Origin: Dacryopinax spathularia
Taxonomy: Eukaryota; Basidiomycota; Dacrymycetes; Dacrymycetales; Dacrymycetaceae
Assembly: GCA_037974965.1 (NCBI GenBank)
Contig: JBBPFI010000013.1
Location: 992,001-1,056,000 of the forward strand
DNA: 64,000 nt
Direction of reading: 5' to 3'
Part shown: piece by piece, positions 1-64,000 of the stretch
How the letters are laid out: each line of letters starts with the position of its first letter
How positions within the stretch are numbered: the stretch's first letter is position 1
Position numbers and translations under genes: made by a program
The notes under the pieces: generated by a model
Seen by the model: the letters and a program-made list of their open reading frames with translations, nothing else
The model's database searches: none
Told to the model about the DNA's origin: nothing

Positions 1-112
1 ATCCCCGACCCGTCCCTCCGGCCCAAACTTGACAACAATGTGAAGGCCGGCTTAGGTTGGTCTTCTCGTTCTCTTCGCTTTCCAGCCCACTGACCATGTG
101 TGGGATCAGGCA

Positions 113-1019
113 GCACCACCGACCTCAACAAACCCCTGCCTCATGGTGCGCAATTCACCCTTACCTTTGGCCTCGGCAATGAGCAGAAGCCTGCCTCGTC
201 ACCTCTCCGTGATGCAATGCATGCAATGCACAGAAAGCTCGCTGAGGAAACTGCGGCTCGTCACGGGGCTGAGCTGCTCCTCCTCGATAAAACATCGCCA
301 GGTGAGTGCACTCCCATCTACCTGCAGCCCTTTCGCTGCTAATGGACTATGCAGCGCCGACAACCAAAGCCACCAAGGCCAAGGGGAAGCCCAAGGGGAC
401 GGATGAGATCACTGCACCCGTTCCGGCCCAGCTCAGTGACCCGGCCTACGTCTTGAGCGTCTTGGAAGAGAACACGCGGATCATGGCCGAGAACAAGAAG
501 GTCATGGTGGAGTTCAAAACGGCCTTGGCGAAGAGCAATGAGCAGGTTAAAGAGTACCAGGCGCTGTGGGCACAGCACCAGGACCAGCTCTATGCCGTTG
601 GGATCATGGCACTGGTGCGTTGAGCTTTCACCTATGCATGTCACAATGCTGAGCTTTTTGTGCAGCACCGTGATGAGCTTGCCAAGATCCAGCGACGTGA
701 AATCATCGGTCGTGCTTGCAAGCTGCTCATCCTTCTCCTTGGTGCCTCCCCCTTTATGTCCTGGAGCGACTTTCAGTCCCAGTACCCTCTTGAGACGGTG
801 CTTGCGGATCAGCGCTTCAGGACGCACCAGGCCTGGAGGCATCTCCGTCGTCGTGAGCTTGAGTTCCTCTATGGCATGCATGGTGGCGACGAGACCTACA
901 GGATGGGTAACGTTGCTGCCCACGAGTTTAGCAACCATGTGCTGGTCATAGCTGCTCGTGAGACTGAGGGTGAGCAAGCCACCTTGCTGGGCTCCCTTGT
1001 CGACCTCTTCTCCAACTAG
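113..1019 (+). CDS. Partial coiled-coil family protein (member 1 of 4)
   Basis: Likely multi-exon gene whose 5' end is unclear and may lie left of the window. Exons read about 113-301, 347-614 and 666-1019, with introns of about 45 bp (GTGAGT...GCAG) and 51 bp (GTGCGT...GCAG). The first visible exon has a TTDLNKPLPHG stretch that resembles the second exon of the member at 14327. The middle exon is a charged, helix-rich segment (EENTRIMAENKKVMVEFK). The last exon carries the C-terminal domain shared by all four members: DELAKIQRREII, a Leu-rich helix, W..F...YP, LADQRF, W..L.RRELEFL. Function is unknown. Next downstream is a second member of the family. I am confident that it is a gene and unsure of its start. 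Confidence 0.6.
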
Positions 1020-1127
1020 TTGTCTTTACCCTGTCCACGTTACCTGTTGCATGTGATACCGCCAATGATATATCTGTGTCCTGCCAATAACAGAGTGCAC
1101 TCGACATGTCAGACTGCACTCAGTGTA

Positions 1128-1372
1128 ATGGAGTACACCCGCGTGATGGAGCTGATTCAATGAGGGAGTCCATCCGCGTGACGGAGTCCATAGTGTGACG
1201 GAGCTGATTCGGTCAGGGTTCACTCCTGCATGACGGAGTACGCCCAGCATGACGGAGCTGATTCAATGAGGGTCCACTGCCGCATGACGGAGTACACCCA
1301 GCATGACGGAGCTGATTCAATGAGGGTCCACTCCCGCATGACGGAGTACACCCAGCATGACGGATCTCAGTC
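1128..1372. repeat. Tandem minisatellite, 'gacggag' units
   Basis: Imperfect tandem copies of a unit of about 50 bp containing GACGGAGCTGATTCAATGAGG and GACGGAGTACACCCAGCATGA. The last three copies are nearly identical. The core TGACGGAG is the reverse complement of the CTCCGTCA/CTCCGTCG core found in the minisatellites at 2.4-2.8 kb and 8.9-9.3 kb. The repeat separates two members of the coiled-coil family, and I see no gene in it. Confidence 0.85.
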
Positions 1373-1447
1373 CGGATGCAAATCAGCTACCTTACAACGT
1401 CACACAAGCACATCCTCTCCTTCGCATCTCATCTCCCCGACCCCACC

Positions 1448-2309
1448 ATGTCCCCGCCGTCAACAAGCACTCTTCCATCCCCCTCCTTCTTCCACAGCTC
1501 CCCAAAGATGGCCACGCAAAAAGCTGAGAGCCCCGACAAAGGTGTTGGTGAGGAAAGCAAGAGCCTGGGAGAGCATCCTTCCTCCGGTTAGTCCCCAACC
1601 ATGCGCATACATCAGACTTACTCCGTTCTTTGCATAGACGCTCAGGACAAATGTCAGTGCGCGCATCTGGACATTGCAGCTCTCCAGGCCGATCTCCGCA
1701 ACATGGTTATACGCATCCGCAATCTCGAGCAAGAGGGCAAGACCCAGTGGGAGCGGGGAGACGATGTGCAGAACGAGGTCGAGGCGCTTCAGGAACAAGT
1801 GGATGCTTTGAAACAGCAGAACAGGCTGTTTCAACAGGAGAACGAGCTGCTCTGGCAGAATGTTAAACATTTGCAGGCCAGTACACTCGTGCGTCCCACA
1901 TACTTCTTCCGCTTGGTCTGTGTTCTTACTGTTCCACCAGCACAACAACCTCTGCACGAAGCTGCAGTGGAGGGAGATTATCATGGTCGGTCGCAAAGAG
2001 CTACTCAAGCTACTCAATTGCAACAACCTCCTCTGGAGCGAATTCGTCGTCTCCCACCCAATCAGCACCATCCTTGCCGACAAGCGATTCAAGCAGCATC
2101 CCAAGTGGAAGCATCTAGGCCGTCGGGAGCTCGAGTTTCTTTGCGATAAGCAAGGGGGCAAGAAGATTCGCGAGGCTGGCTTGGGGACCACAGAGGAGGT
2201 GACATTCTCTCCTCTCGGCCTGTTCGAGGCAATCGAGGAGCGGGGCCTTGACCAGCATCAGAGAGCGATGTTGACCAATCTCCTGTCGGTCCATCCCCTC
2301 CATTCGTAG
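1448..2309 (+). CDS. Coiled-coil family protein (member 2), first gene of cassette 1
   Basis: The start ATG at 1448 fits because the same N-terminus (MSPPSTSTLPSP; MSQPSTTTLPSP in the member at 18342) is conserved. About 1589-1650 is an intron (GTTAGT...GCATAG), and a second runs about 1890-1940 (GTGCGT...CCACCAG). The protein is about 240 residues: a Ser/Pro-rich N-terminus, a coiled coil rich in Gln/Glu/Leu (EALQEQVDALKQQNRLFQQE), then the shared C-terminal domain (CTKLQWREIIMVGRKELLKL, LADKRF, W..LGRRELEFL). It is nearly identical to the member at 18342, which points to recent duplication. It lies directly upstream of the RecQ-like gene, as its sister does. I know of no function for this family; oligomerisation through the coiled coil is likely. 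Confidence 0.75.
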
Positions 2310-2424
2310 GCGCTTGCCATCCATGCATAGGCACTCCTGTATATTAGAAAGGTCCCTCAGCGTTAGGGCTAATAATGAAGATGATCCGTCATAGTGCCTA
2401 CAAGCAGGAGAGGTCCGTAACCGA

Positions 2425-2795
2425 GAGTACAATATGCCCGGACTGCTCCATTGCAGTGACCCAGCTCCGGCATAGGGTCAGCAGCTCCGTCTCAGTGAGA
2501 GCAGTTGGTCCCGTCATAGACTGCTCCGTCGCAGTGAGCGGAGTAAGGGTCCCACTCTAAGGGACCCTACTCCGTCACAGGGGAGGGAGCAGCTCCGTCT
2601 CAGTGAGAGCAGTTGGTCCCGTCATAGGCACTAAGACTGCTCCGTCGCGGTGAGCGCAGTAAGGGTCCCACTCTAATTGAGCCTACTCCGTCACAGGGGA
2701 CGAGCAGCTCCGTCTCAGTGAGAGCAGTTGGTCCCATCATAGGCACTAAGACTGCTCCGTCTCAGTGAGCGGTGTCAGTAGGGTCCCTCTGCATC
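2425..2795. repeat. Minisatellite with CTCCGTCGCAGTGAG core
   Basis: Three higher-order copies, spaced about 110-120 bp apart, of a block reading CAGCTCCGTCTCAGTGAG, then GCAGTTGGTCCCGTCATAG, then ACTGCTCCGTCGCAGTGAG. Each block contains several CTCCGTC.CAGTGAG cores. The same core builds the larger array at 8.87-9.33 kb. No coding signal. Confidence 0.85.
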
Positions 2796-2949
2796 TCCGT
2801 CACAGAGAAGTGGGGCTCTGTCTCCATTGTGCTGGTGACACTTGCAGGGTCCACCTTCATTATCCATTGCTGACGGGCAGCTTGTGACCTGAATAGGGTA
2901 AGATGATACCTTTCTGTGCAATACGACCACTCTCCTTTCTTTATCACAC

Positions 2950-3277
2950 CCTCCTTTGGGCAGCAAGACACTCACTCTCGTTTGGAATCACCAACTCTGG
3001 ACCGCGCTATCACACCCAAAAAGGCGACATTCACACACTACAGCCTCCGGTCGACCTGCATCCAGCCGATCCTTGCAAGAACAGTGGTTGAATTTGGATA
3101 GGCCATCTCCTTTCCAAGGACCACCCTCAAAGACGATGACGGCACAGCTCTTTCTACACCCTCATCCTTCACAGTATCACCCTCTTTGCCCCTGTCACAC
3201 CCAGGCCGTTTCCCCGACCTTATATCCTACAGGTAAGCTGCCCGTCCCCCCTTTGTGTCACCGCAGCCCCGCTCACA
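2950..3277 (+). promoter_or_regulatory. Diverged RecQ-type leader region
   Basis: This stretch before the first RecQ-like gene shares words with the two near-identical leader blocks at 17.93-18.34 and 19.85-20.27 kb: CTATCACACCCA, then CCGATCCTTGCAAGAAC, then a TATATC/TATATT element followed by ACAGGTRAG about 40-45 bp before the start codon. The shared order at the same distance from three start codons marks it as a promoter/5' leader. Individual binding sites are not known to me. Confidence 0.5.
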
Positions 3278-6200
3278 ATGGCTCAGTCGACCTCCAAACT
3301 CTGTGCGCTCTGTCAGCAATCCTTTCCAAACAAACACCAGCTCGACCGACATCGAGAAGCGGCTCACCAGGCTCACATCCAGCTTAAGACGCAAGATGGG
3401 CAGGAGCTTTGTACATCGCGCTCGGCCAATCAAGCTTTCCACTGCCCAGCAACCCATTGCTCCTACAGCAGCAAGTCGCCTTCCGCATTTCGCAAGCACT
3501 GGAACAAGAAACACATTCATATCGAAAACGCCCCCTGCAACCCCGTCAATGTCGACAAGGAGTCTTCCTTGCGCCGTCCATCTGCTTCTGATCCGTCCTC
3601 CGACACCGTGCTGGCAAAGGACGATGAGGACGAGGCAGATGAGGGTGGTGAGGACGATGAGGACGAGGCAGATGAGGGTGAGGGTGAGGAGAAAGAGGAC
3701 GAGGCAGATGAGGGTGAGGGTGAGGACAAAGAGGACGAGGCAGATGAGGGTGACGAGGGAGAGGATGAGGAGGGAGAGGCAGATGAGGATGACGATGAGG
3801 AGGATCAGATCGAGAGTAAGGACCAGCAGGGTAGGTGTCTTTGACCCTAACCTTCATTCGCTGCTGACCATCGTCTCAGATCTCCATTTCCCCCCCTCTC
3901 TGTTGCCCTCTTCTCTCCTGCAAGCGGGTACTATGGTGGACCCGATAGAGACGAGCATCGAAGAGCATCCAGACCTCAGCCTCTACAACCTCGCCCTGGC
4001 CATCCCCTTCCGCATCATTGTGTGCCGCCGCTGCTCCTGCGGTGTACCGGTCGAACACCTAGCCGGGCATTGCCAGACGAGTGTACACCACCGCGCGGGT
4101 GATCCATCCCCTCAGCGCCTCACTGCTCTTGCCCAGTCGCTCGCCATCACATCCAGCGACTGCACCATCCCACCCCTCGTCTTCAAGCCGCTGCCTGGTA
4201 TCGTCAGCCCACATCAGGGCTGGCGATGCATCCACCATAACGAGGAAGATGCGCCTTATCACTGCCGCCGCCCTTATGCTTCCAAGACCGCCTTCAAGCA
4301 GCACCTCAATCAACATCACCCAGCCAGCGCACATCAAGTTCGTCGGGTGGAGACCAACTTGCAGAGATGCTGGCTCCAGGCGTTCTCCCTCGCCAAGAAC
4401 TTTGCATTGGGCCGCCCCTTCCTCGTCCAACCCATCAGTCTCGGTGCAACCGCATCCTCTGCCAACATCACAGCTTTTCTGGCCGACGCCAACCTCATCC
4501 GCTCGCAGCGAACCCACTTTGTAGGGAACAGCGTGGAGATGTGCGCCCTGAGCCACTTTAACCTGCGTCGTCCCTGGCTCTCGCTCTTTGAGCAGCTCGA
4601 CACGGCTGCAGTCGCTCAGCTGGGATGCTTGCAGTTTGACAACAGCAAGGGAGAAGCTCCCTTGCGCGCAATCAAGGAGACTTGCCAGCACTACATTGAC
4701 AAGATTCATGGCACTACGATTCCCAGCCTCGATGGGGATAGTGTTTGCTGTCGCCTGGCCATCACAAGCGGGCCGTTTACCCTTGGGCCGCCCCATGGTG
4801 CATACCTCCGCGCCCACTCAACCAAACAGCTCGGCACACTCATCACCCATCTCGTCCTTGCCCTTGTCCGCCTACGTGGGTCGCATGCCCATCTCTATCC
4901 CCCCTACATTCTTGACCTCTCTCCCAAGCAAGAGGAGTGCGCCCAGCACCTCATCAGCAAGGTCTACAACGAAGACCGCTTTGAGGACGAGCTCCATGCC
5001 TTCCTCTTCTCCCTTATCGCCGAGAGGAAGGTCACCAGCCAGGCAATATGGGCGCCACTCGAACGCTTCCTCCTCCTCGCCTGTCTGCAGGACTCGGGCA
5101 TCCTCAAGCCGGTCGAGCTCATCAGTCCGATCACCACCCGCTTCCTCCATCTCCTCCGTGATGTGCTTTGTGAGGAGATCAGCATTCGTGCGGGCAATGT
5201 CTTTGACAGGCAGCTGGCGCTCGTCCATGAGCTCATCCCGCTCTATACCGAGGGAAACGACTATCCGATCGACACCCTCCGCACCGTCTCCACCCTCGTC
5301 ACCGCCATCATCCACAACAAGCCGGCCCTGCCTGACACGCACTGGGACGAGGCACACGAGCATGTCATCCACAAGGGCATCCCCGTCAACATTGCCCACT
5401 TTCGCTCTGCCGCGGTGGCGATTGTCGAGGAGGTGGAGCGGGCTCTGCAGCAGGATGTCTGCCATGGGCTCTGCTTCCCGGAGCTCGATGCATATGTCGA
5501 ACAGGTACTTGACGGCACCTGCTCCATCACCGATTACATTGCCGAGCAAAAGGGCGAGTACTCGTTCCTCACCGACCCGAAGAACATTGAGCTGGAACAG
5601 TTTCGTTCCAACCAGCTCCTCATCGTCGCCATGATCAACCACGATCAAACTGTGCAAGGCGTTCGGCCGCTGCTCACGCGCAGCAACATCCCTGCGCCCG
5701 GCCTTTGCAGTGTTCTGGCCAAGCAGTGGCTCGACACGCTCCGGCCTTTCAAGCTCCAGCTGCTCGTCGCCCTCCACATCACCGGCGGTGGGGTATGTCG
5801 AGGGACTGAGTCCCTCAACTTTCGCATCAGCAACGATGCCAAGGGATCCCGTTCGCTCGTCTTTATGGACAAGCGGCTCGTGTTTGTACGGGACTATCAC
5901 AAGCTGAGCTGGGCCGACTCGCCCAGCAAGACCAGCCTCCGCTGGTTCCCTCGTAGGGTCAGCCGGCTGTTGCTGCTCTACCTCCTCCTCATCCATCCCG
6001 CCGAGCACTACCTGCGCGCCAAATTTGGCAGCCAAGAAGCTGCTACCCTCGCTGCAAACTACCTCAGCGCAGCTGGGGACAACCTCATCACCTCGGAGGA
6101 GCTGTCCGCCTCCCTTCGACGACTCACCCTGAAGCATATGGGTGCAGAGCTTGGCCTCAGGGCGTACCGCCATGTCAACCAGGCTCTGTTGACCCTTGTC

Positions 6201-8483
6201 ACCGACCATCCACTAGGCGAGATTGAGCCTGAGGATGAGCTTGACAGCGGGCTGGATATGCAGAGCGGACATAGCGCCAGAACGGCCCGACACACCTATG
6301 ACCGGCAATCCTCGGTCTATGCGCATACATCTGCAGGCCAGATTGCCATGATGAGGAACGTCAGTCTCAGCTGGCACCACTTTCTTACGCTCGGACCCGC
6401 CGTGAAGACGCTCTCTAGCATGCCATTTGAGGAGACGACCCACCTGCAGTCTAAGGCATTCGTTCCGCCTGCCAAGCGACTACTGCAACCCAGGTCGAGT
6501 CCTGAGACACCCATCCAAATTTTGCGAAGGGTACGCAAGGATCCCAGGGCTGAGTTTCGGTCAATGGAACAGGCCAAGCTCTGCGACCTCATCGTGGCCC
6601 AAGAGAGGCACATCCTCGCCATCCTTCCTACCGCAGCCGGCAAGACCTTTGCGACGGCCTTTGCTTGGTGGATCCGACCAGCCTCGGTCATCGTTTTCGT
6701 ATCTCCCCTCATTGCTCTCCGCGATCAGATGTTTGATCGGCTGGCGGAGATGCATGTCCCTGCACATTCCTGGCGGCCGGGCATCTCTATGGAGCCTGGG
6801 TTTGTCCTCGTCAGCGTTGAGGAAGCCAGTGAGCAAGCATTTGAGCGCTGGCTGCTGTCCAATGCGCAAGCTGGCATCGTGACCCACCTCATCTTTGATG
6901 AGATTCACCAGGTCCTCACCGCCGAACACTATCGCAGCGCTCTACGCCAGTTTGCCTACCTTTCGACCGTCCCACTTCAGCTCGTCTTCCTCACAGCAAC
7001 CCTGCCACTTGCCCATGTCGACCCGCTCTTGCGCATCCTCGAGCTCGATCCCACCGTGGTGGACATCCTTCGTGCGCCTTGCACTACCCGGACGGAGCTC
7101 AGGCTGGACTTTGTCCACACCAAGTCGGAGCAGGATTCGATTGTGCATGCAACCTCCCTTGTTCGGGCACAGGTGCTCAGCCATCGTGAACGAGGCATGG
7201 TCATCACCCGGACACGCCAACAAGCTGTTGAGTTGAGCAATGTGCTCGGCGCCCATCTCTATGTTGGTGACACCGAACGAGAGGCACGAAGGGCGACTCC
7301 ACATGGATGGATCAGAGGGGAAAAGAGCATGTGGCTGGTTGGTACCTCGGCAATTGAGCAAGGCATCGATTACGATGCGGTTCGACACATCATCTTTGTG
7401 GAAGCACCCCACGGCATCACATCATATGTTCAAGGTGCAGGACGAGGCGGTCGACGCATACCCCGCTGTGACGTCGTTCTCTTCTACTCGTCCGTGCCAA
7501 CTCGGGTGCTGCAAGGGGACGACTATGCCGGTCAGAATGCGATGGGAGTGCTCATGTTGACCTCGCTTTGCCGGATGCAGGTCATCTCTGCCCACTTTGA
7601 CAAGCATCCGGTCACCTGCACCGAGCTCGGTCTGTCGGAGGGCAACCGCTGCGACCATTGTCAGCGGCCATCCACCAAGCGCGTCGCAAGTCAGGAGTTG
7701 GAGACGGAACGACCAACCCAGCGAGCACGGGTGATACCGGTGCCTCTTATTCACCCACCCACACCTCCAGCGCCGGTTCCTCACATGGTCCCACCTCCAC
7801 CATCGGCTCCTCGAGTATCTACGACCAGCTCTGGACCATTGATCATCGCCGCCTCGTCCCATCGTCAGGATGTACAGAGTGTGAGGACTGCCACCCTCGA
7901 GCAGCTCTTGCATTGCATGCAAAGGCTCCGACCTCGTGCTCCTCAGCGAGCAGTGTGCTGTCTATGCCAGTTTGCAAGCGCAGAGGCAGTCTGGCTTGAA
8001 GACCGAGGAATGCAGGACGCTCCTTTGGTGCCAGATACCAAGGAGCACAACTTTCCATTCCGATGCAGCATACATCAGGCACTCATTCATTCAGGCAACC
8101 AGGATGTAACCAGGAGGGCCGCTTATCAACAGTTTGCGCGCATCGACACCAACCGCCAACTCGACATTTGCTATCTCTGCGCCTGGCCCAACCAGGCTAG
8201 TCACTCTCCGCATCAAAGGCAGCCATGCACCAATACATCGCCCGACTATCCGGACACTGTCAAGATGCTTGCTTTTGTCGTGCACGGCCGCAAGCCCATC
8301 TTCAAGGCCACCCTTGACCGGATGAAAGTATCGCAACAGCGCAGGGAGACGCTTCAAAGCAATCTCACCCAATTCCAAGACTGGCTCTCCAGACGCGAGC
8401 TCGTCTATGGATCTTTCTGGCTCAAGTTCTTCCATGCCCTTGCCATTGAACTGGGCTGGTTGGTCAATAGTACTCTGTTATAA
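3278..8483 (+). CDS. Giant RecQ-like helicase with C2H2, OrsD-like and tyrosine-recombinase-like regions (cassette 1)
   Basis: Two exons, 3278-3830 and 3880-8483 (49-bp phase-1 intron), give 1718 residues. In order: two C2H2-type fingers (CALCQQSF...H...H near residues 9-31; CPATHCSY...H....H near 55-80); an acidic Asp/Glu tract (about 110-180); an OrsD/DUF3505-like Cys/His region (VCRRCSCGVPVEHLAGH at about 230, C..H...HLNQHH about 100 further on); a region with tyrosine-recombinase spacing (R825, R948, GHS with H982, Y991); and a RecQ-type motor (AAGKT at about 1104, DEIH at 1191, TATLP at 1223, GIDYD at about 1345, QGAGRGGR at 1369). A Cys-rich tail (CCLCQFASAE, CYLCAWPN) follows. Motif II is DEIH rather than the DEAH of the paralogue. 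Helicases of this kind are known at fungal chromosome ends. The SNF2 gene follows 1 kb downstream. ATP-dependent 3'-5' unwinding is expected from the family; the recombinase call is inference. Confidence 0.88.
5700..6360 (+). other. Tyrosine-recombinase-like segment inside RecQ-like helicase 1
   Basis: A sub-region of the helicase gene, about residues 790-1010. ALHITGGGVCRGTESLNF resembles the first catalytic-Arg box of tyrosine recombinases. A Lys (YHK) lies in a beta-rich stretch, AYRHVNQAL resembles box II Arg, and SGHSARTARHTYDR places Tyr exactly nine residues after His, as in canonical LGHSS....Y boxes. The His two residues after AYR is kept, but the usual first His of HxxR is not. The paralogue at 43863-48475 keeps every one of these residues. 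The match was made by eye; a profile search has not been run. Confidence 0.5.
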
Positions 8484-8583
8484 CTCGTCTCCACATGACT
8501 GCTTCCACCCACACCGTTCCCACCCAGACCATAGTAGACTGTTCTCACTCTACCCTGAACACCTTGTACCGTTTTGCCAAGTT

Positions 8584-8842
8584 CAGTTCCGGTGCTGTGA
8601 TGTAGCTCGTGTCTTGTACGAATAGTAGTTCCGGTGCTGTGATGTAGCTTGTGTCTTGTACGAATAGTAGTTCCGGTGCTGTGATGTAGCTCGTGTCTTG
8701 TACGAATAGTAGTTCCGGTGCTGTGATGTAGCTCGTGTCTTGTACAAATAGTAGTTCCGGTGCTGTGATGTAGCTCGTGTCTTGTACAAATAGTAGTTCC
8801 GATGCTGTGATGTAGCTCGTGTCTTGTACGAATAGTAATTTG
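8584..8842. repeat. 39-bp tandem repeat, six to seven copies, after RecQ-like gene 1
   Basis: Near-perfect direct repeats of a 39-bp unit (TAGTTCCGGTGCTGTGATGT, then AGCTCGTGTCTTGTACGAA), starting about 100 bp after the stop codon. Copies differ by one or two bases, so expansion is recent. The open frame it creates on the minus strand is a repeat artefact. Confidence 0.92.
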
Positions 8843-8867
8843 TGAATCCCCTTGCGTGCCTGCCTAA

Positions 8868-9332
8868 GTTACCACCTCCGTCGCAGTCAGGGAACACTTC
8901 CGTCCCCACTGACCAGCTCCGTTGCAGTGATGGAGCACCTCCGTCCTCAGGGTCCATCTCTGTCGCAGTCAGGGAGCACTTCTGTCCTCAGGGTTCACCT
9001 CCGTCGCAGTGAGAAAGGACCTCCGTCCTAGGGACTAGCTCCGTCGCAGTCAGGGAACACTTCCGTCCCCACTGACCAGCTCCGTTGCAGTGATGGAGCA
9101 CCTCCGTCCTCAGGGTCCATCTCCGTCGCAGTCAGGGAGCACTTCTGTCCTCAGGGTTCACCTCCGTCGCAGTGAGAAAGGACCTCCGTCCTAGGGACTA
9201 GCTCCGTCGCAGTCAGGGAGCACTTCCGTCCCCACTGACCAGCTCCGTTGCAGTGATGGAGCACCTCCGTCCTAGGGACTAGCTCCGTCGCAATGATGGA
9301 GCACTTCCGTCCTAGGGACTAGCTCCGTTGTG
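8868..9332. repeat. CTCCGTCGCAGT minisatellite with higher-order period
   Basis: Monomers of about 33-36 bp built on CTCCGTCGCAGT.AGGGAGCAC and TTCCGTCC. A higher-order unit of about 163 bp repeats nearly unchanged (compare from 8878 with from 9041), then a shorter third part. It fills the space between the RecQ-like and SNF2 genes of cassette 1 and ends just before the SNF2 promoter. Confidence 0.9.
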
Positions 9333-9360
9333 CTGGCCAGAATGGCTCCGTTGTCAGGGT

Positions 9361-9370
9361 CATATAAAGG
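9361..9370 (+). promoter_or_regulatory. TATA-like element before SNF2 gene 1
   Basis: CATATAAAGG lies about 150 bp upstream of the ATG at 9515, just after the minisatellite ends. The downstream words GACTGGAATGCAA recur about 240 bp before the start of the second SNF2 gene, which suggests a conserved leader. It is supported only by composition and position. Confidence 0.4.
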
Positions 9371-9514
9371 CCTTTGCGGCACTGCTTGGCCTTTTGGTTT
9401 TGACTGGAATGCAACACACCTAGACAACAACCTTTTCACTGCCGGTATATCCCTCACACCAACGCAGAACAGCCCTCATCTCTTTCCTCTCTCACTATTG
9501 TGTGCACTTCCGCC

Positions 9515-12431
9515 ATGTTCTCCCCTACAGAAGACACCCTCCTCAATTGGGATGCAGCCAGCGTCGCGTCCGACGAGTGGCTTGATGAAGAGGACGAGTA
9601 TGGCCCCTTGCCGGTGCCTCCCTTGCCAAAGGTACCGATGGAGTCTCCCGACGAGATGGAACAGGCATGGGATGAGCTGAAAGGGCGTTTGGCAAGGCTT
9701 GGCCGGAAGGGCGAGAGCAAGTGGGTTGAGGCAGCACAGGCAGAGATGCTGGTCTTTGAGCAAGAGTTTGGGGTGAAGCTGGGCAAGGATCACCCTGCCG
9801 CGGCAGCTATCAAGGCAAACAATCAGGAGGATGACAACGATGGCGGCAACAACAACGATGACGATGAGGACGACGACGAGGATGAGGATGAGCTTGATGA
9901 AGAGTGCGTGCCCCATACTTTACTGTTTCCTTATGCACCAGCGCTCATGGTGGTGCAAGGGGTCAACCGAGAATGAAAAAGGAGGGGAAGGATATCACCC
10001 GTACGTTGCTTACTCTGATCAGTGCATCGTCTCCCTAAAAGCTGAACAGATGAGTGTCGCATGGCAATGGTCAGCCTGGGGATTGTAAACAAGGATGACA
10101 ACTTCCCCGGGATGACCATCCCCCTCTTCCATTACCAAGCGATGGGGGTGGATTGGATGGAGCGCATGGAGAGAGAGTCATCGTGCGTACAACTTGGAAG
10201 GAGAGCATCAATGCACCGGCTGATTATTATATCTGCAGGCAAAGAGGTGGTATCCTCGCTGACGACATGGGGCTTGGGAAGACAGTACAAGTGATCGCAC
10301 ACATCCTCAACACGAAGGCAGTCTCATGCTGCCCCTCTTCTCCCGGTTCCGGGCATACACTCATCGTCATGCCGGCCGGCTTGATCCCACAATGGGACTC
10401 GGAGATCCCGGCAAGGACGGAGCCCGGAGCCCTGACTCACTGGAAATGGTGGCAAGCCAATGGCATGCGTGACCCCAGTGTACTCACAGACCACGATGTG
10501 ATCCTCGCGTCCTACCACGGTGTGTATGCGGAGAACAGCCCGCTGCTGTCAATACCCTGGCATCGCGTCATCCTCGACGAAGCGCACAACATCAAGAATC
10601 CCAAAGCGGTGCAGACCATCGCCTGTCTAAAGCTCAAGGCACACCATCACTGGTGTTTGACCGGCACACCGATTCAGAACAACATCTCCGAGGCTGGGAC
10701 GCTCATGAGCTTTGTCCAGGTGCCCTTCTACCGCCATCCGATCTTCTTTGAAGAGAAACTCGGATTTCTCGCCAAGGTGTCGCGCAACCAGGCCAAATCC
10801 GGTCTCTATGAAGTTTTCAAGACCTGCATGCTCCGTCGCAATTACAACGACACCTACAACGGTAAACCGATCATCAAGCTCCCTCAAAGGGATATCGTCC
10901 CTCAGATGATGAAACTGTCGCCCAAGTGGCAGAAGGCGTACGACAAGATGCAAGACGCCGCTCGTACCCATTTCGAGCAACAAAAAAAGATGTGAGTGTG
11001 GCTGTCTCCCGATCACCCGGACCAGCGCTGATTGGTCATTAGCAAAAGGAACGTCCAATCCCAGGCAAGAGCGCGTGAGTGGTGTCGCCTGCATGACACG
11101 CTGGGTGGGTGCTGATCGTTGGTATAGTCTGGGCAACGGGTCAACGCATGTGCCGCTTCTTGGCGCATCCGGTGCTTGCAAAGGCGCCACAGCTCAACCT
11201 GACTACAAAGGATCAAGAAGAGTGGGAAGAACAGCTGGCACAATGGACGGATGTGCGGTTGCATTGGTGGTCTCAGCGCAGACAGCCGAAACTCGGCTGC
11301 AGCAAGTGCAACGCGAAGACCGAGCAGCAGGATATGTACTGCAGTCGGTGCAAACACATATACTGCAAGCGTGCGTGGTCCAGCAAATGAGCGAGAGGAC
11401 ATGGCTGACGGGTGAGGTAGGCTGTTGGGTGCTAGAAGGCATCCAGGAATTTGGGTGCCCAGTTGCGAAGTGCAAGGACAAGGGGGGCGGGGTGTATGCT
11501 GTCCCACGACGTATCATTCCCACTCCTGAGCTGCCGCGCAAGGGGCAATCCGCATTTGAGCATGTGAAGGCAAAGCCACATGTGCGACTGGCATTGGAGC
11601 AGAACGTGCTCTGGAGCGACAAGGTACGCATGCATGTGGCGTTGGTCGTTATCGTTTTGCTCATCGTTTCCTAGTTCCTTGTAAGCCGGAGATTGTACGC
11701 TCGTGCTACATTGCTCATTCTCTGCAGCTCATCAAGGAGCTTATCTTGAAGCACATGCAGGAGGACAACGAGCGGATCAAAGCTCTGAAAGCACAGGGCA
11801 AGCCACTCGACAGCACAACCATTCCATCCAAGTTTCTCGTCTTCTCGCAGTGGACCGCGGTGCTTGACCTGGCATTTGTAGCATTCTCCACAGTCAAAGA
11901 GTTCAATTTGGCTCGGTAAGTGTCTCAACGTGGATGTCGCCCAGCATGCTGTTGACAATGGATTAGATACGATGGAACCATGAGTATGGCGCAGCGTTCC
12001 AAGGCCTTGGAAGACTTTAAAACTTGGGACGGTGGGCCTAACATCTTGCTGATTTCGATCGGTGCGGGCGGCACTGGGTATGACCTCTCTCTCTCTTTCT
12101 CTCTCTATCTCTCTCACTGACGCTTGCTCAGACTGAATCTTATGCGTGCCAACATCATCTTCACCATTGACCCACACTGGAATGTTGCCAAAGAGATGCA
12201 AGGTGCGTCTTTGTTCAGGGGTTACAGAGCAAAGCACTTGACATGACGCAGCCTACAATCGTGCGTATCGCGTGGGCCAGGCCAAACGTGAGTATGGGAG
12301 AAGTGTTGTCGCATGCCTCTGAATTTGCCTGTGCAGGCGTGATCATCTATCCGCTCATCTACAGCAACACCATCGAGGAGCGCATTGTCAACAGGCAGCA
12401 AGACAAGCGTAAGATGATAATGCAAGCCTAA
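9515..12431 (+). CDS. Rad5/Rad16-like SNF2 helicase with embedded RING (cassette 1)
   Basis: Multi-exon gene. The ATG at 9515 opens an acidic N-terminal exon (DEWLDEEDEYGPLP) matched by the paralogue at 49098. A 56-bp intron sits just before motif I (GTGCGT...TGCAG|GCAAAGAGG), at the same place as in the paralogue. Visible SNF2 motifs: DDMGLGKT (about 10260), DEAHNI (about 10577), LTGTPIQN (about 10660). After lobe 1 comes a Cys-rich finger, CSKCN...YCSRCKHIYCK, near 11290-11370, then GCPVAKC. Lobe 2 follows: FLVFSQW, GGTGLNLMRAN, and motif VI QAYNRAYRVGQ, ending at TAA 12431. A RING between the lobes is the hallmark of Rad5/Rad16/HLTF-type remodellers, which combine DNA translocation with ubiquitin ligation. 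It is the third gene of the cassette. Exact borders of the later small exons are uncertain. Confidence 0.82.
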
Positions 12432-12569
12432 CCCTGGCACCCCGCACCAATGGGCATTGGTGAGCAAGATGCCCTTTATCGACCGGTCCGGGTGCCTCAC
12501 TCATCCAATTTACACAGGAGAAAGGGGAGAACATACATTGTCATCCCCTGTCTCCCTCTGCCAAGTTAC

Positions 12570-13440
12570 GAAATAAATTAATTAATGATGATGTGCCGAA
12601 CGGTCGATCCCGCGACAACAACTCCAGACAGCCTGGACCCTTGTGAACGGTTGACCGTTCACATCAAAGCCTCCTCGAACGGTCAACCGTTCGAGGCCTT
12701 TCACCCCTCCCATTCCTTCAGGTCTTTTCACATCCTTTACCCATCCCATCCCCCTATGATCTCCCCTTCTCCCCTTCAAAATCGATAATTTCATTGTTGA
12801 GGATGCGATGTCGAAAGTTGGGTGTAGTTTGGGTGCGGACCCTGGGCGCAAGGTTCACCGTTCCTCACCAAGCTCAGCAGAACGGCAGACTGTTCCACCC
12901 CTTCCAGCAATGCAAAGCCCGATCTCCTTTTGCGTCATCTCCTTTGCCTTCCCATCCACCCTCTCGCCTTTTCCCCTTGCAAATCGATAAGGCAGTTATT
13001 GTAAGGTCGATGAAGATGTGTCGCACGTCACCCAAGGCCGGACCCTAGGACAACAACTCAGCATTCAGGCCAAAGTTATGTCAAGCAACGCACCGTTCAC
13101 CACCTTGCACGCAAGATATACCCTCACAAATCTGTTAATACTCCCTCCTGGCCTCCATCCACCCGCTCGCCTTCTCCCTTTTGAGATCGATAAGTGAGTT
13201 GTCGAGACGTTGATGAAGATCTGCCGGATGTCGTTTGACCCAGGGCCCTCGCACAAGAGCGGACCACTCGATGAGCTTCAACAACCGTTCCCACTCCTAC
13301 AGCAACAATCCGTTCTCACTTCTTTCCTGAACCTATCCCCCTGATCCCCATTCGCGCGCTGAGCTTGCCGCCATTCAAATCAACAAGGAGATTGTTGAGA
13401 TGATGAGGTGACAATATTGGGCGGTCAGAGAGAGGGACCC
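12570..13440. repeat. Degenerate ~200-bp repeats downstream of SNF2 gene 1
   Basis: No gene is visible from 12432 to 14326. Within it, blocks with the order CTTYTCCCCTT, ATCGATAA, GTTGA/GTTATTG, GATGAAGATGTG, GGACCC recur at spacings of about 190-205 bp (ATCGATAA or its variant near 12782, 12983, 13187 and 13377). Two 16-bp segments, GAACGGTTGACCGTTC (12645-12660) and its reverse complement (12676-12691), form an inverted repeat. 13441-13860 holds nothing I recognise. Confidence 0.6.
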
Positions 13441-13859
13441 TAGGGATGATGCAGTCAGTCCAAGTACACAAGAGGAGTGCAATCCACGCACCTGGCTCTC
13501 CATAACCACAGCTAGCTCTTTCCCCTACCATCTCCCTTCTATCCCCACTTTCCCAGCTCAGCACCAGCAGCGGACGGTCGAGAACGGACGGGAGTAACGC
13601 AAAGCAACAGCAAGAAGGATGGTAGAGGACAGAGAGGTGCGGATTCAGGGACCACGCCGATGTGTCCCTGACCGGCCTTTTCGCTTCTTGACTTCCTGTC
13701 CTCCTCTCCCTTGGTAAGAGTCCTCTACTTCTCCATCCTCCCCAGACATTCCTTCATGCCCCTTGCCCCCGTCCTCCTCCTTCAATGGTCCTTTGTCCCG
13801 CAGCTCACCCCAATTTTAACAAGTCATTTCCCTTACCCCTCACCCATTCCGCCAACTTG

Positions 13860-14165
13860 AGCCCTCACCTGAGGAAAGGAGCACTTTGAGGCCAAAAGGA
13901 AAACTCATGTTGCGGAAGGAAAAGTCTTTTGGGGTGAGGGAGTGGTCCCTTACTCTACCAAAAGATTTCCCTTCCTCCCAAAGCGGTCCCTTACCCACCA
14001 AAACTCTTTCCCTTCCTACCAAAGCGGTCCCTTACCCACCAAAACTCTTTTCCTTCCTGCCCAAAGCGGTCCCTTACTCACTCCAACCCTTTTCCTTTCT
14101 GATCAAAGTGGCCCCTTACTCACCCCAACTGTTTTCCTTTCCACCCAAAGGGGTCCCTTACTCAT
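13860..14165. repeat. Intergenic TTTCC...GGTCCCTTAC repeat cluster (a)
   Basis: Seven or so loose copies of a 33-37 bp word, TTTTCCTTYCYRCCCAAAG, then NGGTCCCTTACTCACC. It lies directly upstream of the coiled-coil gene at 14327. The same word recurs in at least seven other intergenic intervals of this window and in no clear exon. Confidence 0.85.
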
Positions 14166-14326
14166 TGGCATCGCCTCACGCCTGTCGGAGCTTTTATCCG
14201 CATCCGTACACTGTATGCCATTTTTGCTCAGCCCAAGTCATACCTTGCTCTCCGCCACCAACATCTGACTTGCGTACACTTACCATCCCAACAACCCAAT
14301 CCTCCTCCCCCAGAGTAACAGCCACC

Positions 14327-15478
14327 ATGTCTCATGAACACCTTGTTCCTGCTGGGCAGCCGGACGAAGAGGATCAACTTGCCCACTCCCAGCAAACCGG
14401 TCCGGAGACTGCACCCTCCTCAGCCTGGAAGCGTCCACGCCCCGCAAGTGAAGAGATCGACACCATGTTCGATAACATGGGAGCAAGCCCCAAGAAGAAG
14501 CTTGCAACAGCCATATCGGGTGTCGAGCCATCTGATAACACTCTCAAGCATCCTGATGCATCCTGCAGTCAGGTACTCACCGGTATGTCCTTTGCTCTTC
14601 CTGACCGACGAACTTCATCCTCATCTCTCCTTCCAGATTTGAATCAACCTCCCATCGACGTCAACCAGCCCCTTCCTGACGGCACCACCCTTCACGTGCC
14701 CTGTGACACCAGTCCCTCCCAAGATGGCGAAGAGCTGCTGCCTGCAATGGAAGGAAACAAGAACTGTGAGTCCATGCCCTTGCTCCCTAGACCATCCGCT
14801 CATCCACTGTTCAGCCGCCTCAAGCAACGGCAAGGGTTTGAGCGTTGCGAGTACCCCAACCGGCTGGCAGGAAGAAGCCAAGGCCATGAAAGCAAGGATC
14901 GAAGCCTTGGGAGAGCAGGTCAATCTGCAAGGCGAGCTGATTGACGGCCTCACCACCCAGAACACGCTTCTGCAGCAACAGCTCATTGCTCTTAAGCAAG
15001 ACAACCTGGTACTGGCAGCAGAGGACGGGCAGCTCCGCGAAGACCTTCAAGAGATGCAGACATTTGTTTTTGTAAGTCGCACCATTTACGCGATTCACCT
15101 GCTCATCTCTCTCACTTGCAGCCTAATGACGCGCTGGCCAAGATCCAACGCCGGGAGATTATTGTCAAGGGCCGCAAGTACCTCATGTCTCTCCTCGACT
15201 GGCCGGACTTCGACTGGACTTCCTTTGTTGCCCAACACCCACGCAAAGCCACCGTCATGGACCCGCGGTTCAATACCGATCGAAGGTGGAGACGGCTCAC
15301 GCCTGAGGTTGCCCACTTCCTCTACGACAATGGGCGGGACATTCGCGATATCGGGGAGCCTGCGGTGCATGCCTTTAGCACGCCTGCACTTCAAGAGGCA
15401 GCACAAGCCAGAGGCGTGTCTGCCCACACCAAGCAATACCTGCTTCACCTTCTCAACATCGTTCCTTCTTCCTCCTAG
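14327..15478 (+). CDS. Coiled-coil family protein (member 3)
   Basis: The start ATG at 14327 sits in a strong context (GCCACCATG). Exon 1 runs to 14582, intron 14583-14636 (GTATGT...TTCCAG), then an exon from DLNQPPIDVNQPLPDG. The third exon, near 14860-15072, is an amphipathic coiled coil (EALGEQVNLQGELI, NTLLQQQLIALKQDN). The last intron (GTAAGT...TTGCAG) precedes the shared C-terminal domain (DALAKIQRREIIVKGRKYLM, FVAQHP, MDPRF, WRRLTPEVAHFLYD). It ends at TAG 15478. It is more diverged from the cassette members and closer to the partial member at the left edge (shared NQPLPDG/NKPLPHG segment). The exact end of exon 2 is unresolved. Function unknown. Confidence 0.72.
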
Positions 15479-15569
15479 TGTCCTTACAGTGATTGTATGA
15501 TACCTCGCAAGCCTTATGCCCGCTGCAATGCATTCCCGTTCATGCCACAGTGTCTGTGCTGGAAGTTGC

Positions 15570-15850
15570 CATGTCGTTTCCGCTCCCTTACCCACCGCAA
15601 TGGTTTTCCTTTCTCATCAAAGGGGTCCCTCGCAATTCCGCACTCAGTACACTAGTTTTCCTTTGCTCCAAAAGTGGTCCCTTACCTAGCGGTCCCTTAC
15701 TCACCACAACTGTTTTCCTTCCCAGCCAAAGCGGTCCCTTCCCCCCCACACCCCTTTTCCTTTCCCACCACAGTCGTGCACAGTACATGGTCCCTTACGA
15801 CAACTCGTTTCCCTTCCAACCCAAACTGTCCCTTGCTCACCGAGACAAGT
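15570..15850. repeat. Intergenic TTTCC...GGTCCCTTAC repeat cluster (b)
   Basis: About six loose copies of the TTTTCCTTTC..ACCA + GGTCCCTTACTCACC word, lying between the coiled-coil gene and the kinase gene and ending about 100 bp before the kinase start. Confidence 0.8.
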
Positions 15851-15946
15851 ACGTTACTAGGATAACTGCTCCCGAACCTGTTACAGGGACCTGCATCTTC
15901 GTTCTCTCCCACCACCATTCATCACCATCACACTTTGCACTTGACA

Positions 15947-16836
15947 ATGATGTCGACAACTGCACCCATGTAAGTATCATTTTGTGCTTCTCATTGAAAC
16001 ACTACTCATGCTTGCTGACCAGCCTCCACTCCAACCTTCGGATCCATCCAATTGGAGTGGGACAAACCGGCTTCATCTTTCCGTCTGGTAACCCACAAGA
16101 CGAGTGGGTAGTCAAGAAGCCTCGTGATCCCGAACACAAGGGTTGCCATAAGGCCATTGAGCGGGAATACAACTGCTATATGGTACTGGCCGACCGCTTG
16201 CCCGCAGCAAAATGCCCATATGTCCTCCGTGCACTCGGATTCGATCGTCAAGCATGCGCCCTGTACCTACCCATGATGAAGCACCGCGACATTGTTGAGC
16301 ACCTCAGGCGAGCCAAGATTCACCGGACGTCTCCTAGCAACCTCCAGCGCATCAAGTGGTGTGCCCAACTGGCGTATGCTCTGAGCGCCATACACTCCTG
16401 CGGTGTCATCCATGCGGACCTTCATCCACGCAACGTCCTGCTCGATGACGACCTCAACGTCAAGCTCGCCGATTTCGAGGAAGCGTCATACCCTGGCAAT
16501 TACAAGGGGCGTGCTGCGCTCGACCCACGACTGTCCATCAAAGATTTTTGGAGTGCAAAGGTGGAGGACTGGGACGAGTTTAGGCAGGTGGACATCTACG
16601 GCTTTGGGAGCACCATGTACTGGATCATGGAAGGCAGGCCGCCGTTTGACGGAGTCGAGGGATATGAAGAGGAAGAGGATTGGGCACGGTCATATGAGAA
16701 GGGGATATTTCCGGATACAACACGATTGCCTCTAGGCAATCTCATACTCGAAATTTGGCAGGGGAAGGTCCGAGATGCAGGTGACATACTGCATGAAATA
16801 GCCGTTCACATCCCACTCCCCCCGGACCTCTCATGA
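15947..16836 (+). CDS. Small single-domain protein kinase
   Basis: Exons 15947-15969 and 16023-16836 (53-bp intron GTAAGT...CCAG) give 278 residues, almost all kinase domain. Visible parts: a Gly-rich loop variant IGVGQTGFIF; VVKK with the ATP-binding Lys; catalytic loop HADLHPRNVLL (HxD...N complete); LADFEEASY in place of DFG; and a C-lobe VDIYGFGSTMYWIMEGRPPF. A catalytic loop with an intact Asp and Asn suggests activity. The DFE instead of DFG is unusual but is seen in some active fungal kinases. It resembles the short tyrosine-kinase-like or Ser/Thr kinases expanded in basidiomycetes. No link to the helicase cassette is visible apart from sitting between the two copies. Confidence 0.85.
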
Positions 16837-16868
16837 TATAACCCCGTCAACCCTTTCTGCACTGCTGT

Positions 16869-17050
16869 TCACTTTGTTCCATTCGTCGTAGCAGCCGCCG
16901 CCGCTGCCTTCTTCTTCTCGTCTGCAATGCAAGCCGGACATTTGCCGTTGTTCCGCGCGCTATCGGCTCGGGATGACCCGAAGCTGGTAAATACTTTGGG
17001 AGCGCTCGTGATCGTGCAGTTGTTCGTGCACTCCGGATCGGGAACAAAGG
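16869..17050 (-). CDS. Possible small Cys-containing protein or gene tail
   Basis: A minus-strand open segment reading DAFVPDPECTNNCTITSAPK, then GKCPACIADEKKK and an Ala/Thr run to a stop. A consensus-like 3' splice site (GGCTCCAG) precedes the Asp codon, so it could be the last exon of a small gene. No convincing start exon is seen. It is tail to tail with the kinase. Low confidence. Confidence 0.3.
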
Positions 17051-17054
17051 CATC

Positions 17055-17600
17055 TGGAGCCGGCGAGGTATGGGTGCATGTGTGCAAGATCCTGAGGCCC
17101 GTCAATGTCTGACAGTTACAAGTGGTACTGTTGTATGGTCAGGCACTGTGCAGGTAGCAGGCAGAACGCGTACGCAGTCGTGTCAGCCATGTTGTTGAAG
17201 TGGTTGAGTTTTGGGGGGGTGGGGAAAGGTCATTGAGCGAGACAGACCAGTTTATATCACGGTGGGTGCAGAGATAAGCATATCCAGCGCATCACTGTGG
17301 AGGTGCCAGAGTCGCCGTATGGAGTAACCTGAATTACACAGCACCAGTGCAACCATGTGTATGGCCCGACTACATTCATACGACTTGCTCCGCTGGGAGC
17401 AGTCATCTGGCTATCCTCCACTAAAGAAGTCCCCATTGTCATGATAGAAGCCAGCTCTAACACCGCCCTTTATCTGATTGGTCACCCACAGAGATAGGAT
17501 GATAGTTGCGCCAGGTGCATGGCTTGTGACCATGCCCAGAAGAGTTTCTTACTCATGCTGCAAAGCATCACACAGTTGCCATATGCCGAGACATCCGTCC
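17055..17600. other. Intergenic, nothing recognised
   Basis: About 550 bp without a supportable gene, repeat array or RNA. Short open frames on both strands lack splice or family support. Confidence 0.5.
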
Positions 17601-17604
17601 TTGC

Positions 17605-17860
17605 CTTGTGGGGAAAGAGTCCCCTTACCCACCGTGCCTTACCCACCGTGCCTGACCCACAGCGAGTCCCTAACTCACAGCCCCTTACGTGGAAGGAGTC
17701 CCTTACCTGCAAGCACAGTGCGTCCCTTTCCACCCAAGTGGGGATCTGTTCCTTTCCCACCAAGGACCCTTTCCTTTCGCACCAACTGCTTTTCCTTCCT
17801 CGCCAACCGCGCCATTTTCCTAAGTCCCTCTCCTTTCCCACCAATCACTGTATTGTCAAC
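17605..17860. repeat. Intergenic TTTCC...GGTCCCTTAC repeat cluster (c)
   Basis: Loose copies of the word: GAGTCCCCTTACCCACC, GAGTCCCTTACCTGCAAG, TTTCCTTTCGCACCAA, TTTTCCTTCCTCGCCAA. It lies just upstream of the duplicated promoter block. Confidence 0.7.
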
Positions 17861-17929
17861 AATAGGGTCCGTCGAAGAGTAAGTTAGGCAAGTACGACAA
17901 CCTCATTTGACGTCGACGGTCTCTCCTTC

Positions 17930-18341
17930 ACTGCTTACTCTTGTCACACTTGCCCACCTCCCACACTCAGTCTCTGCATCTTGCCCTGATCGACCGTCAG
18001 CACACTATCACACCCAGAATAGGCAGCTCAGGCCATCTAAAGACTCCGATGCAGCAAACTCTGGCCGATCCTTGCAAGAACGCTCCCTGTATGGTTCAGC
18101 ACTCTCCCACCATGGAACGATCTCTACCTAAGTGCCGTCGATGCGGACCACTGTGATGAGCACAGAGTTGCTGCTCTGTTCGCTATCACCGCGTCACCCC
18201 CTCTCGCCCTATCACACTCTTCCTGCCAGACCGACCGTATATTGCACAGGTGAGTAGCCTTCCCCTCCTCACTCTGTTTCGTTCTCACAATACCCCCCAA
18301 GATATTGGCATTCATCTGCTCCCTGTCCCCCCAACTCGATC
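17930..18341 (+). promoter_or_regulatory. RecQ-type promoter and start-of-ORF captured by coiled-coil gene
   Basis: This block is about 80-85 percent identical by eye to 19850-20300, the leader and first codons of the second RecQ-like gene. Both contain TCTGGCCGATCCTTGCAAGAAC, GATGCGGACCACTG.GATGAGCACAGAG, CCAGACCGACC.TATATTGCACAGG and TGAGTAGCCTTCCCCTCC. Here the homology runs past the old start: ATACCCCCCAAGA replaces ATGCCCCCCAAGA, and the coiled-coil ATG lies about 50 bp further on. The coiled-coil gene thus appears to be driven by a copied helicase promoter. Confidence 0.75.
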
Positions 18342-19202
18342 ATGTCCCAGCCATCGACAACCACCCTTCCCTCCCCCTTCCCCTCCCCTAGCGACCCCAA
18401 GACCGCCATGCAAAAGGCTGAGAGCCCCGACGAAGCGGCTAGTGAGGAAAGCAAGAGCCTGGGAGAGCATCCTTCATCCGGTGCGTCCCCAACCATGCAC
18501 ATACATCAGACTTACTCCCCACCTTGTCCAGATGCTCAGGACGAATGTCAGCGCGCGAGTGTGGACATTGCAGCACTCCAGGCCGATCTGCACAAGATGG
18601 CCATACGGATCCGCAATCTCGAGCAAGAGGGCAAGACTCAGTGGGAGCGGGGAGATGATGTGCAGAACGAGGTCGAGGCGCTTCAGGAGCAGGTGGATGC
18701 TTTGAAACAGCAGAACAGGCTGTTTCAACAGGAGAACGAGCTGCTCTGGCAGAATGTCAGGCATCTGCAGGCCAGTACGCTTGTGCGTCCCACACACTGT
18801 TCCGCTGGGTCTGTGTTCTTACTGTCCCCGCAGCACGACAACCTCTGCACGAAGCTGCAGTGGAGGGAGATTATCATGGTCGGTCGCAAAGAGCTCCTCA
18901 AGCTACTCGATTGCAACAACCTCCTCTGGAGCGAATTCGTCATCTCCCACCCAATCAGCACCATCCTCGCCGACAAGCGATTCAAGCACCATCCCAAGTG
19001 GAAGCACCTAGGCCGTCGAGAGCTCGAGTTCCTTTGCGACAAGCAAGGGGGCAAGAAGATTCGTGAGGCTGGCTTGGGGACCACAGAGGAGGTGACATTC
19101 TCTCCTCTTGGCCTGTTTGAGGCAATCGAGGAGCGGGGGCTAGACCAGCATCAGAGAGCGATGTTGGCCAATCTCCTGTCGGTCCATCCCCTCCATTCGT
19201 AG
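18342..19202 (+). CDS. Coiled-coil family protein (member 4), first gene of cassette 2
   Basis: The ATG at 18342 (MSQPSTTTLPSP) gives about 250 residues. The frame stays open through a probable first intron (GTGCGT...GTCCAG, about 18481-18532). A second intron (about 18782-18833) has matching sites in member 2. Parts: Ser/Pro-rich N-terminus; a coiled coil with ALQADLHKMAIRIRNLEQEG and EALQEQVDALKQQN; the shared C-terminal domain (WREIIMVGRKELLKLLD, FVISHPISTILADKRF, WKHLGRRELEFLCDKQGGKK); then a short helical tail ending in SVHPLHS. It is nearly identical to member 2 apart from the N-terminus. It lies about 1.1 kb upstream of RecQ-like gene 2 in the same orientation. Function unknown; dimerisation is likely. 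Confidence 0.78.
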   Translation: MSQPSTTTLPSPFPSPSDPKTAMQKAESPDEAASEESKSLGEHPSSGASPTMHIHQTYSPPCPDAQDECQRASVDIAALQADLHKMAIRIRNLEQEGKTQWERGDDVQNEVEALQEQVDALKQQNRLFQQENELLWQNVRHLQASTLVRPTHCSAGSVFLLSPQHDNLCTKLQWREIIMVGRKELLKLLDCNNLLWSEFVISHPISTILADKRFKHHPKWKHLGRRELEFLCDKQGGKKIREAGLGTTEEVTFSPLGLFEAIEERGLDQHQRAMLANLLSVHPLHS

Positions 19203-19314
19203 GCACACGTGTACGTTAAAAATGTCCCTGAGCATTAGCGCGAATAACAAAGATGATCCATCATTCACACAATATCGTATTTCACTGTTGTGCATCATGT
19301 CCGTCACAGAGAGT

Positions 19315-19795
19315 AACATGCCTAGGGGCGCTTTTCCTTTCCCACTCACTAGGGTCCCTTTCCGCGCCTGGATGATCTCCTTTCCCACTCACTAGGGTCC
19401 CTTTCCGCGCCTGAATGTTCTCCTTTCCCGCCCACAAGGGTCCCCTTCCGCGCCTGAATGTTTTCCTTTCCCACTCACAAGGGTCCCTTTCCGCAGCTCG
19501 ATGATCTCCTTCGCAGCCCGGGCAGTCCCTTTCTCACTCACCCCTGTAGGGACACTTTTCCTTTCCCACCCGGCACTTTCCCTTTCCCACCAACCAGGTC
19601 CCTTTCTCCCCCAACCCCACCCCCTGAGTAGTTTTCCTTTCTCACCAACGGCTCTCCTTTCTCACCAGCAGGGTCCCTCCCTCACCCAGTCCCTTTTCCT
19701 TCCTCACCAACTGCGCTCCTTTCTCGCGCGTCCCTGTCCCCTCTCCCTAAGTAGTTTTCCTTTGTCACCAAATCACTTTAGAGTCCGTTTCCCCA
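19315..19795. repeat. Intergenic TTTCC...GGTCCCTTTC repeat cluster (d)
   Basis: More than ten loose copies. The first half has units of about 36-40 bp (TTTTCCTTTCCCACTCAC, AGGGTCCCTTTCCGCGCCTG); the second half is looser (TTTCTCACCAACGGCTCTCC). The CGCGCCTGAATG-linked variant reappears as CGCGTCTCAATG in front of SNF2 gene 2 (48.7 kb). Confidence 0.88.
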
Positions 19796-19849
19796 CATTG
19801 GGCAACCCATCAGATGTTGACCCTGACTTCGATAATACTCTGGCTTCAT

Positions 19850-20272
19850 TCACTCCTGCTCTTGTCACACTCGCCCACTTCCCACCACTCTAGCCTAATG
19901 TGTCTCCCCCTGATCGACCAACGACTTGTATATGGCACACCGTCACACCCATAACAGGCAACCCAGGCCATCTAAAGATTCCGGTGGAGTGCACTCTGGC
20001 CGATCCTTGCAAGAACCCTCCCTATATGGCTCAGCACTCTCCTACCATGGATCAGCGTCTACCCAAGTATGCTCGATGCGGACCACTGCGATGAGCACAG
20101 AGCTGGTGCTCTGCTCTCTATCACCGCGTCACCCCCTCTGTCCTCATCTGTCAGCGCGTCACCCCCTCTCGCCCAATCACCCCCTCTCGCCCCATCACAC
20201 TCTTCCCGCCAGACCGACCATATATTGCACAGGTGAGTAGCCTTCCCCTCCTCACTCTGTTTCGTTCTCAAA
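19850..20272 (+). promoter_or_regulatory. Leader of RecQ-like gene 2
   Basis: Sister of the block at 17930-18341. It has CTTGTCACACTCGCCCAC, TCTGGCCGATCCTTGCAAGAAC and a small internal repeat of the TCACCCCCTCTCGCCC word, then CATATATTGCACAG about 45 bp before the ATG. It marks the intact form of the promoter that was copied upstream. Confidence 0.6.
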
Positions 20273-20782
20273 ATGCCCCCCAAGACCGCAGCATTCATCT
20301 GCTCCGACTGCCAAACGCCCTTTCCAAACAAGCACCTTCGAGACCAACACCGAGCAGAGGTACACCAGACGCATGTTCAGCTGACGTTTTGGAATGGCGA
20401 GGTCCGTTACACGCCGCTCATCGACGGGACATTCCACTGTCCGGCCATCAACTGCTCGTTTACCGACCGCTCCCCTTCCAAGCTTCGCAAGCATTGGAGG
20501 GACAATCATGAAACCGACCGGCACATCGTCTGTGATTCCAACTTGCTCTGTCGCAGCAAGGCCACGTCCCCACCCTGCCCTGCTCCGCCCGCGTACAATA
20601 CGTCATCCGATACAGCCCACGATGAGCCCGGGCTGGACAAACCGCTTGCCGATGAGGGTGAGGAGGGCGAGAAGGACGAGGAGGACGAGCGAGATGAGGG
20701 CCAGGAAGAAGAGGAGGACGAGGACGAGGACGAGGGTGAGGAGCACAGGGAGGGTGAGGAGGGCGAGGAGGACGACGAGGAC
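20273..20782 (+). CDS. RecQ-like helicase 2, 5' part (interrupted by transposon)
   Basis: Begins MPPKTAAFICSDCQ. Two C2H2 fingers (CSDCQTPF...H...H; CPAINCSF...H....H) and an acidic tract rich in EDE/GEE follow, exactly as in helicase 1 (3278). The 170th codon (GAC, 20780-20782) is the last before the inserted element. The matching acidic codons resume at 43690 in the same frame, 22.9 kb away. With the element in place the frame continues only a dozen codons into transposon sequence. A short zinc-finger protein could still be made from this part; the motor could not unless transcribed separately or after excision. Confidence 0.85.
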
Positions 20783-20797
20783 CATCAGGAAAGATGC
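20783..20797 (+). repeat. Left terminal inverted repeat of the Plavaka element
   Basis: CATCAGGAAAGATGC. The first 10 bases are an exact inverted match to 43678-43687, and TGC matches the next TGC of the right end with a two-base difference between. Confidence 0.7.
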
Positions 20798-20811
20798 AAA
20801 CACATATCTAT

Positions 20812-21110
20812 GCCTGTCTAGGCTCTCTATCAAAACAAAACCGCCTAGGCTGTATACAACCTTACGCTACTAACTAGTGCCTGCCTATTAAAGACATGAT
20901 ATGCAGCCTAGGAAGCATAGGGTCTCTATACAGACTAGGAGTGTGTCCACCTAGATGTACCCTAGGTAAGGGAAGAATTCCCTAGGCTCTACGCGAGGTA
21001 TTTAGCATGGAGATCTGAAACCCATGCTGTGTATGAGGCCTCTCATAAGTTGTCTCTCCCTAACGCTGCCTAGGAGAAATACAGCACAGACAGGATGCCT
21101 TAGGCTAGTT
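20812..21110. repeat. Left subterminal motif region
   Basis: About nine copies of a CCTAGG/CTAGGCT/ACTAGG-type word within 300 bp (TGTCTAGGCTC, CGCCTAGGCTG, CAGCCTAGGAAG, ACCCTAGGTAAG, CCCTAGGCTCT, TGCCTAGGAG), together with TCTCTATACAGACT. Dense subterminal repeats are typical transposase-binding regions of CACTA-like elements. Confidence 0.6.
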
Positions 21111-21413
21111 CCCATGGGTAATCTTATGGTACTATAGAAGTTTTGCTGCTGGTAAAGTTTTACCATTTGAAAAGATTATCATGAACAAGGAGGCCCTACA
21201 GGTATTGCATGTGAAAAGGGGGTTTTCTGATGTAGATGGTTTTTGTTTGAAGGAAAAGGTCTTTCTTTCTATTAGGGTTAGCAGATAAGAATGTGGCAAA
21301 GCGGTAATGGTTGAGGGGCGCTCAGGGGGGTTCCATCTCATTACGTTTACCCCTTTAATTTCCTTCTGGAATTGGAGGACATATCATTTGCAATACTATG
21401 GGACATGCTTCTT

Positions 21414-24159
21414 CTAGCTAGGCTGGATTCCCCTCTGCTTGGGCCGGTAAAAAACCTGCGGGTCATCAGAGGCGATGCTTCTAGTTTCTTCATCGCTTTC
21501 CTCCACTAAAGCATCCAATTCCTGCTTATTCTGTAGCAGGTTCCTAGAGGCTTTCATTAGCAGATTGAGAATGTGAAATAATCTGAACGCACCTTGCCAA
21601 GGTTGACAATCTGGTTTGCATGGTTTTGCATTCTTCTGGCTCGGATTTCCGGAAGAGGCGAAAGTTTTTTCGAAGAATCTTCTTCGCCATCTTGTTACGT
21701 GGAGTGGGTTGGAAGAGTGTGCCAGCTCTGTGTCCCAGTCTCCAATCGGACAGGGCATGGAAAAGCTAGGGGGGCGCTATCAACTGGGTGGGCTCATGAT
21801 GAGAAATTTACTCACCGCTGTGCAGATTGCCATTAATGCCTCGGAAGGAAACGGGGTGAAGAACTTTGGAAGAGCTAAAGCATCTCCAGTAGCTCGAGGG
21901 GAGTTGTAGAAGCAATGCGCTGCAACATAGATGATGGCATCATGTAGGAACATACCCTCAAGTTCCTTCTCCTCATTGAAGACCTCCACATTGCTATAGA
22001 TAAAGCGGTAAGTGGGTCGCTCCTCTGTTCCCAAGAGCCATTCCACAGCGCGGGCAATGGAGGATCCGTCGCCCCCCAGAGGGGTGATGAAGTGGGCATT
22101 GACAGCCTCCATTGCCTTCAACCGGAGTGTGCTTCTGGCGGAGAGTAGAGATTGATGTATCTGCAGAAACTCAGACATGGCTGGGAATGGATGTTAAGTG
22201 AACGGGCTCTTACCACCTGTTTGATCCCATTCTCTCGGAGGGGCGTAATCTCAGGCTTCTTATGCTGCTTGGCCCACTGGTTCCCATATCGAACCGCAAT
22301 CTCCATGTTCTTCTCCCTGGTGGCATGGTCCGGCCAGAATGCCCGTGGAAGAACAACGTGAAGCACACGGTACATTCTGCAAGCAGCCATGATGGTGAGC
22401 TGCATGGATTTGGTGTAGCCTCCCAGCTGTTCGGGTTTCCCACCAGGGCGGACACACTCGTCTGGCGAAGGGCTAGGTGCTTCCTGGGGTGTAGCAGAGC
22501 CTCTTGCTTGAAGTCGGGATCGCTTGGCTACCTCCTAGTATGTATTTTCTTTCAACAAGGTTGTTGCTGAGTCAACACATGAAAGCACGTACCTGGTGAG
22601 CTCTGGTTGTGGCCGCTCGCTTTCGAGGATGGCCTGTTACTCTCTCCCCACCTGAACGGCTTCTGCGGTCTTCCTCATCCTCACTGGAATTGGCCTGCTC
22701 CACTCCCCATTGAGAGTTCGCCGTCCTACCAAGGGTGGTTGCCTATGCCGAGCCTCGTTAGGGAATCAATAACATTGTATTCTCCCACTCACCTTAGAGC
22801 CACCCGGGGCTACAGATGGGTCACGCCTCAATCGATCCAAGAAAACCTTTAACTTTCGGAGACTCAGCTTCTGCATGCCAGTTTGGTTTCCTGCTGACCT
22901 GCACCGCCCCATCTGACTCAGCGCCTTCATCTTCAAAGTCTGTCCCTGGTTCCTGCTGCCCTTTGACCGCCTTAGGGCTGCCTTCCCACTCTTCTTCTTC
23001 TTCGACAGGATCCAACCATTGGTTTCCTTTTTCCCGCTGTTCAAATCACTTATCAACTGAACTGGCAGGAAATAAGACATGGACAAACAGCAGAGAATCG
23101 AGATTCCAGATTCGAAAGTTTGGATACCGTCCTTTTTTTGGCCGCTATCCTTCCTGCGCGTGGTTCTGTTTCACCCTGAACACCGAGAGAGTCATGACAG
23201 CTTCAATGTCAGGGAGGGGCTGACATACTACGACCCCCTCAGCTTCTTTGCCCCATCTGCCCCTCAGGAAGGGAGGCTCGCCTGACATGGCAAAGGGAGT
23301 CAGCAATCGGCTCTTGGGACGGGTGGACAGCATACCACTTGTATCACTTTCCATGCTACTGTCCGTCAACTCCTCTCCATCCAGGCTCTGCAACTTTGTG
23401 ACCTCTCTCTCACTCCCGCGCCCCTCCCACTCATCATCCACTCTATCCCCTTCCTCCTCCTCGTTCTCATCCTCATACTCACCCTCGTTCTCACTCTGAT
23501 TCTCATCTTCATCCCCACGGACGTCATCCTCCACCTCATCTATCCCTTCCTGCCTGGATTGTCGTTCCCGGACGAGGACTGTGCGGGCGCTATGCGTAAT
23601 CTGTTGTTTGGCGGGGAATTCCTTCTGCTTCCTTTTGTTTGCATGGTGGGGCGCTGGGCCAAGTTCAAGACTTGCCGTCTCTTGCCGTTCGCTTTGCGAC
23701 TTCATGGAACCTATGAGGGATCAGGAAGAGCAAGAACAGGCGGCCACATTAGTGGGGCGTACCATTCCGACGGCTGAGCGTTTGACGATTGAGCTCAAGC
23801 AGATTATGGTGTGGCAAAGGCTTGGTGCTCTGCAGTATAGGTCAGCACGAGTGGCACAGCGCAGGAGTAGGATGGGCTACCTTAGTCTTAGCCGCGTGGT
23901 TGAGGCGCCCCCTATTGGTAGGGACGCGTCTTCCTTCCCGCTCAGCCGGTCTTCGAGCATCGCGTGTCACTTTTCTCCTAAGCGCTTCTGGGTCCTCCAC
24001 ACCGGGAGAGGATTCCAGCCCTTCAAGCATATCAGAACAGGAGGGAGACAGTCTGAGACTTGGGTCCGCTTGACCTTGAAGGCGACGTGACCGGCGAGGG
24101 CTTTCATTGCCTAGTTGAGATGTAGAACCTTCGTGCCGCCGTCCACGCCTTGTAGCCAT
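21414..24159 (-). CDS. DUF6532-like protein (element cargo)
   Basis: Likely start ATG at 24159 (MATRRGRRHEGST). The N-terminal half is disordered and charged: Arg/Pro-rich, then a long Glu/Asp run near 23400-23540 and a Glu-rich piece near 22950-23015. The C-terminal half is folded. It contains ACRMYRVLHVVLPRAFWPD, NGIKQVVRARS, YSNVEVFNEEKELEGMFLHD and ALPKFFTPFPSEALMAICTA, a pattern I associate with DUF6532 domains of agaricomycetes, then a tail ending FYRPKQRGIQPS. Several introns are implied; only some borders are clear. DUF6532 has no known biochemical role. It is the leftmost cargo gene and is transcribed towards the left end. Confidence 0.6.
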
Positions 24160-24317
24160 GCCTTGGCCTGTTAGAGGGTACCTGAGGAGAAGGCCAATGT
24201 CAATGGCGATGAAGTTCTTTGATGTCGGGAATGGTGCAGTGGTGGTAGGGTTGAAAGGGAGGCACAGGATAGAGCGGCAGTACAAACTCTACGCCAAGGC
24301 TGTGCAGGGGCTGTGTA

Positions 24318-24408
24318 ACAGTGGGTTTTGCCTAGGTAGCAATCCCTCGCCTAGGTGTCATAAGCTAGAGTGTCATATTATGACCTATGGGCCATCTAGG
24401 TAAAGAAA
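24318..24408. repeat. Internal block of terminus-like CCTAGG words
   Basis: Between the DUF6532-like and TET/JBP-like genes: TTTTGCCTAGGTAGC, CGCCTAGGTGTCATAAG, GTCATATTATGACCTATGG, CATCTAGGTAAAG. These are the same words that crowd the two subterminal regions, and the block also contains the palindrome GTCATATTATGAC. Confidence 0.5.
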
Positions 24409-24421
24409 ATTCCGCCAGGCG

Positions 24422-25770
24422 CTATTGTACTGGCCAGCCATTGTGGTCACGTTCCCATGCCGCCCAGCTGCTGTCTCCATGCAGAACCACCGTGCCTCTT
24501 CCCCCTTTGAAATGGAGATTAAAGTGTGTAATTCGTTTGGAAGGAAATATGACCATGTCCCCCGCCTTAACCTCCACAACCAACCCTGCCTCGTAAAGGA
24601 CAATCTGGCCGCCTTCAAAGTCACCAAATACGAGCAGGACGCAGACACCGTCCTCTGGATCTTTCTCGTCTCTGTGCGCGGTTACGCAGCAGTAAAGGTT
24701 GACGACAAAAGAGGGGAAAGGGTGAGAGGGTAGAGCAGTGTTAAGGGTTGGCTCCTTGACCAGTGCCGAGAGGATGTGGTATTCTTTGGGCAGGCGAGTT
24801 CGGACCTGTGCCAAACTAGGTAGCTGGGCCACACACTTGCTAGGATAAAGAAGCTCACCGTATCACTGGCATGATCAAACCAAGATTGCCAGATTCTGAG
24901 GAGGTCATGGTAGGCTGGATAGTCATCCACAATGTCTCAGCTCGGTCGAGGGGCTCTGGCATGGCTGTTCCCACCTAGAAGAAAGCCGTCGGCCCCAGAG
25001 TCCTCACCATGGCCCTTATTGCGTCGTGAGTACGTGCGCCTGAACATTGTGGAGTGCTCACCCTTTGCGAGTACCGGTTCCAGTGGCTGAATGATCGGAA
25101 GGAGAAGAGGTTGTTTTCAGAAGAGTCATTTCGGATATCTGGTTCCTGAAGTGCTGCTAAAGTTCTGGGCCACAGGGAGACTTTCCAGTCCTGGGGAACG
25201 GAGTTTCGTGCGGCTAGGTAGCAAATCAGGCTGCTTGCTTTCGAACCTTGACGGCCGGCCCAGCCTTGTATGCAGAGGTCACGTCTGTAAAGCGATCAGG
25301 CGGCTCAGATGCGTATTGAATCCCAGGTTCCACTCACTCTGGCAGCGGCTGCACTCGCAAGTAGCTGGGCCCAACTCGCAGGCCGTTTTCTGTAAAGGCT
25401 CTTTCCAGCTGAAGGCGCGTGAGAAAGTTGCGCTAGTATTGGCTTCTAATTGAACTGACTTGGGACTCCAGGCAACTGAGGTCAACCCAAGCAGGCGCCT
25501 GATCCGCTTGCATTCGCTCCTTTCTTGTGAACTGCTCTCGATCTCTCTTTCGGAAAGGCTCTTTCTTGTTGCCCTCCGCATTGAAGTTAAAACGGGTCTG
25601 AACGTTGTGAAGTGGGCGCCCTGTGGCAGGTAGAAATGGTTCCTCTGCGTCTGGGTTGCCGCCCAAACGACGCAATTCCTTCGGTGCTGATATGCCAGAG
25701 TAGGCCGCCGGCCTGTCCTCCGGCGTCTGCCACGGAGCGAGTTGGTGGTTGCTAATCGGCAGGGGGGGGT
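24422..25770 (-). CDS. TET/JBP-type 2-oxoglutarate/Fe(II) oxygenase (element cargo)
   Basis: The C-terminal exon (stop at 24422) carries the catalytic core: AHRDEKDPEDGVCVLLVFGD with the HxD iron pair (about 24669-24680), GDFEGGQIVLYE, KAGDMVIFPS, ITHFNLHFKGGRG with the distal His and the 2-oxoglutarate-binding Arg, then W.RDHNGWP. This matches agaricomycete TET/JBP proteins associated with Plavaka and KDZ transposons, which are expected to oxidise 5-methylcytosine or thymine in DNA. An upstream exon reads DDYPAYHDLLRIWQSWFDHA. An N-terminal exon, about 25430-25770, has SAIDSVNPPLPISNHQLAPW and AAYSGISAPKELRRLGG. The start exon was not found. All metal and co-substrate ligands are present, so it may be active. 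Confidence 0.75.
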
Positions 25771-25876
25771 TGACAGAGTCTATGGCTGACTGGAATGATG
25801 CATCCCGGCCAGGTAAGCAAATGTCTCTATGTCTGCAGTCAGCTTTTTGATTTGTGCTGCTCTGGGCCTCGTTTTC

Positions 25877-27330
25877 TCACCCAAATCGAAAAAAGTCCTC
25901 AAAGAACGAATCCGAGGCACCTAAATCTGCCCCGAAGGAGGTACCCAGCGCGTGAATGGGGTGGGAGCACATCAAGGCAGCAAGGGTAGGGTAAAGCCGC
26001 TCGACAATGGCCTTTCGGAGCAAGCCGGAGTGGCCTACAATGATGTCAGAGAAAATCAACTTCTGGTGGAAAATCTGACCTTCAGTGGGCAATGACTCTG
26101 GGCAGCGCAAGGCCACTGCCATGCTTCGAATTGTCGAGGTATTTGCGAGCCGAAAGCGGTAGCGTCTTGCAGAGGCGGATACTAAAAGGACGAAATGTAG
26201 GGATCCTGCAGGGGCCGAGTGAGGGACCGCTTTGTGACAATGGCTCGCCTGAAAGCTCACCGGCTTGGGCAAGCCGAGCCCACTTCGTGCCAGTTGCAAC
26301 GATGTCAGTCAGCCTCCGGACCACAGCATCCTCCTTGGTGGTGCGCAAAGGCTGCTGAGAAATGTGGCCTTCGTACAGCTGGCGCATTGTCAGACCTAGA
26401 CCCTGTTTCAATCTGCCACCCAGTAAGCTAAGCAGATCGCCCCTGGGAGGTTTACTCTTACCGGGAAACTATGCTGGCGAGCCGGAGGTACAGGAGGCAT
26501 TTCGAGAAGCTGGCGATATTCATGTTTGCTTCCAGGTTGATAATTGAGTTGTAAGTTCGGAGAATTTCCTGGCCCAGAGTCTTCGCTTCGTCGGCCTGCA
26601 TGATGGGCAGGTCAGACAGGCAGAGGTTCTGGTTGCCAAAGGCCAAGAGTGAGTCCTCCCACTCTTGGCCAACACATCCCAGACTCGAAAGGTGCTCTTG
26701 CAGTGATATGTTGGCCAGGTCGCAAAGCAGCTCCACTGCCTCCGGCAAGGGCTCCTGAAGCGTGGCCAACTCAACGTCCAGGAGGCGGTGCTTGGCTTTG
26801 GGCACCGAGCCCCGAGTGGAAGGGGTGGGTAGGAGGGGGGTAGGCAGGACTGCGGCAGTTTCTTTGCCGGCTCGCCCCTGGCTCCCTCCGCCGTCTGGTA
26901 TCCTGCCGCCTCGGCCGTTCTTCCTCTTGCTCTTTCCCTTGTGGGCCTGCACGCGCGGCCCCTCCTGATCTCTCTTCCGTTTTCCGCATTGGTTGAGAGT
27001 GGGTAAAAGGGGAACAGCTGTGCCCTTCTGGCCGGGAGCACGCGTCTTGTCTCGCTCTTCCTCTAAAGTTTGCTGCCGCAGCCCCTCCTGGTTGGCGCTT
27101 ATGCTCTCAGCAGTCTCCGCCGCTTGTGCAACCTGGGGTTCGCCCTCCTCTTCAGTGGGCTGGTCAGAAGAGGCAACTGGCAGAAGGCTCTCTGAGGGCA
27201 GGGGCAGCTTAGCAGCCAACTCAATCTGTTGCATGACGTAGTTTTGTTCAGAGGGCAATAGCGGGCAGTCCGGTTGATCTCGAGCATAGTTTAAGAGGCG
27301 CAAGACAAGCTCCTGCATTTGTGACTCCAT
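25877..27330 (-). CDS. Unknown cargo protein with disordered basic middle
   Basis: Start ATG at 27330 (MESQMQELVLRLLNYAR). The first exon runs to about 26460: an N-terminal helix, then a long Gln/Glu-, Lys/Arg- and Gly-rich low-complexity middle (KGKSKRKNGRGGRIPDGG), then a folded helical part (LPEAVELLCDLANISLQEHL; GQEILRTYNSIINLEANMNI). Later exons probably include KQGLGLTMRQLYEGHI and FHQKLIFSDIIVGHSGLLRK, ending DSFFEDFFRFG. I do not recognise the family. Palindromic elements lie about 100-210 bp upstream of the start. Confidence 0.55.
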
Positions 27331-27434
27331 CGTGGCCGGGAGAGATAGGCAGAGAGACAGCTGGCGCAGTGCTAGGGCGGGGGAGAGAAAGACAAGCGTT
27401 GAGATGCGGCCAGTCCTGGCCTGAAGGAACATAT

Positions 27435-27450
27435 GCCCGCGACCGCGGGC
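27435..27450. promoter_or_regulatory. CG palindrome GCCCGCGACCGCGGGC
   Basis: A 16-bp palindrome with one mismatched centre pair, about 105 bp upstream of the cargo gene starting at 27330. It is paired with the CCGGACC palindrome 50 bp further up. A close match lies at 36357-36370. Confidence 0.55.
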
Positions 27451-27500
27451 TTCTCTTGATGGCCACGTGGCAAGGAAGACCCCCTATCGAATAGCAGCAA

Positions 27501-27540
27501 TTGCTTCCGGACCTCCTGCCGGCAATAGGTCCGGAACCAA
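27501..27540. promoter_or_regulatory. CCGGACCT palindrome, copy 1
   Basis: Arms TTGCTTCCGGACCT and AGGTCCGGAACCAA flank a CCTGCCGGCAAT centre. Two more copies with nearly the same sequence lie at 32573 and 36293, each within a 5' intergenic region of cargo genes. A dimeric regulator site or a hairpin is possible. Confidence 0.75.
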
Positions 27541-27668
27541 TTTTGCTCTGCTAGGGTCCGGGCATCCTCCAGCCGGCTGAGCCAGCAAGATTCCAAACAA
27601 TCCAGATTTATTCCTCATGCTAAAGGGTGCTTGGGGCGGGTAGAGGCGAAAAAAAATTGAACTCTGGC

Positions 27669-30600
27669 TCACTCCAGGCCAAGGGAGCTGGCGGAATCCT
27701 CAGGGTCTTCTGCCCTGGCAGCTGCCTTTGCCACCCGCTGGGAGCGCCGAGTGGGTGGCTGGCCCTTAGGCCTCCTCCTTATCACTTTGGGCCGCACCTC
27801 CTCCTCTTCGCTAGGAGAGTCCTCCTCCTCTGGCTCCTCCTCCTCCTCTCGCTGCTCCTCCTCTGCCCCCTCCTCCTCTGACTCCTCCTCGCCCGCTTCG
27901 CCTCCACCATCCTCATCCTCAGCCTCCGAGCCGCCAGACTCCTCATCCGCATCACCGTCTTCCTCATGCCCCCGCTTCTTCCCCTTGCTCCGGGACTGCT
28001 TGAGCTTGGCCTGAGCTTTCCTCTTTGCCGCTCGACTCGCCGGGGTAGCCATCACTGAAGCTGAAGTTGTGCCAGGGGCCATGCTAGGGTGACGCAAGGA
28101 GACCTCGAAAGGTGCGATGAAATAGCTGTTGCAGTGCCTCACGCCCCAACGCCTCCAAGTCGTCTCCTTGTTCCACAACGCACCCATGACCTCACGGGCA
28201 GCGCAGGCAGCGAGCTTCCACATGTTCAGGTAGGCTGAACTGCGCAGGAGATCCTTCCTAGCGAGCGTGTCCTGAGGAGTTTCCGGCTGATACCATAAAA
28301 AGGACTGATTCATGATCATGTAGAGGAGGCACCAGATATCCTCCAGGTCGCAGCCTAAGTTGAGGACTGGTGAAATGAGCATTGGGTGACAACAAGTCAT
28401 GGAGAGTCTCACCGGGATTGGTATCGCCTTCGTCATCGCTGCCCGCCTCCTTGTCACTGTCCTCGCTGTCGCTGTCAGGGAGATCTTCCCTGGGGCGGCG
28501 CCAGCCCTCCCACTCCAAGTTACGAGCATCCTTGCTCTCATACAGATTTCGGTGCAATTCCATCATCATGGCAAAAAGCCAGATATGTCGATGAGGTGAG
28601 TTGCCATTACTGTAGTCGTCTCCATGGCAAGCCTCCTGAAGACGATAGCGCAATGTGTACTTCAACGTGGAAAACGAGTAGAAGTAGTTGACGCGGCAGG
28701 TGGCATGCTTGACAGTGAGACTGGCCAGGAAGCGAGGGGCAAGAAAGCTGGAAAGGAATGAGCGGTGCTGCCTTTCGCTGGAAAAGAAGCGTACAGGGTG
28801 TCTCCGGGGTACAAGATGACCCCTCCTGCCAGGGGGTCATCCTCTTCCTCTGGGAGATTCTCAATTGCGTCGCAGGCCTTGAGCGCTTGGAAGTCCTCCC
28901 CAAATACGATCCACAGCTCAGACCCTTCCTCACAATGGATGGCAGTGCAGGCCCCAGCTGCAGGAACTCGGGGTCGAACCCAGGCGCCCTGAGTTCGCCA
29001 GGATTCGGTTGTGTCCGAATGCAGGGGGGGTTCGAGAGGATGAGGGAGCTGGGCTAATGGGAAAACTGAATCCCAAGAAGTGTGGGAGGAGGCAAAAGTC
29101 CTGGGACAGTCAGCAAGGAACTGCCTGGGAAGGTGTCAAGGAACAAGGCCTACTCGAAATGCGGAATGCCAGTTTGCCCATCATCGCCATTCGCCACAGC
29201 GCTGCTTGCAACAGGCATGTCGCTCAAACACAGGACGGGGTAATTCTCCCGCGTCAGCTTCAGCAATTCGGGCATGTCTCCTGCCCTGAGCGGCAAGCTG
29301 TGAGCGCCCCGCTTCGTCGGATGCTCCACCGCATGCTCTTGAGCCCCGGGCGGTAGATCGCATTGGACTGAGTTGGTCAGCAGGGCGCCAAGAAATGGGA
29401 GTAGATTTGCTTACGCTCAGGAAACTTGAAGGCATCGGGGTTCCTTGCACCCCAACTAACGGCATCTACATTGGGACGAGGAAAGTCGCTGCCTCGGAAG
29501 ACAATTCCGTCATTGTCGCTTAACAACCTGAGCAGCTTGCGCTTGGAGAGAATCGGATCCTCGCCGGTGTCAATGTCCACAATAGCTCCCTTTACCCCTT
29601 TGGGGAGGCTGCGTCTCTTCTCTGCGGCCGGAAGAAGCCTGGTAATGCGGGCCAGGCCTTTCGCCGCACTCAACATGCGGGCCTGCAGAAATGTGAGCGA
29701 GTTCATCGAGCAACCTGCAGCGGGGATACATACATTTGCATCCCCAGACCGGCGTGGAAGCTCAATCTCCCCCTTTAGACCATGAATGTCAGTGAGTTCA
29801 ATCTGCGCAGCAGAAAGTTAGCAAAGCCTATTTGTAGAAAAAGCCCACGCACTTTAACTACATCTGGGGTGGTGCTGAACTGCTCCACAGCGGTGTCGTT
29901 GATGAGATCAGCGAGCTCTTTAATGGCTACGGTCTGAGGCAACAGGGCGTCGTAGGCGAAGGCCGGATTCTTAGGCAGAAGGACACTGCTCTATGGGAGT
30001 TGTCAGAGAGTGAAATCAGGGAAGGGAATTGAGGGGGACGCGGGCCTACCAGATTGCCCATGAATCGAGCCAAAGCATCTGGCAAAATCCCTTTGGGGTC
30101 CGCGTTATCATCGATGGCCTTTTGCACCTTCTTCGAAAGCGCTCGATCAGGGAGGCGAATGTGCACCGGCGCAAGGAAGTTCGCCGCATTCAAGGGTTTG
30201 CTCTTGTCGTCTGGGTCCTTAGGAGGCTTGTTGCGCTTGTCCTTATTCTTGTCTTTATCTTGCTCGGGGGGAGGGTTCTCAGCAGAGGCAGGATCTCCCT
30301 GAGGCGGTGCTGGCTCCTCTTCATTAGTATCAGCCGTCCCCGCTCCTTCGCCGCCTGCATCGTTGGGGCCGGGAGTGGTTCCCGCCGGCTCATCTTGCTG
30401 TGCGTCACCACTTGGCTGATCGACATCCATGTCCCTTCCGGAAGGAGCTTCATCTTGGTTGGGGGGAGGGTTCTCAGCAGAGGCAGGATCTCCCTGAGGC
30501 GGTGCTGGCTCCTCTTCATTAGTATCAGCCGTCCCCGCTCCTTCGCCGCCTGCATCGTTAGGGCCGGGAGTGGTTCCCGCCGGCTCATCTTGCTGTGCGT

Positions 30601-32344
30601 CACCACTGGGCTGATCGACATCCATGTCCCTTCCCGAAGGAGAGGATGCTTGTGCCGCTTCACCAGCGCCCGGCTTCTCGCCCGTTGGGTCCTCCATTTC
30701 CGCGTCCGCTCCTGAAGAGGGCTGCCCCTCACCGTGTTCCGACACCAAGCGGTGCTGGGAGTCCATCACCGGCGAAGGGCCAGCAGGAGGTTGGTCACCA
30801 GGCTGGTCACCCGCGGGCACAGCCGCGCCCAGATTGACTGTAATCGATACCGAGGGTCTGGAACTTCCTTCACCAGATTCAGCAGCTGCAGCTGCCAGTC
30901 TTGCGCGCTTGTCGGCCACTTCCTGCATCGTCTCGAGTGGAACACCCTTCCGTTTCAAATTCGTGATGCTCCCAATGTACTCGGGATCATCGTCGCTGGA
31001 GGGCTCCTCCACAATTGGTGCTGGGCGCTCCCAATCGAATGGCTCGAGCTGCTTTCTCGGCACGGTTAGATCGGTCTCCGGCAAGAATTTGTCTGAAAAG
31101 CTTTGGAAGAGCTTGAGCTTGGCGGCACCAAACTTTTGAAGCTTGTTGACAGTGTACTCCCCCTGTAAGTTGGCCAAGCCCCCGATGATCTCACGCCAGA
31201 CGAAATGGTCTACTGCCATGGCGCCTCTTTCGTCGTCGTCATTTCCATTATAAGGCACTTGGTGACCATGCCGTGTCAGAAGCTAGAAGAAACGTCAGAA
31301 ACCGCTGTAGGAGTCAATTCAAAAACATACCTCCAGCAGATTATGCATGGAAATCGTTTCGAACTGGAGGGGAAATGGAGCGAGCATCGCAGCTGAATGC
31401 CAGCAGGCTCCAAGGACGAGTACCCGAAAGATACCTCCCCGAGAAGGTGGGTTCTTCCTGCCCCACTTTAGGGTCTTCAGCTGAGGCGGGACCTGGGGCA
31501 CCCCACTGTTAGGGTTATATGAGAGATCCTGGGAAGCATCAGCACCCGCCTGGTGATCATTCCCAAAGAGACTTACGGAGCTGAGAAGGGAGACCGCAAG
31601 TAAAACATTGGAAAGTGCATGGTAGAAATCCCCCATGCCCACCAGCTTGTCCGACAAAACAGCCGCGTTGTCGGCAGTTGGGAGGTCCGTTCCATGGGTC
31701 AGGGCCTTCTTAGTAGGCGCTTTGCCCGCGCTGATGCGGGTCGTTTGACCATAGTGGCTGAGATTTTCGAGGAAGTCGTGGACGGTTTGGAAAAAGTTGT
31801 TCGCTGCCTCCACGTACGCTGTGGCACGGTCACGATATCTTGCTACCTGGCGAGGCGCCTTGCCTGGGCTCATGATCTCCACGGGTGGACGGAGGACAGA
31901 TGCGCTGCAGTTCAATCGCCGGGGATACTTTGTACCGGGGGGAGGATCGACCAGATGGGTGTCGCAACAAGCAGCCATATACTTGCTGGCGGCGGTGTAG
32001 AGCACTTGGCGAAATCGGATGCCCTCGTGTAGATCGGGTGCATTGGGGGGCGGGAGAGGGCAGCGGTGCAGCTTGAGGGCTTCGGCAAGCATATCCGGAT
32101 TCCGAGCGAGGCCACGAATGAATTCGTCACTCTCGTTCTTCAACGCTACCATTCGTTCGTCAAACGGCGTTTTTGGAGCCCATTCTTCCGGATTTGGTGC
32201 CTTGACCGGGATCTCGTTGATGAAATGTTGCCAGGGGTCGAATGGTTGCTGGTACGACACGACCGCCGTATGTGGATCCCTCAAGACCATTGCACCTTGC
32301 TTTGGGTCACGATCGGCTTCGGGCGTTCTTGGGGGAGTGGACAT
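27669..32344 (-). CDS. Large multi-exon JmjC/cupin-like protein (element cargo)
   Basis: Start ATG at 32344 (MSTPPRTPEADRDPKQG). Exons follow across 31.3, 31.2-30.0, 29.9, 29.7-29.2, 29.1-28.7 and 28.66-27.67 kb, over 1200 residues in all. N-terminal third: helical. Middle: a Pro/Gly/Asp-rich linker with a duplicated 65-residue unit (GRDMDVDQPSGD ... ENPPP). C-terminal third: SELWIVFGEDFQ, GVILYPGDTLYASFP, AHSF, NYFYSFSTLKYTLRYR. The order resembles the strand pattern of JmjC-like oxygenases in agaricomycetes (G.KLWVVF, PGDTL..PP...H, GHFYS.STL), although I cannot place both iron ligands. The tail is a long Glu-rich tract followed by a basic RRRPKGQPPTRRSQRVAK. It may act on chromatin; that is inference. 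Confidence 0.5.
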
Positions 32345-32572
32345 GGTTGTGGTGGGTTTGTAGAGTAGATATATGCGCCAGGAAGGTGATGTGGTGAGCG
32401 AGAAACTTGGAGGAAATCAGATGATGGTGGTAGAGAGGAGAAGACAGCGACAAATGAGGGCGCCAATGGCGAATCTTAGCGCCCGCGGGAGCAAAATTTG
32501 CTTAGGACCCTAGAGTCACGTGTGTATGACTCGGTGCATACATTTGCCTCCGAAGCCCCGACCTGTTGCCGG

Positions 32573-32616
32573 ATTTGCTTCCGGACCTCCTGCCGGCAGA
32601 AGGTCCGGAAGCAAAT
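32573..32616. promoter_or_regulatory. CCGGACCT palindrome, copy 2 (divergent promoter)
   Basis: A 44-bp near-perfect palindrome with arms ATTTGCTTCCGGACCT and AGGTCCGGAAGCAAAT. It lies between the divergent cargo genes starting at 32344 (minus) and 32683 (plus), so it may serve both. CCCGCGGG at 32482-32489 accompanies it, as at the other two sites. Confidence 0.8.
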
Positions 32617-32682
32617 ATCACTATTCCCTGACTCCGCGCTTACTCCAGGAGCCACTTGACCTTCACCATCGACCACCACGAC

Positions 32683-34332
32683 ATGTCCGCCACAACTGGC
32701 AGTTTCTCTCTCATGAGAAGAGTGTTCGAGATACAAGAGCTGGTCGACATGATTGCAGAAGAAGTCCAAGCCGGCTGTAAGAAGGATGACAAGGACCTAG
32801 GGCAGTTTCTATTGGTGTCTCGGGCGACAGCGCGCGCCGGGCATCGGCTGCGCTGGGACGAACCAAATGAACGCCAGTTCAAAGAACTGCTGATGAGTCT
32901 TGGCCCTGTTTCTCCTTTGGTGAGTGCACTCCATGCCTCAGATTATACCCATGCTAAGATCATCTAGACGAGCTTCCGTTTTGGCCGGTATTCGTCCTGT
33001 ATGCGCACACTGTCGATCTCACTAGCGGAGCCAAACCTATCCCGGCTTCTACTGAAGGTTCTCTCCACTCCTATGTCAACCGGAGACTTCGCCTTTCCTA
33101 GACTTCGTCATCTGCATGTTCAAGTCCATCATCCTCGAGATCTAGAATGCTTCACCTATATGCTACATCCAGGTCTTCGCACACTGTCGGTGAGAGCCCT
33201 CGTCCCGCGAAGGCTGCACAGGTCGGAGTCTCTCCTGAGCACGGTCGCCCTCTTTTTCGGTGCAGTACAGCTGAAGTCTTCCAACTTGGAGAGGCTCAGT
33301 TTGTTCTTGTATCACGACTGTGGCTCTGGGCCTGAGTTGGGCAAGAACATCGCGACTATGTTGTCTGCATTGCAACATCTCAAGAGCTACGATACCGACG
33401 ACCTTCAATGTCCCGATGTTCTTCTCGCCTTGTCCTGCCTCTCAGACTTCTCCGAGCTGGTCATAGATGCTGATCGAGAAGAGCCCCTTGCGATTGCAAA
33501 TATACCCTCTACCACGCCGTTTCCCCCGCTGTGCTCCTCGCTACGGGACCTTCATATCACTTCCACGACATCGACGATCATTATCCTTCTGTCGGCTTGT
33601 CCGCCCACGTTGACGGACCTCTTCTTGAGTGTCACTGATGCCGTCTGGCCAAATCCTTCGGCTGCCGACGACCTCTGGCGCACGATATCCACCAGCTTCC
33701 ACCAACTGCAAAGCTTGTTCCTTTATAGTGGCTTTTTTCTCACCATGCCGGCTACCTGCCTCGAGTTCCTCGATACATCCCCGAATCTCTCCGCTGTTTC
33801 TATCGATGTGTGGGCGCCAATGACCGACCTGCTGAACGATCAGATACTTGGCCACTTTGCCGCTATGCACCCAGGTCTAACCATGGCCAACCTCTGCTTC
33901 CACCCAGCCGATAGCCCAGTGGAGCACGTCACCTCATCTCACAGAGATGGGGTGACTTTGCAAGGTGTTGTCGATGCCTTTCGCCATCATGCGAGCATCG
34001 AACGGATCACCCTGGTGTCCATTGAAGGTCGTATCACAGAGGCCATCCTCAAGCAGTTGGACGAAGCACCATCAGAAGCTACTGCGATGGAACCACTCTA
34101 TCGACCCCCTCTCCATCTGAGGGCAGAACATCTCTGGTCAGCACACGACCGCCCTTCGCTGCAAACTGACGCGCGGGCGCGCCACGGCACCCAGCTTGCC
34201 CAGTACATACTGAGTGCCTTCCCAAACCATGAAATCTCACTGGGATACACGGTGAGGGAGGATTTTATTTGGCGCATAGCTCGCCGCCATCTGGCTGGAG
34301 CTGAAGGCCCTTGGTGGGCGGATATACTCTAG
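32683..34332 (+). CDS. F-box/LRR-like protein (element cargo, plus strand)
   Basis: The ATG at 32683 opens MSATTGSFSLMRRVFEIQEL. One intron (about 32920-32972, GTGAGT...TCTAG) splits off a first exon whose helices (VFEIQELVDMIAEEV...FLLVSRATARAGHRLRWDE) fit a degenerate F-box. The second exon is a long run of Leu-rich beta/alpha repeats (LRHLHVQVHHP, LERLSLFLYHD, LRDLHITSTTS, LTDLFLSVTDAV). About 530 residues. Such proteins are greatly expanded in agaricomycetes and probably act as SCF ubiquitin-ligase adaptors. It is head to head with the large JmjC-like gene and shares its palindrome. Confidence 0.65.
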
Positions 34333-34529
34333 ATTTATGCGGAAGAAACGACCTGAACTGTGTGTATCTAAAGTTTTTCAATGCAATCACAAGGGTCAAT
34401 CTTCACCCTGAAGCGACCTGGGGGGCCCTCTGAGATAGGCGGTCTGGTTTAGGAGAATAACACGCGGACTATCGCGATTTGTACGGCCCTTCCATGAGGA
34501 AAGAAAAGAGGGATCCCGCCTCTAGACCC

Positions 34530-36173
34530 TCAACTGCTCCCTTCCTCAGGTTGCACGGCATCCACAGCGGCCCCCATGAATTGCCACAAACTCCCTTCCA
34601 CCCAGCTGGCCTTGAAACGTACCCTTTTGCATGGGAAGGAGCGACACAGATAGTTGGCAGAGGCCATGGCAGACCTCTTTTGCTCCGGCATGGTCAAAGG
34701 CATCGAGTCCCAACATACCAAAAAATGAAGGTAAAGGCGGCCTGACTCCTCCGAGTGTTCTTCATGATGGCATTCTCCAGGGAAAGGAGGCGAGAGATTG
34801 GAGAATCCGAGGTTCAGGGCGAGGGGTAGAGGGCCTCCTAGGCCAGGCAGGTCGATGCTTCGCAGTCGGCTTTTGCCCTGGAATGCGGCAACCACTCCAG
34901 GCAAGGTCGTGCCGTTTCGGACATCACGGGCTTCCCAGGCGCTTAGGCTGCCGTTGGGGGTGTGAAAGGAGATCGAAAAGATCTCCAACTCCTGTAAAGC
35001 CGTGGCAGCTCGGCTCAACATGGCATCGTCCACCTCCGCTGCAAATGAGCTGGTCGTGAGAATCCGGATGATCTTCAGCCTGCAGCAAGAGCGGAGGAGG
35101 CCAAGTGCCGTGGCGCAGGGAGGAATATGGGGATCAAATGTGATGTGGAGCACTTCAAGGGCTGCTGGCAGCGATCCCAGGAGTTCCTGCATGCGATGCC
35201 CACCCACTGAGTCTTCCGCAGCATCAGGAACCACCTCGGCTACTAGCTCAGTGACTTTGGGTGGGCAGGACTTGAGAAGCAGAAAGAGAACTCCCACCGG
35301 ACCTCGGCAGGTGAGCCCTGTCAAATTCGACAGGATAATGGGCGCTGACAAATCGAGAATGGCATGGCCTGGCAAGCTGTCACAACTGATACCCAGGTCT
35401 GTCAGGTGTGGGCAGCTTGCAAGTTGCCTGAGGAGATGCGTGCTGCTGCGAGAAGGGCGACGATGAGGGGGTGCAGGAGAAGGGGGCAACACCAGGGGGC
35501 TCGGACTCTTCGACCGGATGTAGAGCGCCACATCCTGCACCTGGGTACACTTGGCCAGAATGGCCTCCAGCAGTGTGGCTGCAGCGTCCATGTCGCCGTC
35601 TGGAAGCCTCATTGAGATTGTGAGATAGCGTAGATTGGGTGTCGCAACTCTCTCGATGCAGGCGAGATGCTCCAGCTTGTTCCCAAAAGTGTCCAGGCTG
35701 GTGATATTTGGGAAAGGGTGAGCCCCGTGGCGGAAGAACGCGTCGATGTTGTCGGAGAGATAGGATCGGAGCATCAGCGGCGGCTCAAAGGCACTCAGGG
35801 GAAGAGGGAGATGCCGAATGTAAGTTGAGCAACGCAGCACGCGCTGGACTGCCTGCGATAGGGTTGAACTGGGGGGCCCCAACGCGTATGGCGACGCACC
35901 TTGGCTGCTTGCGGCCCTACCCAGTCCTCCTCCATGAGGCACCATACATCCAGCGGCTTCGGGTCCCTCCAGTAATAGTCAGTGACTGCCGCTAGGGTCT
36001 CCCGTGTAATGAGCATGAGAGGTGGGAGAGGTTGGCTTCGCTCCTCCAGGGCTAGGTTGATAATCATGGTTGCCAGCTCAAGAACCTTGAAGACGCGCTC
36101 CCCAGGCGATTGCTGGTTGTTTGACTTGGAACACTGGCGTGCTTGGTCGCCTTCCATGACTGGAGACGGCATT
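34530..36173 (-). CDS. F-box/LRR-like protein (element cargo, minus strand)
   Basis: The ATG at 36173 (MPSPVMEGDQARQCSK) opens a first exon with VFKVLELATMIINLALEE and LITRETLAAVTDYYWRDPKPLDVW, an F-box-like helical unit. After an intron near 35890 the second exon is Leu-rich (LRYLTISMRLPDGD, LTDLGISCDSLPGHA, LEVLHITFDPHIPP, LQELEIFSISFHTP). About 520 residues, similar in design to the gene at 32683 and convergent with it. The CCGGACC palindrome lies about 120 bp upstream. Confidence 0.62.
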
Positions 36174-36292
36174 TGAAGCCCAGGAGGTATGGGGAGATGG
36201 TGGTAGAGGAGAGAAGGGCGGAGACGCGGCTGCAAGGGCCTGGCAGGGAGAGCTTAATTTCTTCCGCATAAATTTCTGACCCCGCGGGCCTC

Positions 36293-36334
36293 TTTGCTTC
36301 CGGACCTGCTGCCAGCAGAAGGTCCGGAAGCAAA
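36293..36334. promoter_or_regulatory. CCGGACCT palindrome, copy 3
   Basis: Arms TTTGCTTCCGGACCT and AGGTCCGGAAGCAAA around a GCTGCCAGCAGA centre, upstream of the F-box-like gene starting at 36173. Confidence 0.78.
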
Positions 36335-36356
36335 TACACGTGGCCATCAAAAGCAC

Positions 36357-36370
36357 CCCGCGATCGCGGG
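36357..36370. promoter_or_regulatory. CG palindrome CCCGCGATCGCGGG
   Basis: A perfect 14-bp palindrome 23 bp from the CCGGACC palindrome, the same pairing as at 27.4-27.5 kb. A shorter CCCGCGGG also occurs at 36281-36288. Confidence 0.6.
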
Positions 36371-36448
36371 CAGGCTGGGGGAGCGGTGGGGCAGATTTGG
36401 CATTGCATAAGACTAACTAAACAGTATTCCCTTCCGGCGAGATGGATT

Positions 36449-37702
36449 CTAAGCCACCGCCGGACCCATGCGCCGTGGGGGCGAGTGGTGAACGCTGATG
36501 TACTCGTCTGCCGCCCCGAAATACTTGAAGGCCCAGTGGGTCTCTGGGTCCTGGCTGCTGGCATGCGCCCCATCCTCTCTAACAAGAAACGTCAGTGTGC
36601 TGGCCCGCCCTCTCGATTGAGAAAGCACGGCGCACCCGATCAAGACCTTGAACACCAAATCTCCTTTAACAAAGCCAGGTGCGTCCACAAAGCCATCCCT
36701 CGCGGGGTGCTGTTGCAGCCAAGTATCGGCGTCAATCAGGAAGCTTGCGATCCGGTCACAGCGCGTGGCAGAATACCCCAACTTGTGGCCGAAAAGGACA
36801 TATGCTCTTGGGGAATAAGGGGTTCTCACGGCATATAGAATATACCAACTGGGGTTGATGCGGGCGCCACTCTTCCGGAGGAGGCTGACCCACTCAAGGC
36901 GATAACCCAGAAGCCGGCCCGGTAGGTCGCGATTGTCGGGCGTTTCTTCCAAGTGCTCCAGGAGCTTTCCATAGGACTCTGCTGGGTGGCGACAGCGGTG
37001 GGTGAGGATGGTGCTTCCTGCCTCCTGAAAGCCGTATGGCACCACTCGGAGGGGTCCAGGAAACGGGTAAGGGCCAAACTGAGGCGGGGGCCCATGCAGC
37101 AGCTCCCTGAGCTCTTCTTGAATGGTGGGGCTGAGAGGCACCGTAGCCTGGACAGGTTGCTCAGGATTGGGGACAAATCCCGTGTTGGGCTGAGACGGAA
37201 GAGTCGGCCAGATCTGCCGGGGCATGCCGAACTCCACCATGCGGGCGCCCACACTATTGGCAACGGCAAGGGCTGTCAAAGTGGGGTTTTTCGCAAAATA
37301 TACCTTGTGCTCCGCACGCCCGCCAAGCAAGACGGCCCCAGCCTCGACAGGCTTCCAACCAGGCGCTTCTGCTGGAATTCCAGCAGTCAGCCGATACCGC
37401 TGCCACGTGTCGTACGCGTACCGATCGATCGTTTCCGCGGCGGCGAGCTTCGAGGGTTTGACGTCGGGGCGAGCGGCTCGGAGAAGATTCAACAAAAGCT
37501 TCTCGCTATACGGTTCGGGGTGGACGCTGAGTGAGGCCACAGGTGGGAGAGGGCGAGGAGCGTCTGTGACAGCTGGGCCGCTGGGTGGTGGCTGCAAAGC
37601 TGCAAAGGGGTGGAAAGTCTGAGGGTAAACACCATAGGCTGCACCCCCCTGTTGCGCAAAAGGAGGGTTTGTGGCTGGCTGGCCTCCAGGCGGCAAGCTC
37701 AT
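36449..37702 (-). CDS. Unknown 417-residue cargo protein, single exon
   Basis: An uninterrupted frame from ATG 37702 (MSLPPGGQPATNPPFAQQGG) to a stop at 36449. The first 80 residues are Pro/Gln/Gly-rich and probably disordered. The rest looks folded (YAYDTWQRYRLTAGIPAEAP, YVLFGHKLGYSATRCDRIAS, FVKGDLVFKVLIGCAVLSQS, WAFKYFGAADEYISVHHSPP). No motif I can name. It lies between the minus F-box-like gene and the kinase. Lack of introns in so intron-rich a region is mildly unusual. Confidence 0.6.
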   Translation of the reverse strand: MSLPPGGQPATNPPFAQQGGAAYGVYPQTFHPFAALQPPPSGPAVTDAPRPLPPVASLSVHPEPYSEKLLLNLLRAARPDVKPSKLAAAETIDRYAYDTWQRYRLTAGIPAEAPGWKPVEAGAVLLGGRAEHKVYFAKNPTLTALAVANSVGARMVEFGMPRQIWPTLPSQPNTGFVPNPEQPVQATVPLSPTIQEELRELLHGPPPQFGPYPFPGPLRVVPYGFQEAGSTILTHRCRHPAESYGKLLEHLEETPDNRDLPGRLLGYRLEWVSLLRKSGARINPSWYILYAVRTPYSPRAYVLFGHKLGYSATRCDRIASFLIDADTWLQQHPARDGFVDAPGFVKGDLVFKVLIGCAVLSQSRGRASTLTFLVREDGAHASSQDPETHWAFKYFGAADEYISVHHSPPRRMGPAVA

Positions 37703-38137
37703 AGTGGAATGGGGAAGAGAGGGAAGAGAAGTGCTTTGCTGGGTGGATTTGAGGAGGCAGGAGGAGGTTAGCTGGCGAGGCGCCTAGCCACATCGCGCCT
37801 TTTAATCCCCCAAGAAGCATGGTAGGTGGAGGTAAAAAGAAGGCGGGAGCCTCGGGCGGCTATTAGGCGCCCAACGCCTGCCACTTGAGCAGCGGGCATG
37901 GGGAGGCCTCTGAGCCCCACATGGGCAGAACCCATTGATCACGTGACGAGAAACCATTTCCGGGCAGAAGGGTGGGGGGCGATGCGAGCTTGCTCCTTGC
38001 TTCCTACCACCACCTTACCAACCCCCCTGGCCCCCATGTCTATCCTCCGGAAGGCATTCTGTCCACACCTTTGGCTGCTCTCTAGTGGTTCCACCTCTGG
38101 GAGAGCGCTCGCAGCCTCTCCAAGCCTTCCAGATGCG

Positions 38138-39827
38138 ATGGAGAGCGCCCCGCACTCCCCTGAAGCCGGAGAAGGTTCAGATCTTTCTCCAGCACGATCG
38201 ACAGATCTAGCAACTGTAACGCCCAACGAATCATCACCCCTGCAACCGCCACTGCCTCAGGCCCTTCCCCTCAATGGCGATGCTACCCTTGGTGCGAAGG
38301 CGGCGGCAATGGGGAGGGAGCAGCTGAGCCAGCAACTGGCAATCTTGCAGCGCCACCGGGATGCTGAAGGGCGCCACGATTATGCAGAACTTATGGCGGG
38401 AGCCATGTATCTCTTGCCTGACCGCTCTGTGATCCTTATCCACAGGAAACTTGGCACGGGGATGGCAGCCACGGTCTTCTTGGCGCAAAAGCTACGGTGA
38501 GTAAGGGTCTTGCTTATGGGGAGCAAAACACGCTAACTGCTCTAGACAGTCCCAGAAATGAGCCACCCCGGTTTTGTGCTGCCAAAGTCCTTTCTGCCGG
38601 CTTCTCCTCAACTCCGGGAAAGATGGAGCTGGATTTTCTCCGCCGCATCGAGTCTTCCAGCCGTAGCCACCCGGGCCGAGCGCACGTGATTCGCCTGCTT
38701 TCCACTGGTTGGATGCAGAGCCCCTTTGGGTGGCATGCGTTTATGCTTCTACCGCCCCTGGCTCAACAGCTTGATCGAACCATGGCGTCTGCACTTTCAT
38801 TGCAGCAGAAGAAGAAGGTTCTCTGTGAACTCACACAAGCCGTTGCTTATCTGCATGATGAGTGCGGAATAATTCACGCAGGTATGCCTCTCAGCTCCGG
38901 GGCCCAGCGGCCTGGCTGAATCAAGGGAGGGCAGATCTGTCCCTCTCAAATGTTCTCCTCAAAGTTCCGGAAACCCTCAACGCCTACGGCATAGCCTTAT
39001 CAAAAGAAGCATGGATCGATGTGGAGATTGCTCAGAGCCCATCACGACCGGGTCTTTGGGTCGACCTGGACATCAGGCAAGAGACCATCCGCACCCCCTT
39101 GGCCATTGATCAACCTTTACAACTTTCTACATTGGAAGATATCAGTGTCTGCATTGTGGACTTCAGCGCCGGTGAGTCTTTGGATGCCGTGCGCTTCCGA
39201 GTTGCCATCCTCACCAAGTCTGCGCAGCGGAATGGAACACAGGCCTTCACAGCGGGCTCATTCAGAATGAGGCAACACGAGCCCCAGAGGTCACGCTAGG
39301 CGCTGAATGGGGTGCCTCTGTTGACTTATGGAGTCTGGGCCACATTGTCAGCTAACCCTGAATTCACTGTTACCACCGCCGCTGACAGGAGATGCAGTGT
39401 TTTCAGTTACTCACAGGAGAAGATTTGGTTGGCAACCCCCCTTTGGGAGTGGGGGCATCAAAGGATGCCTATCGGCTTGCGACGTTGGTTGCTTTGCTGG
39501 GAACAGACGCTTTCCTGCTGCAAGCCCCCAGGGCTGCGGAGTTCTTTGATGCACTGGGTGCGGCCTGGAAGCTGTGCGGCGAGCATGCAAGTTTTATTAA
39601 CCAAGTGTTCCCTAGGAATGCCATTGGCTACGGACTATGTTCCCAAAGCCTCGTTGGAGCAGCGGCTGGCTCCCTTCTTTTCTTCTCTCCCGGAAGAACT
39701 ACCCAAGTGCCTTGATTTTCTCTCTCAGCTTCTCGCCTGTGACCCATCCCAGCGAACACGGGCAGCTGCTCTCCTACAACATGCCTTTCTCTGCAATAGG
39801 GGGGAAGAGCCGGAGCAATCCGTCTAG
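38138..39827 (+). CDS. SRPK-like protein kinase (element cargo)
   Basis: Spliced gene. ATG 38138 is the likelier start; an in-frame ATG at 38037 is possible. Kinase parts in order: LGTGMAATVFLAQ (Gly loop); CAAKVL (ATP-binding Lys); ECGIIHA|DLSLSNVLL, where a 51-bp intron falls inside the catalytic loop and restores HADLSLSN; CIVDFSAG in place of DFG; TRAPEVTLGAEWGASVDLWSLG (activation/APE region); FQLLTGEDLVG; and LACDPSQRTRAAALLQHAF at the end. The wide insert between catalytic loop and DFS and the TRAPEV.LG..W motif point to the SRPK group, expanded in basidiomycetes. All key catalytic residues look present. Confidence 0.72.
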
Positions 39828-40054
39828 CAAATTATACCATCAGTAGCTAGTTCTCTGTTCCCTTTTCTTCATTGCCTCTAGGAGTCAGGCTTCCGCCCTG
39901 TTTGTACCTTGGAATGTTGAGGAAGGTGTTGGAACAATGATTATGTACAAGTTCAAGCGAGGGGGTGTGACGGGAGCAAAACGGCCAAGGAAACCTCCTT
40001 CCAGCACCCTCTCTCTTCCCTGGGGCAGTCTCCACAAAGTCACCAAGCCGAACT

Positions 40055-43000
40055 ATGCCCCCGGCCCGCAGGGTGAGAAGCAGACAGAAGACGTCACCCT
40101 GTCCACACTGCAGGAAGCTGTTCGTAGGCGAGCGAGGCGTTTCCGTCCATTTGTCACGATCCTCAAGCTGCCGGAGTTGGCTTTCCGCTTCGCTGTCGGA
40201 GCCAACCCCCTTGTTGTCTCTTGACAACCTGCAGGGCTGGCAGCTTGACCCAGAATCCGACGCAGATGTGTCAATGAGCACTGAGCCAGGCGGCAACTCT
40301 CCGCACCAATGCTTCCCTGACGGTCATCTTGTTCTGGAGGAGAGCCTGCAAGAGCCATGCCTCAGCCAACACCCACTGACCAGCGGACTGCCCATGGACA
40401 CGGAGCAAGCGGCCTATTCTGGGGATGTGAGCCCATCCTCACCTTCACCTGCAGGGGCTGCAAGCGTTCACAGAACGTTCCTGGGGAATGGCTTCCATGA
40501 GAAGGTCATGGGTTGGGCACCGACGGTCTGGGAAGAGATCCAAGCAAAAGAAGCTCAGACAGGCAGCATTTTTGCCGGGTTTCGGGATTGGGCAGAGTGG
40601 GAGGTTGTTCACTTTCTGAAGACATCGAGCCTGACGCAGGGGACCATCAAGCGCTACTTGAAGACAGAATATGTGAGGATAGCAGCCCACTGGCCCAAGG
40701 GATCATGTGCTCAATCTTCACGTACTAGGTCGCTGCCCGGCCTTTTTCCTTCAACAACGTTGCTCAGCTGAATCGCAAGCTCCAGGCCTTGCCAGGAGGG
40801 CCCAAATGGCGGCACACCACCATTCGGATGCAGGAGGCACTCAATCAACCCCGGGATCTGCTCTACCGCGACCCTGTGGAATGTTTGGAATACCTCCTGA
40901 GCAATCCTACATTTAAGGATAATCTGATACTGGAGCCCTATTTTGAGTATACCGACGAATCCCTTTCTGAGCGACTCATCAACGAGATGCCAACAGGGAA
41001 CTACTGCTGCGAAGTTCAGGTAAGTGCAGTTGTTGGTTTTGAGGGAGCGAAAGAAGGAGAGCTGATGTAGTGATTCTAGAGTACCCTCCCAGCGGACACG
41101 ACCTTCCTTCCGATTATCTTTGGCTCTGATAAGACTCATCTGACAAGCCACTCGGGGGACAAATCTGTCCACCCAATATATATCACCACTGGGGCCATCC
41201 AAAAAGCAGTGCGGGCAAAGACCAGCACCCGGGCTTGGTTGCTCCTTGCTTATATCCCCACGGATGGCTTCACTGGACACTGGATCACCAAGACCGAGCG
41301 GCGCACCATGCAGAATCTCCTCCTGAAGCAGATGTGGCATGCCTGCATGCGCCACATTACTCAACCCCTTGTCACAATCGCAACCGTTCCTCGGCGAATG
41401 GTTGACTCTTTTGGGCGAATTCTCAAAGTGGTAGCCCGAATTGCTGCCTGGTCGGCAGACATCCAAGAGCAGCTCATGATCGCCTGTTTGTCCAGCAATA
41501 GCTGCGTCTCCTGCCTGGCCTCGGTTCACCAATTTGATGACGACGTGGAACACCCCCCTCGGACTGGCCAGTGGATTTTAGGGACCCTCCGGCGGCTTCG
41601 AGAGGAGCACCCAAATCTCAGCCCTTACAAGTTCCAACAGCTCTGCTCAAAGGAAGGCCTGAACGGCGTGGAGAAGCCCTTTTGGTCGCATCTACCCCAT
41701 TTCGATATTTGCAGCGTCCTCACACAAGATGTGCTGCATGGCCTGCATAAAGGTTTCTTCGACCACACAGCCCAGTGGGTTCTCGACACTGTGGGGAGAG
41801 AAGAAATGGACGTTCGACTTAAGAATGCACCAAGAAGTCCTGGCATGGAGTATTTCCCGCGAGGTATCAGCACTATATCACAATGGACTGGAAAAAAACA
41901 TCGCACCCTTGAGAGGCTTATCCTCCCATCTGCTGCCAGCGCAGAAGGGATGACACCAAGGGCCATTCGAGCGACCAGAGCACACCTCGACTTCATTCAC
42001 CTCGCACGATATCCCAGCCACAGCAGGAGTACCCTGGGCTATCTAGATCGGGCCAAGATGGAGTTCTTCAAGCACCGGTGGGAGTTCGTGCAGAATGGAA
42101 CACGGTCCCAGGGCCATTTCCAAGTAGCCAAGCTCCACAATCTCAGCCATTGGAGAAGCAACATCGAGCTACTAGGAACCCCAGACAACTACAACACGGA
42201 AACACCGGAGCGTTACCATATTGAGTATGCCAAACAAGCGTACCGGGCCACCAATAAGAAGCAATATATAAAGCAGATGGTCACCTGGCTGGACCTTCAA
42301 GAGAAGATCCAGGCATTCCACGCATACTTGACCTGGAGGCTTGGGCCCGTGGCATCTGGGGGAGGGCAATTGGACGACCTTCCGGGAAACATCGATGATT
42401 TCTCTCCAGACTTGGAGGTGGAGGATGATCAGATTATGGGGGAGCAGGCGGAGATGCCGGCATTGTTGGAAGAAGAAATATTAGCGGGTGGGTAGTATTG
42501 CCTTCTTCCTGAAACTTCCCGCTGAGAACACCCAGACCCACCGGCAGCTGGCATGATTCTGTCATCCAGGCATGCTTTAACCTCCAAACCCCATCTGGAG
42601 AACATACCCCTTGCGGAGGCTTCACAACTGTTTGCCCTCCCCGAGTTGAAGGAGAAATTGCTGCTTTTCTGCCTCAATCGGGCCAGCCCTGAAGGCAGGG
42701 AGATTCACAAGATTCCACCAGGCACCCGGTTACCAGGGGAATTTGCACGCTTGGACATCTGGTTTCACGTCCGACTCTCTCTGCCCAAGCTGGATGAGCA
42801 ATTTGGAATCCAAGGCAGCAGACTAGTCCGCGCTCGACCTTCTTCAACGGGACCAGCGGCCAACTCCCTTAGTAATCGCGCAAAGAAGTTCTTGCAGCCT
42901 GAGCAACAATGTGATCCGGTCCTTGTGGCCATTGATCCCCACTTGGCAGGAAGTGAGACACTTTCTGGTATGCTCCAGTCTTCCCCTTGTCCTTTTTAGC

Positions 43001-43366
43001 GGTTTCTCACCACCCTTTCCAGGCTTACAGGCAGCAAGGCTCCGGATTATTTTCCGTGGCAGCAATGCCCCCCTTGGGGGCACAGCAACAGAGCCCCTTG
43101 CACTTGTTCATTGGTATACTAAAACAAAGCCAGAGCCAGAGCCACACCTCCTTATGTACAAAGTCTCCAGGCTGAAGCAGCAAAACGCGGGTAAGGCTGC
43201 TGCTCATGTCATCCCCCTTTACTCTGTTGTCCGTAACTGCCCTCTTATTCCTGACTGGGGCAAAGAAGCCGACCCTGCCCTCACGCATTCTAACGCGCTA
43301 GACTCCTGTCAAAAATTCTATATCAACTCATTTGCTGATACCTACACCTACATGTCTACTTACTAA
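40055..43366 (+). CDS. Plavaka-type transposase
   Basis: The ATG at 40055 opens MPPARRVRSRQKTSPCPHC, a C2H2-like finger (CPHC...GVSVHLSRSSSC). Exons continue through GTIKRYLKTEY, VAARPFSFNNVAQLNRKLQ and PKWRHTTIRM. The family hallmark is in the exon from about 41080: LPIIFGSDKTHLTSHSGDKS, then HPIYITTGAI, TSTRAWLLLAYIPTD, HFDICSVLTQDVLHGLHKGF, and ETPERYHIEYAKQAYRATNK (probable catalytic Glu region). C-terminal exons end HVIPLYSVVRNCPLIPDWG and KFYINSFADTYTY. All expected sections are present in order with consensus introns, so the gene may be functional. It mobilises CACTA-related Plavaka DNA transposons. It lies next to the right end and is transcribed towards it. Confidence 0.88.
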
Positions 43367-43479
43367 TACAAGTCCCTCCAAAATAAACACACTCAAAAAC
43401 CTTTCTTTCCCCTGCCCTAAAGTTCTAAAGCTAAACCTGAAGCAATCCTGAGCAATGCAAAGTAAGCCAAGTTTGACAG

Positions 43480-43677
43480 AATGACCTCTATACAGACTGT
43501 GAAACATAGCGTAACTATGTCACAATAGGGAACATAGGTTAGCATAGACGGTTAACGCGGAGCATAGGGATTTTTTTCATATCATAGGCTGCATAGACAA
43601 CATAGGGATTTTCTAGCCTATGTCATTACAGCATTGCTAGGCTCCCTACACTAGCTACCCTATATATTTAAAGCACG
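43480..43677. repeat. Right subterminal motif region
   Basis: AT-rich stretch with CTCTATACAGACTGTGAAACATAG (shared TCTATACAGACT with the left end at about 20930), repeated CATAGG/CATAGGGATTTT words, CTAGCCTATG and GCTAGGCTCC. Confidence 0.6.
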
Positions 43678-43687
43678 TTTCCTGATG
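43673..43687 (-). repeat. Right terminal inverted repeat of the Plavaka element
   Basis: GCACGTTTCCTGATG. The last 10 bases are the exact inverse of the left end. AC (43688-43689) follows and matches the AC before the left end. Confidence 0.7.
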
Positions 43688-43689
43688 AC

Positions 43690-46600
43690 GATGAGGATGA
43701 TGAGGATGGGGACGAGGATGATGAGGATGATGAGGATGGCGATGAGGACGATGATGATGAGGACGAAGTGAGGGCTGGGTTGCAGGAAGACAATGCTTCT
43801 GATACTTCAGGTACGTCTCTTCATGGTGCTGCACATCCTTCAACTCACTGTTCCACGCACAGATGACTTTCCCCCAAACCTTTCACCCTCCTCCCTTCAG
43901 CAACTCGGTACTGCGACCGACCCAGTGCATACCACCACTGAAGATCATCCGGACCTTGTCCCTCACGACCTCACCATCGCCCTGCCATTTCGTATCGTCG
44001 TCTGTCGCCGATGTGCATGCGGCGTCCCAGCAGAGCACTTGGTCGGCCACTGCCTCAGCCCATCCCACCGCCATCCAGGCGAGTCTTCACCTGCCCCTCC
44101 TCCGTCCCTCATCCAGTCTCTTGCTCTCATGAGCAGCGACTGTGTGATCCCCGCTATCGTGTTCAAGCCCGTCCCCGGCATCAGCAACCCACGACTGGGT
44201 TGGCGCTGCAAGCACCACGCACGACAGGGTGCGTCCCACCACTGTCGTCGTCCTTACGCATCCAAGAGCGCCTTCACCCGGCACCTCGACCGCCATCATC
44301 CGTCCACCATCCGTCAGGTCGGTCGAGTCCAGCGCAACTCGCAGAGATGCTGGGTCCAGAGCTTCTTCCTGGTGAAGAACCTTCGAGCTGGCCGTCCCTT
44401 CCTCGTCCAGCCTATTGATCTCGGTGCTGCCACACCGTCTGCAGGTGTGGCTGTTTTCCTTGCCGATGCACGCATGGTCGACGCACAACGGGTACACGTG
44501 GCTGGGAACAGCGTCGAGCTGTGCGCGCTAAACCACTTTAACATGCGCCGTCCTTGGCTCATGCTCTTCCAAGAGCTCAACGTCATCGCCGTGGCCCGGC
44601 TCGGCACCTTTACCATCAATCACGAAAGGGAAGAAGACCCGCTCGAGACGATCAAGGCCACCGCTCAGGCCTATATCAGCAGGATCCATACGACCGTCAT
44701 TCCTTCCCTTGACGCTGATAGCGTCCGTCGTCGCCTTGCCATCTCAAGTGGGCCTTTCACCCTCGGTCAACCTCATGGGGCCTACCTCCGTCGCCATTCG
44801 ACCAACCAGCTCGGCACACTCCTCGCCCATCTCGTCTATGCGCTTGCTTGCCTGCGTGGACGGCATGCACACCTCTATCCGTCCTACATGCTTGGTCTCT
44901 CTTCTGAGCAAGAGGAGTGCGCCCAGCAACTTGTCACCAAGATCTACGCCGAGGAGCCCTTTGGGAGCGAGCTGCACTCCTTCCTGTTTGCCCTTATCAC
45001 CGGGAGAAAGGCAACCAGCCAAGCAGTCTGGGCGCCTCTGGAACGCTTCCTCCTCCTCGCCTGTCTCCAAGACACTGGCGTCCTCAAGTCAGTCGAGGTT
45101 ATCAGCCCGATCACCACCCGCTTCCTCCACCTCCTCCGCGATGTGTTGTGCGAGGAGATTGCTGTGCGTGCTGGGGACAACTTTGACCGACAGCTGGAGG
45201 TCGTCCGCGAGTTTACGCCCTACTATACCGAGGGTCACGACTTTCCGATCGATGCCCTTCGCACCGTCTCAACGCTGGTCACTGCGATTGTGCGCAACAA
45301 GCCTTCCCTGCCCGACACGCACTGGGACCAGATGCACGAGCATGTCATCCACAAAGGGATGCCGGTCAACATCAACCGCTTTCGCTTGGGGGCAGTCGCA
45401 ATCGTCAAAGAAGCAGAGCAAGCCCTGCATGACAACGTCTGCCATGGGCTCTCTTTCCCCGAGCTTGAAGCATACATCGAGCAGGTGCTCGATGGTACCT
45501 GCTCGATCAACGACTACATTGCCCAGCAAAAGGGCGATTATTCGTTCTTGACGGATGCGAAGAACATTGAGCTTGGGCAGTTTCGCAGCAACCACCTCCT
45601 CATCGTCGCCATGATGGAGCACGACCGCACCGCGCCTGCTGCGACCCCCATCCTCACCCGCAACGACATTCCTGCGCCGGGCTTTTGCAACGTCCTCGTC
45701 AAGAAGTGGCTCAACACCCTCCACGCCTTCAAGCACCAGCTGCTCATCGCCTTGCACATCACCGGCGGAGGAGTATGCCGAGGCACTGAGTCCCTCAATT
45801 TTCGCATTTGCAACGATGCCAAGGGCTCCCGCTCCCTCATCTTCATGGACAAGCTGCTTGTCTTTGTCCGCGACTACCACAAGCTGAGCTGGGCCGACTC
45901 GCCCAGCAAGATCAGCCTGCGATGGTTCCCTCGCAGGGTCAGTCGGCTCTTGCTCCTCCATCTCCTGCTCGTCCATCCGGCGGAGATGTACTTGACAGCC
46001 AAGTTTGGCAGCAGGCACGCGGCCGACCTGGCTGCAAACTACCTCAGCGCAGCCGGCGACGAGCTCATCACCTCGGAGCAGCTGTCTGCCTCCCTCCGAC
46101 GGCTCACACTCACGCACATGGGCGCACCGCTTGGCATACAGGCCTATCGTCATGTCAACCAGGCTTTGCTTAGCCTTGTCACCGACAAGCCGCTTGGCGA
46201 GGATGCAGACGAGGTTGAGATGGACAGCGGGATTGATATGCAGAGCGGACATACCGCTGCAACCGCTCGTCTGCACTATGACCGTGAATACTCGGTCTAC
46301 GCCCACACCTCGGCCGGTCACATTGCCATGATGAGGAACGTCAGTCTCAGCTGGCATCATTTCCTCAATCTGGGACCACCCGTGCAACATCCCGAGCCGC
46401 TCCACCGCCAGTCCGTGCAGCAGCCGCATCTTCTCAACGCTCGTCCCAACGCCATCCAGCCCCGTGTTCCTGCTGAGTCGCCCATTCAAGTCTTGCGCCG
46501 AGTGAGGAACAATCCCACTGCCCAGTTCCGGTCAAGCGAGCAAGCACGTCTGTGCGAGCTCATCATCGCCCACCAGAAGCATGTCCTCGCCATCCTGCCC

Positions 46601-48475
46601 ACTGCTGCGGGAAAGACGTTTGCTTCAGCGTTTGCCTGGTGGACACGACCTGCATCGGTGGTCGTCTTTATCGCACCGCTCATCGCCTTGCGTGACCAGA
46701 TGTCCAATCGGTTGGCACATCTTGGTATTCCTGTTCATGCCTGGCGGGAGGGAGAATACTTTGAGAGCGGGTTTGTCATCCTGAGCGTGGAAGAAACGAG
46801 CCATCCGGGATTCAAGGACTGGCTCATGGCTAATGCAACCTCGGGCATGGTCACCCATGTCATCTTTGATGAGGCACATCAGCTCCTCACGGCCGAGAAC
46901 TACCGGAGCTCTCTCCGACACTTTGCCTTCCTCGCCGCTCTCTCCCTCCAACTCGTCCTCCTCACTGCGACCCTCCCTCCCGTGCATGAGAAGGCGCTCC
47001 TGGAGAAGCTTGAGCTCGATCCGGCTGCGGTCGACATCCTGCGTGCACCTTGCACAACTCGTACTGAGCTGCGACTCGACTTTGTCAAGACAAAGTCGGT
47101 CCAGGACACGCTCTCGCGTGTGAGCAAGTTTATCGAGGCACATCCACTCTCGCATGCTGAGCGCGGTCTGGTCATCACCCGCACACGCGATCAGGCAAAC
47201 ATCCTCGTTGGCAAGCAGCCTGCATACCTCTACCTTGGTGACACGGGGGGAGAAGAGCGACGAGAGGTCTTGCAGGCATGGATCCAGGGCAAGAGCAGCC
47301 GTTGGCTGATTGGCACGTCGGCCATTGAGCAAGGCATCGACTATGATGCTGTCCGGCACATCATCTTTGTGGAACCCCCGCATGGTATCACATCGTACGT
47401 CCAAGGTGCAGGACGAGGCGGTCGACGGATTCCTCGATGTGATGTCGTCCTCTTCTACTCGACCAGTCCCGCTCAGGTTTTGCAGAGCGAGGACTATGCC
47501 GGCCAGAACGCACTTCAGGTGCTGCTGTCAACTCCGCTTTGCCGTCTGCAAGTGATCTCATCCTACTTTGACAAGGAGATTACGACGTGTGCAACACTTG
47601 GTCTGAGTGAAGGCAATCTTTGTGATCGATGTCGTCCAGTGTCCAACAAGCGACGAGCAAGCGCAGATTTGGATGATGACCGGCGAAAGCGACCGCGCAC
47701 ACCCGCTCCCATCCAAGCACCCGTCCAGGCACCCTCCCCTCCTCAGGCACCAGCACCTCAGACGCAACCAAGACAGCCATCAGCACAGGCCCCACGCGCT
47801 AAGAGCATCACGACAGGCCCGGGACCATTGATCGTTGCCTCTGCATCCACCCGCCGAGCAGCCCAAGCCGATCGTGCGATGATCCTTCGCGGGCTCCACA
47901 CCTGTGCCCGGCAGCTCCGACCTCGGTCTAGGGAGGGAGCTGTCTGCTGCTTGTGCCAGTTTGCCAGCGCTGAGGCCAGCTGGCTTGCACGCCATCAGGC
48001 CAGTGAGACTCCTTTGACGCCAGAGACACAGGCACACAACTGGCCTTTCCGCTGTTCCTTGCACCAAGCCCTGGTCCACTCAGGCCAGCACGACACCAGT
48101 CGACATGCCGTTTGGCAGGACTTTGCAAAGATTGGCACCAACTTGGGCCTTGACATTTGCTATCTCTGTGCCTGGCCCAACCAGGGAGGCGACTCTCCAC
48201 ACCCAGCCAGCGTGTGCACTCATACTTCCCAAGACTTTCCCGACACCGTCAAGTTGCTCGCCTTTGTTGTACACGGCCGATCAACCCTCCTCCGTGCCAC
48301 CCTCACACGCCTGCAAGTGCCTGCACAAGACATTCATCATATCCACGCAGACCTCCGGCACTTTAAACAATGGCTCTGCAATCGCCATACATGGTATGGA
48401 TCCCACTGGCTCCGATTCTTCCATGCCCTCGCCTTAGAGTTGGGGTGGGTCACAGAAAGCACTTGCCCGTTGTAG
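43690..48475 (+). CDS. RecQ-like helicase 2, main part (cassette 2)
   Basis: Resumes inside the acidic tract (DEDDEDGDEDDEDD) in the frame of 20273-20782. A 52-bp intron (43811-43862, phase 1) matches the intron of helicase 1. The rest of the protein follows: OrsD/DUF3505-like Cys/His region (VCRRCACGVPAEHLVGH, then C..H...HLDRHHP), recombinase-like segment (GGGVCRGTESLNF, AYRHVNQALLSL, SGHTAATARLHYDR), RecQ motor (AAGKTFASAF, DEAHQL, TATLPP, GIDYD, QGAGRGGR) and the Cys-rich tail (CCLCQFASAEASW, CYLCAWPNQ). The full gene without the insert would code for 1747 residues. Motif II is canonical DEAH here. Apart from the insertion I see no break. About 70 percent identical to helicase 1 by eye, so the duplication is not very recent. 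Confidence 0.87.
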
Positions 48476-48569
48476 TCGAGTTGTTTTCCTTTTGCGTTAT
48501 ATAGTCCTTCCTTAATATAGTACAAATCCAGTAGTCCCTCCATAGAGTAGAATACGTTACACCGAACAA

Positions 48570-48850
48570 TTCCCTTGCATGCCCTTGCGAGCACTCGGGA
48601 GAGATTTCCTTCCGCACGAAAAGCATACCCCTCCGCGCAAAGACGTTTCCTTACCCGCCAAATAGGGTCCTTTCCAGGGTAGAGAATTCCTTTCCCACTG
48701 ACAAGGGTCCCCCGTCCGCGTCTCAATGTGTTTTCCTTTCCCACTCGCAAGGGTCCCCGTCCGCGTCTCAATGTTTTCCTTTCCCACTCACAAGGGTCCC
48801 CGTCCGCGTCTCAATGTTTTCCTTTCCCACTCACAAGGGTCCCTTTATCA
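48570..48850. repeat. Intergenic TTTCC...GGGTCCCCGTCCGCG repeat cluster (e)
   Basis: Four nearly exact units of about 42 bp (TTTTCCTTTCCCACTCRCAA, then GGGTCCCCGTCCGCGTCTCAATG), preceded by looser copies. It is close to the variant in cluster (d) at 19.3-19.5 kb. Confidence 0.88.
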
Positions 48851-48907
48851 CCGTCTGGACTGGAATGCAAAAAGTTGGAAGGCGCTGACGCCACTCACTC
48901 ACTCAGG

Positions 48908-48909
48908 CC

Positions 48910-48953
<44 letters not shown>

Positions 48954-48956
48954 GCA
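48908..48956. repeat. (CAACGA)n microsatellite
   Basis: About eight hexamer copies of AACGAC, then ACGGCAACGG, about 140 bp before the SNF2 gene 2 start. Confidence 0.9.
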
Positions 48957-49097
48957 ACGGTCAAGGCCAATATACCACCACGGCCAATACCAACCTCCAC
49001 ACAATTATACCCTCTCTCTCTCTCTCTCTGGCTTGGTTCATAGCTCTCTGGCGCTTATATCCCCGCCGACATTCTCAGTATTTCCTAACACCTGCCC

Positions 49098-52000
49098 ATG
49101 CCGCCCGTGCCACCGACCGAAGGAGGCCCGCCTCCCTTGACTGATTGGGACACATACAGTATCGACTCGGACGAATTCCTGGATGAAGAGGATGAGTATG
49201 GTCGCCTCCCCGCCCCGTCATATAACCCTGTACCGCTGCCGGACCCACCTGAGGTGGAGGCGACCTGGCAGGATTTGCTCCGGGAAAAGGGGGCCTTTGG
49301 TAAGACGGAAAGAGACAAGAGTGTCGAGGCCGAGATTCAGCTCTTTGAGCGGAAGTTTGGTGTGCGGCGAACAACAGCCCAATGGTCACTGTCAGCCATT
49401 CGACGAGCACCACCAGCAACCACAGGAGCAGCAGCACCACCTCCCGTTATTGATCTGTAAGTCCTGTTCGCTGGATGTATGCGCCATTTTCTTACCCGGC
49501 ATCAACGTGAGCACCGTGCCCCACGAGGAAGCGGATGAAAATGAGGAAGGGCGCGATCTCACAGGTGAGTTTGTCCTTCGCCGTCAAGCAGTAAACTTAT
49601 CACTTGTAGATGAATGCCGTCGTGCAATGGTCAATCTCGGGATCAAGAACAGGAACGACACGTTTCGAGGGATGAGCATCGCTCTCTTCCCCTACCAGGC
49701 CATGGGGGTAGACTGGATGGCACGCGTGGAGGAATACTCATCGTGCGTCGCATCTCACGAGCAAAAACCTCGCTGGCTGACTCTCGCGTCAAGGCCAAAG
49801 GGTGGTATCCTTGCCGATGAGATGGGCCTAGGGAAGACGGTCCAAGTAATCGCCCATCTCGTGCATATGAAGAAGCGCTTCACTCGAGCCCCTCGGACCG
49901 GGCACACGCTCATAGTTGTGCCTGCCAACCTCATCCTTCAATGGGAGTCGGAGATTAAGAAGCGAGGGAATGGGACTCTGAGCTGGTGGAAATGGTGGGA
50001 CGCTGGCAGGCAAAAGAGGGCAGTGCTGGAGCAGTACGACGTCATCCTCACGACATACTCGGGTGTGCAGGAGCAAGCCGTCCAACGCTTGCATTGGCAT
50101 CGAGTCATTCTCGACGAAGCACACAGCATCAAGACGCCGGACCGCAAACGGACCAAGGCCTGTCTCAGTCTCATTGCTCGACACCGTTGGTGCCTTACCG
50201 GCACACCGATCCAGAACGAGATTCAGGAGGCCTGGACGCTCATTAACTTTGTGCAAGTTCCGTTCTACCGCGATAAGGGATACTTTGACCGCAATCTTGC
50301 ATGGCTGTCCAAGGCATCGAGCGACGACGTCAAATCTGGGATGTATGACGTCTTCCAGACCTGCATGCTGCGACGCAGCTTCAACGACATGTGTTTTGGC
50401 AAGCTGATCACCGAGCTTGAGAACAAGCAATTTGTTCGTCCGGAACTGCCGCTGTCTGAAAGGTGGCGCAAGGTGTACGACGAGCTGCAGGAGGAGGCTC
50501 GGAAACATTTCGAGTCGCAGAAGACAAAGTACGTGCTGTTCCCCTTGCAAGCGACAGCGGCTAAGCGTGACAACAGGAAAGGCAAGAAAGTGCAAGGAGA
50601 GGTCCGCAAGAAGCGTGAGTTGGGCATGCCTTGTAAGCACACATCCTGATGCTGTTTAGTGTGGGCCAACTGTCAAAGAATGTGTCGATTTTTGGCTCAT
50701 CCGGTACTCGGATATGCGTACCATCACGCCAAGGATTGGGAGGACGAACTGGAAGGGTGGGAAGAGGAGCAGGTGCGGGCGTTTGAAGAGCGCAGACAGG
50801 TGCGTCTGCTACGCAATTGCATGTGCGCCTACATATTGACCGCTCCATGCAGCCCCCCCGCACTTGCAGCGCATGCGACAAGGGCCAATTGGAGTCGAGA
50901 GACACATATTGCAGTCCTTGTGGTCATATGTACTGTCACGGTATCGTCGACTACACTCTGACATGCCCGCAACGAAGCTAACACATCTTCAGAATGCTGG
51001 GAGACAATGGCCCAGCGAGAACCAGTCAGGTGCCCAGTGAAGGAGTGCCGTGGCAAGAGGGCGCACCTGGCTGTATATGCACTTCCCTTGGAGGTCCTGC
51101 CGTTCGCGGACAGCGGGGATGACGACATGGACAAGCTTAAAGCCAAGCCTCATGTGAAGAAGGCGATTGACATGAACGCAGTCTGGTCGGATAAGGTGCG
51201 CTTGCCTGACCAGCCCTCGTTTTGCATAGCTGATACGTGTGCAGTTTACAGTAAGCACGGCACGGTGGTCAATGGGGAACGTCATGCTCACCGCCTGGTC
51301 CAGTTCATCTACCATCGTATCGAAGAGCATATGGAGGAGGACGCACTCAGGATCTCCGCATTGGAAGCGAAAGGGGAAAAGATCGGTCCTGCAGACGTCG
51401 CTTCCAAGTATATTGTCTTTTCCAAGTGGGTCAAGGTCCTCGACCTTCTTGCTTATGCATTCTCGTTAATCCCAACCTTCAATGTCGCCCGGTGAGTGCT
51501 TGTCCATCCGCATGAGTCCTCCACTGACTTGAACATCAAGTTATGAAGGTCCCATGTCGCAAACTCGACGTGCAGAGGCGCTGGAGTCGTTTATGAAGCT
51601 TGAAGGGGGGGCAAATGTCTTGCTTGTATCAATAGAGGCTGGTGGGACGGGGTACGAGCGTGCTATTCAGTCCGACTGGTGTACTCACTCTTCTTAGACT
51701 CAATCTCACACGGGCTAACATCATCTTCAACATCGACCCACACTGGAATTATGCCAAGGAGAGACAAGGTATGTGAATGCCCGTGCCGTGGGAGGACTTC
51801 GTCTGACAGTAACCAGCGTATAATCGTGCACATCGTGTGGGACAGCTGAAACGTGCGTGCTTGCATCCCAGCGATGGGATCCTTTGCTGATGATATGCAG
51901 GCGTCCTGGTCTATGCCCTGTCCCACAAAGACACCATTGAAGATCGCATCGTCAAGCGCCAGAGGGACAAGGCGCAAATGATGTTGCAGGCCTTTGGTAA

Positions 52001-52112
52001 GGGCAAGCCGGAAGATGTCACCAAGGCGCTCAAGAATTTGGCCGACAGTGAGTGTGATCGTCGACAAGATAATGCAATCGCTCATCTCTTCACAGTTGTC
52101 CTCAATCACTAA
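49098..52112 (+). CDS. Rad5/Rad16-like SNF2 helicase with embedded RING (cassette 2)
   Basis: The ATG at 49098 opens MPPVPPTEGGPPPLTDWD with the same acidic DEFLDEEDEYGRLP motif as the paralogue. Introns are seen at about 49456 (GTAAGT), 49565-49609 and before motif I (GTGCGT...TCAAG). The lobe 1 motifs DEMGLGKT, DEAHSIK and LTGTPIQN are intact. A RING-like finger follows: CSACDKGQ...TYCSPCGHMYCH|ECW...RCPVKEC, with a 50-bp intron between two of its Cys. Lobe 2 has KYIVFSKWVKVLDLL, GGTGLNLTRANIIF and AYNRAHRVGQLK. A last intron splits off the terminal codons IVLNH, and the TAA at 52110-52112 lies inside a 33-bp repeat. Expected to translocate on DNA and possibly to act as a ubiquitin ligase. 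It is third in the cassette, 0.6 kb after RecQ-like gene 2. Confidence 0.83.
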
Positions 52113-52258
52113 GTCGATGCCCGAACAGTCGTCTTAGATCGCTAAGTCGATGCCCGAACAGTTGTCTTAGATCGCTAAGTCGATGCCCGAACAGTCGTCT
52201 TAGATCGCTAAGTCGATGCCCGAACCGTTCATCCTACGACCGCTAAGTCGATTCCCTT
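52108..52258. repeat. 33-bp tandem repeat overlapping the SNF2 gene 2 stop
   Basis: Three near-perfect 33-bp copies (CTAAGTCGATGCCCGAACAG, then TCGTCTTAGATCG) and a fourth and fifth degenerate copy. The TAA of the first copy is the stop codon of the upstream gene. The unit contains the palindrome-like GATCGCTAAGTCGAT joint. Confidence 0.9.
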
Positions 52259-52316
52259 TGCACTAGTAGATTTCCCTCTGTACATACATACATACATGAA
52301 TGTCAGGACAGTCTAC

Positions 52317-54396
52317 CTACGCCGACCAAGGGGAGAGTGTGATCTGCTCTGGCTCGAGGCGCCCATGCCGGTTCTCAATAATGTCCTCCAAGTTCTTCTT
52401 GGCGATCCTCAACTGTTTTACTCGGGTGTCGTGATTAGGGGGGAGAAAGCTCCCCGTTGTGTGCGTCTGCCATATGGACTGGATCTTGTCCCTGGCCAGT
52501 TTAGCTTGCTCCACAGTCGGCAGGATGCCTGATAGCTCGACCTCGTGTGCCAGTAACCAAAAGCTGAGACAATGGAGGTCCGGATTATGGTCCGGGCTGG
52601 CTTCATCGACAGATCCCTCACGCTGGGGTACATAGGCGGTGGGATTCAATAGCATGCGGCGCAGTGCTTGAACATCCTTCATCTTCATTTTATTGGCCCT
52701 TTTGTGGATCTCGCCCAAACTTGCGGCGAAAGTGAGGAAGACGCTGTACCAAGCGTGTCGTTCGGCGTTGGTCGCCTGCAGGCCGTTTGCCTTCTCTTCC
52801 TTCATGCACTGTTCCACACGCGCGAAATCGCCGAGATCGAACAGCTTGCCCGCCGTAAGGCTTGGTGTGACCGTCCAAACAAAGTGCTTCCACCAATTGG
52901 GCTGAAGGCTGGGGGAGCGGTCAGTCATGCGGGAACGGGTTCGAGGCAAGCGACTCACATCTGCATCCCCGCGCGGAGAGGGATATAGTACCATTTGCCC
53001 AGCGCCTTGCGCGTTTCAGCGTTGTCGGATGTGAGGTCTGTGTGGACGCCAACAGGGTCGTCGGCAAGCCGTTTGATCGTGGCTTGATTATAGCGCACGT
53101 AGAACCAGTACTTGAGCCCTTTGAGCTGGGCAATGTAGGTGTATCGACCGCCAGCGTCGTGATGTGCATCGGTGAAGACGAGTCCCATTGAAATGAGCGC
53201 CCAAGCGGCTTCTCGCAATTCGGTGCGCTCGACCAACTCGCTCGCATATCCAAGCGACGTGATCCGGTATTCGAGCGTTTGGTTGTAGAAGGCGCTGAAA
53301 GGACATGAGTGGGTTTCCGCAAACGTCTGCCTGCACGCACCTCAGGTAACGAGGCCAGCCCCAGGCTGGATACGGACAGTCCAGCAGGTTGAGGTACTGT
53401 TTCTTGAGGTTTGGCGGGGGTGTCTTCTTCTGCTTGATGCTCGTCTTCTGGCTCCTCTGGTCCTCCTGCTTGTTGAACTTGCTGAAGAACTGGGACATGG
53501 TCATCGTGTCGTGGACCTGGGGCTCGTCCTCGTGCTTCTGGCTGCCCTTCTTCTTGCCAGTTGTGGGCGCGCCAGTACTGCGCAAATAGATCTTTTCCAT
53601 GTCTGCTCCGCATTGAGCAGGCGGTTCTGAAGAGAGATGAGGACGGACCTAGAAACGGATACTTGTGCTCGCTGTCCGGGTCAACCATGCCTCGGGCCGT
53701 GACCGTCTTCAAAGAGAACGACTCGGCGTCCCATGTTTCCCCCCCCGTGATGCAGATGACATGCTGCTCAGTCATCAATTCGGCGACTTTGTCGGGCTTG
53801 ATGGGGAGCGTTTGATTGGCCTGAACTTGCAGGTGGCGAAACTTGGGATCTCGCTCGGCAGGCGCCGAGATCTCAAAGAGAAGATCGACCCGGTGGGCGT
53901 AGTACCTCTGGAGGGCTGGTCAGCAGACGGAGAGAGGCAAGGATGATGGCAGGCGCACCATCGCCTCTGTGGCCTGCATCTCTTCCGGGGGATTCATCTT
54001 GCTCCAATCAATCGTGTGTCTCTCAGTTGTCTTGGGTCCATCCCTGCTCTCGGAGATCGTACCATCGTCTCGGTCGTCTGCAGTGCAGTCCTTGTCGTCT
54101 GCAGTGCAGTCCTTGTCGTCTTCAGTGCAGTCCTTGTCGTCTGCAGTGCAGTCCTTGTCGTCTGGCAGGTCGTCTGGGAGGATTGCACCTGCCACCGGTC
54201 GAGGCACGTCGTCGTCGCCGGCTATGACAGCAGCCTTCCAGATTGCCATCGCCAGGCGCATCGCTTCATTGGGGGGATGCGGGCATACACCTGTATGGTG
54301 ATCTTGCGCCGCGCAGTTGAAGCAGTCGTACATGCTGCATTGCCGGACGGAGAGGGCATCCAAGCTGTTACTGAGATCGTCAAGCTGGGTGCTCAT
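52317..54396 (-). CDS. JmjC-like oxygenase-fold protein
   Basis: Start ATG at 54396 (MSTQLDDLSNSLDALS). A Cys-rich N-terminus (CSMYDCFNCAAQDHH, CPHPP) precedes five copies of an 8-residue acidic repeat (DDKDCTAD, 24 bp). Then come a folded region (RVDLLFEISAPAERDPKFRH), a basic QKHEDEPQ linker and the core: ALISMGLVFTDAHHDAGGRY, with an HxD iron-ligand candidate, QLKGLKYWFYVR with the usual Lys, GKWYYIPLRAGMQM, and WWKHFVWTVTPSLTAG with the third His candidate. This order fits the JmjC fold found in many agaricomycete proteins. A helical C-terminus ends ITLSPWSA. At least four introns. It lies tail to tail with SNF2 gene 2. Demethylase or hydroxylase activity is inference. Confidence 0.58.
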
Positions 54397-54424
54397 GATG
54401 GAGAAGTGCGCGCAAGGAGATGTG

Positions 54425-54650
54425 CGAGGTAGGGCCTTAAGGACGGACTCAAGAGGAAAGGAATTCGGACCCTTACGCAGCCAGGAAGGGATTTCCTTAC
54501 CTCACAGAAAAGGGCAAAGGAATTAGGACCCTTACGAAAGGAGTTCCTGACCACACGAAAACGGGAAAGGAATTCGGACCCTTACGCGGCCAGGAAGGGA
54601 TTTCGTGACCTCACAGAAAAGACGGAAGGATTTAGGGCGGAAGGGGAGAG
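54425..54650. repeat. Intergenic GGAATTCGGACCCTTACG repeats (f)
   Basis: Four copies of a roughly 55-60 bp unit (GAAAGGAATTCGGACCCTTACG, CAGGAAGGGATTTC, CCTCACAGAAAAG). The words GGACCCTTAC and GGAAAGG recall the dispersed TTTCC...GGTCCCTTAC family in mixed orientation. It lies between two divergently transcribed genes. Confidence 0.75.
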
Positions 54651-54742
54651 ACTCGACGATTTCCTTCCGTCACAAAACGTTGCCCACGACTGCTCGCATC
54701 ACAACGCCTTTAATTATCGTTCTGAGTTACGACGGTTCCACC

Positions 54743-55737
54743 ATGGCACCACGAATGCCCAGTGAGTGCACCGATCACACTTGCCAGTCTGTGAACTGAT
54801 CCACTTTAGAACCACCTGGCTCTCGCAAGAAGAAGCAATACAAAGCGCGGTCTGCAGCGAAAGTGCCCTCGACGGATCCGGCGTGCGACGAGGTTGAGGC
54901 AGGTGGAGGCTCGAGCAAGAAAGGGAAGAAGCAGACGGATGAGGAATTGGCCTTGCAAAGGCTCACAAGAGAGATGGTGCCGCGATTGCGTGCCAAGAGG
55001 ACAAACATTGGTCGGGTCTTTGGCGTGCATGAGGCGCACTATTGGAAGAAGAGAGAGAAGTGGAAGAAGGCGTACGACCTAGCGTCGGACGAAATCAAGG
55101 CGAGGCTGGACCCATACCATATCGTGCGTGTCGGCCCTTTGCTCTGCTGTGTACCGTCCTGATAGCAAATCCAGTGCACCGAATGCCTCGCTCTAGTCAA
55201 GGTCAACGACGACTTGACGTTTACATTCCCCCGGCAGCCCTGCACGATCACACCTGAGGGTGTGCCAAGGGACGCTACGAGCGAGGGTGAGCGCAAGCCT
55301 AAGCGCAAGACCAGGCCTCACGTGGTGGCCTGTGAACGGTGTCGGGTCAACCACATTGCCTGCAGTGCACAGAGTACGTGGGTCTGGGCGCACCCGGCGT
55401 TCAATGGCTCATACATCTCCCAGTCGTTCTAAAACCGTTTGGTGGAGTTCGCCCGCCCATCGATGTGCTCTGTGGATGGGATCAGCACCTTCCCCATGTC
55501 CGGCATGTCTGGGAGGCCGTGAGTGAGCGCTTAAGCGAGGGCAAAGAGCCCGATTTGGACGACGAGGACAAGAAAGGTCAGATCAGGTTGCGGGTTGGGG
55601 GGAAGGTGGTGCATCGTTACCACACCAGTGTAGTAGAGCCAACGGAGATTCCGCGCGTCGGGGAGCAGCTTGGCAGTTTGCAAGCGTCCTTAGCGCAGTT
55701 ACTCCAGGACATGGAAGCGCACAGTAGTAATAAATAG
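54743..55737 (+). CDS. Basic Cys-cluster protein, unknown
   Basis: The ATG at 54743 opens a tiny first exon (MAPRMP), intron about 54762-54809 (GTGAGT...TTTAG), then PPGSRKKKQYKARSAAK, a basic N-terminus. A helical charged middle (ELALQRLTREMVPRLRAKR, EKWKKAYDLASDEIKARLDP) is followed by ECLALVKVNDDLTFTFP and CERCRVNHIACSAQ, a CxxC...C cluster like the half-cluster of fungal zinc proteins. It then has DVLCGWDQHLPHVRHVWEAV and a helical C-terminus (LGSLQASLAQLLQDMEAH) ending at 55737. Two further short introns lie in the middle. It may bind DNA; that is not established. Plus strand, first of three consecutive genes. Confidence 0.6.
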
Positions 55738-55790
55738 TAGTAGTTCAGCCAAGTGAACCCTGATTGTGCGCGCCTAACTTTTCATCCACC

Positions 55791-58244
55791 ATGTACGATC
55801 ATCTGCCACCTTTCAACCCTCCCGACGATCCCGACCTGCGAGTTCCCTATTGGTTCAAGTACATTAGCAGTTTTGCATGTCAACCGGAGACGTATGCATG
55901 GCAGAAGCTGGCAGGAGAGGAGCGGGTGCGACGGAACGTCAATGTGCGTGCACGTTGTGAGTTGGGAGGCCGCTAATCGTGCATACAGGCCATTGTTCGA
56001 CAGTACATTACCCAAGATCGTCGCAAGGATCTGCTGGAGATGCCTGCAGCATGCTATGACCTGCTCAATCCCAAAACGGCCAAGTCGTTGCAAGCGTACT
56101 TGACCTCACTGAGGGATGCTCCGCGCTCCAAGCGGGAGAGTCGGCAGCATCAGCAAACGGTAGAGGAGGGGGCTGCGATAGGACGTGAAGAGGGAGCGGC
56201 AGGAGTGGCAAGCGAGGAGGATGAATGCCCCAACTGTAAGAGCGCCCAGGCAGAGGTGCAGGTGCGCCAAGGCAACTTTGATCATATCGCGCTTCATGCT
56301 GACTATGATCGCCACATAGTCGCTGGAAGTCGCGAACTCTGTGGCCGAGGCGGTACGCCCAAGTCTTCATCGCTTGGGTCATTTCGCTGATACATGGCAC
56401 AGGCTAAGAAGGAAGCATCACAGGCCTTGGAGAATATGCGGGCGCGTCTGGAACAGCTGGAGAAGGAAAACGAGGCGCTGAAGCAGCCAGTGCCCGCCGA
56501 CGATCGTGTGCCGGCGAGCGAGGTCACAGATCTGCAAGCAAAGCTCAAGGATGCGATTGATAAGGAATCCAGTGCCCGGAAAAGCCTCGAAGCACAGGTG
56601 AAGGAGTTGAACAAGACGAACAAAGCGCTCGAAGAGCAGGCCAAACGAGCAAGGACGGAGGGGGAGAAGGAGTACAAGACCAAGTACGAAGAGATCGTCG
56701 CCCGGCTCGCTGATGTGCAGCAGCTGTTTGCCAAGACCGAGGCGGAGGTCGTTGCCAAAAATACGGAGCTCTCGAAGATGAAGAATAAGCTCGACACCGC
56801 CATGGAGGACCTCGCCGAGTTGAAGAAGGAGCGCGATACTGCCCGGGATGAGCTCACCGAGAGGACGAAGGAGCGCGACACGGCCATGAAGGAGCTCAAC
56901 AAGGTGCAGAAGGAGCGCGACACCGCCATGGAGGAACTCACCGAGAGGACGAAGGAGCGCGACACCGCCATGGAGGCGCTCGCCGGGACGAAGACGGAGC
57001 TGAAAGCGAAGACGAATGAGCTGAGCGATATGAAGAATGAGCTGGATGCCAAGATAATTGAGCTCACCGAGAGGACGAAGGAGCGCGACACTGCTCGGAA
57101 GGAGCTCACCGAGAGGACGAACGAGCGCGACACTGCTCGGAAGGAGCTCACCGAGAGGACAAAGGAGCGCGACACTGCTCAGGATGAGCTCACCAAGATG
57201 ACGAAGAAGCGCGACAGGGCCATAAAGGAGCTCAACAAGGTGCAGAAAGAGCGCAATACTGCTCGGGATGAGCTCACCGAGATGACGGACGAGCGCGATA
57301 CTGCCCGGGAGCAGCTGGGTGCCAAAACGAATGAGTTGGGCGAAGCAAACAACAAGATCGAGTCTCTGGTCAAGCAGATCACAGAGTTACAGTCGACGAA
57401 CCAGGCGCAGCTTGATCGTCTGACAGAGGTACAGCAAGAAAATAGAGCCCTCGAGCAGAGGACACCGGTCGGTCATAGCGGCGGTCGCTTGAGAGAGAGG
57501 TTGAGGTCGCCGGAGGTCGAGGAGCCGGTGCACATGGACATGACCCGGGCACCATTGGGTTGGGCGCCCGACTGGAGGAAGCCTTTGCCGCTCAAGCAGG
57601 CCAGGGAGCTGAACATGATTCAATTGGGTCGCCTGAGCACCAGTAAGCAAACCTTGGCGCCGGCTGCGACCGTCCGTTGACCCTCACGGCCAGAGGCTCA
57701 GGCGCAATATTTTGCAGAGCACAGACCTGGTACGACAGAGGCGTTGTTGGAACTGAGCAAGTTTGTGGCCCAACTGTCGACATTGTTATCAGCCTGTGTC
57801 GAGCACAGCTACTGCATGGATTTGGAGCTCCGGTATTGGGATCAATGCGAGGATGCATACATCGAGCCGAGCTTTGCTGTGCAGAAGGGTATTAAGAAAG
57901 TGTTCGGCCTTGAATGGGGGACCGCTCAGCAGTTTAAGGGCGAGCAGGGCATCTGTGGGTGTTTTGCATGTCTGTGATATGAGGTCAGGTGCTCACGATG
58001 ATCATCGACAGTGGCATTGCTGGGAATGTTTCGGCGCAGGCGTCACAGGTGTGGAATAGACCTCGCCTCTATCAACACCGCTACCTTGGGCTTGGGCAGC
58101 AAAATCCGGCAGGGGATTTGGCCGACGCATGAGAGCCTGGTGTTTATGAATTGGGCAGAGGGGGAATGGGAGGACACTCCTGGATATAAGAAAATTCGGA
58201 TCCGGAGATATGGAGTAGACACCAGCATGTTGCGGTCATTGTAA
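55791..58244 (+). CDS. Long coiled-coil protein with TERTKERDTA repeats
   Basis: Start ATG at 55791 (MYDHLPPFNPPDDPDLRVPY). Early exons hold ITQDRRKDLLEMPAACYDLL and a CPNCKSAQ motif. A 33-bp mini-exon (SLEVANSVAEA) joins the N-terminus to a coiled coil of about 330 residues starting AKKEASQALENMRARLEQLE. Its second half is built of 14-residue repeats of the kind ELTERTKERDTAR and ELNKVQKERDTAM. After PVGHSGGRLRERLRSPEVEE come a conserved-looking C-terminus (EAQAQYFAEHRPGTTEALLE; ELRYWDQCEDAYIEPS; FGLEWGTAQQFKGEQ) and a last exon ending VDTSMLRSL. Structural or scaffold role likely; family unknown. The repeats are very similar at the DNA level, so the number of units may vary between strains. 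Confidence 0.65.
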
Positions 58245-58251
58245 TGCCTGT

Positions 58252-58455
58252 TTGGTCCCCTTTCCGCGATTTCCTTTCCCACCAAGCGATTTCCTTTCCC
58301 ACCAAGGGATTTCCTTTCCCACCAAAACTCAGGGACCCTGACGCGAGTTCCTTTCCCACCAAGCGATTTCCTTTCCCACCAAAACTCAGGGACCCTGACG
58401 CAAGTTCCTTTCCCACCAAGCGATTTCCTTTCCCAGCAAGCGAGTCCCTCACAGC
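58252..58455. repeat. Intergenic TTTCCTTTCCCACCAAGCGA repeat cluster (g)
   Basis: Compact form of the dispersed family: TTTCCTTTCCCACCAAGCGA and CTCAGGGACCCTGACGCGAG alternate, with one block of about 67 bp repeated twice. It starts immediately after the stop of the coiled-coil gene. Confidence 0.9.
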
Positions 58456-58548
58456 GGGCCCAAAAGTTGCGTCCGAAGGGCGAGCTCAACATCATGCGGC
58501 AGGTCCTGTGGTGGCTTTTCTCTCTTCTATCACCTCGAAAACCGCGCC

Positions 58549-59882
58549 ATGGGTTGGACTCTAACAGACCTGGAGCGTGATTACCCAAAGCTTTACCACA
58601 CACTCAAACTCTGGCATGGTCGCGAGGATCACAACAAGTTGCGGGGCTTGTTCGAGGCAGATGGCCCGGTCAAGGTCAGCCACTTTCATCCGCACGGGAC
58701 GCGTTCACAGCTGACTTCTGGCGGCACACAAGCCTAAGACATTAGGACAGGCGATCGTGGTGGGTGATTATTCATTCGACGCTTGGGAACTCCCGAGGGC
58801 TGAGAACCATGGTAGGAAATCTGGGCGGTGTCTCCACCCGTCCAATCTGCCATTCCTGCGGTATGGCGATCGGTCTTGGGGGAGATATCTGCCGATTGGA
58901 AAACGAAGATCGAGCGTTGGGTCGATATTGACCAGGCTCTGCAAGAAGCGATGAATGAAAAGTTCCGTCGGCCTGCTAAAAAGGCGAGGAGACCCACAGT
59001 CAAGCCGACGCAGAGTGTGGGGATGGTTGGGGGTGACGTTGGGAAAGAGAGCGGTGGAGCGGGGAACCAGAAGGAGAGCGTTGGATCAGGCGATCCGAAG
59101 GAGAGCGTTGGAGCAGGCGATCCGAAGGAGAACACCGGGGGTGATAAGGGTGAGTGCCGCGACCTTTCAAGAGTGGAACTTGCACTCATGATTTGCCAAG
59201 AAGAGGCAGTCATCGAGGTGGATGATCTCGACGCGAACGGGGCTAGGTCAGTCAAGCCGACGCAGAGTGTGAGGATGGTTGGGGGTGACGTTGGGAAAGA
59301 GAGCGGTGGAGCGGGGAACCAGAAGGAAAGCGTTGGAGCAGGCGATCCAAAGGAGAGCGGTGGAGCAGGCGATCCAAAGGAGAGCGGTGTAGCGGGCGAT
59401 CCGATGGAGAACACCGGGGGTGATAAGGGTGAGTGCCGCGTCCTTTCAAGACTGGATCTTTGCGCTCAGGATTTGCCGAGAAGACGCAGTCATCGAGGTG
59501 GATGATCTCGACGCGAACGGGGCTAGGTCCGTGGTCGTCAAGGAGATCAGCAAGCAAGGTCCGTATTCCATGGTGTCGGGATCAGGATTCGGTCTGACGA
59601 CGATCCACAGAAGCCTCTGATTTGCGGAGACTGTCTGCCCAGCTGCACGAGGCGCTTGAAGAGCACAAATTGTTGGCTGCTGAGCGAATGGAGATCGCCT
59701 CAAGGGCACAACAGATGTACGTGGAACTGGCAAAGCTGCTGCCCAAGTGGCGACATGCGGACGACCTCCTCCAGGAGCAAGCGGCGAAGCTTCGGGAGTT
59801 GCAAGCCTTGATCCAGAAGGTGTTCAGCGATTTGGGTACACAGGGGGGCGTGGGAGAAGATGACGAGGATGTAGCCATGTAA
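58549..59882 (+). CDS. Unknown protein with duplicated Gly/Asp/Lys segment
   Basis: ATG at 58549 (GCGCCATGG context), MGWTLTDLERDYPKLYHTLK. An intron (GTCAGC...GGACAG) joins DGPVK to AIVVGDYSFDAWELPRAENH. A later exon has SADWKTKIERWVDIDQALQE and RRPAKKARRPTVKPTQS. Then a segment from KPTQSVGMVGGDVGKE to EVDDLDANGARS occurs twice, about 58995-59250 and 59250-59530, with inner repeats of ESVGAGDPK and probable introns (GGTGAGTGCC) in both copies. The C-terminus is a coiled coil (LRRLSAQLHEALEEHKLLAA; AKLRELQALIQKVFSD) ending in DEDDEDVAM-like acids. Family unknown. Confidence 0.55.
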
Positions 59883-60096
59883 GGCAATCACACGGCCTGG
59901 CGATCGGAATGAATCATGATGATCCTCAGAACGAGCTTGATCGGCTGAGAAGCCTTTTGAGCCGATCCTTGCCTATTCGAATTGCTTCTCTGGGTGATGT
60001 TCCCTATGCCAAGCAAGAACGCGTGCCTAACGTTTTCATATTTAAGGGGACACGCGTGAGTGGACTCTGCGCTTGTCTGAGCGCCCGGATATCACC

Positions 60097-61632
60097 ATGC
60101 CCCCCCATCCTATTGCAGTCATCGAGGAGCTCGTGGAAGCGATCTTTCGTCAAGTGAACCCCGGGGCGCGACTGTCCGTGTACTCCACATTTGCGTTGGT
60201 TTGCACGGCGTGGTGCCGAATCGTGAGGCCGTTGCAATTCGAGTGGGCTGGGCTGTGGAGAAGCGATGTGCTCTATTTGCACCTGACAGAGGTGAAGAGG
60301 CTGGTGAGTAAACGTCGCCTTCCCGCAGCCGTCCCTTGCTCACACCCTACCGTATAGCAGGGGACCTGGGGACGGGGCATATATCCTTCCGAACGGTTTC
60401 GCTATCTGGTGCAGCAGGCACGTGGTTTGTCGGTCGATGGTGACGAAGACCCAGCGTTGGAGCTGCTCGGCATGTGCTCCCTCGTACCTCATGGCATGGC
60501 CAACGTTCGCCTGTTCCAAGCGCGGCTGTCGGGCGAGGCCACGCTGGCAGCGCTACAGGCCGTTCTGCCCCGCCTTACTCGCCTGCACACCCTCGACCTC
60601 GACGTATGGTATCCCATCACCGGGTTCCACCTTGACAATCCTCTCCCCGTCCGCACGCTGCTACTCCACACCACTTCCCCGATGCCCTGGCAGGGCACAC
60701 TGACGATCTTGGAGACGTACATGCCCGCCCTTGTAGCCGTCGATCTACTGGACCCGCCGCTGGCCGAAATCGAAGGCGAACTCGGCCGCGAGCGATGGAG
60801 CAGTGTCTCCATCTGTCGCCGCGATAACTTTTACTGCCCCCTCGTCGGCGGGATGTGGTCGACCCTGAAGCAGTTGCAGATTGGGCCATGCGATCGAGAA
60901 GGGGTAATCATGACGCTGGCTTGCTTCGACTCTAGTCCCCTGCTTGAGTCGCTCACGATCATGGTGCTCGACATGGTGGACGAGGAGATCGGAGACGACG
61001 AGGAGACCCGGCTGTGGCAGCCGCTATTCCAAGCGATCGCTCGGCACCAGCGTTTACAGGAACTGCTGGTATCTATCTCGACCAGCTTGGCGGCGCGTGA
61101 CCTGACGGGCCAAGACCTCCTTCCTCTTGTGGCCTTGGGAGAGATGCGATGCTTCATGTTTGGCTTCGCAATCTCAGGTACCAACCCAGGCACAGTTGCG
61201 ATGGGTCTGGCAGCGTGGGACGCGCTGCTGGCCGCGTGGCCCGCTCTCTACGAGCTGGCGATTTGTTGGCCGACGCGATCCCATGCAGCCCACACCGCGA
61301 CCATTTTTGGCGTCACCCTGGAGATCATCCCCATCCTGATTGAGCGGGCAACAAGGCTGGCAAGGCTCGAGCTGGTCGTGTGCGACGACGGGCTCCTTTG
61401 GACCGACGTCGAGCCTGTCGAGCGGTCCGTCATCATCCGCTTGCGCACTGGATCAGCCATATCTCATTGGTCGGCCCAAGCGATCGTGTGGGCCTTTTGG
61501 CCGAATGCCGCGGTGTACTCTGATCCCTTGTTCGAAGAAAAACCGGGCAAGCAATACCAGAACAAACTTCAGAGGAAGGTGACGGCCGGGCTGCTGAGGG
61601 TCAGTGCCTGGCATGTATTTATAGAAGACTGA
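60097..61632 (+). CDS. F-box/LRR-like protein
   Basis: Exon 1 is 60097-60303 (ATCACCATGC context), intron 60304-60360, exon 2 is 60361-61632, giving 492 residues. The N-terminus IAVIEELVEAIFRQVNP...STFALVCTAWCRIVRPLQFE fits an F-box (LPxELxxxI...L..VC..W). The remainder is Leu-rich with LRR-like spacing (LTRLHTLDLDVWYPITG, LLESLTIMVLDMV, LQELLVSISTSLA, LARLELVVCDD). Likely SCF adaptor by family. It lies outside the transposon and differs in sequence from the two cargo F-box-like genes. Confidence 0.75.
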
Positions 61633-61699
61633 CGGTCCGTAGACAACAACCAAGTGTAGTCGCTAATAGTATTAGCTAGTGTCCTCGATTTCAATAATG

Positions 61700-62165
61700 A
61701 TGTCCTTCCGCGCGGGCGAGGTTTTCCTTTGCGCCTAAATTGGTCCCTTGCCGCAGCCATGGTTTTCCTTTCCCCTAAATTCGTCCCTTGCTTCGCCCGT
61801 CCGTCTTCCTTCCACACCAAAATCGGTCCCTTGCTCGTGGATTGTTTGCCTTCCACACCAAAATTGGTCCCTTCCTCACGGAATGTTTTCCTTCCCCTCT
61901 CAATGGGTCCCTTGCTCGCGGGAATAGTTTTCCTTCCACCGCGAAATGGGTCCCTGACTCGCCCCGATTGTTTTCCTTTCCCTCTAATTTGGTCCCTTAC
62001 TCGCGGCAATAGTTCTCCTTTCTATCTAGAGTGGTCCCTTCCTGGCGACAATGGTTTTCCTTTCCCTACAACAGGCCTCCCCTTTCTCACTCCCACTGTT
62101 TCCCTTTCACACCAAAATGAATCTCTCACCGCAAATACTGGCCCTCCAATAAGCCCCCAATGAGC
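61700..62165. repeat. Intergenic TTTTCCTT...GGTCCCTTGCTCGC repeat cluster (h)
   Basis: About ten units of 38-42 bp: TTTTCCTTYCC.C..AAATTG, then GGTCCCTTGCTCGCG. This is the largest cluster of the family in the window, lying downstream of the F-box-like gene. 62166-62395 holds no recognisable feature. Confidence 0.88.
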
Positions 62166-62399
62166 CCGTTACTCACTGCCAAGGATTTCCCTGTTCACGA
62201 AGCTCTCTTTAGCGATGCAGGGACTTTGATTAACGTGAATGCGTACGGCAGGTATACAATGATCGTATGGAAAATACATGCTACAGGGTGTTCATGGTTG
62301 ATCTAGCATAGTGCGAGTCGGTGAGATGTGGTATCGTGAATCAGGCAAGCATCATCCTTGTCATCGATGACCTCTCGTCAGGCATGGCTCAGGTGGAAT

Positions 62400-62757
62400 T
62401 CACGGTGTTGCAGGGAGTATGTCGAGTGCGACCGGCTCGTGCTCGGGTTCCGAGTCGTCATCCGAGTCGCCATCGGAGGGCATAAGTGGAGCCCATCCGT
62501 CTTCGGTCTCGGGGTGGTGGGTGAGGTTGACGGGCTCGTCATCCGAGTCGCCATCGGAGGGCATAAGTGGCGCCCATCCGTCTTCGGTCTCGGGGTGGTG
62601 GGTGGGGTTGACGGGCTCGTCATCCGAGTCGCAATCGGAGGGCATAAGTGGCGCCCATCCGTCTTCGGTCTCGGGGTGGTTGGTTCGGACGACGGGCTCT
62701 TCATCCGACTCGCAATCGGAGGGCACAGGTGGCGCCCATCCGTCTTCGGTCTCGGGG
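62400..62757 (-). CDS. Acidic tandem-repeat protein, 3' exon
   Basis: A minus-strand frame with four copies of an acidic unit of about 32 residues (96 bp): HHPETEDGWAPLMPSDCDSD and DEPVN. It ends DSEPEHEPVALDILPATP. A 3' splice consensus (CCCCTGTAG) precedes the first DDPETEDGW, so this is probably the last exon of a gene whose earlier exons I could not define. The plus strand is also open because the DNA repeat avoids stops. Function unknown. Confidence 0.4.
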
Positions 62758-62857
62758 TCATCCTACAGGGGTCTATGGGTGAGTACGGATAGGGGTTGAG
62801 GGTAGGGTACGCCGAAAATGCGGCCCGAAACCTCCCTATCTCCCTATCTGTAACACC

Positions 62858-63108
62858 CATCACCTCCCCGCAGGCGAGCTCGTGATGGGTTGGCACGCAT
62901 TTTGAACCCATCACGAGCTCGCGCGCGAGGAGGTGATGGAAAAACGCTTACGAACCCATCACCTCCTCGCGCGCGAGCTCGTGATGGGTTCAAACGCGTG
63001 CCAACCCATCACGAGCTCGCGCGCGAGCTCGTGAAGGGGCTGTGCTAAGCGAAAAAGCGGCCCAACCCATCACGAGCTCGCCTGCAAGCTCGTGATGGGT
63101 TGGCACGC
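62858..63108. repeat. Cluster of GC-rich hairpins built on CCCATCACGAGCTCG
   Basis: Six or more head-to-head and tail-to-tail copies of AACCCATCACGAGCTCGCGCG and its variant CCCATCACCTCCTCGCGCG, separated by TTGGCACGCGT or its inverse. Each pair can fold into a stem of about 15 bp around a CGCGCG centre. 63109-63330 has no recognisable gene. Confidence 0.88.
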
Positions 63109-63330
63109 GTCATTCGTTAGGCGCACGCTGCAATGCTCGCAGCACATCCACCATCCCCGTAACCCCTCTCTTGCATCTCCGTTGCACCGTATCGTCCTCT
63201 GCCTCTTTCCAAGGCCCCCCTGGGCCACCTACAGCGTAATATACATATAATACATTATAATACAAGGTATCCTTTCTTTATATACAGCCTCTACGTTTAT
63301 TTCGTTGTGCTCCCTTTATCCGCTCCTGAC

Positions 63331-64000
63331 TTAGACTCCACGCGGGTTCAGCTCGAGCCGGGACGAGTGCATGCTGCGTGTCAGATTACGCAACATCTCC
63401 TGCGTCATCGGGGCATGCCGTTGCTGCACTGTCGCCCTCTTGTCCGGGCTTGCGCCCGTATTGCGCTGTGCGGGACGCTGCAACATACCTGTAGCTTCCC
63501 AGTGCGCAATGTCTGCATCCGACCAGATATGCCGTAGCCCTTCTTTGTGCTGTCCTCGTTCCCAGCAGTCCTTGATCTCCCTCCAGAGCGCTTCGATCCG
63601 GCTATGCTTGGCCATTCGCCAGTATTGGATGCCGTTCGTTTGGCGCTGGCGTGGACCACGCTTACCCAGCATATCCTTGTGTGGGCTGAGGACGGTGTAG
63701 AAGCCCCAGGATGCGAACAGACCCCAATGCAAGGCATGGTTCGCTGCGGTCATTAGCAGAGCATCCATCCCGTATCCAGTCACACTCACAGGTCTTTGTC
63801 TTCATCATCGCATCTGTCACCCCCCAATGTGTCGCAAGCTCCTCCTGCTGATCGTAGAGCATGTACATCAGCCAGGCGATGAACGAGGCGGCCACGATCC
63901 CCACGTGGGTTGTCCCTGCGGCACGCTCTGGCACCAGCATTACCATGTTCTTCACCACGTTGCGTGCATCCTCGACCGTGTTGAGACGTGCGTTTGGGTT
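63331..64000 (-). CDS. Unknown protein, partial at right edge
   Basis: The minus-strand gene runs off the window at its 5' side. Visible: NTVEDARNVVKNMVMLVPER, GTTHVGIVAASFIAWLMYML, DQQEELATHWGVTDAMMKTK. A 48-bp intron follows (GTGAGT...CCGCAG), then NHALHWGLFASWGFYTVLSP, KRGPRQRQTNGIQYWRMAKH, IEALWREIKDCWERGQHKEG, ending RLELNPRGV. The hydrophobic stretch VGIVAASFIAWLMYML could be a membrane or buried helix. I do not recognise the family. Confidence 0.5.

What the first reader, a model, noticed from the sequence alone, without database searches (positions are those of the whole stretch)
20783..43689. A 22.9-kb cargo-laden Plavaka transposon sits inside the acidic tract of a giant helicase gene
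The helicase reading frame stops at codon 170 (20782) and resumes in the same frame at 43690, with the acidic composition continuing. The ends are a perfect 10-bp inverted repeat (CATCAGGAAA), flanked by AC on both sides, with subterminal CCTAGG/CATAGG words and an apparently complete Plavaka transposase near the right end. Established: Plavaka elements are fungal DNA transposons and co-occur with TET/JBP genes. Seen here: at least eight extra genes within one set of ends, far beyond a minimal element. Inference: this is a single large cargo-carrying unit whose loss would leave an intact helicase frame.
Basis: partly seen in the sequence, partly recalled or inferred. Interest (0 to 1): 0.92.

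Follow-up and report, generated by a model that had tools for sequence, protein, structure and literature searches.

The report
Giant gene-carrying fungal Plavaka transposon
A fungal chromosome carries a 23-kb jumping gene with about eight genes, inserted in a chromosome-end helicase gene; two 37-39-kb relatives in the same genome moved as whole units, and all three share private genes and a private 44-base palindrome.

Summary
The element is window 20783-43687 (22,905 bp), with 10-bp inverted termini and a 2-bp AC target duplication. Both ends recur elsewhere with unrelated flanks: the left end on C11, the right end on C5. Three fetched helicase paralogues are uninterrupted at the same place, and leaving the insert out gives a 1,747-codon helicase frame.

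Two relatives on contig C8 (37,318 and 38,755 bp) have exact CATCAGGAAA...TTTCCTGATG ends and AA and TT duplications. Their mutual similarity starts and stops at those ends, so a large unit moved with its genes.

Gene order is shared with the window element: DUF6532, TET/JBP, G45, LRR genes, G6, kinase, Plavaka transposase. Backbone proteins stay conserved although silent sites are saturated. These are resident transposon genes rather than random host cargo. About 95% of the size difference lies in one central zone.

A 44-bp palindrome marks that zone: 14 of 15 genomic sites lie in the three elements (0.34% of the genome). One two-gene LRR module is far more similar between elements than the backbone, which implies exchange. 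CpG transitions are enriched (odds ratio 4.7), fitting past methylation. This is a new giant PlavakaB variant; the palindrome's function is unproven.

The parts
20783..43687 (+). Whole PlavakaB-type element, 22,905 bp
   Evidence: Termini shared exactly with C11 and C5 copies and with the two C8 elements
20781..20782 (.). Target duplication AC, left copy
   Evidence: Sequence
43688..43689 (.). Target duplication AC, right copy
   Evidence: Sequence
20783..20792 (+). Left terminal inverted repeat CATCAGGAAA
43678..43687 (-). Right terminal inverted repeat TTTCCTGATG
21414..24288 (-). DUF6532 gene (multi-exon; outer limits approximate)
   Evidence: Pfam PF20149 E 2.1e-12; collinear with C8 copy A
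24422..27432 (-). TET/JBP dioxygenase gene (multi-exon; limits approximate)
   Evidence: Pfam Tet_JBP E 5.7e-8, 32.6 bits, just under the curated cut-off of 34.9; HxD, H and R residues conserved with C8 copy A
27499..27542 (.). Private palindrome 1, left edge of the variable zone
27669..32344 (-). G45, a large gene of unknown family (gene model about 1,400 aa; may be two genes)
   Evidence: Gene model (split in two by the looser run); 7 of 7 genomic matches of its N-terminal part lie in the three elements
32573..32616 (.). Private palindrome 2, between divergent genes G45 and F1
32683..34332 (+). F1, leucine-rich-repeat protein (F-box by eye only)
   Evidence: AlphaFold model (mean pLDDT 59) matches LRR and F-box/LRR chains; 81-83% aa identity in C8 elements; start codon by reading
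34530..36157 (-). F2, paralogue of F1 (26% aa identity)
   Evidence: present in C8 copy B, absent from copy A
36292..36335 (.). Private palindrome 3, right edge of the variable zone
36449..37702 (-). G6, conserved protein of unknown family
   Evidence: Collinear homologue in C8 elements; no Pfam hit
37898..39827 (+). Protein kinase gene (multi-exon)
   Evidence: Pfam Pkinase E 2.1e-10 on a hand-spliced peptide; collinear homologue
40055..43366 (+). Plavaka transposase gene (multi-exon), Plavaka domain plus DUF6830
20273..20782 (+). Helicase exon 1 up to the insertion, 170 codons
43690..48475 (+). Rest of the interrupted helicase gene (DEAD and Helicase_C)

Best explanation
Window 20783-43687 is an intact-looking giant PlavakaB-type cut-and-paste DNA transposon that inserted, with a 2-bp AC duplication, into a subtelomeric helicase gene. 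It is one of three large relatives in this genome (22.9, 37.3 and 38.8 kb). Shown: all three share the same termini, 2-bp duplications and gene order in the parts read; the two larger ones are near-identical to each other from end to end in the parts read and unrelated outside; and about 14-15 kb of backbone (left: DUF6532 and TET/JBP; right: G6, kinase, transposase) surrounds a central zone of 8.8 to 24 kb that holds element-private genes and 44-bp palindromes. Inferred: the Plavaka transposase moves the whole unit by its CATCAGGAAA ends; the TET/JBP enzyme counteracts host cytosine methylation of the element; and the palindrome is a shared cis-regulatory site that puts TET, G45 and the LRR genes under one control, so the element runs its own small regulon. 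The LRR pair has been exchanged between element lineages after they split.
For: Ends defined independently by C11 and C5 copies with unrelated flanks. Three of three fetched helicase paralogues uninterrupted, and a continuous helicase frame. C8 copies A 495732-533049 and B 757385-796139: alignment starts and stops exactly at the termini, flanks unrelated, duplications AA and TT. Collinear protein-level homology across window 21438-43372. Silent sites saturated or nearly so while pN is 0.18-0.34 for DUF6532, TET, G6, kinase and transposase; F1 pS only 0.26. Palindrome: 14 of 15 genomic sites at up to 2 mismatches are in the three elements; it keeps symmetry (92.8% of cells paired; 0 of 500 shuffles as high; slid controls 23-50%). 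For the six palindromes whose neighbouring gene starts I measured (three in the window, three in copy A), the nearest modelled start codon lies roughly 67-190 bp away. The half-site GCTTCCGG occurs in the window only inside the three palindromes. TET/JBP at 4 places in the genome, 3 of them in the elements, none over Pfam's cut-off. CpG transitions 108 of 338 A/B differences, odds ratio 4.7.
Against: No other strain was available, so the helicase empty site is shown by paralogues, not alleles. About 1.7 kb of the copy A span and 19.7 kb of the copy B span were not read, so B's inner gene order rests on the read pieces plus search hits. Of B's three G45-type matches, two show a stop. Gene limits are approximate. 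TET/JBP scores just under Pfam's cut-off. A/B coding differences fall 12, 18, 22 on codon positions 1, 2, 3, so recent selection on that pair is not shown. One palindrome (A 525.3) lies between two gene 3' ends, which a pure promoter role does not predict. In the palindrome covariation test, the number of pairs changed on both sides (5) was reached by 54 of 500 shuffles. CpG o/e in the element (0.66) is only slightly lower than in the left flank (0.72), and one subtelomeric stretch elsewhere is as low (0.68).
Confidence: 0.82

Rival explanations
1. The palindromes are cassette boundaries: sites at which gene modules are inserted, inverted, exchanged or lost, so the central zone works as an exchangeable gene array in a DDE transposon.
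For: About 95% of the size difference between elements lies between the outermost palindromes (the zone was drawn at the palindromes). The G45 module occurs in both orientations in copy A. One palindrome sits between two gene 3' ends. The exchanged LRR block carries its right palindrome with it, and B 781.4 has the window-type centre. The F2 deletion in copy A ends within a few bases of a palindrome centre.
Against: For 7 of the 8 palindromes placed in the window and copy A a gene start is the neighbour on at least one side, which a promoter site explains. The left edge of the exchanged block has no full palindrome in C8, only a short CGGAAGCAA-like remnant (by eye). Copy A has further half-sites away from palindromes, which suits a binding site. 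The copy A deletion has a GCAG microhomology, ordinary for end joining. No recombinase other than the transposase was recognised in the ORFs scanned.
Confidence: 0.2
2. The region is not one unit but a pile of nested or neighbouring transposons and host genes that happens to lie between two Plavaka ends.
For: TET/JBP genes are spread among many fungal transposon lineages; subtelomeres collect insertions (general knowledge).
Against: Two C8 copies with the same gene order are near-identical from terminus to terminus, in the parts read, at two different sites with 2-bp duplications; the backbone is collinear with the window element.
Confidence: 0.04
3. A minimal Plavaka recently picked up host genes as passenger cargo.
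For: A distant F1 relative (30%) exists at C6:1846103 outside the elements, and the LRR block shared between elements is much less diverged than the backbone.
Against: G45 matches are 7 of 7 inside elements, TET 3 of 4; five backbone genes have saturated silent divergence with conserved protein, so they have long been carried together. Host copies of DUF6532, G6 and kinase were not searched for at protein level.
Confidence: 0.06

Closest known systems
PlavakaB elements, including TET+ Plavaka of Agaricus bisporus and Gymnopus confluens (Kojima 2025, PMC12730594; abstract, passages and section 3.2 read)
   Same: Plavaka transposase, 5'-CATCA..TGATG-3' termini, 2-bp duplications, a TET/JBP gene on board
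   Different: The parts read describe no Plavaka with kinase, LRR, DUF6532 or G45 genes, no 23-39 kb Plavaka and no private palindrome; element lengths in its supplement were not readable here
Enlarged En/Spm (CACTA) of the red alga Chondrus crispus, 16-20 kb with 4-5 ORFs (as cited in PMC6431247; passages read)
   Same: Oversized element of the same broad transposase group
   Different: Smaller, fewer genes, not a fungus; no palindrome-marked variable zone is mentioned in the passages read
Starship giant transposons of fungi (PMC12134995, start of abstract in a search listing; PMC13066641, passages)
   Same: Large fungal mobile unit with accessory genes
   Different: Starships are defined by a tyrosine recombinase; here a Plavaka transposase with TIRs and 2-bp duplications
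TET/JBP-carrying Kyakuja, Zisupton and IS3EU elements (PMC12730594, passages)
   Same: Transposon-borne TET/JBP with an inferred anti-methylation role; TET+ IS3EU families also carry an alpha-kinase gene
   Different: Different transposases and duplications; other accessory genes
Subtelomeric RecQ helicase family (Agaricus bisporus, PMC7473861, passages)
   Same: The disrupted host gene looks like this kind: multicopy helicase, several copies near contig ends
   Different: This is the target gene, not the element; a RecQ assignment here rests on location and helicase domains only

Membership tests
PlavakaB | Plavaka transposase domain (PF18759) | tested here: met
   E 6e-66 on one exon; domain 1-325 at 285 bits, with 3 stops read through that I take to lie in introns
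PlavakaB | Termini 5'-CATCA..TGATG-3' | tested here: met
   Window, C8 A and C8 B; definition
PlavakaB | 2 or 3 bp target duplications | tested here: met
   AC, AA and TT at three insertions
PlavakaB | Transposase falls in the PlavakaB clade | not tested
   No reference PlavakaA/B transposases were at hand
PlavakaB | C(2)C and H(3-4)H motifs between second D and last E | not tested
   Not aligned against reference transposases
TET/JBP dioxygenase | Tet_JBP domain | tested here: inconclusive
   E 5.7e-8 but 32.6 bits against a cut-off of 34.9
TET/JBP dioxygenase | HxD...H metal site and R for 2-oxoglutarate | tested here: met
   HRD, THFNLH and GxRG conserved between window and copy A; the roles of these residues are recalled
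Starship | Tyrosine recombinase captain (DUF3435, name recalled) | tested here: not met
   No such hit among the 17 ORFs of the element scanned at E up to 0.1
Integron-like cassette array | Site-specific integrase with palindromic sites | tested here: not met
   Palindromes present, but no integrase domain in the 17 ORFs scanned
F-box/LRR protein (F1) | LRR fold | tested here: met
   Foldseek hits to LRR chains, best E 1.5e-5, TM-scores mostly 0.2-0.5, on a low-confidence model
F-box/LRR protein (F1) | F-box motif | tested here: inconclusive
   The main F1 ORF has no Pfam hit; its N-terminal exon, which resembles an F-box by eye, was not scanned alone

The most novel reading that the evidence does not exclude
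A eukaryotic DDE transposon with an integron-like design: a fixed backbone with ends, transposase and anti-silencing enzyme, plus an open array of private gene modules (G45 and LRR genes) whose edges are marked by a private 44-bp palindrome that acts both as shared operator and as the breakage or exchange point through which modules are swapped between elements.
Probability: 0.17. Interest if true: 0.92.

Novelty: new variant of a known kind. Interest (0 to 1): 0.74.

Why it matters
In the listings I saw, giant gene-carrying transposons of fungi are mainly discussed as tyrosine-recombinase Starships. Here a TIR-based Plavaka moves 23-39 kb with a conserved gene set, so cargo-scale mobility is not limited to Starships. 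The element combines a TET/JBP enzyme, a kinase, LRR proteins and a private palindromic site, which makes transposon self-regulation and counter-silencing directly testable. The palindrome and terminus words give simple search keys to find such elements in other genomes.

Tried and rejected
JmjC reading of the C-terminal part of G45: suspected by eye, not supported by Pfam at E up to 10 (0 families) or by PDB sequences (best E 0.15); dropped. Structure of the G45 N-terminal part: mean pLDDT 43, not interpretable. Pfam scan of further G45-type and other ORFs and NCBIfam scan of eight element ORFs gave nothing convincing. A PDB sequence search with the TET exon gave only weak PiuC hits, best E 0.65. 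My simple gene finder missed the DUF6532 and kinase genes of the window element, gave only one exon of the TET gene and a partial transposase, so gene limits rest on ORFs and homology; it joined G4 and G5 in one run and split them in a looser one. Host species: not identified; a link to Tremella fuciformis was only a guess from size and is not claimed. Segmental duplication of C8 including flanks: rejected, since A/B similarity stops at the termini. Searches for print on giant Plavaka or palindrome-marked gene cassettes; nothing matching seen in their listings, in a library that lacks most subscription papers. Iyer et al. 2014, the source of the Plavaka name, is known to me only through citing papers and recall.
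Full report
Observation. The element is 20783-43687, 22,905 bp, with CATCAGGAAA at the left and TTTCCTGATG at the right, and AC duplicated on either side. The window is G000:C13:992001-1056000 of a 29.2-Mb, 24-contig genome. Upstream, 170 helicase codons end at 20782; downstream, coding resumes at 43690. Leaving the insert out and removing one intron (43811-43862) gives a 1,747-codon frame with a single terminal stop.

Independent definition of the ends. The first 300 bp occur twice in the genome. The second place, C11:1179358, is 97% identical over those 300 bp and 99% over 2.2 kb; it begins at the same terminal base with a different flank. It then runs into telomere repeats (TTAGGG)n at the contig end, at a point where the element itself reads TTAGGG. 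The last 300 bp recur at C5:2109875, 93-97% identical, ending at the same terminal base with a different flank; that copy matches only about 520 bp of the right end.

Empty sites. A protein search found paralogues of the helicase, several near contig ends. I fetched the acidic-tract region of three, chosen because their matched parts were 93-95% identical (C2 near 51.5 kb, C2 near 14 kb, C10 near 1,206 kb). All three run through the insertion point without interruption. Two of the three keep the frame through the tract; one has a frame break upstream of it. These are paralogues, not alleles.

Two larger relatives. A search with 20 kb of the element hit two places on C8. Copy A spans C8:495732-533049 (37,318 bp) and copy B C8:757385-796139 (38,755 bp). 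Their mutual alignment begins exactly at CATCAGGAAATGGCC and ends exactly at CATTTCCTGATG; outside, the flanks are unrelated, and each has its own 2-bp duplication, AA and TT. Identity between A and B is 94.6-98.5% in the main aligned pieces. I read all but 1,713 of the 39,253 bases of the copy A span, and all but 19,702 of the 43,925 bases of the copy B span, flanks included. This shows movement of a large unit with its genes.

Gene content. The window element and copy A are collinear at protein level from window 21438 to 43372. Recognised: DUF6532, TET/JBP (just under the Pfam cut-off; catalytic residues conserved), kinase, Plavaka transposase with DUF6830, and two leucine-rich-repeat genes F1 and F2. 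Unknown: G45, modelled as one gene of about 1,400 aa, and G6. Outside the F1 block, silent sites are saturated or nearly so (pS 0.70-0.81) while replacement differences are lower: pN 0.21 DUF6532, 0.28 TET, 0.34 G6, 0.28 kinase, 0.18 transposase; the two G45 parts are looser, 0.43 and 0.48. So the backbone has been carried and kept for a long time. The blocks compared were a chosen part of those aligned by tblastx, so poorly aligned exons are missing from these figures. Between A and B, coding blocks differ by 0.45-1.5% and the rest by 2.5%, but the 52 coding differences are spread 12, 18, 22 over codon positions.

Private genes. Matches of the G45 N-terminal part occur seven times in the genome, all seven in the three elements. 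TET/JBP occurs at four places, three of them in the elements, none above the curated cut-off. F1 has two close relatives, both in the C8 elements, one distant one at C6:1846103 (30%), and weaker matches to other LRR genes of the elements. DUF6532, G6 and kinase were searched for genome-wide only as DNA.

Backbone and variable zone. The left backbone is 6,716 bp in the window and 7,099 in copy A; the right backbone is 7,352 and 7,731. The zone between the outermost palindromes is 8,837 bp in the window, 22,488 in A and 23,977 in B, so it holds about 95% of the size difference. Copy A has three G45 genes, one of them inverted, and extra LRR genes there.

The palindrome. A 44-bp palindrome occurs at window 27499, 32573 and 36292. 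Its core TTCCGGACC-N14-GGTCCGGAA, at up to two mismatches, is found at 15 places genome-wide: 3 in the window element, 5 in A, 6 in B (one of these with one mismatch), and one elsewhere with two mismatches. The three elements are 0.34% of the genome. In ten copies that I read (nine distinct), 92.8% of mirror positions pair, against 84.7% in shuffles (0 of 500 as high) and 23-50% in slid controls; cells changed on both sides were 12 against 4.9 (0 of 500), but the count of five such positions was reached by 54 of 500 shuffles. For the six palindromes whose neighbouring starts I measured, three in the window and three in copy A, the nearest modelled start lies roughly 67-190 bp away; copy A 502.8 lies upstream of TET as in the window; copy A 525.3 lies between two gene 3' ends. 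The half-site GCTTCCGG, read on both strands, occurs five times in the window, all in the three palindromes; copy A also has a few outside palindromes.

Exchange and loss. The LRR block (window 32669-36370) is 88-90% identical to the C8 copies, while the transposase is about 71% and the kinase 64%; F1 has pS 0.26. The block therefore crossed between lineages after they split. Copy A lacks F2; the junction has a GCAG microhomology and falls a few bases from the centre of a palindrome.

Silencing. Between A and B, 108 of 338 substitutions are CpG transitions although CpG bases are 9.6% of aligned positions (odds ratio 4.7). The window/C11 pair shows 4 of 18, too few to test. CpG o/e is 0.66-0.68 in the elements, 0.72 and 0.89 in the window flanks, and 0.68-1.00 in five other stretches. 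This fits past cytosine methylation of the elements; it does not prove it. An anti-silencing role for transposon-borne TET/JBP is proposed in Kojima 2025 (abstract, passages and section 3.2 read) and is inference here.

Placement. Termini, duplications and transposase fit PlavakaB as defined in that paper; clade position was not tested. That paper reports TET+ Plavaka from two Agaricales species. Enlarged CACTA of 16-20 kb with 4-5 ORFs is known from a red alga (PMC6431247, passages). I therefore call this a new variant of a known kind. In the searches I saw no listing of a Plavaka of this size or of the palindrome; the library is partial and supplements could not be read.

Best account. A self-moving giant PlavakaB with a conserved gene set and an expandable middle, in which a private palindrome probably serves as a shared control site. 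The rival, that the palindrome is a module boundary used in exchange, has some support and is kept as the novel case.

Noticed in passing
L006 (C11:1171681-1181679), about 9868-9999: A second copy of the element's left end is capped by telomere repeats starting at an internal TTAGGG of the element, as if a broken chromosome end was healed there.
   Followed up: partly
window 62760-64000; L006 4764-6003; L007 7421-8658: A 1.24-kb block with strong hairpins, about 98% identical near three contig ends; probably a subtelomeric repeat.
   Followed up: no
window 3255-8483: A second, uninterrupted helicase paralogue about 65% identical to the disrupted one.
   Followed up: partly
G000:C8:998044-998289: A fourth TET/JBP match outside the three giant elements; no Plavaka transposase match lay near it.
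   Followed up: no
G000:C3:557113 and G000:C4:72112: CATCAGGAAA-type ends about 3 kb from other Plavaka transposases; none of the palindrome sites lies there. Possibly smaller PlavakaB elements.
   Followed up: no
G000:C8:796613-797869: Copy B's right flank holds another Plavaka transposase on the other strand, so B seems inserted in or beside another Plavaka.
   Followed up: partly
L060 1801-2365 (C8:508578-509142): A 90-bp tandem repeat in copy A whose alignment offsets suggest a different copy number in copy B.
   Followed up: no
G000:C7:1665318 and G000:C3:416226: Exact CATCAGGAAANNTGC words with no Plavaka transposase match nearby; possible non-autonomous or solo ends, or chance.
   Followed up: no
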